Below, one piece after another: positions 1 to 64,000 of a stretch of DNA of 64,000 nt. The notes below the pieces were generated by a model. That model worked only from the letters and a program-made list of their open reading frames with translations, made no database searches and was not told the origin of the DNA. Within the stretch, counting starts at the first letter, position 1; each line of letters begins with the position of its first letter. The position numbers and the translations under genes were made by a program. This DNA comes from Bacteroides ovatus (GTDB lineage: Bacteria; Bacteroidota; Bacteroidia; Bacteroidales; Bacteroidaceae). The stretch lies in the NCBI RefSeq assembly GCF_001314995.1, contig NZ_CP012938.1, positions 372,001 to 436,000 of the forward strand, in the 5' to 3' direction.

Positions 1-1
1 T

Positions 2-373
2 CATCTGAATGGCTATACGGATAAGGCAAATAAAGACATAAAAGATATTCGTAACAGAGTGGGATTGTCTTACACAGACAAAAGTGGGGATGATTTAATG
101 AAAGCCATCCGTCAGGAACGCAAAGTAGAACTTGCTTATGAAGGACATTATTATTGGGACATGCGTCGTTGGAAATTATCTGCGACAGCATTTACCGGTA
201 TTCGTCTTCATGGAATGAAAATAGAGAAAAATGCAAATGGGTCTTTCACTTACATTTATACAGAATGTGATGATAAAGATCGTAATTTCCCGACTAAGAT
301 GTATCGTTTCCCAATGCCACAGGCAGAGTTGGACAATAACGGTGCGGTAACTCAATATGCAGAATGGCAATAA
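2..373 (+). CDS. SusD/RagB-like outer-membrane lipoprotein, C-terminal end (partial)
   Basis: The reading frame is open from base 2, so the start lies outside the window. The visible 123 residues are the C-terminal end of a SusD-family glycan-binding lipoprotein: an IRNRVGL segment, then the typical RQERKVELAYEGHYYWDMRRW stretch (residues about 35-58 of the fragment), and a final block with FPMPQAELDNNG near the stop. SusD proteins cap the SusC porin at the cell surface and capture oligosaccharides. Eighteen bases separate it from the next gene, so it is the first visible member of PUL A. Its SusC partner should lie just upstream. Family assignment is secure; substrate is unknown. Confidence 0.9.
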   Translation, partial: HLNGYTDKANKDIKDIRNRVGLSYTDKSGDDLMKAIRQERKVELAYEGHYYWDMRRWKLSATAFTGIRLHGMKIEKNANGSFTYIYTECDDKDRNFPTKMYRFPMPQAELDNNGAVTQYAEWQ

Positions 374-391
374 ATCTAAAATGAAAACATT

Positions 392-2089
392 ATGAAAAAG
401 AATATATTATATCTATTATTAGGGATTTTGGCTCTCACGAGTTCTTGCCAGGATCCGGAATATGTGCTTCCTACTGCGGACAGACAGGGAATCACGAGCT
501 TGACTGCACTCTTTACTTCTGGGCCATACGTGGATAAAGAGGCTGTGGTATATACTATTGCAGATGCTTCTGTAGATAAGTATGTAATTCCTATGCCATG
601 GTATTATCCGGAAAATAGTGATAATGAAACTTCAGAATATATGAAAGCGATGAGGATTCAGGCAAAGTTGGCACCAAACTGTACTATTGAACCGGTTCTT
701 TCAATTCTCGATCTGACTAAAGAGAATTATTTCACTTATACAGACGCTCAAGGATATAAGAAACAAATCTGCATCACAGGCGAAAGAGTTAAGTCTACTA
801 AGTGTCAGTTATTAAGTTTCTCAATACCGTCTGAAGACATTACAGGTATTATTGATGAAGACCACAAAACTGTATCTTTAATCTCTGCGGAAGATTTATC
901 TTCTTGCTTGGCAGATTATTCACTGTCGGCTCATGCGACCATGTCTCCGGATCCTAAAACAGAGCCTCTTAATTTTAATTCACCTGTTGAGCTTACAGTG
1001 ATTGCTCACGATGGAGTGACAAAGCAAACTTATACTATTCAAAAAGCAGTACCGGATAAGATTCCTTACGGATATAGAAAAGGTAGTGAGACAGAATTAT
1101 TTAAATTGGATATGGGAGTTATCGGCTTACCTTGGACTGGAGCAAATGCACCTTCTTTAGCTGTTTCCGGAAATAATCTGGTAGTTTGCTTGGGTGATGG
1201 TACCACAACTCCTGCATATTACAATGCATCTACGGGAAATAAGATTGGTAATGTAACTTTGGGTAGTGTGAGTGTTGCATCTTTAGGATGTATGACAAGT
1301 GATAGTAGGGGAAATATATTATTAGCAACGAAGGCTACTAATGGCAAGTCTTTCTCAATCTATAAGACTTCTTCTGTTACGACTGCTCCAACTTTATTGA
1401 CTACTTATACTAATAATACAGGGTTAGATATGGGTACGAAAGTGTCTATTCAAGGAGATATTAATACTAATGCCTCTATTATTGCTACTTGTGACGGAAC
1501 AGCCAGTTCAGGTTCCAATAAGTTTGTTCGTTGGATTATAACAGACGGTGTATTGGGAAGTCCTCAAGTAGTAACAGTGAATGGTGTAGGTAATTGGGGA
1601 GCTCCCGCATCAAACACTAAAGTTGTGACTAAAGGAACTACTGCTCAAAGTGATTATTTTTTGTCATACTATGATTCTAACATTCTTTATTGGGTGAATG
1701 GAACAAATAATAATGCAAGTAAATCTCTGGAAGACTCCGACAATGGTAATTCTTGGGCAATGAATAACAACTGTCTGGATACAAGAAGCTTTAATAATGC
1801 ACAATATCTTGTATTGGTATGTACAGCTCATTTCCCGCAATGGGGTGGAACTCCATGCTTATATATGTATGATGTAACGTCAGACGGATCATTCACTGGT
1901 ACAATATCTACTTCAGATGCTCTGTCATTCAATCCTTCACTTTCCTCATACAATTCATCCGATGGTGTAGCTGCAACAGGTGATGTATTGCTTGCTCCGA
2001 CAACAGATGGATATAAGCTCCGTGCTTACTACGTGGATAACAACTGTAAGGTTATCGGAGGATATGAATTTGATTGTATCGACAAATAA
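392..2089 (+). CDS. DUF5018-type surface lipoprotein, probable glycan-binding protein
   Basis: A 565-residue lipoprotein with a signal peptide ending in a lipobox (LALTSSC, Cys about 19). It sits where SusE/F-like surface glycan-binding proteins usually follow SusD. The first 220 residues look like Ig-like strands of the DUF5018 type, including the phrase VELTVIAHDGVTKQTYTIQKA. The remainder (from about 240) is beta-rich with short repeated blades (SDSRGNILLATKA, TASIIATCDGT-like) and resembles a propeller. The protein at 20024-21817 in PUL B has the same architecture. No catalytic motif is visible. The role is inferred from position and lipidation: substrate capture at the cell surface. A strong RNA hairpin follows the stop codon. 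Confidence 0.75.
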   Translation: MKKNILYLLLGILALTSSCQDPEYVLPTADRQGITSLTALFTSGPYVDKEAVVYTIADASVDKYVIPMPWYYPENSDNETSEYMKAMRIQAKLAPNCTIEPVLSILDLTKENYFTYTDAQGYKKQICITGERVKSTKCQLLSFSIPSEDITGIIDEDHKTVSLISAEDLSSCLADYSLSAHATMSPDPKTEPLNFNSPVELTVIAHDGVTKQTYTIQKAVPDKIPYGYRKGSETELFKLDMGVIGLPWTGANAPSLAVSGNNLVVCLGDGTTTPAYYNASTGNKIGNVTLGSVSVASLGCMTSDSRGNILLATKATNGKSFSIYKTSSVTTAPTLLTTYTNNTGLDMGTKVSIQGDINTNASIIATCDGTASSGSNKFVRWIITDGVLGSPQVVTVNGVGNWGAPASNTKVVTKGTTAQSDYFLSYYDSNILYWVNGTNNNASKSLEDSDNGNSWAMNNNCLDTRSFNNAQYLVLVCTAHFPQWGGTPCLYMYDVTSDGSFTGTISTSDALSFNPSLSSYNSSDGVAATGDVLLAPTTDGYKLRAYYVDNNCKVIGGYEFDCIDK

Positions 2090-2100
2090 TTAATCTCTTT

Positions 2101-2144
2101 ATCTCATATATGATGAGAAAGTATCTACTCGTCATATATGGGAT
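2101..2144 (+). other. intercistronic RNA hairpin (17-bp stem)
   Basis: The arms at 2101-2117 and 2128-2144 pair over 17 positions with two G-U wobbles and a 10-base loop. No run of T follows, so it is not a classical terminator. It lies in the 90-base gap between the DUF5018 gene and the phosphodiester glycosidase gene. It could protect the 3' end of the upstream susCD-DUF5018 message or act as a partial attenuator. A comparable hairpin sits after the DUF5018 gene of PUL B. Confidence 0.6.
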
Positions 2145-2179
2145 AAAGAAATCCGTAAATCATTTAAAGGAGTAGCTAT

Positions 2180-3178
2180 ATGTCAACAAAGAAAAAAATG
2201 TCATGGTTGTTATTATTACTACCTTTTTTTATAGCATGTGGTGATGATAACACTGATATTCCGGATTGGCCATGGGCAGAGCCGGAGACTCCAACTGAAC
2301 CTGTTGAAGCCAATCCTGATATTGTAAATTTGGGCTGGACTAATGTAAAAGACACTTATGGAACTTTACCTGAACATATCAACGTATATAAATCACCGGA
2401 AACATTGGAAGGCAAAAAGGCGATAGCTTATATTGCTGTGGGTAATATGAGTAAAGCAACATTTGGTGTATTAGGAGAAAAAACAGGATTGAAAAAGCCA
2501 AAAGAATTTTATGAAGAAAATAACTCCACGATTGTAATCAATGGAGGTTTCTTCTATGAGGGTTCATTAAGCCTAATATGGCGTAACGGTGAAATGGTGT
2601 GTAAGAACAATGATGTAACAGCAGAAGATTGGACTAACGGTCCATTCTGGTATCCTGTATTAGCTGCATTCTGTGAAATGAATGATGGCTCATTCAAATC
2701 AATGTGGACTTACACAACACTATCCAATGTTACTTATTGGTATTCGGAGCCCTCACCGGTAAAATCAGAAACAACTCCTGACGAAAATTTTCCGTCTACA
2801 GGAACTGTCTTAAATGCTAAAACAGGAATAGGCGGTGGCCCCGTACTTCTGTTGGATGGAAACATAAAGAATACATACGAAGAAGAAATCTTATCAGATA
2901 TTGGGGCCACGGTGAACAGACCTCGTTCGGCTATTGGTATCACCAATGATAAGAAAATGATTCTTTTTGTGTGTGAAGGAGATGGAATGACAACGGGAGT
3001 TGCCGGTATGACCACCGAAAATGTAGCTAATATCATGAAAACACTGGGATGTACGGATGCTATCAATTTGGATGGCGGTGGTTCCAGTTGCATGTTAGTC
3101 AATGGGCAAGAGACTATCAAGACAAGTGACTCCAGCGGAGACGAAAGATCCGTAGCATCAGTAGTCACTCTTAAATAA
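2180..3178 (+). CDS. phosphodiester glycosidase (NAGPA/DUF2233 family) lipoprotein
   Basis: A 332-residue lipoprotein (lipobox near FFIACG, Cys about 20) followed by a low-complexity linker rich in Pro/Glu/Thr. The rest is a DUF2233/NAGPA domain. Hallmarks seen: NGGFF (about residue 120), GIGGGPVLL (about 216), RPRSAIGI (about 250) and the near-C-terminal NLDGGGSSCML (about 295-305). The human homologue is the uncovering enzyme that hydrolyses GlcNAc-alpha-1-phospho-6-mannose diesters. A B. ovatus DUF2233 protein has been solved structurally (from memory). Expected reaction: release of a sugar from a sugar-1-phosphodiester at the cell surface. It lies in the PUL A operon, 53 bases before a GHL10 gene. 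Two further NAGPA domains are encoded in PUL B. The family is clear; the true substrate is unknown. Confidence 0.88.
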   Translation: MSTKKKMSWLLLLLPFFIACGDDNTDIPDWPWAEPETPTEPVEANPDIVNLGWTNVKDTYGTLPEHINVYKSPETLEGKKAIAYIAVGNMSKATFGVLGEKTGLKKPKEFYEENNSTIVINGGFFYEGSLSLIWRNGEMVCKNNDVTAEDWTNGPFWYPVLAAFCEMNDGSFKSMWTYTTLSNVTYWYSEPSPVKSETTPDENFPSTGTVLNAKTGIGGGPVLLLDGNIKNTYEEEILSDIGATVNRPRSAIGITNDKKMILFVCEGDGMTTGVAGMTTENVANIMKTLGCTDAINLDGGGSSCMLVNGQETIKTSDSSGDERSVASVVTLK

Positions 3179-3231
3179 AAAATGTACTGCGGATATATCA
3201 GGCAGTATCTACCTAATAAAACAAGTATGAT

Positions 3232-4635
3232 ATGAGAAAATTTCTAAAAATACTAATATTGACTTTCTTGGGAGCAGTTACAATAACCTCCTGTAGTGAT
3301 GATTCTGATGGAATTCCCGGATGGCCGTGGAACGATAATTCGACAGAAAAGCCGGACGAGCCGGATGTTGCAGAAGCTAAGCCACGATATATTTGGATTG
3401 ATGCGGCTGCTAATTTTCCTGACTATGCCAATAGTAAGGAAAACATAGCCAAAGATATGGAAAAGATAAAAGCGGCAGGATTCACTGATATTATTGTCGA
3501 TGTACGTCCCACTACAGGAGATGTATTATTCAATACTAATGTTGTAGATCAGGTGAAACGTATGGATGTATGGGGTAATTCCGGATATAGTTATTATGAA
3601 AGGACGGAAACTTGGGATTATTTACAGGCATTTATTGAGGAGGCTCGTATACAAGGATTAAAAGTGAATGCTTCTATCAATACATTTGTAGGAGGCTATT
3701 TATGTCCGTATAATTTAGGACATGATGGAGTCTTGTTCCGTGATGAATCAAAAAAAGGATGGGCTAGTGTAGCTAATCTAGCTGACGGGCTAACCAATAC
3801 GATGGATTTGTTGGACGATGAAACCGATTATGGAGCGAAATTTTTCAATCCCGCTAATGATGATGTACAAAACTTTGTTTTACAGTTGTTGGCCGACTTG
3901 GCTAAATATGATTTGGATGGCATCATATTGGATCGTTGTCGTTATGATGACTATGGCTTAGAAAGCGATTTTTCAGATATTTCCAAACAGAAGTTCGAAG
4001 AATACATCGGTGAAACTGTAGCAAACTTCCCGGCAGATATTATGGCACCCGGTACGGATGAAATACCTTCTGACCAGCCTGTTTATTTTAAGAAGTGGTT
4101 GGAATTCAGAGCGAAAGTTATTCATGATTTCATAGTAAAGGCACGCGAGAAAGTTAAATCTGTCAATAACAATATCAAGTTTGGAGTTTATGTTGGTGCC
4201 TGGTATTCAACATACTATACATCAGGCGTGAACTGGGCCAGCCCTAAATACAACACCTCCGCTTATTATCCGAAATGGGCTACTTCCGATTATAAGAATT
4301 ATGGATATGCGGACCATTTGGACTATATCTTTTTGGGTGCTTATGCTTCCGTGAACAATATATATGGAAGTGGCGAATGGACCATGGAAGGTTTTTGTAA
4401 GAATGGACGTGAACTGTTACAAGGAGATGTACCTTTTGCAGGCGGACCAGATATCGGTAACAGTACCGGATGGACTGACGGAGGACAATCTGCAAAAATT
4501 CCGGATGCTATTGATGCTTGTATCAGTAATAGTGACGGCTTCTTTGCCTTCGACCTTTGCCACGTTAAGAAATACGACTATTGGAACGCTTTTAAAACAG
4601 GCTTTGATAAATATCTGGAATCTATCGAAGAATGA
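3232..4635 (+). CDS. GHL10-like (DUF187-type) glycoside hydrolase lipoprotein
   Basis: A 467-residue lipoprotein (lipobox ITSCS, Cys about 21) with a short acidic/Pro linker and then a TIM-barrel of the family-10-like hydrolases (GHL10). Landmarks: RYIWIDAAANF at the barrel start (about 57), FTDIIVDVRPTTGD (about 83), DLDGIILDRCRYDDYG (about 226-241, probable acidic active-site strand) and YVGAWYSTYY (about 320). Together with the C-terminal half of the 6099-8753 product and the 21841-23850 product it forms a subfamily marked by LDRxRYD. GHL10 relatives include E. coli DigH, which cuts denuded peptidoglycan glycan strands. A role on an amino-sugar backbone is therefore plausible but inferred. 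Confidence 0.78.
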   Translation: MRKFLKILILTFLGAVTITSCSDDSDGIPGWPWNDNSTEKPDEPDVAEAKPRYIWIDAAANFPDYANSKENIAKDMEKIKAAGFTDIIVDVRPTTGDVLFNTNVVDQVKRMDVWGNSGYSYYERTETWDYLQAFIEEARIQGLKVNASINTFVGGYLCPYNLGHDGVLFRDESKKGWASVANLADGLTNTMDLLDDETDYGAKFFNPANDDVQNFVLQLLADLAKYDLDGIILDRCRYDDYGLESDFSDISKQKFEEYIGETVANFPADIMAPGTDEIPSDQPVYFKKWLEFRAKVIHDFIVKAREKVKSVNNNIKFGVYVGAWYSTYYTSGVNWASPKYNTSAYYPKWATSDYKNYGYADHLDYIFLGAYASVNNIYGSGEWTMEGFCKNGRELLQGDVPFAGGPDIGNSTGWTDGGQSAKIPDAIDACISNSDGFFAFDLCHVKKYDYWNAFKTGFDKYLESIEE

Positions 4636-4657
4636 GGTTTGAACTAACCAACTAATT

Positions 4658-6091
4658 ATGAAAATATATTTATTACAATTCTTTTTATTAATAGGTCTGG
4701 GCTTGAATTTACAAGCCCAGATTCCTTCTAACCCTATTCGCGGGAAAGTAACCTGTAATGGGACAGGAGTCCCGGGGGTAGTAGTGACCGACGGAATAGA
4801 CTGTGTGTTGACTGACCAACAAGGCCAATATACTCTCCCCCCTAATAGGGATGTTCGTTTCATTTATTTATCCACTCCTTCCGGATATTTACCGAAAACA
4901 GAACAAACAATACCTTTATTCTATCAGAAGCTGAATCCGGCCAAGCAAGATATTTACGACTTCGAATTGGTAAGAAATCCGCAAAATGAGATCAATCATT
5001 TGTTTTTGGTGCAGGCAGATGCGCAGGTTACTTCCGAAGATGACGTAAAGGCTTATGCTAAATATCTGCAAGATATGAAAGAATATATTCGTCCGTATAT
5101 GGGCAAAAAAGAAGTATTCGGCATAGATTGTGGGGATATCGTAGGAGATACTCCTTCTTTATATCCTTCCTATATAGATACGGTATCATCATTAGAGATT
5201 CCCATCTATCGGGCAATTGGTAATCACGACATGACGTATGGAGGGCGTACTTTTGAATATTCTTATCGCACTTTCGAAAGTTATTTCGGTCCTATCTACT
5301 ATTCATTAAATAAAGGTAATGCTCATTATATCGTGCTTGACAATTGCTTTTATGTCAACCGTGATTATCAATATATAGGTTACATTGATGAACGTACTTT
5401 CCAATGGCTGGAGAAAGACCTCTCTTATGTGCCCAAAGACAAACTTGTCTTTGTAGTGATGCACATTCCTTCCAGTCTTCAGAAGAAGCTAAGATATAAC
5501 ACGCTAGATCAAGATGAAACGGTCAATACAGCTGCACTATATAAATTATTGGAAGGTTATAATGCCCACATCATTTCCGGACATACACATTTTAATGTAA
5601 ACGTATGTTTTAATGACTCATTAATGGAACATAACACAGCTGCCGTATGCGGTACTTGGTGGCGTGCAGATATTAATGTGGATGGTACTCCGAGGGGATA
5701 TGGGGTATATGAAGTAGACGGGAACCAAGTGAAATGGCTATATAAAAGTGCAGGCTACCCGAAAGAGCATCAATTACATGTATATCAGGCCGGATCATCT
5801 GACGAGTACCCTTCCGATATTATTGCTAACGTATGGAACTGGGATGAACAGTGGAAAGTGGAATGGTATGAAAACGGAAAGCGAATGGGAGAAATGCAAC
5901 GCTACAAAGGATATGATCCTGCAGCCAAAGCAATCTGTTCTGACAAAGAAAAGGTGAAATATGAATGGATTTCCCCAGTTCTTACCGAACATCTATTTCA
6001 TGCTACTCCCCGTAATAAAAATGCTAAAATAGAAGTGAAAGTAACAGATCGCTTCGGCAATGTGTATACTGAAGCTGTCGAAAACAAATAA
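4658..6091 (+). CDS. calcineurin-like metallophosphoesterase with N- and C-terminal beta domains
   Basis: 477 residues with a cleavable signal peptide (start MKIYLLQFFLLIG, cleavage near LQAQ), so periplasmic or secreted. Residues about 25-110 form a carboxypeptidase-regulatory-like N domain. The metallophosphoesterase core carries the standard metal ligands: QADAQ (about 119), CGDIVGD (about 160), GNHD (about 188), MHIP (about 268) and SGHTHF (about 308). The C-terminal 130 residues are the beta-rich extension known as the metallophosphatase C-terminal domain. It should remove phosphate or split a phosphodiester. In PUL A it sits between GHL10 and the acetylesterase-GHL10 fusion, so a phosphate-containing substrate is likely. 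PUL B has no counterpart. Confidence 0.88.
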   Translation: MKIYLLQFFLLIGLGLNLQAQIPSNPIRGKVTCNGTGVPGVVVTDGIDCVLTDQQGQYTLPPNRDVRFIYLSTPSGYLPKTEQTIPLFYQKLNPAKQDIYDFELVRNPQNEINHLFLVQADAQVTSEDDVKAYAKYLQDMKEYIRPYMGKKEVFGIDCGDIVGDTPSLYPSYIDTVSSLEIPIYRAIGNHDMTYGGRTFEYSYRTFESYFGPIYYSLNKGNAHYIVLDNCFYVNRDYQYIGYIDERTFQWLEKDLSYVPKDKLVFVVMHIPSSLQKKLRYNTLDQDETVNTAALYKLLEGYNAHIISGHTHFNVNVCFNDSLMEHNTAAVCGTWWRADINVDGTPRGYGVYEVDGNQVKWLYKSAGYPKEHQLHVYQAGSSDEYPSDIIANVWNWDEQWKVEWYENGKRMGEMQRYKGYDPAAKAICSDKEKVKYEWISPVLTEHLFHATPRNKNAKIEVKVTDRFGNVYTEAVENK

Positions 6092-6098
6092 GAATCAT

Positions 6099-8753
6099 AT
6101 GTTAAAAGCCAAATATTTTATATTATTGATATGCTTCTCGTTTCTCCTGAAAACAGAAGCGAAAGTAACCCTTACTTCCATTTGGGGGGATAATATGGTG
6201 TTACAGCAACAATCGGAAGTTACTTTTTCCGGAACAGCGACTTCGGGAAAACGTGTGCAGGCTACCGCTTCATGGAATAATAAAAAAATCCAAACGAATG
6301 TTGATGCAAAAGGTGAATGGAAACTTTCTCTCCAAACACCGGTAGCTGGAGGTCCGTATAGTATTACGTTCTCGGATGGAGAGGACCTCACATTGCAGAA
6401 TATTTTAATAGGAGAAGTCTGGTTCTGTTCCGGACAGTCGAATATGGAAATGCCAGTGAAAGGATTCCGTGGACAGCCTGTGTTTGGTTCCCAACCATAC
6501 ATTGTATCTGCTAATCCCAAACGTCCACTGCGTTTCTATACTGTAAAAAATGCCTGGAGTACCATTCCACAGGAAGCTGGGGTGGACGGAGAATGGAAAG
6601 AAGCCTCTCCGGAAGATGTTGCTGATTTCAGTGCAACTGCCTATTTCTTTGGCAATCAGTTACAGCAATCTTTGGATGTTCCTGTCGGTCTGATACATTG
6701 TTCCTGGAGCATGTCAAAAATAGAGGCTTGGATGAATAAAGAGACTTTATCGGGCTTTCCGGAAATAGCATTGCCTGATGTAGCACAGAAAGAGTTCGGG
6801 TGGACGGCAGGGACTCCTACATTATTGTGGAATGCAATGGTGAATCCATGGAAAGGATTTCCTGTTAAAGGAGTGATTTGGTATCAAGGTGAAGCAAACA
6901 CACCCGATCCCGGATTATATAAGAGATTATTTCCTGCAATGGTTTCTCAATGGAGAACATTCTTCAACAATCCCCAAATGCCATTTTATTACGTACAGAT
7001 TGCACCATGGAAATCGGAAGGCAATGATAAACTGGATTGGGCTTGGTTCCGTCAATGCCAGCTGGAGCTGATGTCAGCTGTTCCAAATGTTGGAATGGTG
7101 ACCACAGGTGATGCCGGGAGTGAAAACTTTATTCATTCGCCCTATAAGATAAAGGTCGGTGAACGACTGGCTTATTGGGCATTGGCAAAAACGTATCATC
7201 GTAAAGGTATTCAATATTCCGGTCCTATATACAAATCCCACTGGGTAAAAGGGAATGTAGTAGAAATAGACTTTGAACATGGTGAAGAAGGATTGACTCC
7301 GGAAAATCAAAACGTGAAAGGATTTGAAATAGTGGGGACGGATGGTATATTCCGACCGGCCAAAGCGGAAATTATCAATGGTTCTTCTACTGTAAAGGTC
7401 TGGAATGATTCGATCAATGACCCCATAGAGGTACGTTATTGTTTCCGGAATTATATGTTGGGAGAATTATGCAATAATGCGGCTATTCCTGCTTCTCCTT
7501 TCCGGATTGTAATCAAAAAGAAACCTGCGTTAATGTGGTTCGATGCCGAAGCTAACTTCGAACGTTTCAGCCATAAAGACTCGATTGACTATTATTTGGA
7601 GAAAATCAAATCAGTAGGTTTCACTCATGCAATAGTGGATATACGGCCCATTACGGGAGAAGTACTTTATCAAAGTCAGTTTGCCTCACAAATGAAAGAG
7701 TGGAAAGGCGCAAAGGCCGGGAATTTTGATTATTTGCAATACTTCATTAAAAAAGGGCACGAATTGGGGCTTGAGATTCATGCTTCATTAAATGTATTCT
7801 GTGCCGGACACAATTATTTCGATCGTGGAATGGTATATAGTGGACATCCGGACTGGGCATCCATGGTATATACTCCCGATAAAGGCATTATTCCGATTAC
7901 GGAAGAAAAACAAAAATATGGTGCTATGGTTAATCCTCTGAATGAGGAGTATCGTGCGCATATTCTAAATGTACTGAAAGAAGTAGTGACCAAATACCCT
8001 GATTTGGATGGCTTGATGCTCGACCGCGTACGCTATGATGGTATAACAGCCGACTTCTCACCGCTTTCACGCGAAAAGTTTGAAGCGTATATAGGTAAGA
8101 AAATGGCGAAGTTCCCCGAAGATATTTTTGTTTGGAAGAAGAATACGGATGGGAAGTTTATCACACAACCGGGAAAGTATTTCCAGAAATGGATGGAATG
8201 GAGAACGAAAAACATTACTGATTTTATGGCATTGGCACGTAAGGAAGTGAAAGCCGCCAATCCAAAAGTTTCTTTCGGCACATATACCGGAGCTTGGTAT
8301 CCGTCTTACTATGAAGTGGGAGTTAATTTCGCCAGCAAAAAGTATGATCCGGCTAAAGACTTCAGTTGGGCCACTCCCGAATATAAAAATTACGGATACG
8401 CGGAACTGATCGATTTGTATGCAACCGGAAATTACTATACAGACATAACGATAGAGGAATACAAGAAAACGAACCGCAACATCTGGAACGAGACAGATTC
8501 GCAGGCTCAAGCCGGTACATGGTACTGTGTAGAAGGTTCCTGTCAGCACTTGCGTCAGATTCTTAAAGACAACAAGTTTATGGGCGGCATCTTGGTGGAT
8601 CAGTTCTATGATAATCCGGGGAAATTATCCGAAACAATAGAGATGAACCTTCGTCGATCGGATGGACTAATGGTATTTGATATAGTACACATCATCCAAA
8701 AGAATCTTTGGAAAGAAGTAGAAAAAGGAATGCGCGAGGGGGGAGCTTTATGA
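6099..8753 (+). CDS. two-domain enzyme: sialate O-acetylesterase-like (SASA) fused to GHL10 hydrolase
   Basis: 884 residues from ATG 6099. An upstream in-frame start at 6060 is rejected because it overlaps the previous gene and lacks a signal peptide; the 6099 start gives one (LICFSFLLKTEA). Residues about 25-470 are a SASA-type SGNH esterase: VLQQQSEV, the nucleophile motif CSGQSNMEMPVKG (about 110-122), WYQGEAN (about 260) and FIHSPYK with the likely catalytic His. Residues about 474-884 are a GHL10 barrel (MWFDAEANFERF, DLDGLMLDRVRYDG about 641, YTGAWYPSYYEVG). The pairing predicts a substrate that is O-acetylated on the sugar GHL10 recognises. The SASA half is a close paralogue of that in the 14396-16726 product, which has a different partner domain. 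The gene overlaps the next by 4 bases. Confidence 0.88.
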   Translation: MLKAKYFILLICFSFLLKTEAKVTLTSIWGDNMVLQQQSEVTFSGTATSGKRVQATASWNNKKIQTNVDAKGEWKLSLQTPVAGGPYSITFSDGEDLTLQNILIGEVWFCSGQSNMEMPVKGFRGQPVFGSQPYIVSANPKRPLRFYTVKNAWSTIPQEAGVDGEWKEASPEDVADFSATAYFFGNQLQQSLDVPVGLIHCSWSMSKIEAWMNKETLSGFPEIALPDVAQKEFGWTAGTPTLLWNAMVNPWKGFPVKGVIWYQGEANTPDPGLYKRLFPAMVSQWRTFFNNPQMPFYYVQIAPWKSEGNDKLDWAWFRQCQLELMSAVPNVGMVTTGDAGSENFIHSPYKIKVGERLAYWALAKTYHRKGIQYSGPIYKSHWVKGNVVEIDFEHGEEGLTPENQNVKGFEIVGTDGIFRPAKAEIINGSSTVKVWNDSINDPIEVRYCFRNYMLGELCNNAAIPASPFRIVIKKKPALMWFDAEANFERFSHKDSIDYYLEKIKSVGFTHAIVDIRPITGEVLYQSQFASQMKEWKGAKAGNFDYLQYFIKKGHELGLEIHASLNVFCAGHNYFDRGMVYSGHPDWASMVYTPDKGIIPITEEKQKYGAMVNPLNEEYRAHILNVLKEVVTKYPDLDGLMLDRVRYDGITADFSPLSREKFEAYIGKKMAKFPEDIFVWKKNTDGKFITQPGKYFQKWMEWRTKNITDFMALARKEVKAANPKVSFGTYTGAWYPSYYEVGVNFASKKYDPAKDFSWATPEYKNYGYAELIDLYATGNYYTDITIEEYKKTNRNIWNETDSQAQAGTWYCVEGSCQHLRQILKDNKFMGGILVDQFYDNPGKLSETIEMNLRRSDGLMVFDIVHIIQKNLWKEVEKGMREGGAL

Positions 8754-10162
8754 ACAACAGAGCTTTAGCTTTAGATGCCTTACGGGGATATGCGATTATT
8801 ACGATGGTGCTTTCGGCTACCATCGTAACGCATGTTCTTCCCGGTTGGATGAGTCATGCTCAAACGCCTCCGCCAGATCATGTGTTTAATCCTCTGTTGC
8901 CCGGTATTACTTGGGTAGATCTTGTGTTTCCTTTTTTCCTGTTCGCTATGGGAACCGCGTTTCCTTTTTCCATAAGGAAGCGTGCTGAAAAAGGTGATTC
9001 AAAGTTAAAACTGGTTTATGAAGCTGTCAAACGGGGGATTCAGTTGACTTTCTTTGCTATTTTCATCCAGCATTTTTATCCGTATATGTTAAGTTCTCCG
9101 CAAGATATGAGAGCATGGCTGCTGGCTATACTCTGTTTTGCTGTTCTATTTCCCATGTTCATGCGCATTCCTTTGAAAATGCCGGATTGGGTACATATTT
9201 CAATAAAAGTGGGAGCTTACATTGTCGCTGCCATTATGTTGGCTACCACTTCTTATGCGGATGGGAAAACATTCAGCTTATTCTCCAGCAACATTATCAT
9301 TTTGCTGTTGGCTAATATGGCTATTTTCGGTTCTATCCTTTACATTTTCACAATGCATAATCGTTGGATGCGTTTAGGAATTCTGATATTGCTGATGGCT
9401 ATGATAGTAGGGAGTACGGTTGACGGTTCGTGGACACAGAGTGTATTTAATTATACTCCTCTGCCGTGGATGTATCGGTTTGATTATTTGAAATACTTAT
9501 TTATCGTTATTCCCGGCAGTATAGCCGGGGAGTATTTAGCGGAGTGGATGAAAGCATATCAAAAAGAGACGGATGATTATGCTACATCTCCTTATCATAA
9601 AATGAGTATTATGTTGATGATATTATCCGTTGTTATCATCATTAGCAATCTTTACGGTCTATACACTCGTAATTTGGTTGTCAACCTTGTGTTTACTGTT
9701 TTATTGTTATTAGCTGGTAAGTGTATATTTCCACGTAAAGTGGATGGAATAGCTTTATTATGGAGAAAGTTGTTTAACGCAGGGGCATATTTACTTCTTC
9801 TGGGTTTGTGCTTTGAGCCTTTCCAGGATGGTATTAAAAAAGATCCAACTACTTTTAGTTATTTCTTTGTCACTTCCGGACTGGCTTTTCTAGCTCTTTT
9901 ATTTCTAAGTATCGTTTGTGATTATTTCCGGTGTGTGAAAAGTACTCGTTTTTTGGTGATGTCCGGTCAGAATCCGATGATAGCTTATGTGGTCGGCGAT
10001 TTGTTGATTATGCCATTGGCTAATATACTTGGAATTGCTTCATTATTATCTTATTTTCAACAAAATGCCTGGTTGGGATTTCTTCAAGGAGTAATCCTTA
10101 CTTCTTTGGCTGTTTTAGTAACTATGTTCTTCACAAAAATCAAATGGTTTTGGAGAACATAA
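8750..10162 (+). CDS. DUF5009 multi-pass membrane protein, HGSNAT-like acetyltransferase candidate
   Basis: 470 residues from ATG 8750, which overlaps the previous stop as ATGA (translational coupling). An upstream extension to 8708 is rejected. The sequence has about ten hydrophobic helices. The N terminus reads RALALDALRGYAIITMVLS, followed by GWMSHAQ and GITWVDLVFPFFLFAMG, the signature of DUF5009/DUF1624 proteins related to lysosomal heparan-alpha-glucosaminide N-acetyltransferase. The His in MSHAQ aligns by eye with the His-containing segment that carries the acetyl group in the human enzyme. It may pass acetyl groups across the inner membrane to a periplasmic glucosamine. A close paralogue lies in PUL B (16734-18137). 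Membrane topology is clear; activity is inferred. Confidence 0.82.
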   Translation: MNNRALALDALRGYAIITMVLSATIVTHVLPGWMSHAQTPPPDHVFNPLLPGITWVDLVFPFFLFAMGTAFPFSIRKRAEKGDSKLKLVYEAVKRGIQLTFFAIFIQHFYPYMLSSPQDMRAWLLAILCFAVLFPMFMRIPLKMPDWVHISIKVGAYIVAAIMLATTSYADGKTFSLFSSNIIILLLANMAIFGSILYIFTMHNRWMRLGILILLMAMIVGSTVDGSWTQSVFNYTPLPWMYRFDYLKYLFIVIPGSIAGEYLAEWMKAYQKETDDYATSPYHKMSIMLMILSVVIIISNLYGLYTRNLVVNLVFTVLLLLAGKCIFPRKVDGIALLWRKLFNAGAYLLLLGLCFEPFQDGIKKDPTTFSYFFVTSGLAFLALLFLSIVCDYFRCVKSTRFLVMSGQNPMIAYVVGDLLIMPLANILGIASLLSYFQQNAWLGFLQGVILTSLAVLVTMFFTKIKWFWRT

Positions 10163-10352
10163 ATATCAATATGATTAGTTTATATCAAATTGATCGACAT
10201 ATTGTCGTTCTTTCTTTGATTTTATTATTTCTCACTTTTTGTAAATGAGAGAAAGTAGAAAGAGAAAACAATAAAATACGGTATTTATATGCATAATTAC
10301 GAATAAAAGAACGGTCATTTGCATATAAATTACCGTATTATTATAGAAAAAC

Positions 10353-10440
10353 ACACGCTTGATTGTAATGAAACGTACGGTTAGTTTTAAAGAAACACAC
10401 GGTTGGTTTTAAAGAAACGTCACGTACATTTAAAAGGAAG
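10353..10440. repeat. 22-bp tandem repeat, three units plus a diverged fourth
   Basis: Units at 10353-10374, 10375-10396 and 10397-10418. Units 2 and 3 share GGTTRGTTTTAAAGAAAC, and unit 1 matches with several changes. The next 22 bases (10419-10440) are a weak fourth copy. The spacing is exact and there are no spacers, so this is not CRISPR. Possible roles are protein-binding sites or a degenerate mobile-element end. Confidence 0.7.
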
Positions 10441-10780
10441 CATATTCTGCTCGTAAAAACATGATTTATTGATTTATTAGAAGTGCTTTGATGAATTTGT
10501 TTTATTAAACAAAAAGCACGAAAAGATTGATAAATATATTCACTATGTAATGCATGATATTAAATAGAAATGATTGTGCTCTACAAAGGAAGGATTTCTT
10601 TAATTTCTGAATAATACTAATGCTTAATCTACGCGATTCTTTTCTATGTCCAGTTAACAAGCTGAATAAATTCAATTATAGCATCATTCAAATACCAAAA
10701 TGATATTTTACCATTTTGATATTTGGAGATTTGTTTTTACCGATATAACATATAAAAAGCCATCTATTAGGAGTATTAAA

Positions 10781-10817
10781 AATAGTGACGCTATACCGAG
10801 CCGATAGCGTCACTATT
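10781..10817. terminator. bidirectional intrinsic terminator between PULs A and B
   Basis: A perfect 14-bp stem (10781-10794 with 10804-10817) with the 9-base loop ACCGAGCCG. T-rich sequence follows on the + strand and A-rich sequence precedes the stem. It abuts the stop codon of the SGNH esterase gene, so it can end transcripts from both sides. Confidence 0.9.
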
Positions 10818-11888
10818 TTATTTGATTGCTTTCTTAATGATTGGACAAACTAAATCTGCATATCTCATCATGCCTAAATCTGTGAAATGAATACCGTCTA
10901 TAGTAGCTTCTCCATCTTCTCCCAGCATATTTTTGGAAGAAATAAAAATGATATTCTTTTCATTTTCTTTTTTTAGCCGATTGAATATCTCCTTTAATGT
11001 GTCATTCTTTCTTTGCACTTCTTTAGCTATTCTCTCATCATAAAGTGTATGAGTGAAAATAGGATCTTCTATAAAAATAACTGGCGTATCCGGATGTTTA
11101 CTACGAATGATAAGATAGAATGTCTCCATACGTTCTTTCATCTGTTCTACAGAAGCATTAGGCACAAAGTCCAAAACAAAAACACTGGCATCTACCTCGG
11201 CTATCACTTTGGCAACTTCTAAATCTAAAAGTGCATTTCCACTGAATCCCAGATTGATACATTCACGATTTAATCTTCTTGATATAATGTTTGTATGTGC
11301 CATTCCGGGACGTGAAGCACAACCTCCTTGAAGAATACTGGTTCCATAAAATACAATCGGCTTCTGGCGAATCGGATAATCAATTAAAGGCTGATCAATA
11401 GTAGCTAACGAATCAATCCCTATAGATAGCGAAACCAAACCGTCATAGAGAGGAAGATAAAGCATATATTCTCTCTCTTCCGGTTGCATGTTAGCAATGA
11501 TTGTTGCTTGATTTGTTTTTCCATTTGGACGGGCACTATTTATGAATCTCCATTTTCCATTACCTTCCCAACAGTATAAATCAAGTCCTTTCACTCCCGT
11601 ATCAGTCATGTGATTCATATGATTATTGAAGAGATTCTCCCATTTCACAGCTATATGAGTGGAATTACTACGAAATCGTATTGCCATTCCTGCCGAATTA
11701 CGACTCAAGTACCAGAGAGGAGGACGTGATATGTTTTTTAATGAGTCTGGAAACCTTTCATATCGTGCTCCATTGTTTTCTGTTACTTTTCCTAATAGAG
11801 GGAAGTTTGATGCATCATAGTATATTATCTGGGCAAAGCTTATGGCTTGTCCACAAAGTAAAAGTCCAATTAAAATATATCTTATCAT
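10818..11888 (-). CDS. SGNH/GDSL hydrolase with GxDLY N-terminal domain (carbohydrate esterase-like)
   Basis: 356 residues with a signal peptide (start MIRYILIGLLLCGQA). Residues about 25-170 match the SGNH-associated N-terminal jelly-roll domain with its GLDLY motif (about 101). The SGNH domain follows: GTSILQGG with the nucleophile Ser (about 181), NLGFSGN with the oxyanion Asn (about 213), and DGIHFTDLG with the catalytic His (about 331). Relatives are deacylases of acetylated glycans. It is the last gene of the PUL B operon, 5 bases after the GHL10 gene, and ends at the bidirectional terminator. It likely supplies a second esterase specificity alongside the SASA domain of this PUL. Confidence 0.87.
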   Translation of the reverse strand: MIRYILIGLLLCGQAISFAQIIYYDASNFPLLGKVTENNGARYERFPDSLKNISRPPLWYLSRNSAGMAIRFRSNSTHIAVKWENLFNNHMNHMTDTGVKGLDLYCWEGNGKWRFINSARPNGKTNQATIIANMQPEEREYMLYLPLYDGLVSLSIGIDSLATIDQPLIDYPIRQKPIVFYGTSILQGGCASRPGMAHTNIISRRLNRECINLGFSGNALLDLEVAKVIAEVDASVFVLDFVPNASVEQMKERMETFYLIIRSKHPDTPVIFIEDPIFTHTLYDERIAKEVQRKNDTLKEIFNRLKKENEKNIIFISSKNMLGEDGEATIDGIHFTDLGMMRYADLVCPIIKKAIK

Positions 11889-11893
11889 AGCAT

Positions 11894-13081
11894 TTAATTT
11901 TCTGGAAATTTAATCTTCTGATAATATGTCTGTTTTAAGACTTTCCTAACAGAAGGATTATCAATCCCCTTATTATAAAAATAAATTTCACTATTAATCC
12001 CCAACTCTCGGTTTATACGAAGTTGCTTTTGTAATAGTTCCGGAGACATTTTGGAATTACTTCCCTCCATCAAAATCATGCCAGGTGCAAACAATTGGTT
12101 TGGATTATTCTGATGTATATACTTTAAAACTTCTGAAACCGTAGCACGATAAGCGTCAACACTATAACGATAACACTGAACAGCTAACAGATCACAAACT
12201 TTCTCTTTACACCAACGAGGCCATTCCTGCATTAGATTCTCTTCACACCAAGGATAGGGGTTTGGGGCGAAACTAATCATTACATTTGGGCTCTTTGCTT
12301 TGATTCTTTTATATAATCGTTTTGCAAAGGTATTTAAAATATCCAAACGCCAATGTACCCATTCCGAATTATTATAATCTACAGGAGGATTATTCCCTTG
12401 ATGTTGTGACTGATAAAGAGAAACTGTATAGGTATCATATCCGGAATTCCGAGGCATAGCGGGAAAGCGATCATCCCCTTGAATACCATCTAAATCAGGA
12501 TAAAGCATCAATGCTTCTTCTATAAGTTCTATTAAGAAATTCTGCACGGCAGGATTATAGGCATTGAAATAGTAATCATGTTGATTATAATTAGCAGGGT
12601 GTTGTTGATTGTCTATTCCTAGCCAGTGGGGGTTCTTTGCTAACAAAGGATTATTAGGTGATATCGGACGTCCTTCTCCCATAAAGCCATACTCAAACCA
12701 GAAAAACACTTTTATATCGTGTTTATGAGCTTCATCAATCAAATCACGTACCGGATCATTAGTTGGACTTTGATATTGCTTTGAATATCCACTTAGTAAA
12801 TAACTTTCTTCTTGTGTTTTATAAGTAGAATAATGCATCAACACGTCACTTCTATATATCGTTTTAGTTTCCGCATAAGATACAAGAAATATGGAATTCA
12901 TATTCAACTCATCCAATGTCTTTACAAAATCTTTCACTCCCTGATAGGAATGTAATACAGGGGTGAAACGGGGAGCAGGGACCCAGACTCCCCGAATCCC
13001 TTGCTCTGTTGTTTTTGCTATACTTTGTAGACTAATAAATAAAATCGAAAGACATAAACAAAACCTTAACTTTTTACTCAT
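11894..13081 (-). CDS. GHL10 glycoside hydrolase (DigH/YngK-like type)
   Basis: 395 residues with a signal peptide (MSKKLRFCLCLSILFISL, cleavage near SIAKT). The start of the mature protein, GIRGVWVPAP, is typical of DUF187/GHL10 proteins. The probable active-site strand is DLDGIQGDDRFPAMP (about 197), and a later block reads ISFAPNPYPWCEE. This is the classical GHL10 form and differs from the LDRxRYD subfamily of the three other GHL10 domains in the window. The family includes E. coli DigH, which acts on denuded peptidoglycan glycan chains. It lies between NAGPA and the SGNH esterase in PUL B and is likely periplasmic or exported. Confidence 0.83.
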   Translation of the reverse strand: MSKKLRFCLCLSILFISLQSIAKTTEQGIRGVWVPAPRFTPVLHSYQGVKDFVKTLDELNMNSIFLVSYAETKTIYRSDVLMHYSTYKTQEESYLLSGYSKQYQSPTNDPVRDLIDEAHKHDIKVFFWFEYGFMGEGRPISPNNPLLAKNPHWLGIDNQQHPANYNQHDYYFNAYNPAVQNFLIELIEEALMLYPDLDGIQGDDRFPAMPRNSGYDTYTVSLYQSQHQGNNPPVDYNNSEWVHWRLDILNTFAKRLYKRIKAKSPNVMISFAPNPYPWCEENLMQEWPRWCKEKVCDLLAVQCYRYSVDAYRATVSEVLKYIHQNNPNQLFAPGMILMEGSNSKMSPELLQKQLRINRELGINSEIYFYNKGIDNPSVRKVLKQTYYQKIKFPEN

Positions 13082-13125
13082 AAATAATAATTGGTTGGTT
13101 AATTACTAGTATTCTATAATTACCT

Positions 13126-14376
13126 CTATTTTATTGCTACTGCTGTTGTTACAGAACGTTGTGCACCATCACTTGGCTTGATAGTCTCCTGTCCATTAAC
13201 CAACATACAGCTCGAACCACCGCCATCCAGATTCATAGCATCCAGGCAGCCAAGATCTCTTAAAATATAAGCGACCTCCTCTAATGTGAATCCCGGAACA
13301 TTAGGTGTCTTATTTCTTCCTTCACAAACAAAAAATATCAATCGGTTATCTCCAGTAATACCAATAGCAGAACGTGGGTTGTTACTGGTTGGTCCGATAC
13401 CACTGGCAGTATCGAATAATTCTGCCTCCCATGTATTTTTATACAATCCGTTTTTTAATAGTACAGGACCTCCTCCTATTGCATTTTTAGCTTTCCATAT
13501 AGAAGCTCCCTCCGGATAATTTACTGACGGAATCTGCATAGGGGAAACTCCTGACTTATTAGGTGAAGGAGCGGGATAAGCATAGGTTTGACCGGAAGAT
13601 ACAGTATATACCCAATTTACCTCAAATTTGCCATTCTCTATTTCTCCAAAAGCTGAACGAGTGGGATAAAATGCCACATTTGAGGTTCCATCCGAACGCG
13701 ACATTGATTGCAAATTAGGAGCCAACATTACATTGTTTCTATAGAGTAAACTCACAGTGGCGCCATTGGAAGCAAAATACCCTCCATTCATCACAATTGC
13801 AGGTTTTACAGATTCTGCATTATAAAATTGTGTGAGTGTTTTTACTCCTGTGGCATTTCCAAGTACACTAAAACTTGCATTTTTATCCATATCAGCTACG
13901 GCAATGTAAGCTACTGCATTTTTACCTTTTAAAGTAGAAGGTGATTTGTATATAGCCAGATAATCGGGAAGAGTTCCCCATTCGGTCGATTTTACCCACC
14001 CCAAAGTTGCCGGATCTACAATATTATATTCAGTGTCTATTATAAAATGATATGTTATTATCTCTTCTTTGTATTTAAGAGTAACAGAAGCTGGCTTGGT
14101 GAAATCATATACGGACTCTGTATTTGCTGGTTCTACCATTTCTACCCCTTTAGCCAAAGTTAAATTTACGTGTACATTGGATAAATCTCCTCCTGTTATC
14201 AATTTAATGAAAATAGTCCTGGAGGGAGTATCAATTTTAATTTCGTCAGTTTGCATATTGGTTACTCTAGCCATAAGTATATAATTTATGGAAATAGACT
14301 CTTTTTTATCTCCACAGGCTAATAGTATAAAGACATAGTAGAATAACAATAATATTCTAATAAAGATTTTCATCAT
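13126..14376 (-). CDS. phosphodiester glycosidase (NAGPA) lipoprotein with N-terminal Ig-like DUF5018 module
   Basis: 416 residues; lipobox FILLACG (Cys about 21). Residues about 25-120 form an Ig-like module whose ending (DFTKPASVTLKYKEEIITYH) matches the repeat in the DUF5018 protein of the same operon. Residues about 125-416 are a NAGPA domain: NGGYF (about 195), AIGGGPVLL, NPRSAIGI, VCEGRNKTP and NLDGGGSSCML (about 383-393). It should hydrolyse a sugar-1-phosphodiester at the cell surface. It lies 19 bases after the SASA-NAGPA fusion gene and 44 before the GHL10 gene. The shared Ig module suggests docking to the same ligand or partner as the binding protein (inference). Confidence 0.87.
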   Translation of the reverse strand: MMKIFIRILLLFYYVFILLACGDKKESISINYILMARVTNMQTDEIKIDTPSRTIFIKLITGGDLSNVHVNLTLAKGVEMVEPANTESVYDFTKPASVTLKYKEEIITYHFIIDTEYNIVDPATLGWVKSTEWGTLPDYLAIYKSPSTLKGKNAVAYIAVADMDKNASFSVLGNATGVKTLTQFYNAESVKPAIVMNGGYFASNGATVSLLYRNNVMLAPNLQSMSRSDGTSNVAFYPTRSAFGEIENGKFEVNWVYTVSSGQTYAYPAPSPNKSGVSPMQIPSVNYPEGASIWKAKNAIGGGPVLLKNGLYKNTWEAELFDTASGIGPTSNNPRSAIGITGDNRLIFFVCEGRNKTPNVPGFTLEEVAYILRDLGCLDAMNLDGGGSSCMLVNGQETIKPSDGAQRSVTTAVAIK

Positions 14377-14395
14377 ATCATAGTTTTAGATCATA

Positions 14396-16726
14396 CTATC
14401 TTGCAAATAACACAGTAGCAACCGGTCGTTGATGATGATATTTATTACATGGTTTTATAGTCTCTTTACCATTAATCAACATACAGCTCGAACCTCCTCC
14501 GTCTAAATTAAGTGCATCTACACACCCGAATGATCTCATTAACCGGGCAAGTTGGGCTAGAGTCATACCTGGAATATCCGGTGTTTGTTCGCGTCCTTCA
14601 CAAACAAATAAAATCAATTTCCCGTCTTGCGTAACTCCTACCGCAGAACGAGGCTGACAAGTCTGTGGATTTATACCACTTGCAACGTCTAATAGTTCTT
14701 CTACCCAACTATTACGAATCGTTCCATCCTTGATTAATATAGGACCTGCACCAATTCCCATTTCGGCAGTCCAGACTTTTGCCCCTTTTGGAAAGCCTTT
14801 TGATGGCACAGATAACGGAGGACGTGTGGAGCTGTTTAAGGCCGGCATATCATACGCATAGGTTTGTTGAGCCGATTTATATATCCAGTCAACATGATAT
14901 GTCCCATCTGTATAAAGACTGAAAACTGAACGGGTAGGGTAATATGCAGTCTTTTTACCTTCCAATAAGCGATTCACTACAGATATGTTGTCAGATAAGA
15001 TTTTTCCATTTTTGCATATAAGACTAACAGTCCTTCCATTAGCAAAATATCCTCCATTTAATACAATAGATGGTTTTCTTTTTTCTGACTGGTAAAATTC
15101 TATCGGAGTTTTTACCCCACTATCTGCACCTCCGACATCCAAACTCCCTCCTTTCTTGGTATCTACAACTGCTATATAAGCATTTGTTCGTGTACTTTCA
15201 ATCCATTCCGGAGAATGATAAACACTAATGTATTCGGGTAACTTCCCAAAAGTAGTGACACGGGCCCATCCTAGCTTTTCAGGGTTCTGAAAATCCATTT
15301 TTCGCAAGTCCATCCGAAAAGGAGCTGCTGGTAATCCGGCATTGTTTACCAGATTTCCACGCAGAAAATTACGGAAAGCATAACGTACATAAACTGGTTG
15401 AGCCACTTTGTCACTCCATACTTTTACACGAGAGGTTCCATTTATGATTTCGGCATTGGCTGGATAAAATATACTATCTTCACTTGCAATCTCAAAACCT
15501 ACTAAAGGCTCATTCTCCGGGTTTAGTCCATCATCTGCATGATCAAAGAGAATTTCAATTATCTTTCCGTTCTTCATATATGAACGATGGATAGGACCAC
15601 TATATTCAAATCCCTCTAACTGATATGTTTTAGCTAATGCCCAATACGCTAAACGCTGGCCGATCTCTCGTTTTTTGGGCGCATGAATGAATTTCTCCGA
15701 ACCAAGATCGTTTGTGAATGCCATACCTGTATTAGAAACTTCATGCATACTTTCCAATTGCGCTTCTCGAAAGATGGCCCTCTGAAACGGTCGGTCTACA
15801 GGTGACGCAACAGGTGCTATTTCTGTATAATAAATAGGCAAGTCTTTCGAACGGAACAATGCTCTGTTTTGCTTGGCCCACACAGCAAACAAACGCTGAT
15901 ATTGTTCCGGCCGTGCAGAATTAGACTCTCCTTGATACCATATCATTCCTTTAATATTATAATTCTCCAGCGGTTTAATCATGGCATTGTATAATACGGT
16001 AGGAGTACCATTAGCATATTTCAATTGTGGATTCTCTGCCGGAGTCAGATCGACTTCGGGAAATTGCAGGAGATTTTCTTTACTAATCCATGGCTCAATT
16101 GAAGACCCGCTCCAGGAGGCATGAATCAACCCTACCGGTATTCCTAAAACTTTCTGTAATTGATCGCCATAATAATAAGCTACGGCACTAAAAGTAGAAA
16201 CAGACTTTGGAGTGTTTTTTTCCCATTGCCCTGTTACATCCTCTTCCAGAATACTACTGTATGCACGTTGCACTGTAAACAATCGTAATGAACGATTAGG
16301 ATTTACATTTACTATCGTATTCTGTGATTCTGCAGCAGGTTGGCCCCGAAAGCCTTTCACGGGCATTTCCATATTCGATTGACCGGAGCACAACCAGACT
16401 TCTCCAATCAAAACATCATCTAATAGCAGTTCTTCACCATCTGAAATACGAATAGTGTACGGACCTCCAGCTTCCGGAGTTGTGACGGTTACTATCCAAT
16501 CTCCCTTTTTATTACTATTCACTTCCTGCTGTTGTGCGTTCCATGAGGTATATATGGTAACTTTCTTATTAGGTGTAGCTTTCCCCCACAGCCTTACTTC
16601 TGACTTTTGTTGGAGCACCATCCCGTTACCTAAAATAGAGGGGAGCTGAATTTTAGCTTCACCATAAGAGCAATAGGAACACAGGATGAAGATGATATAC
16701 GTTATTTTCTTTATTAGTAGTTTCAT
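14396..16726 (-). CDS. two-domain enzyme: SASA acetylesterase fused to NAGPA phosphodiester glycosidase
   Basis: 776 residues with a signal peptide (FILCSYCSYGEA). Residues about 22-475 are a SASA esterase: MVLQQKSEV, CSGQSNMEMPVKG (about 116), WYQGESN and FIHAPKK. Residues about 480-776 are a NAGPA domain: NGGYF (about 557), GIGAGPILI (Ala replaces the Gly of GGGP seen in the other copies), PRSAVGV and NLDGGGSSCML (about 743). The SASA half is closely similar to that of the 6099-8753 fusion, but the partner differs. Both fused activities should meet on one substrate. The gene is 7 bases from DUF5009 and 19 bases from the free NAGPA gene. Confidence 0.88.
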   Translation of the reverse strand: MKLLIKKITYIIFILCSYCSYGEAKIQLPSILGNGMVLQQKSEVRLWGKATPNKKVTIYTSWNAQQQEVNSNKKGDWIVTVTTPEAGGPYTIRISDGEELLLDDVLIGEVWLCSGQSNMEMPVKGFRGQPAAESQNTIVNVNPNRSLRLFTVQRAYSSILEEDVTGQWEKNTPKSVSTFSAVAYYYGDQLQKVLGIPVGLIHASWSGSSIEPWISKENLLQFPEVDLTPAENPQLKYANGTPTVLYNAMIKPLENYNIKGMIWYQGESNSARPEQYQRLFAVWAKQNRALFRSKDLPIYYTEIAPVASPVDRPFQRAIFREAQLESMHEVSNTGMAFTNDLGSEKFIHAPKKREIGQRLAYWALAKTYQLEGFEYSGPIHRSYMKNGKIIEILFDHADDGLNPENEPLVGFEIASEDSIFYPANAEIINGTSRVKVWSDKVAQPVYVRYAFRNFLRGNLVNNAGLPAAPFRMDLRKMDFQNPEKLGWARVTTFGKLPEYISVYHSPEWIESTRTNAYIAVVDTKKGGSLDVGGADSGVKTPIEFYQSEKRKPSIVLNGGYFANGRTVSLICKNGKILSDNISVVNRLLEGKKTAYYPTRSVFSLYTDGTYHVDWIYKSAQQTYAYDMPALNSSTRPPLSVPSKGFPKGAKVWTAEMGIGAGPILIKDGTIRNSWVEELLDVASGINPQTCQPRSAVGVTQDGKLILFVCEGREQTPDIPGMTLAQLARLMRSFGCVDALNLDGGGSSCMLINGKETIKPCNKYHHQRPVATVLFAR

Positions 16727-16733
16727 ATCTCGA

Positions 16734-18137
16734 TTATGTTCTCCAGAACCATTTAAGTTTTGTGAAAATTATAGCTATTAATGTCGCCAATGCAGTGATA
16801 ATAACTCCTCGTAAGAAACCGAGCCAGGCATTTTGCTGAAGATAGGCTAAACATGATGCTACTCCTATCAGATTCAACATAGGCATTACTACCAAATTAG
16901 TAGCTACATAGGCAATCATAGGGTTTTGTCCTGCCATTTCCAATGGGCGTGTCAATCGCCGATATTTATAGATATCACATAGAATTGAAAAAACAATCAT
17001 CGCCATAAAGGCAAGACCAGCAGTAACAAAATAGTAACTGTAGGTTGAATCATCCTTACGGATTCCGCCTTCATAAGCTTCAAAGAATAAACCTAGCATA
17101 AGTAAATAAGCTCCCGCAACAAATAGTTTTCTCCAATAATCCATGTTGTTACTTCTTGTTTTCAGAAGCCAATAAATACAAGCTAAAATAACAACTGTAC
17201 CACCTAAGTTTAATAATAACTGACGCGTATACAGACCATACAGATTAAAGATAATAACCCCAGTAGTTAATAATAGAATTAGGGGGATTTTCCTTTTCTC
17301 TTCTAAAGACGAAGCGGCCTCTGTTCTGTTTTGTAGCCATTCTTTTAAGTATTCGCCGGCAATACTTCCGGGAATGATAATAAATAAGTATTTCAAATAA
17401 TAAAAACTATACATCCAGGGAATCGGAGAATAGTTCATCAGGACCTTCACCCAAGAGCCGTCAGTTTTACTTCCTAGAAAAACAGCCATAATAAATGGGA
17501 GAATAGCTATTCTGGCCCATTTATTATTTGCCGTAAACAAGTATGCCAAAGAACCGAAAATAGACATATTTGCCAAAACTAGAATAATAATATTACTATA
17601 TGACAGGCTAAATTCTCTGCCATTAGCATAACTTACAGTAAGTAACATGAAAACGCCTAACATATAAGCAGATAGCTGTATCCCTCCACGCAACCATTTA
17701 GACATTTTAACCGGAATTCTCATAAACATGGGAAACATAAGAACAAATGCCGATAGGGCCAACAACCACGACCGCACATCTTGAGGAGAAGATGTTACCC
17801 AAGGATACATATGCTGGATAAAAATAGCAAAGAAAGTTAACCGGAATCCACGTAATATACAATCCCACGCTATTTTTAATTTAGATTCTCCTTTTTCCAG
17901 CTTATTACCAATAGAAAAAGGGAAAGCTGCTCCCATTGCAAATAAAAAGAATGGGAAAACTAAATCAACCCATGTTATTCCGTAAAATGATGGGTCAAAT
18001 GCAAAATTAGAGCGGGGACCCACTTGTGCATGGTACATCCATCCTGGTAATACTCCTGAAGCAATGGTACCCGATAAAACCATAGTAATAATGGCATATC
18101 CTCTTAATGCATCAAGAGAGAAGGCTCTTTTATTCAT
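16734..18137 (-). CDS. DUF5009 multi-pass membrane protein, HGSNAT-like (PUL B copy)
   Basis: 467 residues, about ten membrane helices. The sequence starts MNKRAFSLDALRGYAIITM, with GWMYHAQ and GITWVDLVFPFFLFAMG as in the PUL A copy, and ends AIIFTKLKWFWRT, almost the same as that copy. The conserved His in MYHAQ is kept. Such proteins are related to the lysosomal acetyl-CoA:alpha-glucosaminide N-acetyltransferase. It lies 7 bases before the SASA-NAGPA fusion, so translation may be coupled, as in PUL A where DUF5009 overlaps a SASA fusion. The repeated pairing of DUF5009 with a SASA fusion argues for a functional link. The substrate is unknown. Confidence 0.82.
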   Translation of the reverse strand: MNKRAFSLDALRGYAIITMVLSGTIASGVLPGWMYHAQVGPRSNFAFDPSFYGITWVDLVFPFFLFAMGAAFPFSIGNKLEKGESKLKIAWDCILRGFRLTFFAIFIQHMYPWVTSSPQDVRSWLLALSAFVLMFPMFMRIPVKMSKWLRGGIQLSAYMLGVFMLLTVSYANGREFSLSYSNIIILVLANMSIFGSLAYLFTANNKWARIAILPFIMAVFLGSKTDGSWVKVLMNYSPIPWMYSFYYLKYLFIIIPGSIAGEYLKEWLQNRTEAASSLEEKRKIPLILLLTTGVIIFNLYGLYTRQLLLNLGGTVVILACIYWLLKTRSNNMDYWRKLFVAGAYLLMLGLFFEAYEGGIRKDDSTYSYYFVTAGLAFMAMIVFSILCDIYKYRRLTRPLEMAGQNPMIAYVATNLVVMPMLNLIGVASCLAYLQQNAWLGFLRGVIITALATLIAIIFTKLKWFWRT

Positions 18138-18165
18138 GACTTATTATTTGAAATATATCTATTTG

Positions 18166-19050
18166 TTAATATCCTGCACCATTAATCTCTACAGATTCAG
18201 CACCAATCTTCTGTTCTGCTTCTGTTGAATTAATATCGAAATACATAGCATCCGGACAACGCATATCAGTATATCTTCCTGTATGAAGTGGAGCTTTTAC
18301 TATTTTACCGTCATACATCCTGAATAAAAAACTTTCCTTCCATTGAGCACCTTCAACTTTTGTTTTCGTGGCTTGTGTCGGTTTTCCTTCATTAGATACC
18401 TGGTCAATAGCATTTACACGTTTAAATTCTCCACGAGTTCCTTGTTTGTATCCGGCACATTCATATTCTGACTCATAATGCTTACCATTACCGTCCACAA
18501 TAAATTTGAGAACTCCACTTCTTATGATCTGAATAGAAATTGTAACTTCCTCACCCGGATACCAATAATATTCTTTTTGCGCAGGAGCATTTGAATAGTT
18601 AGATGCCTGTCCACTTGAATGACTTGTGCGTCTCATGAACGGGCGGAATGCTTTTCTTTCAGCGCTGATATTGCCTTGTTCATCTTTTATAACTTCCCAA
18701 GTCAAACCTATATCAGTCTCCTGTCCACCCATATTTCCTCCTAAATATATAGAAGGATTATCAAGGTATTGTCCTGGTTTACTAGGATTCTTACGATCTT
18801 CGTCAAAAGTAGCTGTAGGTAACTTTATAGTTCCTCCGATGCCTAGCCATAAATCTTTACTTGTTACGGCTTTATGATAATAGGCACCGGCAAAGCAAGC
18901 AATACTCGCTTGTGGCTTTACCTCGTCTTTAAAGTAAGTGTTAATTGGATCTGTGGGTTCTGGTTCCGGTTCCCCATCGTCGCTACTGGAACAGTTGTAA
19001 AAACCCATAGCTAAAATCACGAATAATGAATAGAATAAATATTTTTTCAT
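18166..19050 (-). CDS. lipoprotein of unknown function, paralogue 1
   Basis: 294 residues; lipobox-like ending FYNCSSS (Cys about 20), then an acidic Pro/Glu linker. I do not recognise the family. The body is beta-rich with conserved blocks shared with its neighbour: YLDNPSIYLGGNMG, AFRPFMRR, YYWYPGEEV, FKRVNAIDQVSNEGKPTQ, TDMRCPD and a C-terminal INGAGY. The blocks and length suggest a jelly-roll or lectin-like fold. It lies in PUL B between DUF5009 and its paralogue, 40 bases after the latter. Possible roles are surface glycan binding or an uncharacterised lyase/hydrolase. No catalytic signature can be named. Confidence 0.7.
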   Translation of the reverse strand: MKKYLFYSLFVILAMGFYNCSSSDDGEPEPEPTDPINTYFKDEVKPQASIACFAGAYYHKAVTSKDLWLGIGGTIKLPTATFDEDRKNPSKPGQYLDNPSIYLGGNMGGQETDIGLTWEVIKDEQGNISAERKAFRPFMRRTSHSSGQASNYSNAPAQKEYYWYPGEEVTISIQIIRSGVLKFIVDGNGKHYESEYECAGYKQGTRGEFKRVNAIDQVSNEGKPTQATKTKVEGAQWKESFLFRMYDGKIVKAPLHTGRYTDMRCPDAMYFDINSTEAEQKIGAESVEINGAGY

Positions 19051-19090
19051 CTTACATCATTTTTGTTAATCAATAATATTCTTTTGAGGA

Positions 19091-19966
19091 TTAGTATCCA
19101 TTTCCATTAATACTAATAGTTTCTGCTCCTTTTTTTCGATCTTCGTCAGTTGATATTATTTCAAAGAAATGAGTGTCCGGGCAACGCATATCTGTGAAAC
19201 GTCCTTCATGAATCGGCACTTTCACTATTCCATCTTTATTTTTTCTAAAATAATAACTTTCATCCCACCGACTATTCAGCACCTTTGTTTTTGTAGCTTG
19301 CGCCGGTTTACCTTCATTCGCAACTTGGTCAATGGCATTCACCCGCTTAAAGGTACCCAATTCGCCCGGAATATAACCTTCACAGTCATAGTCACATTCA
19401 AAACGTTTCCCAGCTCCTTCTATTACAAAATGTACTTTATGGGGTTCTAGTACTTGAAAATACATTGTTACTTTTTCTCCTGGATACCAATAATATTGAT
19501 CTTCCGGTGGGGCTTGTGCATAATTCGGCTCTTGTCCGTTAATATGTTCACTGCGTCTCATAAACGGACGAAAAGCTTTTCTTTCTTTGGATAGCTTACC
19601 ATCTTTCTCTCGAATAACCTCCCAGGCTAATCCAAAATCCGTTTCCTGATCTCCCATATTACCTCCCAAGTATACAGATGGATTATCTAAAAATTGCCCC
19701 GGTTTCTTTGCGTTTTTTCTTGTTTGATCGAATGATAATTGAGGTAAAGTAACAGTTCCTCCAACTCCCAACCAAACATCCTTACTGGAATTCACTTTGC
19801 GATAATAGGCTCCGGGAAAACATTCGATGAACTTTTCAGGTTTCACTTCATTCTTAAAGAACGTTTCTATTGGCTTGGAAGAAGATGTTCTGTATTTATG
19901 AGAGCATGCTGTGCCTCCTATAATGAGACAAGCAAGAAAAAATATATGATTATAATTCTGTTTCAT
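19091..19966 (-). CDS. lipoprotein of unknown function, paralogue 2
   Basis: 291 residues; lipobox around IIGGTAC (Cys about 21). It is clearly homologous to the downstream neighbour (more than half the residues identical by eye) over the whole mature length: FLDNPSVYLGGNMG, AFRPFMRR, YYWYPGEKV, FKRVNAIDQVANEGKPAQ, TDMRCPD and INGNGY. Invariant Arg, Asp and Trp residues within these blocks could form a binding or active site. It lies after the intercistronic hairpin that follows the DUF5018 gene. Tandem duplication followed by divergence is likely. Function is unknown. Confidence 0.7.
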   Translation of the reverse strand: MKQNYNHIFFLACLIIGGTACSHKYRTSSSKPIETFFKNEVKPEKFIECFPGAYYRKVNSSKDVWLGVGGTVTLPQLSFDQTRKNAKKPGQFLDNPSVYLGGNMGDQETDFGLAWEVIREKDGKLSKERKAFRPFMRRSEHINGQEPNYAQAPPEDQYYWYPGEKVTMYFQVLEPHKVHFVIEGAGKRFECDYDCEGYIPGELGTFKRVNAIDQVANEGKPAQATKTKVLNSRWDESYYFRKNKDGIVKVPIHEGRFTDMRCPDTHFFEIISTDEDRKKGAETISINGNGY

Positions 19967-19984
19967 ATTGATAAGAGATTAAAT

Positions 19985-20011
19985 AGGACCATATCAATTA
20001 GGTATGGTCCT
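19985..20011 (-). other. intercistronic RNA hairpin after PUL B DUF5018 gene
   Basis: An 11-bp stem with one G-U pair (19985-19995 with 20001-20011) and a 5-base loop, in the 57-base gap between the DUF5018 gene and the two unknown lipoprotein genes. No T run follows on the - strand. It sits just after the surface-capture genes, as does the hairpin at 2101-2144 in PUL A. A role in mRNA stability or partial termination is likely. Confidence 0.6.
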
Positions 20012-20023
20012 GTTTATTAGTTG

Positions 20024-21817
20024 TTATTTACACGCTATACGATAGAAGTATAAGCCGGAACCGGTGCAGCCAAATACTGCATATAGTTCATTGTTTTTCA
20101 CCATTAAACAAGCAGAAGCTGTGCCATTACCATTAGCCCCCGATGCTTCCATTGTATAATTGAATATTTGATTATATTTACCATCAGTTATATCACAAAT
20201 GCGCATAACACCTTTTTGATCTCCCGAATATGCTGTATATGCTACATACACACGGCCATTAATTGTTGTTACATCTCCACCACTGGTTCTAACTCCAGAA
20301 CTTCTGGAAACTTCTCCCATAGTACTGTTCATCCAAATAAGACCATTAGTTGCACTTGTACTAAAGAATCCCATATATCCGGTCATACCTATAGGCATCG
20401 GAACCACGCTCCAATAGTAACTTGGAGTAGCAACAGGAAACGCATATTTTTGAGGAGTAGGATTCACAACTCCATTTGTAACTTTCCAAACAAAGACATC
20501 TACTGACTGTGCTTTAGTAGCAACTATTGTAGCATCACCATCTAAATCACCAATAATGCCAATACCAGCTAAACGAGGAGTCGCAGATTCACCAAGAGCT
20601 GATTTATCATATGAAATAAATTCTTTAGCTTCTGCTGTTACATTACTCCAACGATATAATACAGGTTTATCTCCAGATAAAGCCAATGAAGTTCCAAGAA
20701 TATTACCTTTGTCATCTGTAGCCATTAGACGTATACCATGTCCTGCAATACTTAACCCTTTTTCATTCAAATTTTCGATTTTATTACCTGTATAGTCAAA
20801 ATATGCTGGGGTTTTCTTAGTTGAAGAATGGTTGCCGGCAATAATATAAGGGTCACTAATTCCTACACTAATTAAGTTGTCGGATCCAAATCCGGCTAAT
20901 TCTGTATAGTCTTTTTTGAATACAGGTTCTGCAGAAATTTGGGGTATACCAATAGTGAACTCTGTTGTTACCCCATTACTTCCTTTGATTGAAACCTTAT
21001 TGTTACCATTCATCAAATTTAATCCTTGTCCAGTGAAAGATTCATCTATTTTATTTCCAAATCCAGTAGTCAGTTCTACGTTTACAGAAGTAAAATCCAT
21101 TAACGCTGGAATATACGGAACTGCTACATTCTTATCATCCGTAAGCACATAATCTGTTTCAACTCCATTGATCGTTATCGTTTTTATAGATGCAGGACCT
21201 ACTTCTTCCGTAGTGATAATAAACTCATAAGTATAGATTGTTTCTTCATCTACACCTTTTATTTTAAAACTTCTCGGATTTGTATAGTCTAGTGTAACAC
21301 CATTCTGAAAGTCCATAATTGTTCCATTAATATATTCCATGGTAACCTTTAGTGTTGTCAAATCAGTTTCTTCCGGAACCTGGACAATCAATGATTCTTC
21401 ACCTGTATGAATGTCACTATTAAGAACAGTCATTCCTTCTATTATGAAAGATACCAATTTAGGAGGAGATTGGATGCGCAATTTTGTTTGTACAGTGGTT
21501 CCATCAAATCCATTCAATGTTAAATCAAGGGGTTTACGAGCATCGTATTCCTGATCATCTATAAAATTAGCAGTACCATTTATAACCAGTAATTGTAATT
21601 TAGCTTTAGATAAATCGACTCCGGCGGGAATCAATACAGTCGTCTCTGCTGCACTGACAGAAGAAGGTGTGTATAATTCATTATTCACTTTGACTCCTAC
21701 TATTTGCACAGATTCATAGGCTCTGTTTTCGTCATCATCTGAACAAGAGCTAAAAGTTACAGTAAAGAGTGTAGTAATACACATCATACTGAATATTAAG
21801 TTTATTAGTTTTTTCAT
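20024..21817 (-). CDS. DUF5018 surface lipoprotein, probable glycan-binding protein (PUL B)
   Basis: 597 residues; lipobox TFSSC (Cys about 25) followed by SDDDEN, an acidic stretch typical of surface-exported Bacteroides lipoproteins. Residues about 35-300 comprise three Ig-like repeats, each ending in a phrase like DYTNPRSFKIKGVDEETIY. From about 310 to the end is a beta-rich region with ADDKGNILGTS-like blades, DLDGDATIVATKAQ and a terminal GCTGSGLYFYRIACK. Architecture matches the 392-2089 product. It lies 23 bases after the long GHL10 gene. It is the likely surface glycan-binding partner of the SusCD pair. No enzymatic residues are recognised. Confidence 0.75.
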   Translation of the reverse strand: MKKLINLIFSMMCITTLFTVTFSSCSDDDENRAYESVQIVGVKVNNELYTPSSVSAAETTVLIPAGVDLSKAKLQLLVINGTANFIDDQEYDARKPLDLTLNGFDGTTVQTKLRIQSPPKLVSFIIEGMTVLNSDIHTGEESLIVQVPEETDLTTLKVTMEYINGTIMDFQNGVTLDYTNPRSFKIKGVDEETIYTYEFIITTEEVGPASIKTITINGVETDYVLTDDKNVAVPYIPALMDFTSVNVELTTGFGNKIDESFTGQGLNLMNGNNKVSIKGSNGVTTEFTIGIPQISAEPVFKKDYTELAGFGSDNLISVGISDPYIIAGNHSSTKKTPAYFDYTGNKIENLNEKGLSIAGHGIRLMATDDKGNILGTSLALSGDKPVLYRWSNVTAEAKEFISYDKSALGESATPRLAGIGIIGDLDGDATIVATKAQSVDVFVWKVTNGVVNPTPQKYAFPVATPSYYWSVVPMPIGMTGYMGFFSTSATNGLIWMNSTMGEVSRSSGVRTSGGDVTTINGRVYVAYTAYSGDQKGVMRICDITDGKYNQIFNYTMEASGANGNGTASACLMVKNNELYAVFGCTGSGLYFYRIACK

Positions 21818-21840
21818 CTTTCACGAGTATTATATGTTCA

Positions 21841-23850
21841 TTATTTTTTCTTAATGGAAAAAGCTATTTTCATTTGTTCGAAAAAAGTATTCCAATCAAC
21901 ATAACAATTATCGAAAATCATCAAACCTGATGAATTCTTTAGTGAAGCCCCAAACACTTTTCCCTGATCGGTAACACTTAAATCAGGCAAACTCATTGAA
22001 CCTAACAATGGAATTTGTCCACATGTAAGGATATTCCCTAGAGTAATGTATCGATTGACTTCTTTAGGCGTTTTATAATAAGTTCCGATCATCAGAAAGT
22101 CTAAATTGTTTAAGTAACTTGTTTTATTGTAATTTTCTCCGTAGATTTCACTATCTGGAAATGATAATCGATCATCATATTTAAATTGATTACTAGCCCA
22201 ATTTACTCCATTTTGATAATATACTTCATACCAGGACCCTACATAAGCTGCCATTTTTAAATCCGGATTCTTTTCAGTTTTATACTTATCTACTAATGAG
22301 CGAATACGTCCGGTAAAGTCACAAATAGTTTGAGAGCGGAAAGTAATCCATTCTTTAAAGAATTGACCTTTTACTAATGTGCCTTCTTTGTCTATTTTGA
22401 AAGCATCAGCAGGAAAGTTCTCTAAAATTTTGCCTTCTTTCTCCAGGTATTCTTCAAATGCGTTTCGAGTCACATGACTAAAGTCAGCATATAAATTATC
22501 ATAACGACAGCGATCTAATACGATACCATCTATATCATAATTTTTTAGAACTTCTTCCACGCGCAACAATTGAAAGTCCTGCACTTCTTTATTAGAAGGA
22601 TTTACAAAAGCTAAAGCTAACAGTTTACCTTTAGCAGCTTCTTTCCCTCTTGTACTTTCTGTGATTTTCAATAGTTTACCTTTGTCTTCGGGGCGTTGCA
22701 CTATTTCCTCCCAGTCTTTATGTTCATGAAGAATGGCATAATCATTTACAGTAATATTTCCTTCTGTGAAGAAATTAAAACTAGTATAGACTTTGAGTCC
22801 AATCTTATGTGCTTCCTGGAGTACAACCTCCAGCAAATCAAATCCATCATCCTTCACTTGTTTATTCGGATTTTTGGTTGCAGTTAGATAAGGAGTTTTT
22901 GAAAGATCGTTTTTGCGGTAAGAAACATATCCTTCTGGTCCTTTTACATCTAACCCAATGGAAGTGAACCCTGCTTTCTTTGCGTTATTAACCATAGTGG
23001 CTACAGCTTCTCTATTAGTTAACACCTTTGCATTAGGAAACTGCTCCACCCACATAACCAATTCACTCTGTTGTTGATTTGGAACTTTGGAGAATATGGC
23101 AACAGACTTACGAGTAATTTCTTTCCCTTCTTTTTTCAATATCCAATTGAAGAAATTAGTACCATCATTCAGAGTTAACTGATTACGAAATAGCCCCTTT
23201 GTTGTAACAGCTACTGGTTTTGTTTCTGTTCGGTTTTCTATAAACAACTGATAATTGGCTTTTTTATCATAATTAGCAATACAACCGCTTAATGTAGTCT
23301 TACTTCCTACAACAGTAAATAAGAAATCATTATCCAATTCTATTTGAGGCGGAATACTCCCTTTGGAAAAAGCAATCACTTTATCCAATGAATGTACTTC
23401 TCCATCAATCCGCAGCTTTACAACATCTCCTACATGGAAGTTCTCGGCAAGAAATTTACGGTAACCATCCTTTAGATAGTCAGTATCATAACCAATTAAT
23501 GTAAACTCTGCCTGTCCCAATGTTATATCCAAAGGAGCGCTAAATGCTGGTTGAGCATTTTTAGAGATTACACCATTCAGGACTTTAATCACTTTCATAT
23601 CTCCATTTATCACTACGGCTGTATATGTGCTTTGAGTCGATTTTATAGCTTTTTTATATTCCGTAGATAATAGGACAATTCCTTTTTCTTGCTTTTCCCA
23701 GGCAGAATTATTGAATAAGTCTATCTGCTTTTCAGGACCGCGTACAGTTAATGTCGGATCCGGACTTGCAGCTTCAATTGTCACTACGGTCTGTGCCGAT
23801 ATAAAAACCGGCACTAACAGTAATGATAATATAATAATTAATCTATTCAT
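21841..23850 (-). CDS. GHL10-like hydrolase with large N-terminal extension
   Basis: 669 residues from ATG 23850; a GTG nine bases upstream is less likely because the signal peptide starts at MNRLIIILSLLLVPVFISAQ. Residues about 20-250 form a beta-rich region of unknown function. Residues about 260-669 are the GHL10 barrel of the LDRxRYD subfamily: FTSIGLDVKGPEGYV, LKVYTSFNFF, YDIDGIVLDRCRYDN (about 445), YVGSWYEVYYQNGVNWAS and GLMIFDNCYVDW. It follows susD by 17 bases. This placement directly behind SusCD suggests it makes the first cut on the captured polymer at the surface or in the periplasm (inference). Confidence 0.78.
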   Translation of the reverse strand: MNRLIIILSLLLVPVFISAQTVVTIEAASPDPTLTVRGPEKQIDLFNNSAWEKQEKGIVLLSTEYKKAIKSTQSTYTAVVINGDMKVIKVLNGVISKNAQPAFSAPLDITLGQAEFTLIGYDTDYLKDGYRKFLAENFHVGDVVKLRIDGEVHSLDKVIAFSKGSIPPQIELDNDFLFTVVGSKTTLSGCIANYDKKANYQLFIENRTETKPVAVTTKGLFRNQLTLNDGTNFFNWILKKEGKEITRKSVAIFSKVPNQQQSELVMWVEQFPNAKVLTNREAVATMVNNAKKAGFTSIGLDVKGPEGYVSYRKNDLSKTPYLTATKNPNKQVKDDGFDLLEVVLQEAHKIGLKVYTSFNFFTEGNITVNDYAILHEHKDWEEIVQRPEDKGKLLKITESTRGKEAAKGKLLALAFVNPSNKEVQDFQLLRVEEVLKNYDIDGIVLDRCRYDNLYADFSHVTRNAFEEYLEKEGKILENFPADAFKIDKEGTLVKGQFFKEWITFRSQTICDFTGRIRSLVDKYKTEKNPDLKMAAYVGSWYEVYYQNGVNWASNQFKYDDRLSFPDSEIYGENYNKTSYLNNLDFLMIGTYYKTPKEVNRYITLGNILTCGQIPLLGSMSLPDLSVTDQGKVFGASLKNSSGLMIFDNCYVDWNTFFEQMKIAFSIKKK

Positions 23851-23867
23851 ACTAAACACATTAGATA

Positions 23868-25754
23868 TTACTCACCATATCCTTTATTTTGTTCTAACCA
23901 AGGACATTTATTTCGCTCTGTTTGTGGAACAGGCCATAAGTAATGCCTATTATTCCAACTACGGCCTTTATCACGAGATCTTAATTTATCACCATATGCT
24001 GCATAACTAGCAATATCATTGATATCTCTGTCCGATCCTGAAGCGCCATAAGAAGGAACCATATCCGGAGTAGCCTGCTCATATCCATCAGGATATTTGC
24101 CTGTAGCCGGATCTACACCTGTCGCTTTCGGATAACCATAAGTGGGTTCAGCATTCTGAATATCACCTGTTCTCCAACGACGCATATCAAATAACATTAA
24201 TGCCTCTTTGGCTAATTCCACTTTACGTTCACGACGTACAATTTGACGCATCTTTAATTGATCATTCTCACGTGTCGGATCAACACTTAAGATACCAGGC
24301 ATACCTACACGAGCTCTGACGCGGTCTATTGCATTTACTGCCGTTGCATCTAATTCATTAAGTTCTATTTTTGCTTCGGCATACGTCAAAAGAATCTCTG
24401 CAAATCGCATAATCAGGATATTATAGCTCGGATTAGCGTTTGCCTCATCATCAAAATGGTTATATTTCTTCCAGGCAAATCCCACACCACTACTTACATA
24501 TCCATATTGAGCAACAGCACCTGCATAATCTAAGTTGGCAACCAACTTTTCATTACCGTCTTTATCCCAAGAAGTAGTTTGAGGATTATAAACTTCCATC
24601 AAGAATTTCATTTTATTATCTCCACCAGTATTACCGATGATAACGTCATGATGAGTGTAAACCGTTTCTTTTAAACGAGGGTCACGACTTTCAAATGGTT
24701 TCTTGGGGTTATATCCGGAACCTGTTTCATCAATACGTTTACCATTTTTCATTTCATAGGTATCTACTAACTGTTGAGTAGGAAAACGCCCACTTTGTCC
24801 AATCATGCGAACTTGTTCGCCTAGAGACATGTATTGGGTAAAAGAATGAATTTGGTTGGAAAACATCATAAATAACATTGTTTCCTTTTTTACGTCTTCT
24901 TTTAGTTGCCCTATCCGGGTAAACAGATCTGCATAATTAGTAGCCAGATCACGTCCACTTTCGTCTATAACTTTTTTAGAAGCTGCTGCTGCAATTTTAA
25001 AGTATTCTGTAGCTTTAGCCTGATCTTTTTCACCATCCATACCAAAACCAAATTTACACCATGAACCGGCATATAAAGCCAATCTGGCTTTCAGTCCTAA
25101 TGCTACCGATTTATCGACGCGTCCATAATTGGCCGCTGTCCAAGGTAAAATATCCGCAGCTTCGTCCAATGTTTTTAATATATCATCTACAACTTCTTTC
25201 CAAGGTGTACGAGAAACTTGCTTTGTTTGTTCCTCTGTGACTGCAGATGTAAAATATGGAATATCACCCCATAAAGAAACTAGTTGAATATAATAATGAG
25301 ATCTCAAAACCTGAATTTCTGCAAGGTAGGTTTTGGCCTTATCACTTAATTCATTATAAAAAGGCTTAGCTCCATCTAACACTGAATTACATCTTGCTAC
25401 AGAAGTGTATAGAATAGACCACGTTTGTTCTACTGTGAAATTCGTACGTAACTCAATATTGCCAACGCCGATAGAACTATTGTCTGCGCGTTCGATACCA
25501 TAAGGAGTATACATATCCCATAATATACAATAAGGTATACTACTAGTATTACTATGGTCCATCAGTAGACGTTGGTAACACCCATTAGCACCTTGTGCTA
25601 TTGCACCATCGTTATTGTAAAAGTTGGATGATAAGTATTCACTCATAGGCTCTTTGTCTAAATAGTCACTACAGCCCGCTATCCCTAATGATAATATCAA
25701 AGCTCCACTTGCCAGAACCTTGTTATTAAATATATATTTGATTGCTTTTTTCAT
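23868..25754 (-). CDS. SusD/RagB-like glycan-binding lipoprotein (PUL B)
   Basis: 628 residues; signal with lipobox SLGIAGC (Cys about 28), then SDYLDKEP, the classical SusD opening. Helical TPR-like content with YIQLVSLWGDIPYF (about 150), AEILLTYAEAKIELNELD (about 465) and RRERKVELAKEALMLFDMRRW (about 520) confirm the family. It pairs with the SusC 13 bases upstream to form the surface uptake complex. The C-terminal YLWPVPQTERNKCP is the usual SusD ending. The ligand is unknown; it should be the polymer attacked by the NAGPA/GHL10/SASA enzymes of this operon. Confidence 0.95.
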   Translation of the reverse strand: MKKAIKYIFNNKVLASGALILSLGIAGCSDYLDKEPMSEYLSSNFYNNDGAIAQGANGCYQRLLMDHSNTSSIPYCILWDMYTPYGIERADNSSIGVGNIELRTNFTVEQTWSILYTSVARCNSVLDGAKPFYNELSDKAKTYLAEIQVLRSHYYIQLVSLWGDIPYFTSAVTEEQTKQVSRTPWKEVVDDILKTLDEAADILPWTAANYGRVDKSVALGLKARLALYAGSWCKFGFGMDGEKDQAKATEYFKIAAAASKKVIDESGRDLATNYADLFTRIGQLKEDVKKETMLFMMFSNQIHSFTQYMSLGEQVRMIGQSGRFPTQQLVDTYEMKNGKRIDETGSGYNPKKPFESRDPRLKETVYTHHDVIIGNTGGDNKMKFLMEVYNPQTTSWDKDGNEKLVANLDYAGAVAQYGYVSSGVGFAWKKYNHFDDEANANPSYNILIMRFAEILLTYAEAKIELNELDATAVNAIDRVRARVGMPGILSVDPTRENDQLKMRQIVRRERKVELAKEALMLFDMRRWRTGDIQNAEPTYGYPKATGVDPATGKYPDGYEQATPDMVPSYGASGSDRDINDIASYAAYGDKLRSRDKGRSWNNRHYLWPVPQTERNKCPWLEQNKGYGE

Positions 25755-25767
25755 AATATCTGATTAT

Positions 25768-28700
25768 TTAAAATTTTAAATCAATACCAAACGTAAATGT
25801 TTGCATAATGGGGTAGAATTCCCCGCCAACAGAGCCGCTATATGCAACCTCCGGGTCATATCCCTTATAGAAATTACTAATAGTAAATAGATTCTGTCCA
25901 CTAGCATACACTCTCAAGCTACCAATATTTAATTTTTTAGTCCATGAATTAGGTAAAGTATAGCCTAAAACAACATTCTTCAAACGACAATAAGAGGCGT
26001 CTCGTACCCATTTATCAGATTTTTGATAGTTAGGGCCCGCATTGGCTTCAGGAACCAAAATCGGGTATGCTGCATCCTGATTGTCCGGAGTCCATGAATC
26101 CATTTGATGTCTGAAAAGATTTGAACCATTGGCAAAAGGTTTAAGACCAACTCCGCTCATGTAATTTACACGTTGTCCTACTCCTTGGAAGAATGCTGTA
26201 AAATCAAAATTTTTCCAACCAGCATTTAATGTTACGCCATATTCAAAGTGCGGGAATGGGTCACCAAGATAAACCATATCCCGAGTATCAATTGTCATAG
26301 GATCGGAATCTTCCCCCTGATAAACTTTAACATACTTAACAAATCCCGGACGGGCATCTCCTAATTTTGGAGAATTATTGACATCATCCCAGTCCTTATA
26401 GTATCCGTCAGTCACATATCCCCAAATACCTTTGTTAGGATAACCCTCTACCATTGTTTTATCTTGAGAATTAAGTCCGTTTAGATTAGTAATTTTGTTG
26501 CGGTTGTCACTTAAAGTAAATGTTACTCCATACGTAAAGTCATTTAATTTATTTTTATGACTGACACTCACTTCCCAACCCTTGTTGGACATATCTCCTG
26601 CATTGGTATACGCGGGACTCATTCCTACATAGTATGGTAATGGGAACTTCATTAACATATCATAAATATTTTTGATGTAATAATCGGCTGTAACGCTTAA
26701 CAAACCATTCCACAAACTGAAATCAATACCAAAGTTTATTTGCTTTGATTTTTCCCAACTGATATTAGAATTAGCCAACGTCGTTTGGGCAACGCCTGAT
26801 ACTAATTCTTTGTCTGCTTCATCACCACCTAAATAGTATCCGTATCCAGTAGCAATGGTTGCAGCATAAGGATAATTACCGATGTTTTGATTTCCCAAAA
26901 GGCCGTAAGAAGCACGTACTTTTAAAAAGTCAAGCACTTTACGGGTAGGTTTCATGAAGTTTTCTTCAGATATGACCCAACCGGCAGATACCGAAGGAAA
27001 AAATCCCCATCGATTATCTCTGGTAAAGCGGGAAGAGCCGTCGTAACGACCATTCACCTCCAGTAAATAGCGCTGTTTATAGTTGTAATTCAAACGAGCA
27101 TACCACGACATCATAGCCCATGAATTTGCCCCACCAGAGGAAGTTGCGGTTGCAGAATCTCCATTACCTAAATAATAACGTCCTAGGTCGAAACCCCTTT
27201 TTCCACCAGAGAAAGAAGTGTTCAGATTATCTTCTGCCTGGAAGCCGACTAATATTTTTCCATAATGGTCAAAGAATTTATTTTCATACGAAGCTTGTGC
27301 ACGATAATAATTTCTAACGGTTTCGCTCCAGCTCTCTGTTAATGAATCATCTGTTGGATATGATCCCATAATTTGGCCTTTTAAAGACGTTGTATATGGG
27401 GTTATTAAAGCTCGTTCTCTACTTGTGGATTGACGACGAGAGTATTGTCCAACAAGCTCCAATCCCTTAATAGGAGTTAGAGTTAATGTACCGTTTACTA
27501 CAGCATCCGTACCTTTACTTATTTTTTCTCCGCTATCATATGCCTGCGCAGTAGGATTCATTCCATTCTTTCCATATCCCCAATTTCCATCCAGCTCTCT
27601 GGCAGCAGAAAGAGTGGGCAACATATATAAAGACTGATTGATAATCTGTTTGGGAGTACTCAAACCCGGATTTACTTTTTTACCTTGTCTTAATGCTGTT
27701 TCAATGCTAAACTTAGCCCATGGAAGTATTTGAGCATCTGCATTTAAACGAAGGTTGGTACGACTATAATTATCATTAGGTATCAAACCATCTTGATATA
27801 GATAAGTACCAGAACCGAAGAAAGTCAGTTTGTCACTACCACCACTAATTGTTACATTATGATTATGCATGATTGAATGACTTTTCATCGTTTCGTCTTT
27901 CCAATTTGTATCATACCTGTTCCAATTATCTGGACGTAATGTTTTTTGTTCTTCTATCTGTTGCAGTTGTTGAGCTCTTTGTGCATCGGATACTGTAATT
28001 TCTGCATTATCCCAAGCATTTAGTTCTGCTTGTAAATACTCCCATGCAGCCACCGGTTCGGGCATGTTAGTCGGGCGCTGAATTGTCAGATAGCCACTAT
28101 ACGTAGTTGTTATTTTTCCTTTTTGTCCTCTTTTAGTTGTAATAAGGATAACACCATTAGATGCCCGGGAACCGTAAATTGATGCAGAAGCTGCATCTTT
28201 CAGAACAGAAATGCTCTCTACTGTATTGGCGTCTACTTGGTCGATACTCATTTCAATTCCATCAACTAAAACCAGCGGATCCGTATTTGAATTAATAGAA
28301 CCGATACCGCGAATTCGAATAGAGCCACCATCACCACCAGGTTCACCGGAAGTTTGCTGAATAGTCACACCGGGCATGGCACCTTGTAAAGCAGTAGATA
28401 AGGATGCTACGCTTCTTTTTGTTATAGTTTCAGAACTAACAGAAGATACGGCTCCGGTTAATGTAGCTTTTTTCTGTTTAGCATATCCCACAACTATTGC
28501 TTCTTCTAGCTGGATAGCATCAGTCTTCATCTTTACATTTAGTACAGAAGTATTTGCGACTAGTTCTTCTGTCCGGTAACCGACATAAGAGAAAACCAAT
28601 TTACTTCCTTTCTTTACTTCAATAGAATACTTTCCATTAATATCTGAAATTGTTCCTTTAGACGTACCTTCAACAAAGATACTTACTCCTGGCAATACAT

Positions 28701-28794
28701 CGGATTCATCAGAGACAACTCCTTTCACAATTAAATTCTGTGCTTGTATACTGACAGAACTTAGCATTAAAATTAAAAACAGAATTTTTCTCAT
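25768..28794 (-). CDS. SusC/RagA-like TonB-dependent outer-membrane transporter (PUL B)
   Basis: 1008 residues from ATG 28794. The frame stays open upstream to 28953, but that part overlaps the epimerase gene; the 28794 start gives a good signal peptide (MRKILFLILMLSSVSIQAQ). Domains: carboxypeptidase-regulatory-like domain (about 22-105), plug with LEEAIVVGYAKQKKATLTGA and SLSTALQGAMPGVTIQ (about 120-240), then the beta-barrel ending TFTFGIDLKF. It imports oligosaccharides using TonB energy. Only 20 bases separate it from the upstream epimerase gene and no promoter fits there, so it seems to depend on readthrough or on a promoter inside that gene. Confidence 0.95.
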   Translation of the reverse strand: MRKILFLILMLSSVSIQAQNLIVKGVVSDESDVLPGVSIFVEGTSKGTISDINGKYSIEVKKGSKLVFSYVGYRTEELVANTSVLNVKMKTDAIQLEEAIVVGYAKQKKATLTGAVSSVSSETITKRSVASLSTALQGAMPGVTIQQTSGEPGGDGGSIRIRGIGSINSNTDPLVLVDGIEMSIDQVDANTVESISVLKDAASASIYGSRASNGVILITTKRGQKGKITTTYSGYLTIQRPTNMPEPVAAWEYLQAELNAWDNAEITVSDAQRAQQLQQIEEQKTLRPDNWNRYDTNWKDETMKSHSIMHNHNVTISGGSDKLTFFGSGTYLYQDGLIPNDNYSRTNLRLNADAQILPWAKFSIETALRQGKKVNPGLSTPKQIINQSLYMLPTLSAARELDGNWGYGKNGMNPTAQAYDSGEKISKGTDAVVNGTLTLTPIKGLELVGQYSRRQSTSRERALITPYTTSLKGQIMGSYPTDDSLTESWSETVRNYYRAQASYENKFFDHYGKILVGFQAEDNLNTSFSGGKRGFDLGRYYLGNGDSATATSSGGANSWAMMSWYARLNYNYKQRYLLEVNGRYDGSSRFTRDNRWGFFPSVSAGWVISEENFMKPTRKVLDFLKVRASYGLLGNQNIGNYPYAATIATGYGYYLGGDEADKELVSGVAQTTLANSNISWEKSKQINFGIDFSLWNGLLSVTADYYIKNIYDMLMKFPLPYYVGMSPAYTNAGDMSNKGWEVSVSHKNKLNDFTYGVTFTLSDNRNKITNLNGLNSQDKTMVEGYPNKGIWGYVTDGYYKDWDDVNNSPKLGDARPGFVKYVKVYQGEDSDPMTIDTRDMVYLGDPFPHFEYGVTLNAGWKNFDFTAFFQGVGQRVNYMSGVGLKPFANGSNLFRHQMDSWTPDNQDAAYPILVPEANAGPNYQKSDKWVRDASYCRLKNVVLGYTLPNSWTKKLNIGSLRVYASGQNLFTISNFYKGYDPEVAYSGSVGGEFYPIMQTFTFGIDLKF

Positions 28795-28814
28795 AATATT
28801 AAATTTAGAACTAA

Positions 28815-29993
28815 TTAGGATACTATATTTTTTATTTCTTCTAATGTTTTCCAGCACTGATACAGTCCTCTTGGCACATGGAAGCATCCTTTCCATTTTC
28901 CTCCTTTGAGTGGTAGCAATACTTCGCCTCTTCGGTTCAAGTAGCCATACCATTCAGGATATTCTTTATCCTTGAAATGCTCCCAAGTGTAGTCATGTAC
29001 CTTTTCAAACCATTCCAAGCATTTTTTGTCTCCCGTCAATTGATAGCCTTTCAGCAGGGAAATAAGCGTTTCGATATGGACCCACCAGAGTTTCTGGTCC
29101 CACTCCAATTGTTGGGGAGGACAACCGTTACGATCCATAAAATAGTAGATACCTCCATATTGCTTGTCCCAGCCATAATTAAGCATCGTGAGAGTAGTCT
29201 CTTTGGCTTTCTCTATCAATTCCGGACGATTCAGACGCTTGCCTAGATCCATGATAAACCACATCGCTTCAATGGCATGTCCCGGGGTCACCTGACGGCC
29301 TTCAAAACAATCGACCAAATTACCGTCTATGTCCACGTTTTCAACAATGATACCTCCGAGTTCAGGACGATAGAAAACTTCCATCACTTCATGGATACAA
29401 GTATCCATTGTTTCCCGCAGATACGTTTCATCCAATAAATGCTCTATCTCCAGTGCCAAGTTACAGAGGATCATTGGCAAGGCAAAGTTCTTCAGATTAC
29501 GGGTACCCGGATGAAGCTTATTCCATCTCCCTTTCGGATTATCCACTTTGGAAAGGATTATATCGAAAGTTTTCTTGGCAATGTCCGCATATTCCTGATT
29601 ACCGGTTGTAAGGCTCAACTGTCCGAAAGCCATGGTAGCGAATGTATACGAGAATATATTGTACGGTTCTACCAATGGTCTACCCGAACGGTCGAGGGAA
29701 AAATACCAGTTATAATTGCCGTCATGTCCATATTTTTTTAGAAATTCGCCACCCTGAATGGCACAGTCTAGCCATTCCTGACGTTTCTCCACTTTGTTGT
29801 AAAGCATGGAGAACATCCATACCTCACGACTTTGCAGCCAAATAAACTTATCCGTATCGAATACTTTTCCTTCACGGTCCAGACAGGTGAAGTAACCACC
29901 ATACTCATGGTCTTGTGAATGTTCAAGCCAGAAAGGAAGGACGTTGTCCAGGAGCTCATCCTTGTACAGACTTGCCAGTTTTTTGAAATCCAT
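28815..29993 (-). CDS. N-acylglucosamine 2-epimerase (AGE family)
   Basis: 392 residues from ATG 29993, the usual family length. An in-frame ATG at 30080 would add 29 residues without family resemblance and remains possible. The (alpha/alpha)6 barrel is recognisable: WLQSREVWMFSMLYN, TPGHAIEAMWF, KLWWVHIET and GCFHVPRGLYQCW. The His residues in GHAIE and FHVPR match the catalytic pair of the renin-binding-protein/AGE family. It interconverts GlcNAc and ManNAc (or related 2-epimers). In Bacteroides fragilis an AGE-type epimerase works in sialic acid catabolism beside an MFS transporter. Here the adjacent transporter is broken and no lyase gene is present. Confidence 0.88.
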   Translation of the reverse strand: MDFKKLASLYKDELLDNVLPFWLEHSQDHEYGGYFTCLDREGKVFDTDKFIWLQSREVWMFSMLYNKVEKRQEWLDCAIQGGEFLKKYGHDGNYNWYFSLDRSGRPLVEPYNIFSYTFATMAFGQLSLTTGNQEYADIAKKTFDIILSKVDNPKGRWNKLHPGTRNLKNFALPMILCNLALEIEHLLDETYLRETMDTCIHEVMEVFYRPELGGIIVENVDIDGNLVDCFEGRQVTPGHAIEAMWFIMDLGKRLNRPELIEKAKETTLTMLNYGWDKQYGGIYYFMDRNGCPPQQLEWDQKLWWVHIETLISLLKGYQLTGDKKCLEWFEKVHDYTWEHFKDKEYPEWYGYLNRRGEVLLPLKGGKWKGCFHVPRGLYQCWKTLEEIKNIVS

Positions 29994-30124
29994 AATCGTA
30001 TTTCCATTATAGATTGGTATGGGTAATTCAGCAGTTAAAGAGATGTCTGCTGAATGACCAATGTTATTCTTACTATCCATATTTATAAAATGTTAGTTTA
30101 TTGTTATTAAGGTCTGTTTTATAT

Positions 30125-30628
30125 TTATTCCGAACGGGTCCAGTATCTTTCAATCTCCTCCAGCGACTTCCCGGTGGTCTCCGGCACGAGTTTCCAGACA
30201 ATTAGCATATACGGCACGCACATGAGGGCGAACAGGAAGAATGTTCCGGCGGGGGTAAGGTTCTGGAGCATCCAGGGGGTTAACTGTCCGATCAGGTACG
30301 TTCCGATCCACAGAGCGAATCCTGCTATCGACATGGCCAGTCCGCGAACCTTGGTGGGATACATCTCCGAGAGGAGCACGAACACCACGGCACAGATAGA
30401 CACGGCACAGCAGAATACATAGAACAGGAAGAAAACGAGCAGGAAGAGGCTGGATACTCCCAGGGAATCTCCGAAGAGGAAGTACAGGCCGATGAGAATC
30501 AGAGAAACAACCATTCCCGAAACTCCGTAATAAACAAGTTTCTTGCGGCCTACCTTATCAATGATGACAAGAGCCAGAATGGTGGTCAAAGTATTGACTA
30601 GTCCTACCAGAACTTGGTAAAATGAAAG
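30125..30628 (-). pseudogene. 5'-truncated sugar-porter MFS transporter remnant
   Basis: The frame is open from a stop at 30629-30631 to the stop at 30125. Only the C-terminal part of a sugar-porter (XylE-like) transporter is present: homology begins at FYQVLVGLVNTLTT (helix 8 region), continues through IIDKVGRKKL, and has the conserved EMYPTKVRG loop and the terminal PETTGKSLEEIE. About 300 N-terminal residues expected for this family are missing. A TTG at 30589 could start a 154-residue peptide, but it would lack half of the substrate path. The break point near 30622-30631 lies just before the sialidase promoter region, so a deletion joined the two. It is probably the former partner of the epimerase (a NanT-like role, inferred). 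Confidence 0.85.
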
Positions 30629-30666
30629 TTAACTGTTTGCATAGCTGTATTATGGTAGAAAAGTTT

Positions 30667-30674
30667 TATCTTTA
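30667..30674 (+). promoter_or_regulatory. putative -7 box of the sialidase promoter
   Basis: TATCTTTA, one base from the Bacteroides TAnnTTTG consensus, 37 bases before the ATG. No TTTG (-33) lies at the usual 19-base distance, which is common for activator-dependent promoters. The leader AATACCCCCCATTATG resembles that of the beta-mannosidase gene. Confidence 0.45.
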
Positions 30675-30703
30675 TCGCGTTAAACTAACTAATACCCCCC
30701 ATT

Positions 30704-32338
30704 ATGAGAAGAATTTTTTATTTACTTTTCCTTGTCTTATTAGGCTATTCTTTTGACGTAAAAGCTTCAGACACAGTATTTATCCATGAAACACAAATCC
30801 CGGTTTTGATAGAGCGGCAGGATAATGTTCTGTTCTATATCCGGTTGGATGCAAAGGAAAGCAAGATACTCGATGAAGTTGTTTTAGATTTCAGTAAAAG
30901 TACCAACTTAGCGGATGTTCAGGCAATCAAACTCTATTATGGAGGAACAGAGGCCTTACAAGATCAAAACAAAAATCGCTTTGCCCCTGTAGAGTACATA
31001 TCCAGCCATCGACCGGGTGCGACATTGGCGGCTAATCCTTCCTATTCCATAAAATGTGCAGAGGTCGGACCATCGGAAAAAGTTGTATTAAGAGGTAATT
31101 ACAATTTATTTCCAGGTGTCAACTTTTTTTGGATCAGTTTGCAGATAAAAACAGATGCCTCTTTGCATACTAAAATAGTCTCTGATTTACGTGCTGTAAA
31201 AGTGGATGGGAAAGAACTTTATTGTAAATTTATTTCTCCGAAAGCTATTACTCACCGGATGGCAGTCGGAGTTCGTCATGCTGGTAATGACGGTTCTGCT
31301 TCCTTCCGTATTCCCGGATTAGTGACAACCAATAAAGGAACATTATTGGGAGTGTACGATGTCCGATATAATAGTAGTGTCGATTTACAGGAATATGTAG
31401 ATGTGGGTTTGAGTCGTAGCACTGACGGAGGGAAGAGCTGGGAGAAAATGCGTCTTCCGCTTTCATTTGGTGAGTATGGCGGTTTGCCTAAAGCACAGAA
31501 TGGGGTAGGAGATCCCTCTATTTTGGTAGATACTCAAACGAATACCGTCTGGGTGGTTGCCGCATGGACACATGGTATGGGTAATCAACGTGCCTGGTGG
31601 AGCTCCCATCCGGGAATGGATATAAACCATACCGCACAGCTGGTATTGGCAAAGAGCACAGACGATGGTAAAACATGGTCGAAACCGATCAATATAACAG
31701 AGCAGGTAAAAGATCCGTCCTGGTATTTTCTCCTTCAAGGACCAGGACGAGGAATAACGATGAGCGACGGTACATTAGTATTTCCAACACAGTTTATCGA
31801 CTCTACCCGTATCCCGAATGCAGGAATCATGTATAGTAAAGACCGGGGAAAAACATGGAAAATGCATCATCTGGCACGAACAAATACAACGGAAGCACAA
31901 GTTGCGGAAATAGAACCGGGAGTATTGATGCTGAATATGCGTGACAATAGAGGAGGAAGCCGGGCTATTGCCATAACGAAAGATTTGGGAAAAACCTGGA
32001 CAGAACACCCATCTTCACGTAAGGCACTTCAGGAACCGGTATGTATGGCCAGTCTGATTCATGTCGATGCCAAGGACAACGTTTTGAATAAAGACCTCCT
32101 GTTGTTTTCAAATCCGGATACGACTAAAGGGCGCAATCATATAACAATAAAAGCAAGTCTGGATAAAGGACTTACCTGGTTGCCCGAACATCAAATCATG
32201 CTCGACGAAGCAGAAGGATGGGGATATAGTTGCCTGACGATGATTGATAAAGAGACAATCGGTATTCTATATGAGAGCAGTGTGGCACACATGACTTTTC
32301 AGGCGGTGAAATTAACAGATTTGTTAGGAATGAAATGA
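30704..32338 (+). CDS. nanH: exo-alpha-sialidase (GH33)
   Basis: 544 residues, the length I recall for B. thetaiotaomicron BtSA. Signal peptide MRRIFYLLFLVLLGYSFDVKA. Residues about 25-185 form the N-terminal sialidase-associated beta domain; residues about 190-544 are the six-bladed propeller. Visible motifs: SFRIPGLV with the first catalytic Arg (about 202), five Asp boxes (SRSTDGGKSW, KSTDDGKTW, YSKDRGKTW, TKDLGKTW, SLDKGLTW), LNMRDN with a second Arg, and GYSCLTMI with the likely nucleophile Tyr. It removes terminal sialic acid from host glycans and heads the + strand locus with mannosidase and hexosaminidases. It should act first and expose galactose or hexosamine residues. Confidence 0.95.
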   Translation: MRRIFYLLFLVLLGYSFDVKASDTVFIHETQIPVLIERQDNVLFYIRLDAKESKILDEVVLDFSKSTNLADVQAIKLYYGGTEALQDQNKNRFAPVEYISSHRPGATLAANPSYSIKCAEVGPSEKVVLRGNYNLFPGVNFFWISLQIKTDASLHTKIVSDLRAVKVDGKELYCKFISPKAITHRMAVGVRHAGNDGSASFRIPGLVTTNKGTLLGVYDVRYNSSVDLQEYVDVGLSRSTDGGKSWEKMRLPLSFGEYGGLPKAQNGVGDPSILVDTQTNTVWVVAAWTHGMGNQRAWWSSHPGMDINHTAQLVLAKSTDDGKTWSKPINITEQVKDPSWYFLLQGPGRGITMSDGTLVFPTQFIDSTRIPNAGIMYSKDRGKTWKMHHLARTNTTEAQVAEIEPGVLMLNMRDNRGGSRAIAITKDLGKTWTEHPSSRKALQEPVCMASLIHVDAKDNVLNKDLLLFSNPDTTKGRNHITIKASLDKGLTWLPEHQIMLDEAEGWGYSCLTMIDKETIGILYESSVAHMTFQAVKLTDLLGMK

Positions 32339-32456
32339 TAGATATAATAGCGGTTAAACTATCTGATATGATAAAAGAATAAAACCGTATATTTATCGTG
32401 GCGTGCAAAAACAACATATTTTGTTAAATTATCAGTGAAATTTGCTGAAAAAATAA

Positions 32457-32464
32457 TATCTTTG
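32457..32464 (+). promoter_or_regulatory. putative -7 box of the beta-mannosidase promoter
   Basis: TATCTTTG, a perfect TAnnTTTG match, 35 bases before the ATG at 32492. A TTTG lies upstream at 32441-32444, but its spacing (12 bases) is too short for a standard -33 element. The leader GTTAATATCTAATGCCCCC parallels that of the sialidase gene. It also places the start of transcription downstream of the alternative start codon at 32435. Confidence 0.5.
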
Positions 32465-32491
32465 AATCCGTTAATATCTAATGCCCCCACT

Positions 32492-35086
32492 ATGATGATT
32501 AATTTGATCGGAAAAAAGGCTCAAATAGCATGTGAACTACTATGCTGTTGCAGTATGGCATATGCACAGAGCAATGACAATTCCGAAGTTGTCGTTCTAA
32601 ATACAGGCTGGGAGTTTTCCCAGGCAGGGACGGAGCTGTGGCGACCGGCACAGGTTCCGGGCACCGTTCATCAGGATCTTATTAACCATAAACAACTTCC
32701 CGATCCTTTTTATGGCATCAATGAACAAAAGATTCAGTGGGTGGAAAATGAAGACTGGGAATACCGGACTGCTTTTACAGTTACCCCCGAACAACTGAAA
32801 CGGGATGACGCCCAATTGGTTTTTGAAGGCCTTGACACATACGCCGATGTATACCTCAATGGAGCACTGTTGCTGAAAGCCGATAACATGTTTGTCGGTT
32901 ATACCATACCCGTCAAGTCCCAACTCCGTATCGGAGAAAACCTTCTTCACATCTATTTTCATTCCCCCATCCGGCAGACACTGCCTCAATATAACTCGAA
33001 CGGATTCAACTATCCGGCAGACAACGACCATCACGACAAACATTTAAGCATATTCTCCCGTAAAGCCCCTTACAGCTATGGCTGGGACTGGGGAATCCGC
33101 ATGGTGACCAGCGGCATCTGGCGTCCGGTGACCATCCGTTTTTATGACGCAGCTTCTATCAGTGACTACCACGTAAAACAACTCGCACTGACCGACCAGC
33201 TCGCAAACCTGTCTAATGAATTAGAAATAAACAACATACTCTCCCGGCCACTTCAGGCAGAGGTGAGAATCAATACCTCATTCGAAGGAAGTGCAGAAAA
33301 AAGCATCAGCCAGGCAATCACCTTACAGCCCGGAATCAATCATGTTTCCATACCTTCCGAAGTGGCATCCCCCGTACGTTGGATGCCGAATGGATGGGGA
33401 AAGCCCGCCCTGTATGATTTCTCCGCTCAAATCATAGTAGAAGATAAAGTCGTAGCCGAGCAATCGCACCGGATAGGACTGCGTACTGTTCGCCTCGTTA
33501 ATGAAAAAGATAAAGACGGAGAATCCTTCTATTTTGAAGTAAATGGTGTACCTATGTTTGCCAAAGGAGCCAATTACATCCCCCAGGATGCACTCTTGAC
33601 TAACGTCACTACCGAACGCTACCAAACCTTATTCCGCGACATCCGCGAAGCGAACATGAATGTCATTCGTGTATGGGGAGGTGGAACGTACGAAGATGAC
33701 CGTTTCTATGACCTGGCAGATGAAAACGGAATACTGGTGTGGCAAGACTTCATGTTTGCCTGCACTCCCTATCCGTTCGACCCCACCTTTCTGAAAAGGG
33801 TAGAGGCGGAAGCCTGCTATAACATCCGTCGCCTTCGCAATCATGCTTCCCTGGCGATGTGGTGCGGCAATAACGAAATACTGGAAGCCTTAAAATATTG
33901 GGGATTCGACAAGAACTTCCCGCCCGAAATCTATCAGGAAATGTTTCGAGGCTACGACAAACTGTTCCATCAGCTCCTTCCAGCCAAGGTTAAGGAACTG
34001 GATGCCGACCGTTTCTACATACACAGCTCCCCGTATTTTGCCAACTGGGGGCGTCCTGAATCCTGGGGGATAGGAGACAGCCATAACTGGGGAGTCTGGT
34101 ATGGTCAGAAAACATTCGAGTCACTCGATACAGACCTGCCCCGTTTCATGAGCGAATTCGGTTTTCAGTCCTTCCCGGAAATGAAGACCATCTCCACTTT
34201 CGCCGCTCCGGAAGATTATCAGATAGAATCGGAAGTGATGAATGCTCATCAGAAAAGCAGCATCGGCAACGCCCTGATTCGTACCTACATGGAGCGCGAC
34301 TATATCATCCCCGAAAAATTTGAAGACTTTGTCTATGTCGGACTAGTACTGCAAGGACAAGGAATGCGTCACGGACTGGAAGCACACCGCCGGAACCGTC
34401 CTTACTGTATGGGTACCCTGTATTGGCAACTGAATGACAGCTGGCCGGTAGTATCCTGGTCGAGCATCGACTATTACGGTAACTGGAAAGCCCTGCATTA
34501 CCAAGCCAAACGAGTCTTTGCTCCAATCCTCATCAATCCTATCCGGCAGAACGACAGCCTCAATATCTACCTGATTTCCGACTGTCCGGACACCAAAGAC
34601 CACCTGATGTTGGAAATGAAAGTAACAGACTTTGACGGAAAGAAACAAGGCAAGCCTATACAACTCAACACATTGACAGTTCCGGCTAACACTTCCCAAT
34701 GCGTGTACCGTATAAAACCCGACACCTGGCTATCACCGGAAGAACAGCAACGCTGTTTCATGCAACTGACGCTAAAAGACAAGGCAGGAAACACCCTTGC
34801 CGAAACCGTATACTTCTTTAGAAAAACAAAAGACCTGCTTCTGCCTGAAACAACCGTTTCCTGCAAGATGAAACAGAAAGACGGCATGTGTGAACTGACA
34901 TTGTTTTCTCCCGCTCTTGCAAAAGATGTCTTTATTGAAATTCCTTTGCAGGGAGCCCGTTTCAGCGACAACTTTTTCGACCTTCTTCCCGGAGAACGTA
35001 AAACGGTCGTCATCACTTCTCCCCAAATAAAGAAAGGAGAGGAGCTGCCTTTGACAATCAAACATATTCGTGAAACTTATAATTAA
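32492..35086 (+). CDS. beta-mannosidase (GH2), BtMan2A-like
   Basis: 864 residues from ATG 32492. This start puts the acid/base (in CGNNE) at E462 and the nucleophile (in MSEFG) at E555, the numbering I recall for B. thetaiotaomicron BtMan2A. An earlier in-frame ATG at 32435 lies upstream of the likely promoter box and is rejected. Signal peptide region ELLCCCSMAYAQ. Domains: sugar-binding jelly roll (about 25-200), Ig-like domain, TIM barrel (about 310-640 with RVWGGGTYEDD and LYWQLNDSWPVVSWSS), then C-terminal beta domains. It releases terminal beta-mannose, for example from the N-glycan core. It is followed after 34 bases by GH20 genes in one operon. Confidence 0.95.
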   Translation: MMINLIGKKAQIACELLCCCSMAYAQSNDNSEVVVLNTGWEFSQAGTELWRPAQVPGTVHQDLINHKQLPDPFYGINEQKIQWVENEDWEYRTAFTVTPEQLKRDDAQLVFEGLDTYADVYLNGALLLKADNMFVGYTIPVKSQLRIGENLLHIYFHSPIRQTLPQYNSNGFNYPADNDHHDKHLSIFSRKAPYSYGWDWGIRMVTSGIWRPVTIRFYDAASISDYHVKQLALTDQLANLSNELEINNILSRPLQAEVRINTSFEGSAEKSISQAITLQPGINHVSIPSEVASPVRWMPNGWGKPALYDFSAQIIVEDKVVAEQSHRIGLRTVRLVNEKDKDGESFYFEVNGVPMFAKGANYIPQDALLTNVTTERYQTLFRDIREANMNVIRVWGGGTYEDDRFYDLADENGILVWQDFMFACTPYPFDPTFLKRVEAEACYNIRRLRNHASLAMWCGNNEILEALKYWGFDKNFPPEIYQEMFRGYDKLFHQLLPAKVKELDADRFYIHSSPYFANWGRPESWGIGDSHNWGVWYGQKTFESLDTDLPRFMSEFGFQSFPEMKTISTFAAPEDYQIESEVMNAHQKSSIGNALIRTYMERDYIIPEKFEDFVYVGLVLQGQGMRHGLEAHRRNRPYCMGTLYWQLNDSWPVVSWSSIDYYGNWKALHYQAKRVFAPILINPIRQNDSLNIYLISDCPDTKDHLMLEMKVTDFDGKKQGKPIQLNTLTVPANTSQCVYRIKPDTWLSPEEQQRCFMQLTLKDKAGNTLAETVYFFRKTKDLLLPETTVSCKMKQKDGMCELTLFSPALAKDVFIEIPLQGARFSDNFFDLLPGERKTVVITSPQIKKGEELPLTIKHIRETYN

Positions 35087-35120
35087 TCTATTAATAACTT
35101 AACACTTAATTTTTTAGTTT

Positions 35121-37445
35121 ATGAAGCAACTCTTTAAATTAACCGGATGTCTGGCACTAGCAGGACTTTTTGCCTCTTGCCAATCGGTGCAACAGGAAGC
35201 CAACTACCAGATCATCCCCATGCCACAAGAAATTGTAACCGCTCAAGGAAGTCCCTTCATCCTCAAGAGCAGTGTGAAAATTCTCTATCCGGAAGGAAAC
35301 GAGAAGATGCAACGCAACGCAAAATTCCTGGCAGACTATCTGAAAACGGCTACCGGAAAAGATTTCGCCATTGAAGCCGGAACAGAAGGTAAAAACGCAA
35401 TCGTACTGGCATTAGGCACGGAGAACGAAAATCCGGAATCCTACCAGATGAAAGTTACCGGTGACGGAATCACGATTACTGGTCCTACGGAAGCCGGCGT
35501 ATTCTATGGCATCCAGTCCCTGCGCAAATCATTGCCTGTGGCTGTCGGTGCGGATATTGCCATGCCAGCCGTAGAAATCAATGACGCTCCCCGCTTTGGC
35601 TATCGTGGCGCGCATTTCGATACCAGCCGTCATTTCTTTACCGTGGATGAAATAAAGACCTACATCGACATGCAGGCTTTACATAACATGAACCGCCTCC
35701 ACTGGCATATCACCGACGATCAAGGTTGGCGTCTGGAAATCAAAAAATACCCGAAACTGACTGAAATCGGTGCTAACAGAACAGAAACAGTCATCGGACG
35801 TAACTCCGGCGAATACGACGGCAAACCTTACGGTGGATTCTACACCCAGGAACAAGCCAAAGAAATTGTAGATTATGCAGCCGAACGCTACATCACCGTT
35901 GTTCCCGAAATCGACCTTCCGGGACACATGCAAGCTGCCCTTGCCGCTTACCCTGAACTGGGTTGTACCGGTGGTCCATACGAAGTATGGAGACAATGGG
36001 GTGTATCCGAGGATGTGCTTTGCGCCGGAAACGACCAAGTATTGAAATTCTTGGAAGATGTTTATGGTGAATTGATTGAAATCTTCCCATCACAATATAT
36101 TCATGTAGGGGGCGACGAATGCCCGAAAGTAAGATGGGAAAAATGTCCGAAGTGCCAGGCACGTATCAAAGCATTGGGATTGAAGTCAGATCAGAGCCAC
36201 AGCAAAGAAGAACGTTTGCAGAGCTTTGTCATCAACCATATTGAGAAATTCCTGAACGACCACGGACGTCAAATCATCGGTTGGGATGAAATCCTCGAAG
36301 GCGGACTTGCTCCGAATGCTACCGTGATGTCATGGCGTGGTGAGAAAGGTGGTATCGAAGCTGCGAAGCAGAAACACGATGTCATCATGACACCGAACAC
36401 CTATCTGTATTTCGACTACTACCAAGCTAAAGACATCGAAAACGAACCGTTCGGTATCGGTGGTTATCTGCCGATGGAAAGAGTGTATAGCTACGAGCCG
36501 ATGTCGGCTTCTCTTACTCCGGAAGAACAGAAATACATCAAGGGAGTGCAAGCCAACCTCTGGACAGAATACATCGCTACCTTCCCGCATGCACAATACA
36601 TGGTATTGCCTCGTTGGGCTGCTTTGTGTGAAATTCAGTGGTCCAGCCCCGAAAAGAAAAACTATGCCAACTTCCTGTCCCGTCTTCCACAACTGATTAA
36701 GTGGTACGATGCAGAAGGATACAATTACGCTAAACACGTATTTGACGTACAAGCCGAGTTTGACCCGAATCCGGCAGAAGGAACAATGGACGTTACCCTG
36801 TCTACCATCGACGGTGCCCCTGTTTACTATACATTAGACGGCACAGAACCTACTGCCGCTTCCCCCGTTTACGAAGGAGTATTGAAAATCAAGGAAAATG
36901 TAACCCTGTCCGCCAAAGCCATTCGTCCCAACGGCGAAAGCAAGACAGTGACAGAGAAGATTGATTTCAGCAAATCCAGCATGAAGCCGATTGTAGCCAA
37001 TCAGCCTATCAATGAACAATACCTGTTCAAAGGAGCTTCCACTTTGATAGATGGTCTGAAAGGAAATAGCAGCTATAAGTCAGGCCGTTGGATCGCTTTC
37101 AACGGAAACGACATGGATATGACTATCGACCTCCAGCAACCTACTGAAATCTCAAGCGTGGCAATCTCTACCAATGTAGCAAAAGGGGACTGGGTATTTG
37201 ATGCCAGAAACCTGTCCGTAGAAACTTCAGATGATGGCAAGACCTTCAAAAAGATTGCTTCCGAAGAATATCCGGAGATGAAAGAGACAGACAAAGACGG
37301 AATCGTTGAGCACAAACTAACCTTTGCTCCTGTGACCACCCAATACGTGAGAGTCATTGCTTCACCGGAGAAATCACTTCCGGCATGGCATGGAGGAAAA
37401 GGTAAAAACGCATTTTTATTTGTAGACGAAATCAAAATTGATTAA
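35121..37445 (+). CDS. beta-N-acetylhexosaminidase (GH20) lipoprotein with discoidin-like C-terminus
   Basis: 774 residues; lipobox LAGLFASC (Cys about 20). Residues about 30-150 form the GH20b domain; the catalytic barrel (about 155-510) carries HWHITDDQGWRLEIK and HVGGDEC with the catalytic pair D332-E333. Residues about 550-620 form a chitobiase-type C-terminal domain (YYTLDGTEPTAASPVY), and about 640-774 a discoidin (F5/8-type) carbohydrate-binding module. It removes terminal beta-GlcNAc/GalNAc by the substrate-assisted mechanism. It is probably surface- or outer-membrane-bound. The stop overlaps the start of the next GH20 gene by one base. Confidence 0.95.
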   Translation: MKQLFKLTGCLALAGLFASCQSVQQEANYQIIPMPQEIVTAQGSPFILKSSVKILYPEGNEKMQRNAKFLADYLKTATGKDFAIEAGTEGKNAIVLALGTENENPESYQMKVTGDGITITGPTEAGVFYGIQSLRKSLPVAVGADIAMPAVEINDAPRFGYRGAHFDTSRHFFTVDEIKTYIDMQALHNMNRLHWHITDDQGWRLEIKKYPKLTEIGANRTETVIGRNSGEYDGKPYGGFYTQEQAKEIVDYAAERYITVVPEIDLPGHMQAALAAYPELGCTGGPYEVWRQWGVSEDVLCAGNDQVLKFLEDVYGELIEIFPSQYIHVGGDECPKVRWEKCPKCQARIKALGLKSDQSHSKEERLQSFVINHIEKFLNDHGRQIIGWDEILEGGLAPNATVMSWRGEKGGIEAAKQKHDVIMTPNTYLYFDYYQAKDIENEPFGIGGYLPMERVYSYEPMSASLTPEEQKYIKGVQANLWTEYIATFPHAQYMVLPRWAALCEIQWSSPEKKNYANFLSRLPQLIKWYDAEGYNYAKHVFDVQAEFDPNPAEGTMDVTLSTIDGAPVYYTLDGTEPTAASPVYEGVLKIKENVTLSAKAIRPNGESKTVTEKIDFSKSSMKPIVANQPINEQYLFKGASTLIDGLKGNSSYKSGRWIAFNGNDMDMTIDLQQPTEISSVAISTNVAKGDWVFDARNLSVETSDDGKTFKKIASEEYPEMKETDKDGIVEHKLTFAPVTTQYVRVIASPEKSLPAWHGGKGKNAFLFVDEIKID

Positions 37446-39520
37446 TGAATATAAGAAAAGAATACCCTAAAGTTTGTCTTTTCTTATGGATATTGGGGAT
37501 GTGCTTCCATGCACATCCCATTTTGGCACAGTCCGTCATACCTGTCCCATTAAAAATGGAGCAGGGGACGGGCTCTTTTTTACTGTCAGAAAAGACTAAA
37601 CTTTATACAAACCTGCAAGGTGGAGAAGCGGAACTCTGGGAGAATTACCTGAAAGCATTACCTGTTCAGCTGAAAGAAGCGAGAATGAAAGACAGGAAAC
37701 AGATGCTTTTCTTATTGATAACCCCCAAGACCCCCCAATTGCCATCACCGGAAAGCTATACACTCTCCGTCACCTCTCAACGAATTGAGATCCGGGCAAC
37801 TTCGGGAGCCGGATTATTCTATGGAATGCAAACCCTGTTACAGCTGATGCAACCGGCAAGCACAGGCAGCTATTCCGTACCCTCTGTCGAGATAGAAGAC
37901 ACCCCTCGTTTTGCTTATCGCGGACTGATGCTGGACGTATCCCGTCATTTCTCTACCAAAGAGTTTATAAAGAAGCAGATAGACGCATTGGCATATTACA
38001 AAATCAACCGTTTGCACCTGCACCTGACCGATGCGGCAGGCTGGCGGCTTGAAATCAAGAAATACCCTTTACTGACCGATTTTGCAGCCTGGCGTACAGA
38101 CCCCACCTGGAAGAAATGGTGGAACGGCGGACGTAAATACCTCCGTTATGATGAACCCGGAGCTTCCGGCGGCTATTACACCCAGGACGATATTCGTGAA
38201 ATACTGGAATATGCCCGTCAGCATTACATCACGGTGATTCCGGAGATTGAAATGCCTTCCCATTCGGAAGAAGTGCTGGCTGCCTACCCGCAGCTATCCT
38301 GTTCGGGAGAACCTTACAAGAACTCCGATTTCTGTGTCGGTAATGAAGAAACTTTCACCTTTCTGGAGAATGTACTGACGGAAGTCATGGAACTTTTCCC
38401 TTCCGAATACATTCATGTAGGAGGTGATGAGGCCGGCAAATCGGCTTGGAAGACCTGTCCGAAATGTCAGAAGAGAATGAAAGACGAGCATCTGGCCAAT
38501 GTAGACGAGCTGCAAAGCTATCTGATACACCGTATCGAAAAGTTCCTCAACAATCACGGACGCCGTCTCTTGGGATGGGACGAGATTCTGCAAGGAGGTA
38601 TCGCGCCCAATGCAACCGTTATGTCGTGGCGTGGAGAAGAGGGTGGTATTGCTGCCGTCACCTCCGGCCATCATGCCATCATGACACCGGGTGCATACTG
38701 TTATCTGGACAGCTATCAGGACGCCCCGTACTCCCAGCCGGAAGCTATCGGTGGCTACCTGCCATTGAAGAAAGTATATGCCTACGATCCTGTCCCCGCT
38801 TCCTTAACTGCGGAGCAGGCAAAGTTAGTCTATGGTGTGCAGGGTAACCTATGGGTGGAATATATCCCCACTCCCGAACACGTGGAATATATGATTTATC
38901 CCCGTATGCTGGCATTGGCGGAAGTAGCCTGGTCGGCTCCGGAACGTAAGTCGTGGCCCGATTTCCATACCCGCGCACTGTCAGCAGTGGCCGATTTACA
39001 GAAAAAAGGATACCATCCTTTCGATTTGAGCAAAGAAATCGGCAGCCGTCCCGAATCTCTTCAACCAGTCAGCCATTTGGCGCTCGGTAAAAAAGTGACC
39101 TATAACTCCTCCTATAGCCCCCATTATCCCGCACAAGGCAACACAGCCCTGACAGACGGCATACGTGGTGACTGGACTTACGGTGATGGTTCATGGCAAG
39201 GATTTATCTCGGACAACCGTCTCGATGTGACGATTGATATGGAAAAAGAAACCCCTATCCATTCCATCACCGCCGCTTTTATGCAAGTGGTCGGCGCGGA
39301 AGTATTCCTGCCGGAGACAGTGATTATTTCCATTTCCGATGATGGAATTAACTTCACGGAGTTGCAAAAACAACACTTTGAAGTGAGCAAAGAAACCCCT
39401 ATTCGGTTTACGGATATTTCATGGCAGGGAGAAGCCAAAGGAAGATACGTACGTTACCAGGCACAGGCCGGAAGCGAATTCGGAGGTTGGATATTTACGG
39501 ATGAGATAATCGTGAAATAG
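37445..39520 (+). CDS. beta-N-acetylhexosaminidase (GH20), second copy
   Basis: 691 residues; signal peptide ending near HAHPILAQ, non-lipidated, so likely periplasmic. GH20b domain (about 30-150), catalytic barrel with HLHLTDAAGWRLEIK and HVGGDEAGK (D328-E329), and a C-terminal discoidin-like domain (about 545-691). It lacks the chitobiase-type domain of the first copy, which explains the shorter length. The start codon overlaps the stop of the preceding gene (TAATG), so translation is coupled. Two hexosaminidases with different localisation suggest outside and inside trimming of GlcNAc-containing glycans. A strong terminator follows. Confidence 0.95.
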   Translation: MNIRKEYPKVCLFLWILGMCFHAHPILAQSVIPVPLKMEQGTGSFLLSEKTKLYTNLQGGEAELWENYLKALPVQLKEARMKDRKQMLFLLITPKTPQLPSPESYTLSVTSQRIEIRATSGAGLFYGMQTLLQLMQPASTGSYSVPSVEIEDTPRFAYRGLMLDVSRHFSTKEFIKKQIDALAYYKINRLHLHLTDAAGWRLEIKKYPLLTDFAAWRTDPTWKKWWNGGRKYLRYDEPGASGGYYTQDDIREILEYARQHYITVIPEIEMPSHSEEVLAAYPQLSCSGEPYKNSDFCVGNEETFTFLENVLTEVMELFPSEYIHVGGDEAGKSAWKTCPKCQKRMKDEHLANVDELQSYLIHRIEKFLNNHGRRLLGWDEILQGGIAPNATVMSWRGEEGGIAAVTSGHHAIMTPGAYCYLDSYQDAPYSQPEAIGGYLPLKKVYAYDPVPASLTAEQAKLVYGVQGNLWVEYIPTPEHVEYMIYPRMLALAEVAWSAPERKSWPDFHTRALSAVADLQKKGYHPFDLSKEIGSRPESLQPVSHLALGKKVTYNSSYSPHYPAQGNTALTDGIRGDWTYGDGSWQGFISDNRLDVTIDMEKETPIHSITAAFMQVVGAEVFLPETVIISISDDGINFTELQKQHFEVSKETPIRFTDISWQGEAKGRYVRYQAQAGSEFGGWIFTDEIIVK

Positions 39521-39544
39521 ACATTGTCAATATCATTTATGAAT

Positions 39545-39583
39545 AAAAGAGGGAATCTACTCAACCAGATTCCCTCTTTTTTT
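39545..39583 (+). terminator. intrinsic terminator after the GH20 gene pair
   Basis: A 14-bp stem (39545-39558 with 39567-39580), loop ACTCAACC, followed by a T tract. It separates the GH33-GH2-GH20-GH20 genes from the downstream susCD pair, which therefore needs its own promoter or readthrough. Confidence 0.85.
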
Positions 39584-39585
39584 GT

Positions 39586-39593
39586 TATATTTG
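39586..39593 (+). promoter_or_regulatory. putative -7 box for the susCD pair
   Basis: TATATTTG, a perfect TAnnTTTG match, 33 bases before the susC ATG and just after the terminator. No -33 TTTG at standard spacing. The position relative to the ATG resembles those of the sialidase and mannosidase boxes (35-37 bases). Confidence 0.5.
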
Positions 39594-39618
39594 TATTATT
39601 ACCTTAAAAACTAAGAAT

Positions 39619-42363
39619 ATGGTACAACACGCTAGACTCATTTTCTACAGCCTTCTTCTTCTGGTAATCCCGTGCGAGAGCACCTTGGCGCAGAAGATTC
39701 CCGTCACGCCCATAGACTCATTGATAACTGTTGGATATGCCACCGGAAGTTTGAAAACCCTCTCCGGTTCCGTAGAGAAGATTACGGAGACACAGATGAA
39801 TAAAGACCAGATAACGAACCCTTTGGAAGCAATCCGCGGACGTGTGCCGGGCTTGACCATCCAACGCGGATCAAACGGTCCGGCAGCCTTGGATGCGGTA
39901 CGCCTGCGGGGAACTACCTCACTGACCAGTGGCAATGACCCTTTGATAATCGTCGACGGAGTATTTGGCGACTTGAGCATGCTCACCTCCATTTACCCTA
40001 CGGATATTGAGAGCTTCACCATTTTGAAAGACGCTTCCGAAACCGCACAATACGGTTCACGAGGAGCTTCCGGTGTGATCGAAGTCACCACTAAAAAAGG
40101 AATGAGCGGCAGAACACAAGTAGCCTACAACGGTAGCTTCGGAATTTCCACCGTCTACAAGAATCTGAAAATGCTGTCCGGCGATGAGTACCGCCGTATC
40201 GCTTCGGAACGCGGGATTTCCATTCTGGACAAAGGATATAATACCGATTTTCAGAAAGAGATTGAACAGACAGGACTACAACAAAACCATCACATCGCCT
40301 TTTATGGTGGTTCCAGTGAGTCCAGCTATCGCGTTTCTCTTGGTTTCATGGATCGTCAGGGAGTGATTTTGAATGAAGACATGAAAAACTTCACTTCGAA
40401 TATGAACATGAATCAGAAAATGTTCGATGGCTTCCTGAACTGCGAGCTGGGAATGTTCGGTTCCATTCAGAAGAATCATAATCTGGTGGATTATCAGAAA
40501 ACGTTCTATTCGGCAGCCACATTCAATCCCACCTATCCCAACCATAAAGACCCCGTCACCAATTCCTGGGACGGAATAACAACCGCCAGCCAAATAACCA
40601 ATCCATTGGCATGGATGGAAGTGCAGGATGATGATGCCACTTCGCACATCAGCACGCACGCCCGTCTGACTTTCAATCTGCTGGAAGGGCTGAAACTTAA
40701 CCTCTTCGGTGCCTATACCTATAATATCGTGGAAAATTCGCAATACCTTCCCACTTCCGTCTGGGCGAACGGCCAGGCTTACAAAGGAACCAAAAAGCGA
40801 GAATCCTTGCTGGGCAACATGATGCTGACCTATAAGAAAAACTGGAAAAAACATTTCTTTGACGTGCTGGCACTTGCCGAACTTCAAAAAGAAACCTACA
40901 CGGGATATTATACAACAGTAAGCAATTTCAGCACCGACAAATTCGGGTATAATAATCTTCAGGCAGGCGCACTCCGCTTGTGGGAAGGCACTAATTCTTA
41001 CTACGACCAACCCCGTCTGGCATCTTTCATGGGACGTTTCAACTATACATACGCCGACCGCTACGTACTGACGCTGAACGCCCGTACAGATGCTTCCTCC
41101 AAATTCGGAGCGAACCATAAATGGGGATTCTTCCCCTCCGCATCTGCCGCATGGGTGATTAGTGAAGAAGAATTTATGAAGCAGTTGCCGATGGTGGATA
41201 ATCTGAAATTCCGTATTGGCTACGGTCTGGCAGGTAATCAGAGTGGGATTGACTCATACACTACATTGAACCTTGTAAAGCCGAACGGTGTAGTCCCCGT
41301 CGGAAACTCCGCCGTCGTATCTTTAGGAGACTTGCGGAACACGAATCCCGACCTGAAATGGGAAGTGAAACATACCTTTAATACCGGTATCGACGTAGCT
41401 CTTTTCGGCAACCGCCTGCTGCTTTCCGCCAACTATTACAACTCCCGAACCACAGACATGCTTTACCTTTACAACGTAAGCGTACCGCCTTTCACCTATA
41501 ACACCTTGCTTGCCAACATCGGTTCCATGCGCAACTGGGGTACGGAAATCGCCATCGGCATCACCCCCTTGAAGACCAAGGATATGGAACTGAATATCAA
41601 TGCCAATATCACTTTCCAGCGCAACAAACTGCTCTCATTAAGCGGTATGTACAACGGCGAAATGCTTTCTGCTCCCGAATATAAAAGTCTTTCTGGCCTC
41701 GACGGAGCCGGCTTTCATGGAGGATACAACCACATCGTATATCAGATGGTGGGTCAACCGTTGGGCGTGTTCTATCTTCCCCACAGTACGGGACTGGAAT
41801 CCGACGGAAACGGCGGATACACCTATGGCATCGCCGATCTGAATGGCGGAGGTGTCAGCCTTGAAGATGGTGAAGACCGCTACGTGGCAGGACAAGCCGT
41901 ACCTAAAACGATTCTTGGCTCCAACATCAGTTTCCGCTACAAGCGTTTCGATCTGTCTTTGCAGATTAACGGAGCTTTCGGACATAAAATCTACAACGGA
42001 ACCTCCCTGACCTATATGAACATGAATATATTTCCCGACTATAACGTAATGAAGAAAGCCCCGAAACAGAACATCAAGGATCAAACCGCCACCGACTATT
42101 GGTTGGAAAAGGGAGATTATGTCAACTTCGACTATGTGACGCTGGGTTGGAACGTGCCGATTGAGAAAGTACAGAAACTGAAGAAATATGTCCGCTCCCT
42201 GCGTCTGGCATTTACAGTCAACAACCTGGCAACCATTTCCGGTTATTCGGGACTTTCACCCATGATTAACAGTTCAACGGTGAACTCCACTTTAGGCGTG
42301 GATGATAAACGGGGATATCCGTTGGCGCGGACGTACACACTGGGATTGAGTATTAACTTTTAA
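39619..42363 (+). CDS. SusC/RagA-like TonB-dependent transporter, short form without N-terminal regulatory domain
   Basis: 914 residues, shorter than the usual SusC (about 1000 or more). After the signal peptide (LLLLVIPCESTLAQ) the carboxypeptidase-regulatory-like domain is missing. The sequence goes almost directly to VGYATGSLKTLSGSVEKI and the plug (NPLEAIRGRVPGLTIQRG, GASGVIEVTTKKG). The barrel ends YPLARTYTLGLSINF. It imports oligosaccharides with the SusD encoded next. The stop codon overlaps the next start by one base. It is likely the uptake porin for the products of the sialidase, mannosidase and hexosaminidases. Confidence 0.93.
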   Translation: MVQHARLIFYSLLLLVIPCESTLAQKIPVTPIDSLITVGYATGSLKTLSGSVEKITETQMNKDQITNPLEAIRGRVPGLTIQRGSNGPAALDAVRLRGTTSLTSGNDPLIIVDGVFGDLSMLTSIYPTDIESFTILKDASETAQYGSRGASGVIEVTTKKGMSGRTQVAYNGSFGISTVYKNLKMLSGDEYRRIASERGISILDKGYNTDFQKEIEQTGLQQNHHIAFYGGSSESSYRVSLGFMDRQGVILNEDMKNFTSNMNMNQKMFDGFLNCELGMFGSIQKNHNLVDYQKTFYSAATFNPTYPNHKDPVTNSWDGITTASQITNPLAWMEVQDDDATSHISTHARLTFNLLEGLKLNLFGAYTYNIVENSQYLPTSVWANGQAYKGTKKRESLLGNMMLTYKKNWKKHFFDVLALAELQKETYTGYYTTVSNFSTDKFGYNNLQAGALRLWEGTNSYYDQPRLASFMGRFNYTYADRYVLTLNARTDASSKFGANHKWGFFPSASAAWVISEEEFMKQLPMVDNLKFRIGYGLAGNQSGIDSYTTLNLVKPNGVVPVGNSAVVSLGDLRNTNPDLKWEVKHTFNTGIDVALFGNRLLLSANYYNSRTTDMLYLYNVSVPPFTYNTLLANIGSMRNWGTEIAIGITPLKTKDMELNINANITFQRNKLLSLSGMYNGEMLSAPEYKSLSGLDGAGFHGGYNHIVYQMVGQPLGVFYLPHSTGLESDGNGGYTYGIADLNGGGVSLEDGEDRYVAGQAVPKTILGSNISFRYKRFDLSLQINGAFGHKIYNGTSLTYMNMNIFPDYNVMKKAPKQNIKDQTATDYWLEKGDYVNFDYVTLGWNVPIEKVQKLKKYVRSLRLAFTVNNLATISGYSGLSPMINSSTVNSTLGVDDKRGYPLARTYTLGLSINF

Positions 42364-44093
42364 TGGAGGAGGAGATGATGAAACAATATATGAAAAATAA
42401 AAGTCTTTTTTTGCAGAAAGAAGAACTGCTTTCAAGGATAGCGGAACTGTTTTCAAAGAAGATCTTACGTCCTTCGGGAGTGCTGGTATTCCTTCTTATA
42501 ACGTGCCTGGGTTTATTCTCATGTAGTAAGTTTTTGGAGGAAAATCCGAAAGATAAGTTACCCGAAGATGACGTTTACAATACAATCTCGGAAGTATATC
42601 TCAATGCAGTAGCTTCGCTTTATACATACGTAGGCGGTTATAGTGATAGTCAGGGATTGCAGGGAACGGGTAGGGGAGTCTACGACCTGAACACCTTTAC
42701 CTCCGACGAAGCCATTATCCCCACCCGTGGAGGTGACTGGTATGACGGTGGTTTTTGGCAAGGACTTTACCTGCACGATTGGGGAATAGAGAATGATGCC
42801 ATTCAGGCTACATGGGAATATCTCTATAAAGTCGTCATGTTAAGTAACAAATCACTGGAACGGATAGACAAATTCGCCGAAACTCATTCCGCTACGGAAC
42901 TGCCGGCATACCGTGCCGAAGTACGTGCCATGCGGGCTATGTATTATTATTACCTGATGGATTTGTTCGGACGCATCCCGCTAGTTCAATCCTCTTCCGT
43001 AGCAATGAAAGATGTAGTGCAAAGTGAACGAAAAACGGTCTTTGACTTTGTTGTCAAGGAATTGCAAGAGGCGGCTCCTTTGTTGAGCGATGCACATAGC
43101 AACCAGTCCGGCCCTTACTATGGCCGTATCACTCGCCCCGTAGTAACTTTCCTACTGGCCAAACTGGCTTTGAACTCCGAAGTTTATACAGACAATGATT
43201 GGACGGACGGACAACGCCCGGATGGAAAAAATATAAAGTTCACAGTGAACGGCAGCGAACTAAATGCCTGGGAAACAGTCATCTACTATTGTGACCAACT
43301 CAAGACTATGGGCTACAAACTGGAACCGGAATACGAAACGAATTTCTCTATATTCAACGAACCGTCCGTAGAGAATGTCTTCACTATCCCGATGAATAAA
43401 ACTCTGTACACCAACCAGATGCAATATCTCTTCCGTTCCCGCCACTATAATCACGCCAAGGCTTACGGACTAAGCGGTGAGAACGGTCCCAGCGCCACCA
43501 TTGAAGCCCTCGAAACTTTCGGTTATGAAACCGCGGAACAAGATCCCCGTTTTGATATTTGCTATTTTGCAGGAATTGTCCACGACCTGAAAGGAAACAT
43601 AATCAAACTGGATAATGGAACGGTACTGGAATATCTGCCCTGGAAAGTATCTCTGGATATAACAGATACCCCATACGAACAAACCGCAGGAGCCCGCATG
43701 AAAAAGTATGAAGTTGATCCGACTGCCACAAAAGACGGTAAGTTGATGGAGAATGACATTGTATTGTTCCGCTATGCAGACGCTTTGTTGATGAAGAGTG
43801 AAGCGAAAGTCCGGAACGGAGCAAACGGAGATGAAGAACTCAATGAAGTTCGTAGCCGTGTCAACGCTTCTCCCCGCACTGCCACTTTAGAGAATATCCT
43901 TGCCGAACGTCAGCTGGAACTGGCTTGGGAAGGATGGAGACGACAGGACTTAGTCCGCTTCGGGAAGTTTACAAGAGCTTACAGCAGCCGTCCGCAACTA
44001 CCGGATGAGGCAAGTGGATATACAACTGTATTCCCTATACCGGAGAAAATACGGGTGATGAATGAGAGGTTGAAACAGAATCCGGGGTATTAG
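42363..44093 (+). CDS. SusD/RagB-like glycan-binding lipoprotein
   Basis: 576 residues; lipobox CLGLFSC (Cys about 45), then SKFLEENPKDKLPEDDVY, a classical SusD opening. Other hallmarks: YYYYLMDLFGRIPLV (about 194) and the terminal AERQLELAWEGWRRQDLVRFGKF. The first ATG (42363) overlaps the susC stop, but bases 42365-42374 read GGAGGAGGAG, a strong ribosome-binding site for the ATG codons at 42375 and 42378 or 42390. The true N terminus may be up to 9 residues shorter, giving a more normal signal peptide. It partners the preceding SusC. Confidence 0.93.
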   Translation: MEEEMMKQYMKNKSLFLQKEELLSRIAELFSKKILRPSGVLVFLLITCLGLFSCSKFLEENPKDKLPEDDVYNTISEVYLNAVASLYTYVGGYSDSQGLQGTGRGVYDLNTFTSDEAIIPTRGGDWYDGGFWQGLYLHDWGIENDAIQATWEYLYKVVMLSNKSLERIDKFAETHSATELPAYRAEVRAMRAMYYYYLMDLFGRIPLVQSSSVAMKDVVQSERKTVFDFVVKELQEAAPLLSDAHSNQSGPYYGRITRPVVTFLLAKLALNSEVYTDNDWTDGQRPDGKNIKFTVNGSELNAWETVIYYCDQLKTMGYKLEPEYETNFSIFNEPSVENVFTIPMNKTLYTNQMQYLFRSRHYNHAKAYGLSGENGPSATIEALETFGYETAEQDPRFDICYFAGIVHDLKGNIIKLDNGTVLEYLPWKVSLDITDTPYEQTAGARMKKYEVDPTATKDGKLMENDIVLFRYADALLMKSEAKVRNGANGDEELNEVRSRVNASPRTATLENILAERQLELAWEGWRRQDLVRFGKFTRAYSSRPQLPDEASGYTTVFPIPEKIRVMNERLKQNPGY

Positions 44094-44125
44094 GAAGAAA
44101 TCATAGTGAAAATATGAATACTTCT

Positions 44126-44156
44126 TTTGGTAGTGTTCATATAATTACTATATTTG
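44126..44156 (+). promoter_or_regulatory. consensus Bacteroides promoter (-33/-7)
   Basis: TTTG at 44126-44129, exactly 19 bases of spacing, then TATATTTG at 44149-44156. This is the best match to the Bacteroides sigma-ABfr consensus in the window. It lies 32 bases before the HicB-like gene, which also has an AGGAGG ribosome-binding site (44178-44183). Confidence 0.85.
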
Positions 44157-44187
44157 TGCAGTAATTAAGTCCGATATAGGAGGAGAT

Positions 44188-44580
44188 ATGAAAACAGTAG
44201 AAGTAATTGTGGAACACGCAGGAAAGAACTTGAGTGCTTATATTGAAGATGCTCCGGTTATCACTGTTGGCAATGACATGAGAGAGATTGAGGACAACAT
44301 GCGAGAGGCGATTGAATTGTATTTGGAAGATAATTCCAATCCCTGTGAAGTATTGTCCGGAGAGTTTGAATTAAAATTCAAGATTGATGCTGCTACATTT
44401 ATAAACTATTATAGCAACATCTTCACTAAAGCTGCATTGAGTCGGATTACGGGTATTAATGAACGGCAATTATGGCATTATGCTGCCGGAGTGCATAAGC
44501 CTCGCAGGCAACAACTTGAAAAAATACAAAAAGGTATTCAGGCTTTATCAAAGGAGTTATCGGCAATCAATTTATTGTAA
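44188..44580 (+). CDS. HicB-like/XRE DNA-binding protein without HicA partner
   Basis: 130 residues. The N-terminal half (MKTVEVIVEHAGKNLSAY ... NMREAIELYLED) resembles the HicB RNase-H-like fold with its periodic acidic helix. The C-terminal half (ALSRITGINERQLWHYAAG) is a helix-turn-helix of the XRE type, probably a DNA-binding domain. HicB proteins usually neutralise the HicA mRNA interferase, but no HicA-sized gene lies in the 94 bases upstream or the 200 bases downstream. It is therefore a solo regulator or an orphan antitoxin. It is driven by a near-perfect constitutive promoter and a strong ribosome-binding site. A hairpin terminator follows. Confidence 0.78.
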   Translation: MKTVEVIVEHAGKNLSAYIEDAPVITVGNDMREIEDNMREAIELYLEDNSNPCEVLSGEFELKFKIDAATFINYYSNIFTKAALSRITGINERQLWHYAAGVHKPRRQQLEKIQKGIQALSKELSAINLL

Positions 44581-44641
44581 TACATAGAGTGCTATATATT
44601 CAACTTCCAGCTAGTGTGAGATAAAGACGAACCCAAATAAA

Positions 44642-44676
44642 AAATCCTCGATTTTCATCCGGAGAATCGAGGATTT
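44642..44676. terminator. hairpin terminator between HicB-like and AlkC-like genes
   Basis: A 12-bp perfect stem (44642-44653 with 44665-44676) with an 11-base loop, in the convergent gap. A-rich sequence lies on the left and a short T-rich stretch on the right, so it may serve both strands. Confidence 0.75.
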
Positions 44677-44782
44677 ATGTTTTCTGTTGCAGCACTTGTA
44701 TAGATAATAGCTAATGCAGAAATCCATATTATATGTAGTGTGGTTATTACCCGATCCAGTCGAATAACTCAATTAAATCGAA

Positions 44783-45922
44783 TTACCCAATCAAATCGAA
44801 ATCATATTTTTCAAATTCACTCCCATTGATTATTATAGCAATTTGATGAAGCCCGAGATGGAATTTTCTCGTTGTAACCACACGGAAAGAGTGCTTTCGC
44901 GTTATTCGTGTGGTAGAATTCCCGGCATATTCTTTTTCGCTGATTTTATGAACTTTCTTCGTCAGCGTTCCATTTGCTTTTTGGTAATAAATACCATATT
45001 CAAGCCGTATTTTGATTGTCTTATTGCTATGATTCAACAAGTTAAAACCAAACTCCAACGAATCCCCGACTTTAACCTTAGGACTTGAAATCTGAAAATC
45101 CTCCACACTAATATTATTTCTGATAGAATCAAAGCCAAACAACTCCATCACCTCTGGAATCCCTTGCTTTAAGAGCGTCCGGCAACCGTGTTTAATAATC
45201 CAGTCTACCTCTTTCGATTCCCCCTTCCATTTCTTTGCCAAATCAATGACAATTTCCGGATTATCTTTCGCAATATCATTCAAATTATTGGCAACGCTCA
45301 ACCGTACAAATCTTGCCGGATCATTTTTAAGATTCTCCAAAATAGGAATAATAGGTGTCGGATCTTTCTTCAGATTCGGCAAAGCCATCGCCCAAGGCAA
45401 ACGCGGACGGCAACCTTCTGACGAAAGCCGCCTGACTCCCCAATGCTCATGTTTCGACCAAACCAACATCTGCTTCATCATTTCATCCGGATATTTTATT
45501 ATAAAAGGATGAGTCACAAATTCGCAACTTGTGAACTGTGTGATTTTCTCTATCGCCTTGACAGACGTTTCATAATCATCCAACCCATATTGCTCGACAT
45601 AATTATTCAGAATCACCCCATACTCCAGCATCAATCCAAACTTCGTATCGTCTATCACCGAAAAATCAGGCCGCGTACTTTTTACATGATCCAACAACTC
45701 AAGAATCTTAGCGATCGCCTCTTTGTAATCTGCCGGCAAAAACTTTTTCAGAATGCTAGTGATATGTATCCAGCGCTGTTTTAGTTCCCTGCCTTCCCAT
45801 TCATCATCCATTATTTGAGAAACAAAACCGTGAGCATCAAAATCATCGATAACAAGTCTCAAATCTTTCGTAAACAGATCGAAAAATTGCTTGTTGTACA
45901 TATTCTTAAAAGGTTCTGCCAT
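44783..45922 (-). CDS. DNA alkylation repair glycosylase, AlkC-like (HEAT-like repeats plus Ig-like domain)
   Basis: 379 residues, cytoplasmic (no signal peptide). Residues about 1-265 form paired helices of the HEAT-like AlkC/AlkD fold. The diagnostic block WGVRRLSSEGCRPRLPWA (about 162-179) and FVRLSVANNLNDIAKD (about 209) match DNA alkylation repair proteins. Residues about 275-379 form an Ig-like beta domain (VKVGDSLEFGFNLLNHSNKT), the extra domain described for AlkC subfamily members that contacts DNA. Expected role: excision of N3-alkylated bases without base flipping. It is a monocistronic gene with its own promoter (45961-45991, - strand). Confidence 0.85.
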   Translation of the reverse strand: MAEPFKNMYNKQFFDLFTKDLRLVIDDFDAHGFVSQIMDDEWEGRELKQRWIHITSILKKFLPADYKEAIAKILELLDHVKSTRPDFSVIDDTKFGLMLEYGVILNNYVEQYGLDDYETSVKAIEKITQFTSCEFVTHPFIIKYPDEMMKQMLVWSKHEHWGVRRLSSEGCRPRLPWAMALPNLKKDPTPIIPILENLKNDPARFVRLSVANNLNDIAKDNPEIVIDLAKKWKGESKEVDWIIKHGCRTLLKQGIPEVMELFGFDSIRNNISVEDFQISSPKVKVGDSLEFGFNLLNHSNKTIKIRLEYGIYYQKANGTLTKKVHKISEKEYAGNSTTRITRKHSFRVVTTRKFHLGLHQIAIIINGSEFEKYDFDLIG

Positions 45923-45960
45923 ACTTGAAGTCTATATTTAGTATCTATTTATTTGCTACA

Positions 45961-45991
45961 CAAATATATGTCTTTTTTTTAAAAGGACAAG
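45961..45991 (-). promoter_or_regulatory. promoter of the AlkC-like gene
   Basis: On the - strand CTTG (45988-45991) is followed after 19 bases by TATATTTG (45961-45968). Three of four -33 bases and all of the -7 consensus match. The ATG is at 45922, giving a leader of about 30 bases. Confidence 0.7.
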
Positions 45992-46003
45992 CCCTAAAAA
46001 CAG

Positions 46004-46035
46004 AAGTGAGCCACAAAAAAGATTGCAGCTCACTT
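46004..46035 (-). terminator. terminator of the grpE-dnaJ operon
   Basis: An 8-bp stem AAGTGAGC/GCTCACTT (46004-46011 with 46028-46035) followed on the - strand by CTGTTTTTAGG. It lies 25 bases after the dnaJ stop. Confidence 0.65.
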
Positions 46036-46060
46036 ATACCTTATATATTATAGCAAAAAA

Positions 46061-47245
46061 TTAGTCGAAGAAACTCTTGAACTTTTTGAAAATCTTCTCC
46101 TTCACCGACGTGTTAGGTTTGAAGTTGTCCGAAGCCTCCATCTTTTCGAGCGTGCTCTTTTCCTCTTTATTGAGCGCTTCCGGCACATAGATACTGATGT
46201 TGACGAGTAAATCCCCCGTTCCGTACCCGTTCACATTCGGCAATCCCTTGCCGCGCAAACGAAGCACCTTACCTGGTTGAGTACCCGAATCAATCTTCAC
46301 TTTCACTTTGCCGTCGATAGTCGGAATTTCCACAGCTCCGCCCAGAGCAGCAGTCGGGAAACTAAGCAACAGATTATAAATCAAATCATTCTCGTCGCGA
46401 ATCAAGTCCTGATGCGGTTCTTCCTCTACGAGAATCAGCAAGTCGCCTGCCACACCGTTGTGTTTGCCGGCATTTCCTTTGCCACCCATAGAAAGCTGCA
46501 TACCCTCTGCCACTCCGGCAGGGATTTTCACCGACACCACTTCTTCACCGTAAATGATTCCGTCGCCACCACACTTCTTACATTTGTTCTTGATAATCTT
46601 ACCCTCACCGCCACAAGTAGAACAAGTGACGCGAGTCTGCATAGTGCCCAGAATAGTCTGCTGGTTACGGATCACGGAGCCGCTACCCTTACAAGTAGGA
46701 CAAGTCTCCGAACCGCCGTCACCTTCGGCACCCGTGCCATGACACTGGTCACACGGCACATATTTTTTGAGTTTAAATTTCTTTTCTACTCCGGTAGAGA
46801 TCTCCTTCAACGTCAGCTTCACTTTCACACGAAGGTCACTGCCGCGATACCGGCGTTGCTGTGAACCGCCACCGCCAAATCCGCTAAACCCTCCGAAGCC
46901 TCCCCTGAAACCGCCGCCGCGGCCACCGAAGATGTCGCCAAACATAGAGAAAATGTCATCCATCGACATCCCCTCGCCACCGAAACCACCGAACGGACCG
47001 CCATTGCCTGCCGCACCGCTCACTCCCGCATGACCGAACTGATCGTAACGCGAACGCTTTTCCGGGTTACTCAACACGTCATAAGCCTCGGCCGCCTCCT
47101 TAAATTTCTCTTCCGCCTCCTTATCCCCCGGATTCTTGTCAGGGTGATACTGGATTGCTTTCTTACGGTACGCTTTCTTAATCTCCTCTACTGTGGCTGT
47201 CTTCGTCACCTCCAATATTTCGTAATAGTCTCTTTTTTCTGCCAT
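46061..47245 (-). CDS. dnaJ: chaperone protein DnaJ (Hsp40)
   Basis: 394 residues with the complete class I DnaJ layout: J domain with the HPD triad (YHPDKNPGD, about 33), Gly/Phe-rich region (about 80-130, FGGFGGGG), zinc-finger region with four CxxCxGxG-type repeats ([32 protein letters not shown], about 160-225), and the C-terminal peptide-binding domain. It stimulates DnaK ATPase and delivers unfolded proteins. It lies 39 bases after grpE in a heat-shock operon; dnaK is elsewhere. Nothing unusual in sequence. Confidence 0.98.
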
Positions 47246-47284
47246 GCTTCTTTAAAAATTATGAGTTTTATGGGTTGCGAATCC

Positions 47285-47866
47285 TTATTCCCCTACTACC
47301 ACTTTGGCGTGGCGCAACACTTTGTCGTTCAGTGTATACCCCGTCTGCACACAATCCAGAATCTTACCTTTCTGTGCTTCCGACGGTGCGGGGATTACCG
47401 CGATGGCTTCATGGAAATCAGTATCCAGCGGTTGGTCTTTCGTCTCGATGACTTTCACACCATTTTGAGCCAGAACAGCCATAAATTTATTGTAAATCAG
47501 TTCCACCCCTTCTTTTACGGCATTGACATCCGTTGCCGTTTCCATCGTCTTGATGGCACGTTCGAAATCGTCCACTACCGGAAGAATACTGCCAAGACTC
47601 TTTTCGCCACCATTCAGGATCAGTTCGGCCTTCTCCTTTAAAGTGCGTTTACGATAATTGTCGAACTCGGCAGACAGGCGCAGATATTTATCCTTTTGCT
47701 CTTCAAGCGCTTCTTGAGCCTTTTCCAGTTCCTTTTCCAACTCCTCTTCATGAGTCAGCGGAGCGGTTCCCTCTGCTTGTTCGTTTTGCGGTTGGTCTTC
47801 CGCAGGATTGTGAGTTTCCTCCACATTCAGTTCCTCTTCCTTCACTTTTTTTTCTTTCGGATCCAT
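47285..47866 (-). CDS. grpE: nucleotide exchange factor GrpE
   Basis: 193 residues. An acidic N-terminal region (MDPKEKKVKEEELNVEET ...) leads into a long coiled coil (about 45-80, with DKYLRLSAEFDNYRKRT, the family signature). The C-terminal beta domain carries AIAVIPAPSEAQKGKI and VQTGYTLNDKVLRHAKVVVG. It exchanges ADP for ATP on DnaK. It is transcribed with dnaJ. A candidate -7 box (TACCTTTG on the - strand, 48014-48021) lies about 150 bases upstream, giving a long leader. Confidence 0.97.
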   Translation of the reverse strand: MDPKEKKVKEEELNVEETHNPAEDQPQNEQAEGTAPLTHEEELEKELEKAQEALEEQKDKYLRLSAEFDNYRKRTLKEKAELILNGGEKSLGSILPVVDDFERAIKTMETATDVNAVKEGVELIYNKFMAVLAQNGVKVIETKDQPLDTDFHEAIAVIPAPSEAQKGKILDCVQTGYTLNDKVLRHAKVVVGE

Positions 47867-48013
47867 CTTGGTATTTACTATTTTATTATTTACTATTTAG
47901 AAACACACGTTATCTATGCAAGATACCGCTTATAAACATACCGGACTGACCGGATGTCACAGATTTCGTCTGCAAAAACTTTGCCAAGTTGGCCGTTTTG
48001 CCAAAAAACGCAG

Positions 48014-48085
48014 CAAAGGTAACACTTTTATGTCAGATTGGCACATATCAGATAGCTCATAATTCATTTTAAATGTCTACCTTTG
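48014..48085. promoter_or_regulatory. divergent promoter region between grpE and the ABC-F gene
   Basis: It contains TACCTTTG in both orientations: on the - strand at 48014-48021 (toward grpE) and on the + strand at 48078-48085 (toward the ABC-F gene, 47 bases before its ATG). Neither has a TTTG at standard -33 spacing. I saw no CIRCE-type operator. Confidence 0.5.
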
Positions 48086-48101
48086 CACGCTCAAATAGTA
48101 A

Positions 48102-49751
<1,650 letters not shown>

Positions 49752-49811
49752 GTGACCGGACGAATAAAAGCCCCTGACTCCCATACATGAAGTCTGATGA
49801 ATAACCAATTT

Positions 49812-49851
49812 AACAGCAACCTATTCTCAACAATGGGTTGCTGTTCTTTTT
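49812..49851 (+). terminator. intrinsic terminator of the ABC-F gene
   Basis: A 10-bp stem (49812-49821 with 49836-49845) followed by CTTTTT, 60 bases after the ABC-F stop. It lies just before the YdeI-like gene, which starts at 49858. Confidence 0.8.
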
Positions 49852-49857
49852 AGCACT

Positions 49858-50415
49858 ATGGAAATAAAATATTTTGAAAACAGAGAAGATTGGCGAAAAT
49901 GGCTGGCAGACAACTTTGAAAACGCCAATGACGTTTGGTTTGTATTCCCCTCCAAATCTTCGGGCGAAAAAAGTGTTACATACAACGACGCTGTCGAGGA
50001 AGCCCTTTGCTTCGGATGGATCGACAGCACCATAAAGGCGCTCGACAAAGAACATAAAATCCAGCATTTCACACCCAGAAACCCTAAAAGTTCCTACTCG
50101 CAAGCCAACAAAGAGAGACTGAAATGGTTGCTGGAACATAATATGATTCACCCTGATAGGGAAGATAATATACGAAAAGTATTGTCAGCCCCTTTTGTCT
50201 TCCCGAATGATATCATCGGAAAACTGAAAGAGGATAAAACAGTATGGGAGAATTACCAACAATTTTCCGATGCGTATAGACGTATCCGAATTGCATACAT
50301 TGAAGCTGCCAGAAAACGACCGGAAGAATTTGAAAAGCGATTGAACAACTTCATCAATAAAACGAAGGAAAATAAAATGATAAAAGGATTTGGGGGAATT
50401 GAAAAATACTATTAA
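49858..50415 (+). CDS. YdeI/OmpD-associated family protein
   Basis: 185 residues, soluble, no signal peptide. The pattern WRKWLADNFENANDVWFVF, then YNDAVEEALCFGWIDSTIK (about 42-60), FTPRNPKSSYSQANKERLKWL and a C-terminal RIAYIEAARKRPEEFEKRL region is characteristic of the YdeI/OmpD-associated family. The function is poorly known; members have been tied to stress and peptide resistance. It starts only 7 bases after the preceding terminator T-run, so its own promoter is not evident. Confidence 0.82.
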   Translation: MEIKYFENREDWRKWLADNFENANDVWFVFPSKSSGEKSVTYNDAVEEALCFGWIDSTIKALDKEHKIQHFTPRNPKSSYSQANKERLKWLLEHNMIHPDREDNIRKVLSAPFVFPNDIIGKLKEDKTVWENYQQFSDAYRRIRIAYIEAARKRPEEFEKRLNNFINKTKENKMIKGFGGIEKYY

Positions 50416-50472
50416 GAATGTCCTCTTTATTCATTTATAAGATTCATCCGCACATTTCATGTGGCTGGTAGT

Positions 50473-52224
50473 CTATTCTACCTCCTCCATCAGCGCCAGT
50501 TCCCAACTGCGCCACACGATCGTAGTCAATTTCAGTCCTCCTTTCTCACGAGCTTCCGCTACACATTCATCCTTGCTATAGCGAATCAACTGTTCCCGCG
50601 CATCATCGGCAAGCGCGCGTATCTCTTTCTCCGACGCTCCTGCTTTCGCATACTTCACCTCCAATAGATACGTGTACGGTGGAGATACGGGTGCCGCCGG
50701 ACTGGGCTTAAAGAAGAAATCGGCAAAACCCTTATTCATCTCATATTCCGGATATAGTTGATAATAGCGGAACATACTTAGATAGGCGAGGAGGAATCCT
50801 TTGATATGAGCTTCCCCTTCTATGTACTCCCTTATCCGGCTCTGCTCCCGAATGGCCTCTGCCAGAAATTCGAACATCGGTTTCCAGTCTCCTTTGAAGG
50901 ACATATTCTCAAACAGAGTGCGCAAGCGGTTCACGTCGAGCTTGAAGATGTCATGACGGGCATATCCCTGAATCAGGAAATTGAATAGCTGTTCGCGAAC
51001 CACCAGATTGGGAATGTGCAGGATGGGACGCCCCATCATATCCACCCCTTTGATAGAAAGCAGTCCGAAATAGAACAGCAGAGATTTGAAGTTGCCCACG
51101 TCTGTCATTTCCAGTGCGGAGAAATGGGTGACTATCTCAGTCACTATCTCGCCTTGCTCCGCAATCTCCTTGATGACGGAGAAATTTTCTCCCAGTCCAT
51201 GGTCGAGACGGACAAGGTAGGCAAGCTTGTTAAAGTCCGTGCGGATATTGGGATCTACAATCTCTTTAGGTTTCACTCCGTGCAATATCAATGACTTCAT
51301 ACAGTAGAGCACCATGTCCGAGTTGAACATACAATCTGCTAATTTATTTTCACTGAAGCAATAATTGTCATAGTTAGACTTCATCATTGTCACCGCATCG
51401 TCTACCGACATCGGGAGAGCGCCTTGTTCCTTGTAATACGTCAGCATCTCGCGCAATTCCTTCTCGCTGAAACCTACAAGGTCGTTAAACCATGGGTCGG
51501 TGGTGATATTCGTTCCGATGTTGAATCCGCTTGTCACGTCATCCATTGTCACCGGGCTTACTCCCGTGATGAATAGGCGGTTGACGGCAGAGCCCATTCC
51601 CGTCGTGGCGGCTTTGATTACATTGAAAAACCTGCGGATATATCCTTCTCCATGTGTCGCTTTCCGATATAAGTCCGTGCCGTAAGTAGAAAGAATGGTA
51701 TTCGTGAAATTATCGTATTCATCAATCAGGAGATAGATTTTGAGGTCTCCCTTACGGGTAGCATAGGTATTGATTGAGGACAAAAAGGCGCCGGGATCCG
51801 CTTGCGTTTTTTCATCCAGAACATTCCAAATGTCTTTTCCCAACAGATGCTCGTATCTATAAACAAAATCAGAAAGCTTCCCGCAACAATGCAAACGGAA
51901 AGATTCCTCCACCTCATTGACATTCGAGCTCACCTCCGAGAAATTGAATCTCATGATGAGAAACTGGTTATGTATCGGCGTAGGATGCTGCCCGATATAC
52001 AGATGGCCGAACAATTCGTCGAACTGGTCGGCATACCGAACGTCATAATAAGCCTCCAGCATCGCCAGCGTCAGACTTTTCCCGAAGCGCCGGGGACGGA
52101 TCAGGAACAGATAAGACGGTTGCATCTCTATCTTTTCGATAAACATCGTCTTATCCACATAATAATAGTTTTCTTTTTGGATGCGACCGAAATCCGTCAA
52201 TCCGTATGGTATTTGCTTTATCAT
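50473..52224 (-). CDS. AAA-ATPase-like/PD-(D/E)XK nuclease family protein
   Basis: 583 residues from ATG 52224, which has an AAAGGA ribosome-binding site 8 bases upstream; starts at 52248/52251 would begin almost at the likely transcription start. The N-terminal part (LTDFGRIQKENYYYVDKT, RPRRFGKSLTLAMLE with a Walker A-like loop at about 40) is the AAA-ATPase_like domain. LLIDEYDN (about 160) is the Walker B. The C-terminal part holds a PD-(D/E)XK-type nuclease core (GFADFFF about 500, LLEVKYAK about 520). These proteins are abundant in Bacteroides and of unclear function, possibly tied to mobile elements or defence. A -7 box lies at 52263-52270. Confidence 0.85.
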   Translation of the reverse strand: MIKQIPYGLTDFGRIQKENYYYVDKTMFIEKIEMQPSYLFLIRPRRFGKSLTLAMLEAYYDVRYADQFDELFGHLYIGQHPTPIHNQFLIMRFNFSEVSSNVNEVEESFRLHCCGKLSDFVYRYEHLLGKDIWNVLDEKTQADPGAFLSSINTYATRKGDLKIYLLIDEYDNFTNTILSTYGTDLYRKATHGEGYIRRFFNVIKAATTGMGSAVNRLFITGVSPVTMDDVTSGFNIGTNITTDPWFNDLVGFSEKELREMLTYYKEQGALPMSVDDAVTMMKSNYDNYCFSENKLADCMFNSDMVLYCMKSLILHGVKPKEIVDPNIRTDFNKLAYLVRLDHGLGENFSVIKEIAEQGEIVTEIVTHFSALEMTDVGNFKSLLFYFGLLSIKGVDMMGRPILHIPNLVVREQLFNFLIQGYARHDIFKLDVNRLRTLFENMSFKGDWKPMFEFLAEAIREQSRIREYIEGEAHIKGFLLAYLSMFRYYQLYPEYEMNKGFADFFFKPSPAAPVSPPYTYLLEVKYAKAGASEKEIRALADDAREQLIRYSKDECVAEAREKGGLKLTTIVWRSWELALMEEVE

Positions 52225-52262
52225 ATTGTGATTCCTTTCTTTATTCATCATTCATATCGAAG

Positions 52263-52270
52263 CAAATATA
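52263..52270 (-). promoter_or_regulatory. putative -7 box of the AAA/PD-(D/E)XK gene
   Basis: TATATTTG on the - strand, a perfect TAnnTTTG match, 39 bases before the ATG at 52224. No clear -33 partner. It supports the 52224 start over those at 52248/52251. Confidence 0.5.
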
Positions 52271-52396
52271 CGGAAAAACGGATGAATGTGACACGTTTAA
52301 TGCCACTAATTTATCCGTTTATCCGCTATTTTGTGCAAAAACGACTATCCGGAGGAAAACTGCCATTTCGTGGGAAAACTGCTATCCGCGGAAAAA

Positions 52397-54589
52397 CTAC
52401 AACTCCAACCCCGTCTGCACCGGAAGCTGCGGGCGTATTGAATTTTCTTTGCGCTCTTCGGCCGAATACTCCACCACCCAATATTCCGTTATGTTGTTGG
52501 AGGTCTTTCGTGATTGGAAATGATTGCTTTCCAGTACCGTGACCAGCATTTTTTTCGTCTGTGTATTGGCCTGTGTGCGCCCGTTCATGCTCAATACCGA
52601 CAGCAGGTAGGAGGCAGGATACCATTGCGCCTGAATATCATTCTGTCTGGCTGCCCGGAAATAGAAGAAAAGATTCTCCTCTATCGGATCTTTTTGGCGG
52701 AACGCCTCATTGCGGTTGTTGAGAAACGTAATCTCCTCGTTCTCATACCAGTACTGAAATCCCTGCCGGTAGAGTGCGTATGCCTGTGCGTATATCCCCT
52801 CATGATTGACAGGCGTGTGATAGTCTATGTTCAGAAGAGTGCTGAACAGGATACGCCTGTTTTCCTTGACATCCGGCATACAGTGCGGATTGTTGGTACT
52901 GGCAATGAACGATGCGCGGCGGATATACGTATAGTTCTGGATGTCATAGACCTTACGCTCGTTTACCACGTCTTGGGTGATAAGACTTTTCAGGTTCTGC
53001 ATACGCTCGGGGGAGAGCGTGTCAAATTCATCCAAGTTGATGAGCAGGCAAGACGACAGTTGCAGCAAATGGTTATTGTTCTCGGGAATAATCATGCCAT
53101 TACGATAATAATCCTTCAGTTCCGGCGGGAGGAGATGTCGGATAAAGGTACTCTTTCCTTTTCCCTGTGCGCCGTGTAATAGCATCAATTGGTGGTTTTG
53201 CACGTTGTCGTCGATGGCGCACGCTACCATTCCCACCAGCCAGCGTCGGAAACTGTCTTCGAAAAAAGCTTGGTCTGCCGCTTGTACAGTTTTCGTCATT
53301 TGTCCGATGAAGTCCGTTTTCCCGTTCCATGCCTTGCGGGAGGTGAAATAATGGACAAACGGGTTGAACGGCTTTGCGTAGTCCGAGTCTACAACAGCTT
53401 TCAAATCAGCTTGCGTACAGCAAATCTTATTTATATGTGCGTTGATATAGAATGTATTAATATCCTTTGTACGAACTGCGTTGAAAGGCGGCAACTCTGT
53501 TTCGGGCAGGGCGGGCATTATCTTCCGGAATTCGATTTGTTCTTTCACTACGTTTCTTCTGGTTTCGTAGTGTTCGTCCATAAACTTGATAATCTGGCAG
53601 ATTTTCGGTTCTTTCTCTTTTTCTTCCGCCTGATCGGTCTTTGAGGTATATTGGTAAGCATTGTGCAAGGGCAGTTCGAGGTCGAAATCGGGTAGGTCGC
53701 CGAAATGGCTGTGTGCCAGACTGACGGACTCCTCTTCCGTGATATGGCGGTGGTAGCACTGATTGCCGAGACAATAGAAGAAATTGTCCCGGTTGCCTAT
53801 CTCGAGACGTTCTTTGCGTTTGGTGTACTCCAGCGCCTTGCGGAAGTCGAGTTGCACTTGCAGGTCGATGGGCGACGCATTCTCCTGCACGGGGAGGAGC
53901 GGGGATCGTTTTCCCGGATTTTTGCGCTTCTTGTTTTTACATTCTTCTTCAGTGGGCAATGTCACTTTTACGGTCAGCGGCTTCACGTTTTCCAGTCGTT
54001 CGGGAGAGAGGAAAGCATCCGGATCGTGCGACACGAAGAATCCGCGTCCCGGATCGCTCCCGCTGGTGTCTACTTTGGTATTGAGCAGCTTTTCATATTG
54101 GCTGCTTGCCAGGGCGTACATGCGGTGGTGATAGCGTTCGAGGGGGGTGAAGTCTACGGTTCCCAATGCGTTCAGTTCGGTGCGTAAGGCTTCCGCCTCA
54201 TTGCCGGTGAGGTAGACAAAGATCTTCAGCCCGTGCATCCGTGGGCTGACGAAACTGCCTAACGTGTCGGGGCAATCGTTCACCAGTTGGCGGAATTCCG
54301 GGATCTTTTCTGCCGGCATATCGTCACAGTCGAGCGTGATGATGTCCTGATACTTGTCCAGACTGTAAGCCAGCCTTTCCTTGGCGTAAGTAGCCGTGAT
54401 GGTGCAGTAGGGCAGTTGCTTCTTCATGTGGTCTGCTTTCACCGTGTCTCCTGCATCCATTGCTTCCCGGAGTCTCCGGATTCTGTCGCGATAGACATCT
54501 CCCCGGATAAATTCGAACATTTGCCGGATACTGATACTTCCTGATACGAGTGATAATCCCCTGTATGTCGTTATTGAGATATTTTCCAT
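52397..54589 (-). CDS. VirE/BT4734-type primase-helicase-like protein
   Basis: 730 residues from ATG 54589; an upstream in-frame extension to 54727 runs through a terminator and has no family resemblance. Residues about 1-130 match the BT4734/BF3469-like N-terminal domain (ITLDCDDMP, GSFVSPRMHGLKIFVYL), a primase-like fold. The P-loop NTPase follows: Walker A GAQGKGKST (about 475), LLINLDEFD (about 517), RRASFIASTNNP (about 550). A C-terminal winged-helix-like part ends the protein. It resembles replicative helicase-primases of phage and plasmid type. It begins the cassette leading to HU and amidase and is found in many Bacteroides genomes (from memory). Role unproven. Confidence 0.82.
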   Translation of the reverse strand: MENISITTYRGLSLVSGSISIRQMFEFIRGDVYRDRIRRLREAMDAGDTVKADHMKKQLPYCTITATYAKERLAYSLDKYQDIITLDCDDMPAEKIPEFRQLVNDCPDTLGSFVSPRMHGLKIFVYLTGNEAEALRTELNALGTVDFTPLERYHHRMYALASSQYEKLLNTKVDTSGSDPGRGFFVSHDPDAFLSPERLENVKPLTVKVTLPTEEECKNKKRKNPGKRSPLLPVQENASPIDLQVQLDFRKALEYTKRKERLEIGNRDNFFYCLGNQCYHRHITEEESVSLAHSHFGDLPDFDLELPLHNAYQYTSKTDQAEEKEKEPKICQIIKFMDEHYETRRNVVKEQIEFRKIMPALPETELPPFNAVRTKDINTFYINAHINKICCTQADLKAVVDSDYAKPFNPFVHYFTSRKAWNGKTDFIGQMTKTVQAADQAFFEDSFRRWLVGMVACAIDDNVQNHQLMLLHGAQGKGKSTFIRHLLPPELKDYYRNGMIIPENNNHLLQLSSCLLINLDEFDTLSPERMQNLKSLITQDVVNERKVYDIQNYTYIRRASFIASTNNPHCMPDVKENRRILFSTLLNIDYHTPVNHEGIYAQAYALYRQGFQYWYENEEITFLNNRNEAFRQKDPIEENLFFYFRAARQNDIQAQWYPASYLLSVLSMNGRTQANTQTKKMLVTVLESNHFQSRKTSNNITEYWVVEYSAEERKENSIRPQLPVQTGLEL

Positions 54590-54661
54590 TTTAATTGTTG
54601 ATATGATTTTAAGTTGTGTCAATATTAACACGCTGCAAAGGACGGCTTTTCTTGTAGATAA

Positions 54662-54697
54662 AAAAAACTGCTTTTTGTACTCAAAAAGCAGTTTTTT
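54662..54697. terminator. bidirectional terminator between the small gene and the VirE-type gene
   Basis: A 16-bp stem (54662-54677 with 54682-54697) with loop TACT, A-tract at one end and T-tract at the other, so it works both ways. It separates the small gene (stop at 54717) from the VirE-type gene. Confidence 0.85.
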
Positions 54698-54716
54698 AAC
54701 AGTCGGTTCTTTAATG

Positions 54717-55078
54717 CTAATCGTCAAAAAGCGTTCTTTTCAGTCTTTGTATCTCACAATCAATCTCTTCCACGCTTAATGATTCGTCCGAATCGTTTGA
54801 TTTCTTGAAATCAACAGCCAGATACAACAATTCTGCAAAGTATTTGGGACCTTTAATCTTAAAAGGGGAGTCATGGTCATAACAGAGATGGACAAAGGGA
54901 AGGAGAAACTTCTTGCGGTCGCGCGGACTTACCTCTATTCTGTTGACATACAAATTGTTGACAGTGCCAAGCATTTGCGTGATAAACTGGGATACTTGGG
55001 GAAACTCTTCCTTTTCGAGTGTTACAGCCTGCTTGTTCTGATAAACGAAGCCTTCGGAAAAAATGTCTTTTTTCTCAT
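54717..55078 (-). CDS. small conserved-looking protein, frameshift needed to reach an ATG
   Basis: The long frame runs from a stop at 55083 to 54717 and reads DIFSEGFVYQNKQ ... EEFPQVSQFITQMLGTVNN ... KGPKYFAELLYLAVDFKK ... RLKRTLFDD. Its first in-frame ATG is at 54974 (85 residues), but 30 codons of protein-like sequence precede it. An ATG at 55078 lies in the next frame and reads ATG AGA AAA AAG, which ends in the heptamer A AAA AAG. A -1 slip there leads exactly into GAC ATT TTT, the long frame, giving a protein of about 120 residues. Without the slip the product ends after 18 residues. Alternatives are a non-ATG start, a mutation or a sequencing error. Function is unknown; it is cytoplasmic, charged and without membrane segments. 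Confidence 0.6.
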
Positions 55079-55201
55079 GATTTTAAGTGTTATTTGATTA
55101 CTGTTAAAAAATGTTGGTTTAAAAAGACGCAAAGGTACGTTTTATTTTGTTCCTGTCATTTACTTATGCTGTTTATTCTCTTTATAGATTTTATTTGATG
55201 G

Positions 55202-55252
55202 AAAAAGCGTGTAATTGAGGTGGAACCCCTCCACCTCAATTACACGCTTTTT
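55202..55252. terminator. 23-bp perfect hairpin with T tract
   Basis: The arms 55202-55224 and 55230-55252 pair perfectly over 23 bases around the loop ACCCC, with A- and T-runs at the ends. It is much longer than an average terminator. It lies in the gap between DUF4248 (ends 55408) and the small gene, so it can end the DUF4248 transcript on the - strand. Confidence 0.8.
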
Positions 55253-55308
55253 TCTATATAAAAAGAATATTCTCTCGCGCCCGCGCACGTGTACATTATT
55301 ATATAAGC

Positions 55309-55390
55309 TTCATTATAGCTAATTCTGATTTCATTATAGCTAATCTCGATTTCATTATAGCTAATTTTATTTTCGTTATAGCTAATCAGC
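55309..55390. repeat. 21-bp tandem repeat, four units
   Basis: Units begin at 55309, 55330, 55351 and 55372, each with the core TTCATTATAGCTAAT (TTCGTTATAGCTAAT in the last) followed by six variable bases. Exact 21-base phasing places the sites on the same DNA face every two turns. Iteron-like. No spacers, so not CRISPR. It lies just after the DUF4248 stop. Confidence 0.85.
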
Positions 55391-55407
55391 ACTTGCCCTA
55401 AAGAGAT

Positions 55408-55653
55408 TCATGGCTCATCGAGATACCTCACGATGAGTCGTACCTGTCTTGCGCTGTAAGCGTGGTCGTTCTTTCCTTCGCCGCCGCTATACATTGCGTC
55501 ATATAATTCCTTGTTATTTCTGATCCACTCCCTCATTTTCCGCATGGCATACACCAACGGTACATAAGGATTGTATAAATGTGCCAGCTCCGATTTCAAA
55601 TACGGACGTATGACAAACGGCTCCTCCGCTATCTCTTCTTTTTCTGCTTTCAT
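55408..55653 (-). CDS. DUF4248 small protein, likely DNA-binding
   Basis: 81 residues. The pattern FVIRPYLKSELAHLYNP, then a central MRKMREWIRNNKELYDAMYS and a terminal YSARQVRLIVRYLDEP is that of DUF4248, a small helical family that occurs beside HU-like proteins and amidases in Bacteroides. The three-helix layout suggests a helix-turn-helix DNA-binding protein, but function has not been shown to my knowledge. It is divergent from the HU gene and has its own promoter (55683-55714). Confidence 0.82.
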   Translation of the reverse strand: MKAEKEEIAEEPFVIRPYLKSELAHLYNPYVPLVYAMRKMREWIRNNKELYDAMYSGGEGKNDHAYSARQVRLIVRYLDEP

Positions 55654-55682
55654 ATCTTCGGAAAATTAATTTTATCGTATTC

Positions 55683-55714
55683 CAAATATACGGAAAATCT
55701 CCCGCTTGTCCAAG
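55683..55714 (-). promoter_or_regulatory. promoter of the DUF4248 gene
   Basis: On the - strand CTTG (55711-55714), 20 bases of spacing, then TATATTTG (55683-55690). The leader to the ATG at 55653 is about 25 bases. Confidence 0.65.
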
Positions 55715-55765
55715 TATATAAGTCAAATAAAATCACTCTGAATAAAAGTAAATACATTCTGAATG

Positions 55766-55805
55766 AAAGTAAGACAAACTAGGTCAAAGTAAGACAAAGT
55801 ACGTC
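55766..55805. repeat. 20-bp direct repeat pair upstream of the HU gene
   Basis: Two adjacent 20-base units (55766-55785 and 55786-55805), both starting AAAGTAAGACAAA and differing at two positions. They end 22 bases before the HU -7 box (TATCTTTG, 55828-55835), a good place for operator sites in the divergent DUF4248/HU control region. Confidence 0.65.
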
Positions 55806-55827
55806 ATTTCATCCCCTTATAATACGC

Positions 55828-55835
55828 TATCTTTG
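55828..55835 (+). promoter_or_regulatory. putative -7 box of the HU gene
   Basis: TATCTTTG, a perfect TAnnTTTG match; the ATG at 55949 is 121 bases downstream, leaving a leader of about 107 bases. No standard -33 element; the direct repeats at 55766-55805 occupy that side. Confidence 0.5.
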
Positions 55836-55948
55836 AGGTATCGAAAGAAAAAGAAACAGAGCTCGTTCCTCTCTTCCGATATTGATTGCGGTAACTGCGG
55901 TTTGTAATATTTATTTTTCAATTATTAATTCTCAATTTTTAATTTATC

Positions 55949-56464
55949 ATGGCAATACCATTTAAAAGAATGGGTCGTAAAGACCCGAGAAAGGTTGATG
56001 GGGTGGTGAAGTATCATCCGCAACTTGTGACGCAGGGACAGAGTGTAGACCTGGATAAACTTGCTTACACGATGAAAGAGAAAAGTTCCCTGTCGCTGGG
56101 TGACATTCAGAGTGTGCTGACTAATCTCGTAGAAGCGATGCGTACGGCGCTGTTCGACGGTAAATCCGTCAATATCCATGATTTTGGTGTATTCAGCCTT
56201 TCCGCTACCACGCGGGGAGTGGACACGAAAGATGAGTGTACGATGAAGAACATCAAAACGGTCAATATCAATTTCCGTCCTTCGAGCAGTGTTCGTCCTA
56301 ATCTGACGTCTACCCGTGCCGGTGAGAAAATCGAGTTTCTGGATCTCGACGCACCCAAGAAGAAGAAAACCGATGGTGAAGATCCCGGTGATGAAGGTGG
56401 TGGAGAAGATGTCGGTGGAGGCAGTGGAGGCGGTAGCGGTGAAGCTCCGGACCCGGCAGCTTAA
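55949..56464 (+). CDS. HU-family DNA-binding protein with glycine-rich tail (HU-HIG type)
   Basis: 171 residues. Residues about 1-125 form an HU-like fold: helices (KLAYTMKEKSSLSLGDIQSVL), then VNIHDFGVFSLSATTRG and the beta-arm region (NFRPSSSVRPNLTSTRAG). The tail (from about 130) is Lys-rich, then Gly/Asp/Ser-rich (GGGEDVGGGSGGGSGE), typical of HU domains fused to a Gly-rich motif. It should bend or coat DNA. It is followed 17 bases later by the amidase gene, so the two are likely co-transcribed. The conserved pairing with the amidase and smalltalk is unexplained. Confidence 0.88.
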   Translation: MAIPFKRMGRKDPRKVDGVVKYHPQLVTQGQSVDLDKLAYTMKEKSSLSLGDIQSVLTNLVEAMRTALFDGKSVNIHDFGVFSLSATTRGVDTKDECTMKNIKTVNINFRPSSSVRPNLTSTRAGEKIEFLDLDAPKKKKTDGEDPGDEGGGEDVGGGSGGGSGEAPDPAA

Positions 56465-56481
56465 TTCATAGAGTGTAGATA

Positions 56482-56982
56482 ATGCTTACAACTGATAAGA
56501 AAAACAGTGGCACTATGATGAGAAAGATTGATTTGATCGTGATCCACTGTTCCGCCACTCGTGCCGACCGTTCGCTCACCCCGGATGATCTGGAAACTCA
56601 ACATCGGCGGCGTGGGTTTAACGGAACAGGTTATCACTACTACATTCGCAAAGACGGAACAGTGCACCTCACCCGACCGATTGAACGTATCGGTGCGCAC
56701 GTGAAAGGATTCAACTTGAACAGTGTAGGTATCTGCTACGAAGGCGGTTTGGATGGCCACGGCTCTCCGGCAGACACGCGGACACCGGAACAACGGGCGG
56801 CACTCAAGCTGCTGGTTCATCAATTACTTGAGACTTATCCTGGTAGCCGGGTGTGCGGTCATCGCGATTTAAGTCCCGACCGCAACGGAAACGGGGAGAT
56901 TGAGCCGGAAGAATGGATCAAAGCGTGTCCGTGCTTTGAGGTGAAAGCGGAGTTTGGAGCTTCCAGTCACGTAGAGGACTAA
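56482..56982 (+). CDS. N-acetylmuramoyl-L-alanine amidase (Amidase_2/T7 lysozyme type)
   Basis: 166 residues from ATG 56482; ATG codons at 56515 and 56518 (MMRKIDLIVIHCSAT) may be the real start, removing 11 or 12 residues. The amidase_2 zinc ligands are visible: His in VIHCSAT, His in CGHRDLSPD and Cys in KACPCF. GTGYHYYIRKDGTVHLTRP is the family core. It cleaves the bond between MurNAc and the peptide stem. There is no signal peptide, as in phage endolysins, so it would need a holin-like partner or lysis to reach the wall. The tiny membrane protein encoded downstream is a candidate. Confidence 0.9.
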   Translation: MLTTDKKNSGTMMRKIDLIVIHCSATRADRSLTPDDLETQHRRRGFNGTGYHYYIRKDGTVHLTRPIERIGAHVKGFNLNSVGICYEGGLDGHGSPADTRTPEQRAALKLLVHQLLETYPGSRVCGHRDLSPDRNGNGEIEPEEWIKACPCFEVKAEFGASSHVED

Positions 56983-57028
56983 TTTTCAGTAGGATAACAG
57001 GAAAATAAGGTAAGAGAGTTTTCAGGAA

Positions 57029-57096
57029 GTGATAGATCATTGAAAGTAACTAATCATTAAATGTAATTAGTGATTAAAAGTAATTAATTCTTCAAA
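57029..57096. repeat. 17-bp tandem repeat, four units
   Basis: Units at 57029-57045, 57046-57062, 57063-57079 and 57080-57096, related to GTAATTAATCATTAAAA. The period of 17 is not a multiple of three and the region has no open frame. It lies between the amidase stop and the ribosome-binding site of smalltalk, so it may bind a regulator or initiator. Confidence 0.75.
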
Positions 57097-57125
57097 GAGC
57101 GTATGGAAAGGAGGTGTGTAAAGTT

Positions 57126-57227
57126 ATGGCAGTCAAGAGATCCCTTTGGGATATGATTCTGAAAGTCGTCATTGCGGTGGCTTCGGCAGTGCTGGGCGTT
57201 GTGGGCGGTAATGCGATGAATCTGTAA
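57126..57227 (+). CDS. smalltalk protein (33-residue membrane peptide)
   Basis: MAVKRSLWDMILKVVIAV, then ASAVLGVVGGNAMNL and stop: 33 residues. A strong ribosome-binding site (AAAGGAGGT, 57107-57115) lies 10 bases upstream. A short basic head is followed by one hydrophobic helix. It matches the family named smalltalk, found after HU/amidase genes in Bacteroides. The function is unknown. Size, single helix and neighbouring endolysin-type amidase would fit a holin-like or export helper role (inference). It is too short for routine gene calling. Confidence 0.85.
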   Translation: MAVKRSLWDMILKVVIAVASAVLGVVGGNAMNL

Positions 57228-57353
57228 AAGTGATCACAGGTCGCACGAAATAGTTGTTTGGTTAGCTCCTTTTGCAGGTTGTTAATTTGATAATAGTTGA
57301 TGTGTGGCCTGTGTTTTTTTATTTAGAATGAAATAATTAATAATGAGTTGTAT

Positions 57354-60335
57354 ATGAAAAGATTATATATCTTTATTTTTTTAGTGGGGTTACTAGGCAA
57401 CAATATTATGTATGCGCAGATTCCTGCTTCCTCACAATCGTTACCTAGTCCTAATGTAGCGGCCTTGGGACTTTATGGTGAGATTCCGGTTTCAAAATTT
57501 ACAGGTATGCCGGATATATCCGTTCCTATATATGAAGTTCCTGTCGGAGATTTTAAATTGCCGTTTTCTCTCCATTATCATGCCGCCGGGATACGTCCTG
57601 ACCAACATCCGGGATGGGTAGGAATGGGGTGGAATTTAAATACCGGAGGAGTTGTATCCAGAACGGTGAAGGGCAAGCCTGATGATTGTAATGTGAAAAA
57701 TCATACCTATTTGATGAATATGGGATATTATTTTCATTCCGAAACATTAAATACGCCTCAATGGAATACGCAAGACTATCTCAAAGAAACAGCTCAAAGT
57801 CATGGTGGAGCAGATTTTGAGCCGGACGAGTTCGATTTCAATTTTTTGGATTACCATGGAAAATTTATGTTGAATAGTGACAAAACATGGATCGTGCAAT
57901 GTGACAGGCCTGTAAAAGTGGATTTTAGTGGTAATTGGATGGATGTTCCGTTTGAAAAAGCGAATACGGCATTTCAATATTCCGGATATTCGCCTTCTTT
58001 TGATGGTTTTACTTTGACTACTGAAGATGGCACTCAATATATCTTTGGTAAAGAACGGAATGCCATTGAATATTCTATCGGATTTTTTCAGCAAGCTACG
58101 GATTTTTGGACAGCTACAGCCTGGTATCTGACAAAAATCATCCTGACTAACGGTCAGGAAATAACTTACACATACGAGCGTGGTGATTTTATCAATCAAA
58201 TGTTTATTTCACTGTATGATGATTTGGGGTCTTTTACATTTGGTGGCGGAATCTTGACTCCGGAGTGCTCATCTTCGAGCCATACGGCCATTGAAGACAG
58301 TTATCAGGGAAGTCTTATATCTCCGGTTTATCTCAACCGTATTTCTTTTCCCGAATGTGAAATAACTTTTGCGCGTGAAGTGACTACGGAATTGAGATAT
58401 TCACAGGATATTTATGCTTCTCAATATATGTTATGGCGCAAAAATCCAAAATATCGTTTTCTGAATTTTCTTGCAGATAATCCTTTGGATGATAATTATC
58501 CGAATTGTTTGGACAAGTTGAAATGGTATAAGTTGAGTAACCTGGAAATAAAAGATAAGAAAGGAAAGTGGATTCGGGATTACCGTTTCTCGTACAATGA
58601 CAACGCCTCACAGCGCCTGATATTACAATCTGTTTCTGAATTTGTATGGGGAGCAAACGGACGAAATTTTAATATGGAGTATGACTTTCCGGAGCAGTTG
58701 CCCCCTTATCTGTCCGGAAAAGTAGATCACTGGGGATTTTACAACAATCGTTTGATGACCGATAATTATGCCACTCATTACGATTCTCGCGAACCTAATG
58801 CGGATGTTTTGACATTTGGCGTTTTGAAAAGGCTGCACTATCCCACGGGAGGATATACACGTTTCGTTTTCGAACCTCACGAGTATTGTAAGCAAGTGAA
58901 AATGAATCGATGGGAAGGGTACGAGGATACATTCCAGCCGAAAATAGCGGGAGGACTAAGAATAAAGAAGATAATAAATAGTGATACAGGATTGGAAAGT
59001 GGTGAAAAAGTAGAAAAAGAGTACTTTTATGTGGATGATTATTTAGTTAATAAAGAAAAAGCAAGAATCTCAAGCGGTTGTCTGGGAGGACAGGTGAAGT
59101 ACTATTTTGATGATTATCAGGTAGAAGGTACCGGGGCGGATAAAGATGTAAAACGTATAATAAGAAGATTCAGCAGCCAGTCTGTGCTACCGGCATGTAT
59201 CAATTCTTCCGGAAATCATATCGGCTACAGTGAGGTGATTGAAAAAAGACCGGACGGTTCTTTTATCCGTTCTAAATATACCAACTTCGATAATGGACAC
59301 ATGGACGAAGCCCCGGAAGCAATCATACTTCCGAACCGAACGCCTTATGAACCTTGTGCTTCCAGATCGGTAGAACGGGGAAAACTTCTTTGTGAAGAAC
59401 TGTATTCGGCAGGCGGTATTTTAAAATCGAGCAAGTATCTGACCTATGAACGCTCTTCCGACCTTTACGTAAAATCAATGAGGACATCTCTTGATTATAT
59501 TTGCCCGACCTCATTTATAACTTATGCCGACGGTTGCTCATACAAGGTCTATTTGTATGATTACAGGCTGAAAAGCGAGAGTGATACTTTATACGACAAT
59601 CCCTCTTTTCCGATAAGTACGCAGACTGATTATGAATATGATCCGGACGGCTTGATAAAAGTAATTTCAGAAAGTGCCAATGGAGGAATAAGAAAACAAA
59701 CCTATAAAAGGATCCGTGAGTCCAGCTCGGATATATATACTCAAATGGTACAAAAGCATATACTTTCTCCGATTGTCGAAGAAAAGGAATATTCTATTTC
59801 CGATGATGGAACCAGCCGGCAACTGAAACAGGTGAAATATGAATATGTTCCTATAAAAGGAGTATCCGATCATTTTTTTCCTTGCTATTCTGCCTGGGAA
59901 AGGGTAGGTGAGGGCGCTTTGAGAGAAGTGTACAATTGTATTGATTATGATGCTTTGGGACATCCTTTATATGTTGTCAGAAACGAGGGTAAGACGGTTT
60001 ACCTTTGGAGCTACAACTATTTGCATCTGGCAGCGGAAATAAAGGGAGCTACCATTAGTGAAGTCCGAACAGCTATGGGAGGAGACCTCGTGCCGTTCAT
60101 GCAAGCCGGCACACCGGATCGTGCGAAACTGGTGCGTCTAAGAGCTTCTTTGCCACAGGCGCAAATAACATCCTATACGTATCAGCCGATGACCGGAGTT
60201 ACCTCTGTAACGGATCCGTGCGGAGTGGTCAGTTATTATGAATATGACCTCTTACAGCGGCTCAATAGACAAAAAGATAATTATGGGCGAACCATAAAGG
60301 CTTATGATTATCGGTATTCTGTAAATTCCTATTAA
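57354..60335 (+). CDS. RHS-like cell-wall-associated protein, N-terminal part of a two-gene toxin shell
   Basis: 993 residues from ATG 57354 (a TTG at 57348 is less likely). Signal peptide MKRLYIFIFLVGLLGNNIMYAQ. Residues about 30-120 have the typical Bacteroidetes RHS N terminus (GLYGEIPVSKFTGMPDIS, HYHAAGIRPDQHPGWVGMGW). The middle is beta-rich. The end holds YD-type repeats (YEYDPDG, GVTSVTDPCGVVSYYEYD). It stops within the repeat region and the next gene continues it after a 13-base gap. Such beta shells enclose a C-terminal toxin. It is exported by the Sec route. Confidence 0.85.
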   Translation: MKRLYIFIFLVGLLGNNIMYAQIPASSQSLPSPNVAALGLYGEIPVSKFTGMPDISVPIYEVPVGDFKLPFSLHYHAAGIRPDQHPGWVGMGWNLNTGGVVSRTVKGKPDDCNVKNHTYLMNMGYYFHSETLNTPQWNTQDYLKETAQSHGGADFEPDEFDFNFLDYHGKFMLNSDKTWIVQCDRPVKVDFSGNWMDVPFEKANTAFQYSGYSPSFDGFTLTTEDGTQYIFGKERNAIEYSIGFFQQATDFWTATAWYLTKIILTNGQEITYTYERGDFINQMFISLYDDLGSFTFGGGILTPECSSSSHTAIEDSYQGSLISPVYLNRISFPECEITFAREVTTELRYSQDIYASQYMLWRKNPKYRFLNFLADNPLDDNYPNCLDKLKWYKLSNLEIKDKKGKWIRDYRFSYNDNASQRLILQSVSEFVWGANGRNFNMEYDFPEQLPPYLSGKVDHWGFYNNRLMTDNYATHYDSREPNADVLTFGVLKRLHYPTGGYTRFVFEPHEYCKQVKMNRWEGYEDTFQPKIAGGLRIKKIINSDTGLESGEKVEKEYFYVDDYLVNKEKARISSGCLGGQVKYYFDDYQVEGTGADKDVKRIIRRFSSQSVLPACINSSGNHIGYSEVIEKRPDGSFIRSKYTNFDNGHMDEAPEAIILPNRTPYEPCASRSVERGKLLCEELYSAGGILKSSKYLTYERSSDLYVKSMRTSLDYICPTSFITYADGCSYKVYLYDYRLKSESDTLYDNPSFPISTQTDYEYDPDGLIKVISESANGGIRKQTYKRIRESSSDIYTQMVQKHILSPIVEEKEYSISDDGTSRQLKQVKYEYVPIKGVSDHFFPCYSAWERVGEGALREVYNCIDYDALGHPLYVVRNEGKTVYLWSYNYLHLAAEIKGATISEVRTAMGGDLVPFMQAGTPDRAKLVRLRASLPQAQITSYTYQPMTGVTSVTDPCGVVSYYEYDLLQRLNRQKDNYGRTIKAYDYRYSVNSY

Positions 60336-60348
60336 AAGAACAAGAAAT

Positions 60349-63300
60349 ATGAAAAATCATATATCATTATTTATATTTGCCATAGCCCTGCTTTCAGGAC
60401 CTGTTTCTGCAAATGATCTTTCCATGACAGCCGTAAAAGACACCCTGGCTTCCATACCGGGAGAACATAATTACATTTATGTACGAACACCACTTGGAGA
60501 GGATGAAGAAAAAAACTATGATGAAATAACATTCTATGACGGACTTGGACGTGAGCTCGATTTTGCACAAAGTTATGGAGCAGACCGTGCCGGTGCTATT
60601 ATGGCTCACCATCACCTGATAGAATATGATAGTTTAGGACGGAAAGAGAAACAATGGCTCTCTACGAATACTAGCTTTTCTTACATGTCTCCTGAAGATT
60701 TGAAGGGTGGTGTCTTGTGGGATTATCATGATGCAGGTAAAAGAAGTTATTTGCAAACTAACTATGAATCGTCCCCTCTAAATCGTATTACAGAACAATA
60801 TGGAGTGGGGGATGCTTGGGGAGATCATCCTGCCCGTATGGAATATCTGACGAATATTCCGGCTGATTCATTGCGTTGTTCGTTCTATTTTATAGATGAT
60901 AACGATTCACTGATTCGCAGAGGAGATTATCGGTCGGGAGAATTGCAGGTGACAAAGGCCACGGATGAAGACGGGAAACCGACTTACACCTTTGTTGACA
61001 AACAGGGGCGTACGCTACTGACCCGGCTAGGTAGAGGGAATCAACAAGCGGACACCTATTTTGTATTCGACCGCTTCGGAAGAATACGCTATGTTCTCCC
61101 ACCCATGATTAATGATGAAATATCGGCAGGAAATCTCGATTTGTACGCATATCAATACTTGTATGATAGTTTCGGACGCTGTATTTCGAAGAAACTACCG
61201 GGCTGTGCTGCAATAGGTTATGTTTATGACAAAGCCGACAGGGTTATATTGTCACAGAATGGAAATCAGTCACAGAAAAAAGAATGGACGTTCACATTCT
61301 ATGATAATCAGGGAAGGCTTGCATTAACAGGACTTTGTTCATTCAATGATCCTCCTTCATTGGATAATTCCATAGTAAGGGCTTATCGAACGACTTCGGA
61401 GAAAGACGGAGTGCTTCATTCCGGGTATGAAGTAGAGCATTTTCCTTATACGCTATCTTCTCTTTTACAAGTGAATTACTATGATGATTACAACTTCACA
61501 ACGGACACCCAACTCGCTTTCGGGCTGGAGAAGAAAGGTAAAGTGCAGTATGATTCTTTATATATCAATCACGAAGCCTCCCTTATCTCCGCACAAGGGA
61601 GACTGACCGGGACTAAAATAAAAGTGCTGGATGATGAGCGATATTTGACAAGTGCCTTATATTATGACTATAAAGGCAGAATAATACAGGGACGTTCCCA
61701 AAATCATTTGGGCGGGTATGACACAGACTTTTATTCATATACATATACTGGAAAGTTATTTGCCAGATTACATACCTATCAGATTGGGAACGGAAAGCGG
61801 CACATGGAAGAATATACCTATGAATATCTGGCAGATGGAGAACTTAGGGATGTATATCACCGCGTTGATAATGCGTATAGAGCCAATCATTTGCTTTACT
61901 ACACGTATGACAATGCCCGCCGGGTGTTTTTGAAAGATGTGGGAGGATTGGGTGCCTATACAATGTATACGTATGACGTCCGTGACCAGGTAATAAAAAC
62001 GATGTGCCGCTTTTTTCTTTCTGAAGAAATTTCTTATAATGCAAGTCCTGGCATCCCCTGTTATAATGGCAATATAAGTAGCCTAGCATGGCGGAGTGAG
62101 GAAGATGATACGGACGGCATCAGTAAAGGTTATCGTTTTGCCTATGACAGCATGAACAGGATGACTGATGCCTGCTATGGTGAAGGAGAAAATCTGACCG
62201 GCAACCTGAACTGTTATGACGAACAGGTCACTTCATTTGATAAGAATGGCAATATTCTCGGTTTGTGTCGTAATGGAGCTGTCGGTCCGGCAAGTTTCGG
62301 AGCCATTGATAGCTTGAATCTGTCATATCAGGGCAATCATTTGCTTAATGTGACAGACCACGCAAAGAATAATATGTATGGAAGTACCACTGATTTTAAA
62401 GACGGCATCCGATCATCAGCAGAATATGCTTATGATTTAAATGGCAATTTGATTCAAGATTTAAACAAAGGAATTTCGAGAATCCGGTATAATTGCTTAA
62501 ATTTGCCGAGTGCGATAGAGTTTACCGACGGACGTACAATCAGCTATCTTTATAGTGCCGACGGAACGAAACTGGAGGTCATCCATGCGATGGGAGATTC
62601 TATCACCACCACTGATTATTGTGGTAAAGCGATCTATGAAAACGGAAGTCTCGACAAGATTCTTCTCGATGGTGAAGGTTTTGTTTCTTTCGCGGACGAT
62701 GTTTCCTATAGTTATCATTTCTTCTTGAAAGATTACTTGGGTAATGTTCGTGTCGTATACAATGAAGATCGTGAAGCGGAAGAGGTGAATCATTACTATC
62801 CGTTCGGAGGAATCTTGGCTTCATCCACCCCTTCGGTTCAGCTTTACAAGTACAACGGAAAAGAACTGGACAGAAAAGGTGGTCTGGATTGGTATGATTA
62901 CGGGGCGCGGATGTATGATCCGGTATTGGGAAGATGGCATGTGGCAGATCCGATGAGTGAAAAGAATTATTCAATTACTCCTTACGGGTATTGTTTAAAT
63001 AATCCGGTGAAGCATATTGATCCTGATGGCAAGCAAGTCATCCCCGTTCCATCCCCTCTTCCTCTACCATTCTATTATCCTTTGACGAACACGCAATCTT
63101 ATAGATTGCCTTCAGATCAACAGATAATGAGACATACATCGGGGAAATTTGCGGAATTAGGGCAGATTATAAATCATACTCCTAAAATGTCTTATGCCTT
63201 TGGAACTCTTTTATTTTATCAGGCAAAGAATGCGATTAGTCCTGAATATGAGCACCAAAGAAAAAGAGACAGGAGGAATAAAGAAGGATTGGACAGGAAT

Positions 63301-63582
63301 CAGGCGAATGTGGCGGAAAGTATTGATACTAACGTGTCAGGGATGATGCCTAATGGTGATCCGGCTCCGAAAAGAGATCCTAAAGATAAAAAGAGAATAA
63401 TAAAAGTTGGGAAAAAAGTAATAATAGGGTTAGCTATAGATAGAACATATATGGAATTAACAAATCCTGATCCCACTCAAGATGCTTATGAAACTCATAC
63501 AAATCAAGTTGAAGGTAGAGAAGAATATTCAACAGATTATGTAGGGGATATTTATAATTGGATAAAAAAACTATTTGAATAA
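60349..63582 (+). CDS. RHS repeat protein with core domain and variable C-terminal toxin tip
   Basis: 1077 residues, with a signal peptide (LFIFAIALLSGPVSA). The start of the mature protein (GEHNYIYVRTPLGEDEEK, ITFYDGLGREL) is the DUF6443-like region of Bacteroidetes RHS proteins. YD repeats run to about residue 830. The RHS core (YNGKELDRKGGLDWYDYGAR, then DPVLGRWHVADPMSE and YGYCLNNPVKHIDPDGK) ends at about 895. The last 180 residues are a variable tip that I do not recognise; they are basic (KRDRRNKEGLDRNQ, KRIIKVGKKVIIGLA) and more AT-rich than the core. RHS cores usually cleave off such tips, which are toxins. A membrane-protein gene follows 9 bases later. Confidence 0.88.
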   Translation: MKNHISLFIFAIALLSGPVSANDLSMTAVKDTLASIPGEHNYIYVRTPLGEDEEKNYDEITFYDGLGRELDFAQSYGADRAGAIMAHHHLIEYDSLGRKEKQWLSTNTSFSYMSPEDLKGGVLWDYHDAGKRSYLQTNYESSPLNRITEQYGVGDAWGDHPARMEYLTNIPADSLRCSFYFIDDNDSLIRRGDYRSGELQVTKATDEDGKPTYTFVDKQGRTLLTRLGRGNQQADTYFVFDRFGRIRYVLPPMINDEISAGNLDLYAYQYLYDSFGRCISKKLPGCAAIGYVYDKADRVILSQNGNQSQKKEWTFTFYDNQGRLALTGLCSFNDPPSLDNSIVRAYRTTSEKDGVLHSGYEVEHFPYTLSSLLQVNYYDDYNFTTDTQLAFGLEKKGKVQYDSLYINHEASLISAQGRLTGTKIKVLDDERYLTSALYYDYKGRIIQGRSQNHLGGYDTDFYSYTYTGKLFARLHTYQIGNGKRHMEEYTYEYLADGELRDVYHRVDNAYRANHLLYYTYDNARRVFLKDVGGLGAYTMYTYDVRDQVIKTMCRFFLSEEISYNASPGIPCYNGNISSLAWRSEEDDTDGISKGYRFAYDSMNRMTDACYGEGENLTGNLNCYDEQVTSFDKNGNILGLCRNGAVGPASFGAIDSLNLSYQGNHLLNVTDHAKNNMYGSTTDFKDGIRSSAEYAYDLNGNLIQDLNKGISRIRYNCLNLPSAIEFTDGRTISYLYSADGTKLEVIHAMGDSITTTDYCGKAIYENGSLDKILLDGEGFVSFADDVSYSYHFFLKDYLGNVRVVYNEDREAEEVNHYYPFGGILASSTPSVQLYKYNGKELDRKGGLDWYDYGARMYDPVLGRWHVADPMSEKNYSITPYGYCLNNPVKHIDPDGKQVIPVPSPLPLPFYYPLTNTQSYRLPSDQQIMRHTSGKFAELGQIINHTPKMSYAFGTLLFYQAKNAISPEYEHQRKRDRRNKEGLDRNQANVAESIDTNVSGMMPNGDPAPKRDPKDKKRIIKVGKKVIIGLAIDRTYMELTNPDPTQDAYETHTNQVEGREEYSTDYVGDIYNWIKKLFE

Positions 63583-63591
63583 AAGCAATAT

Positions 63592-64000
63592 ATGGGAGAT
63601 ATTTTTATATTAATATTTAAGAGAATTACTATTTTTAATAGTATTTTAATGATAATTCATTGCTTATTCCATCCTGATTTAGGAGAATTTGAATATATGT
63701 TTATTGTTATAATATTATTACTAATTTCATGGATTGCATGGCTGACAGGCAAGATGTTAAACTTTTTGTCAAGGAATAAAGGTCTGAAAGAAAAGAAAAC
63801 TGAAACAAATAATATTGTTAAATCTTTTTGTTTGAAATTTAGCCGGGATATAGATGTGATATATGCAATTTTTTTTGCAATATATTTGGTCTTCTATAGT
63901 CACGAAAAAGCAATAGTTTATTTAATATTACTTCTGTTTGGACTATATCTTGGAAACAAAATAGCAATAAGAGCTAATCAATATATAGTAGATCAAGCAA
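63592..64000 (+). CDS. multi-pass membrane protein, candidate immunity protein (partial)
   Basis: The frame is open from ATG 63592 to the end of the window (136 codons visible, no stop). The start is 9 bases after the RHS gene stop. Four hydrophobic segments are seen (TIFNSILMIIHCLF, MFIVIILLLISWIAWLTG, IDVIYAIFFAIYLVFY and AIVYLILLLFGLYLGN), with a charged loop between the second and third. I do not recognise the family. Position directly behind a variable RHS tip, short spacing and very AT-rich codons are typical of cognate immunity genes. If so, the toxin tip may act on membranes or in the periplasm (inference). Confidence 0.7.
   Translation, partial: MGDIFILIFKRITIFNSILMIIHCLFHPDLGEFEYMFIVIILLLISWIAWLTGKMLNFLSRNKGLKEKKTETNNIVKSFCLKFSRDIDVIYAIFFAIYLVFYSHEKAIVYLILLLFGLYLGNKIAIRANQYIVDQA

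Follow-up and report, generated by a model that had tools for sequence, protein, structure and literature searches.

Facing polysaccharide utilization loci between inverted MFS/AGE copies in Bacteroides ovatus and the glycan they may serve

Two polysaccharide utilization loci (PULs) facing each other in Bacteroides ovatus share an unusual set of genes, which raises the questions of which glycan they serve and what their mirror-image surroundings mean. The window analysed here is the whole 64,000-nucleotide stretch of NZ_CP012938.1, positions 372,001-436,000, forward strand, and this genome is labelled G000.

Gene content and extent of the two loci

PUL A (plus strand) and PUL B (minus strand) lie between mirror-image copies of an MFS 3' part and a GlcNAc 2-epimerase (AGE) gene. 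This inverted-repeat architecture was missed by the original prediction. The features are as follows, with Pfam E-values where given.

2..373, +, PUL A SusD, 3' end (PF07980, 1.9e-32; whole gene L009:12712-14373, 7e-74)
392..2089, +, PUL A DUF5018 lipoprotein with lipobox (PF16410, 1e-161), putatively surface glycan-binding
2180..3178, +, PUL A NAGPA lipoprotein with lipobox and acidic residues after the Cys (PF09992, 1.3e-27)
3232..4635, +, PUL A GHL10-DUF4985 lipoprotein with lipobox (hmmscan; AF2 pLDDT 89.9)
4658..6091, +, PUL A calcineurin-like phosphoesterase, MetallophosN/C (hmmscan)
6060..8753, +, PUL A SASA-GHL10-DUF4985 fusion, GHL10 in the C-terminal part (hmmscan)
8708..10162, +, PUL A DUF5009 membrane protein (PF16401, 1.7e-78)
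10818..11888, -, PUL B GxDLY-SGNH esterase (PF14606, 4.4e-73; PF14607, 8.8e-51)
11894..13081, -, PUL B GHL10 without DUF4985 (PF02638, 7.9e-47)
13126..14376, -, PUL B NAGPA (PF09992, 7.9e-30); lipobox LLAC likely by eye, missed by pattern search
14396..16726, -, PUL B SASA-NAGPA fusion, NAGPA in the C-terminal part (hmmscan)
16734..18137, -, PUL B DUF5009 (PF16401, 3.3e-79)
18166..19050, -, lipoprotein of no known family (no Pfam match; 632 relatives)
19091..19966, -, paralogue of the preceding protein (59% identity)
20024..21817, -, lipoprotein of no known family, lipobox followed by acidic residues
21841..23859, -, PUL B GHL10 with N-terminal extension (PF02638, 1.4e-13)
23868..25754, -, PUL B SusD (PF07980, 7.1e-42)
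25768..28953, -, PUL B SusC (PF07715, 1.8e-20); the reading frame overlaps AGE at its 5' end and the true start lies further in
28815..29993, -, PUL B AGE (PF07221, 2.1e-89; 739 bits to NF052547; 90% identity with its PUL A counterpart)
28839..30622, no strand, right arm of the inverted repeat; its left counterpart, C1:365715-367407, precedes the window by about 6.3-4.6 kb
30125..30589, -, MFS 3' remnant, 154 aa (PF00083 positions 303-452 only)
30704..32338, +, sialidase, BNR (PF14873, 6.6e-56; PF13859, 1.5e-27), fixed right flank of the proposed platform

The original prediction had counted three NAGPA, four GHL10, two SASA and two DUF5009 domains, and hmmscan recovered exactly these, all above the Pfam cut-offs, as well as MetallophosN/C, GxDLY-SGNH and the PUL B SusC/SusD pair. 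Its DUF5018 in PUL B and its operon limits did not hold. The protein so labelled is probably 20024-21817, for which neither Pfam (E<=0.01) nor NCBIfam (E<=0.001) gave a match and which shows only a local match to the PUL A DUF5018 protein (29% over 185 aa). Both PULs are longer than had been predicted. The first gene of PUL A, about 10 kb ahead of the window, codes for a ROK regulator (minus strand); a perfect 18-bp palindrome adjoins it, and FAD oxidoreductase, DUF4434, sugar-porter type MFS, AGE, SusC and SusD genes follow. PUL B runs past 28794 through AGE and the MFS remnant to the sialidase gene, which is directly followed by GH2 and two GH20 genes. The remnant is missing the first ~300 residues, and its homology to the full MFS begins ~906 nt into the gene.

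Each PUL contains adjacent SusC/SusD genes (23868-28953 in B) with glycan-active enzymes, as Sus-type PULs do, and no lyase or sulfatase was found among the Pfam-annotated proteins of either. Judged by sequence, A and B are old paralogues: counterparts show local identities of 24-57%, except AGE. The 18166-19050 protein is predicted to be beta-rich (AF2 pLDDT 90.8), and its best fold match, yncM (4hfs), is weak (TM 0.48 on query).

A survey for the same gene set covered 149 same-genus genomes and was seeded from DUF5018 hits, so that loci without DUF5018 would be missed. It returned 24 orthologous GHL10-type loci in 22 genomes, G000 included; thus, the gene set is not a chance assembly. NAGPA is encoded in 17 of the 24 loci and absent from 7, the phosphoesterase in 21, and AGE in 16 of 19 assessable loci. 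In other genomes the same slots hold alpha-N-acetylglucosaminidase (NAGLU) PULs, and a GxDLY-SGNH esterase gene often closes such cassettes.

The earlier statement that no PUL with this logic had been described is not quite right. As far as the source lists them, BT0446-BT0454 of B. thetaiotaomicron encode DUF5009, GH10, calcineurin-like, GH10, SusD, SusC and MFS proteins in the order seen here; NAGPA is not among the genes it names, and the likeness is known from gene names, not from sequence. The neighbouring BT0438-BT0443 are listed as alpha-N-acetylglucosaminidase, SusC/SusD and DUF4855. The numbering in that source, BT0453-BT0449 versus BT0439-BT0443, suggests that the two operons face each other. 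Both are reported to be induced in vivo in a BT4338-dependent manner.

Inverted arms and proposed cassette slots

The arrangement is probably best explained, together with the gene content, by a two-slot cassette platform with recombining arms, serving an acetylated amino-sugar glycan with probable phosphodiesters. A cassette would begin with AGE, continue with SusC/SusD and enzymes, and often end with an SGNH esterase, and two cassettes would be opposed between the inverted MFS-3' and AGE copies. The left slot would comprise the ROK regulator, its likely palindromic operator, FAD oxidoreductase, DUF4434 and the intact MFS; the right slot would offer only the 3' MFS remnant beside the fixed sialidase gene. 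Arm-to-arm recombination would invert the interior, and could also do so within a strain. With the interior inverted, the glycan program behind the ROK-controlled operon start would change.

Convergent AGE pairs separated by under 40 kb occur in only 7 of the 149 same-genus genomes, G000 included, a count that draft assemblies may keep too low. In six of these seven, an MFS remnant of 134-155 aa adjoins the sialidase gene (6/6 of the twin genomes having a remnant), with the full MFS at the opposite side; the repeat starts at a nearly constant point, 899-909 nt into the MFS gene, in all six. In G110 both AGEs of the convergent pair are truncated and score under the model cut-off, and neither side has an MFS. 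The perfect 18-bp palindrome adjoins ROK in all five twin genomes whose ROK side was examined, is present on one side only, and is likely the operator of the ROK regulator. Genome-wide, operator-like sites with at most 2 mismatches are as numerous as in the reversed-pattern control.

Two genomes differ in orientation. Their ROK-side flanks are collinear (G106 1-5745 against G092 774-6520, 97.6%), but G106 7818-38210 aligns with the reverse strand of G092 at 96-97%, in three blocks (15.5, 5.9 and 7.8 kb), which means that ~30 kb between the arms has been flipped. Inversion of the interior and cassette exchange between species are seen in these genome comparisons. No inversion within one species or strain was seen among the genomes compared, and switching within one strain is what we infer.

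Between G106 and G092, identity is 98.2% over the MFS 5' part versus 92% over the last 465 nt; between G000 and G106 it is 80.1% versus 93%. The full MFS and the remnant are closer to each other within a genome than to either copy in the other five in 5 of 6 genomes, with weak tree support (66 and 70) for two of the pairs. These patterns speak for exchange between the arms that still goes on. G092 is the exception, with 51 differences between its own copies and 29-32 to others. The MFS-AGE gap sequences show no tie to a side. The gaps at the NAGLU cassette differ between G106 and G092, and the left gap of G000 is shared with the NAGLU side of G092 despite the differing cassettes; a cassette therefore does not simply bring its gap along.

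It is quite possible, although we lean against it, that the locus goes back to an old inverted duplication, its arms homogenised by gene conversion, the G106/G092 flip being a rare event without regulatory use. The absence of an invertase or recombinase gene among the Pfam-annotated genes from ROK to GH20 in G000 agrees with this, as does an arm divergence of 16-17% over the AGE part in G000 (1165 bp at 83.2%, beside an MFS 3' part of 529 bp at 96.8%) and throughout the arm in G092. The reported expression in vivo of both B. thetaiotaomicron operons also fits, and the right slot is hence more than a silent one. However, the arms reach 97.5% identity in G043 (1779 bp) and 98.4% in G029 (1709 bp), near relatives carry cassettes on opposite sides, and the operator is one-sided, all of which count against this reading. 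The far-reaching combination of a reversible switch flipping ~36 kb, program swaps between species and a bacterial phosphoglycan target with ManNAc and GlcNAc-1-phosphate is doubtful as a joint reading.

The cassette platform resembles the invertible SusC/SusD and capsule loci of Bacteroides in that inversion shifts surface-glycan genes relative to an expression site. The repeats of those inversions are short, whereas the arms here are 0.9-1.8 kb, mostly coding, located in the MFS and AGE genes rather than flanking a promoter, and whole multi-enzyme PULs relocate. Capsule promoters have inverted repeats on both flanks and are switched by a global invertase; for SusC/SusD, a site-specific invertase has been named.

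Enzyme families

The three NAGPA domains score 97.5, 104.7 and 105 bits against the PF09992 cut-off of 25, and N121, R249, N296 and D298-S302 are 95-100% conserved in 20 sequences. All three proteins share NLDGGGS and R-x-A-[IV]-G with the human uncovering enzyme NAGPA and PDB 3ohg, although their PDB matches to 3ohg and NAGPA chains are local, the best covering 213-308 of 332 residues. The PUL A protein matches 3ohg (DUF2233 family) at 4.6e-13 and contains both NLDGGGS and RSAIG. The structure 3ohg is presumably BACOVA_00430, whose N-terminal domain occurs in a protein of another PUL of G000 (L010). The NAGPA proteins are candidate GlcNAc-1-phosphodiester glycosidases. Among the 120 matches listed for the SASA-NAGPA protein, 15 combine SASA with NAGPA and 6 SASA with GHL10.

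The AGE of PUL A scores 731.8 bits to NF052547 (N-acyl-D-glucosamine 2-epimerase; equivalog cut-off 600), the two copies ranging over 731-739, against 76 bits to the cellobiose epimerase model and 532 bits to PDB AGE. In the phosphoesterase, the GD, NHD and GHxH residues are invariant where present in 22 sequences.

DUF5009 occurs in the genome as the two PUL copies at 266-269 bits and in one other place at 27 bits (cut-off 25). One report groups DUF5009 with HGSNAT in the TmAT superfamily, names DxxR as a motif, and states that none of the DUF5009 proteins has a function confirmed by experiment. Like HGSNAT and NagX, DUF5009 keeps DxxR: D9 and R12 are invariant in the 21 of 23 aligned sequences with letters there. 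His36 is also invariant in 21/21, whereas the HMMER alignment to HGSNAT 8vkj starts after His36 and pairs Asp48 with His297. The PUL B protein matches 8vkj weakly (E 0.0013). DUF5009 would be an HGSNAT-like membrane acetyltransferase.

The GHL10 proteins have the fold and the conserved active-site region found in Cwp19 and DigH; for the AF2 model of the PUL A protein (3232-4635), Cwp19 is the best solved match and PgaB the second-best. They may be of the peptidoglycan-active type. We know of no published assay of PUL A/B enzymes or direct counterparts.

Candidate substrates

AGE, MFS, NAGPA, the phosphoesterase, the acetylesterases and the HGSNAT-like protein are compatible with an amino-sugar glycan that is acetylated and contains phosphodiesters. 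To this extent the original interpretation stood, while teichoic acid, its concrete candidate, is not singled out by sequence. The AGE model score, the exchange of SASA partners, the counts of retained loci and the kept motifs support this reading; the 7 of 24 loci without NAGPA count against it. The substrate probably contains ManNAc, carries phosphate, is O-acetylated and includes hexosamine-1-phosphodiesters. Surface NAGPA and GHL10 lipoproteins would make the first attack; the breakdown would then be completed in the periplasm by the phosphoesterase, the SASA/SGNH esterases and additional GHL10 enzymes. N-acetylation of glucosamine across the inner membrane would fall to DUF5009, uptake of a free HexNAc to the MFS, and conversion of ManNAc to GlcNAc for the usual pathway to AGE.

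An unlikely alternative, the earlier candidate, is the Gram-positive wall, at the GlcNAc-1-phosphate/MurNAc-6-phosphate linkage unit of wall teichoic acid. NAGPA would cut GlcNAc-1-phosphate from MurNAc-6-phosphate, the phosphoesterase would remove the phosphate left on MurNAc, SASA/SGNH would take off O-acetyls, GHL10 would cut the bare glycan strands, DUF5009 would re-N-acetylate glucosamine or import MurNAc, and AGE would recycle linkage-unit ManNAc. Every enzyme class thereby has a job, Cwp19 is the nearest fold to the PUL A GHL10 model, and NagX, an HGSNAT relative like DUF5009, is reported to be a remote relative of TfMurT, a putative MurNAc transporter. G000 also encodes MurQ, though far away (C1:4814590). 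However, neither PUL has a MurNAc-specific gene among those annotated, and no described family of teichoic-acid-degrading PULs was found for comparison. A glycerophosphodiesterase (GDPD) gene closes the operon in G073, and three more are found on the opposite strand no more than 20 kb from such loci (G143, G058 and G122), but the operon-end gene is found in 1 of 24 loci and the family in 23 of 24 genomes searched. The mice of the B. thetaiotaomicron study were reportedly mono-colonised; if so, no living Gram-positive was there while the counterpart was induced, and this induction argues against the wall. The seven loci missing NAGPA and the NAGLU PULs in the same slots do not favour it either.

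It is equally improbable that the PULs, with the sialidase, GH2 and GH20, serve sialylated N-/O-glycans of the host, AGE handling ManNAc derived from sialic acid. The direct succession of these genes fits. One paper terms BT0451-BT0461 a characterised N-glycan PUL, the ROK regulator BT0433, a putative orthologue of the PUL A ROK, has been predicted to be NanR for sialic acid and GlcNAc, and Bacteroidetes are reported to epimerise ManNAc to GlcNAc. Bacteroidetes nan operons likewise combine a ROK regulator, MFS, AGE and a nearby sialidase, but their sialate lyase has no counterpart in these PULs: the three DHDPS-family places of the genome are all elsewhere, and two NanL-like genes lie outside the PULs with their own NanM or AGE-like partner, one beside NanM. 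Cassette content also varies beside the constant sialidase gene. No function on N-glycans is known to us for NAGPA, GHL10 and DUF5009.

Nor do we give much credence to a neutral, phosphate-free amino-sugar glycan, heparan-like or partly de-N-acetylated poly-GlcNAc, on which NAGPA would simply release alpha-GlcNAc as NAGLU does in the alternative cassettes. NAGLU cassettes in the same slots, the HGSNAT-like DUF5009, PgaB as second-best fold of the GHL10 model and the loci without NAGPA are consistent with it; the phosphoesterase, kept with its motifs intact in 21 of 24 loci, and the lack of annotated lyases and sulfatases in PULs A and B count against it.

The locus offers an easily tested case in which whole PULs, and not single promoters or SusC/SusD pairs, would relocate via long repeats in metabolic genes. 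If the PULs dismantle phosphoglycans of other bacteria, gut Bacteroides could feed on the envelopes of their neighbours.

Gene content and spread of the two PULs

The Bacteroides ovatus genome (G000) is a single contig (C1) of 6.47 Mb, and the window corresponds to C1:372001-436000. The original prediction counted three NAGPA, four GHL10, two SASA and two DUF5009 domains in the two facing operons, PUL A and PUL B, and these counts were reproduced by a Pfam search of the window proteins. A DUF5018 protein had also been assigned to PUL B; the protein encoded at 20024-21817 is supported as such by neither Pfam nor NCBIfam. PUL A extends upstream of the window (locus L009), where a ROK regulator gene on the opposite strand is followed by the operon genes for an FAD oxidoreductase, a DUF4434 protein with a Tat signal, a sugar-porter MFS protein, a GlcNAc 2-epimerase (AGE), SusC and SusD. 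PUL B starts with an MFS remnant of 154 aa followed by AGE. The assignment of AGE as a cellobiose epimerase was ruled out by model scores and the PDB match.

The twin genes of PULs A and B are, judging from their sequences, old paralogues. The identities between the counterparts are 34% for SusC, 24% for SusD, 42-50% for NAGPA, 57% for DUF5009, 51% for the SASA part, and 90% for AGE. A recent duplication of one PUL is ruled out by this divergence (24-57%, AGE excepted). After the lipidated Cys, the NAGPA and GHL10 proteins of PUL A (window 2180-3300) have similar N-terminal linkers that contain a WPW motif. The tandem paralogues at window 18166-19966 belong to a widespread Bacteroidota family with 632 relatives found and no Pfam match; for the first of them, the lipoprotein at 18166-19050, fold comparison gave weak matches only.

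DUF5018 matches at E<=0.001 were found in 99 of 149 same-genus genomes including G000, and most of them are weak. All 28 places scoring at least 275 bits were taken (27 fetched and one in the window), together with four that scored lower. Of the 28, 24 are loci of the GHL10 type resembling PUL A, spread over 22 genomes. Their core order, with exceptions, is FAD oxidoreductase, DUF4434, MFS, AGE, SusC, SusD, DUF5018, (NAGPA), GHL10, phosphoesterase, SASA, GHL10, DUF5009, (NAGPA), (SGNH). NAGPA is present in 17 loci and missing in seven. The phosphoesterase resembles that of PUL A in 21 loci, and one more encodes a single-domain Metallophos protein instead. DUF5009 is present in 22, and in one of the remaining two the contig ends early. 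AGE is present in 16 of the 19 loci whose contig reaches far enough, and among these 16 the G052 copy is broken and the G110 copy truncated. The remaining four of the 28 places represent another PUL type; one of them (L071) encodes NagA, NagB, GH3, MFS, Gfo/Idh and a GH26-like protein. A close relative is Bacteroides xylanisolvens XB1A (G110), with a DUF5018 protein 100% identical in the best segment and 98.2-98.5% DNA identity to PUL A. In a survey of DUF5009 at the order level, seven of 247 genomes matched at E<=1e-20, and four places were in other genera.

At least three of the 24 loci include an ADP-ribosylglycohydrolase gene; this and similar gene presences are minimum counts, because the Pfam scan covered only part of the unclassified ORFs in the fetched loci. 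The three genes, each an insertion in a PUL A-type operon of a different species, are:

L052:13879-15465, ADP-ribosylglycohydrolase gene
L057:14292-15215, ADP-ribosylglycohydrolase gene
L058:3485-5071, ADP-ribosylglycohydrolase gene

Inverted arms and exchange of cassettes

Both PULs are enclosed by inverted repeats composed of the MFS 3' end and AGE:

C1:365715-367407, left arm
C1:400839-402622 (window 28839-30622), right arm, in the opposite orientation

AGE genes were searched in the 149 genomes at the NF052547 level, and two genes convergent within 40 kb were regarded as a pair. Such pairs were revealed in seven genomes (Table); the pair of G110 scores 581-585 bits, under the NF052547 cut-off of 600. 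The AGE genes of G117, also two, are arranged in tandem. Six of the seven genomes have a full MFS gene on one side and, on the other, a remnant of 134-155 aa adjoining a sialidase gene; G110 lacks MFS, and its two AGE genes are truncated. The repeat starts at an almost constant position of the MFS gene (899-909 nt) in all six genomes with the remnant, and the remnant is therefore probably of single origin. Two further irregularities were observed: the sialidase gene adjoining the remnant in G043 is split into two ORFs (L061:17381-18902), and SusD of the PUL A counterpart in XB1A is in pieces with another ORF between them (L049:8012-9940).

Table. Arms of the seven genomes with convergent AGE pairs: arm identity; nucleotide differences between the full MFS end and the remnant (of 405-468 nt in genomes other than G092); position of the two copies in the tree of MFS copies.
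G000; 96.8%/529 bp (final part of MFS homology) and 83.2%/1165 bp (AGE); 11; paired, support 70
G029; 98.4%/1709 bp; 14; paired, support 100
G043; 97.5%/1779 bp; 1; paired, support 90
G092; 83.8%/1696 bp; 51; unpaired
G106; 96.8%/507 bp and 90.8%/1167 bp; 17; paired, support 66
G110; 84.9%/923 bp; MFS missing
G127; 87.9%/1791 bp; 5; together at the base

The comparison of G106 with G092 revealed an inversion between the arms. On the ROK side the two genomes are collinear through the MFS gene (97.6% over 5.7 kb), and in the interior they match in opposite orientation (96-97% over 29 kb). The NAGLU cassette, an AGE-headed PUL unit, occupies the ROK side of G106 and the sialidase side of G092, and the second cassette has swapped sides in the reverse direction. 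Misassembly of G092 is unlikely, since its arms are only 84% alike. XB1A has PUL A on the left as in G000, and a NAGLU cassette occupies the right slot where G000 has PUL B.

In five of the six genomes with both MFS copies, the two copies differ from each other less than from either copy of the other genomes; G092 is the exception. The MFS gene is a mosaic: the identity of G106 and G092 is 98.2% over the 5' 880 nt and 92% over the last 465, and the values for G000 and G106 are 80.1% and 93%. The gap sequences between MFS and AGE are not bound to a side among these genomes. The right gap of G106 equals the left gap of G092, which precedes the same cassette; the left gap of G000 is almost the same as the right gap of G092 with a different cassette, and the right gaps of G000 and G127 are almost the same. 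That the gap travels with its cassette holds for the first of these cases and fails for the NAGLU cassette, whose gaps are unlike in G106 and G092, and it was dropped as a rule. The inversion and the arm data are independent of this rule and are unaffected. Among the papers listed from open-licence PMC, none describes whole PULs being exchanged via long inverted repeats that lie within genes for a transporter and an epimerase.

A candidate operator and promoter motifs

The palindrome TAATAAAATATTTTATTA, located between the ROK gene and the operon, is perfect in all five twin genomes whose ROK side was fetched (G000, G043, G127, G106 and G092); three further loci next to a ROK gene agree with it at 17 of 18 bases. 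Within one mismatch it is the sole copy in the whole G000 genome; one further site has two mismatches, and a reversed-pattern control is equally frequent within two. A genome-wide ROK regulon is thus rejected, and the case for an operator depends on position and perfect conservation, not on the genome-wide count. Twenty shuffles of 60 kb contained no site within two mismatches. A similar site at window 20157 with three mismatches is not above chance (0.26 expected; at least one in 23 of 100 shuffles), and the remnant-sialidase interval of G000 contains no site within four mismatches. We infer that the ROK protein binds the palindrome.

The -7 promoter motif of Bacteroides is TAnnTTTG. No exact match was found in the MFS-AGE gaps or in the remnant-sialidase gap, including the sialidase direction; the test is insensitive, as the sialidase side itself yielded none.

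Substrate and published counterparts

G000 encodes two more NAGPA PULs. The second (L010, C1:3006000-3024000) contains two NAGPA genes (7408-8391 and 10367-11347), one with the N-terminal domain of BACOVA_00430, as well as BACON and DUF6528 proteins, GH3 and a metallophosphoesterase, and adjoins SusC/D and FecR. BACOVA_00430 reportedly shows weak activity on GlcNAc-P-mannose. In the third (L011, C1:5008000-5026000; 6823-9752), SusC/D and a pair of NAGPA genes immediately precede a rhamnose operon. Outside the studied PULs, G073 (C94), G049 (C2) and G087 (C1:3084160-3090001) encode large NAGPA-domain proteins clustered in twos or threes, with open frames 820-857 aa long. Among the listed papers of open-licence PMC (in one search 20 of 1,648), none deals with NAGPA in a PUL, which is no proof of absence.

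The linkage unit of wall teichoic acid was proposed as a candidate substrate in the original prediction. GDPD was considered as a teichoic marker and rejected, as the family is too common and closes the operon in only one of the 24 PUL A-type loci:

L087:1197-2270 (G073), GDPD-domain protein closing the operon after DUF5009

Proteins similar to it (phmmer) are also encoded in AGE-bounded regions of G029 and G117. The alternative cassettes behind the same AGE encode NAGLU, GH3, GH20 and DUF4855 instead; they and the seven loci without NAGPA speak against the reading of the substrate as a phosphoglycan. A role of AGE solely in sialic acid use is less likely, because two NanL-like genes are present elsewhere in the genome; both score under the NanA equivalog cut-offs, and by sequence their sialate lyase role is only likely. 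One paper counts BT0451-BT0461 as an N-glycan PUL, which also goes against the phosphoglycan reading.

An apparent counterpart from Bacteroides thetaiotaomicron is in print, described as an uncharacterised operon induced in vivo. In vivo induction and dependence on BT4338 are reported for both B. thetaiotaomicron operons, and the right slot would thus not be simply off.
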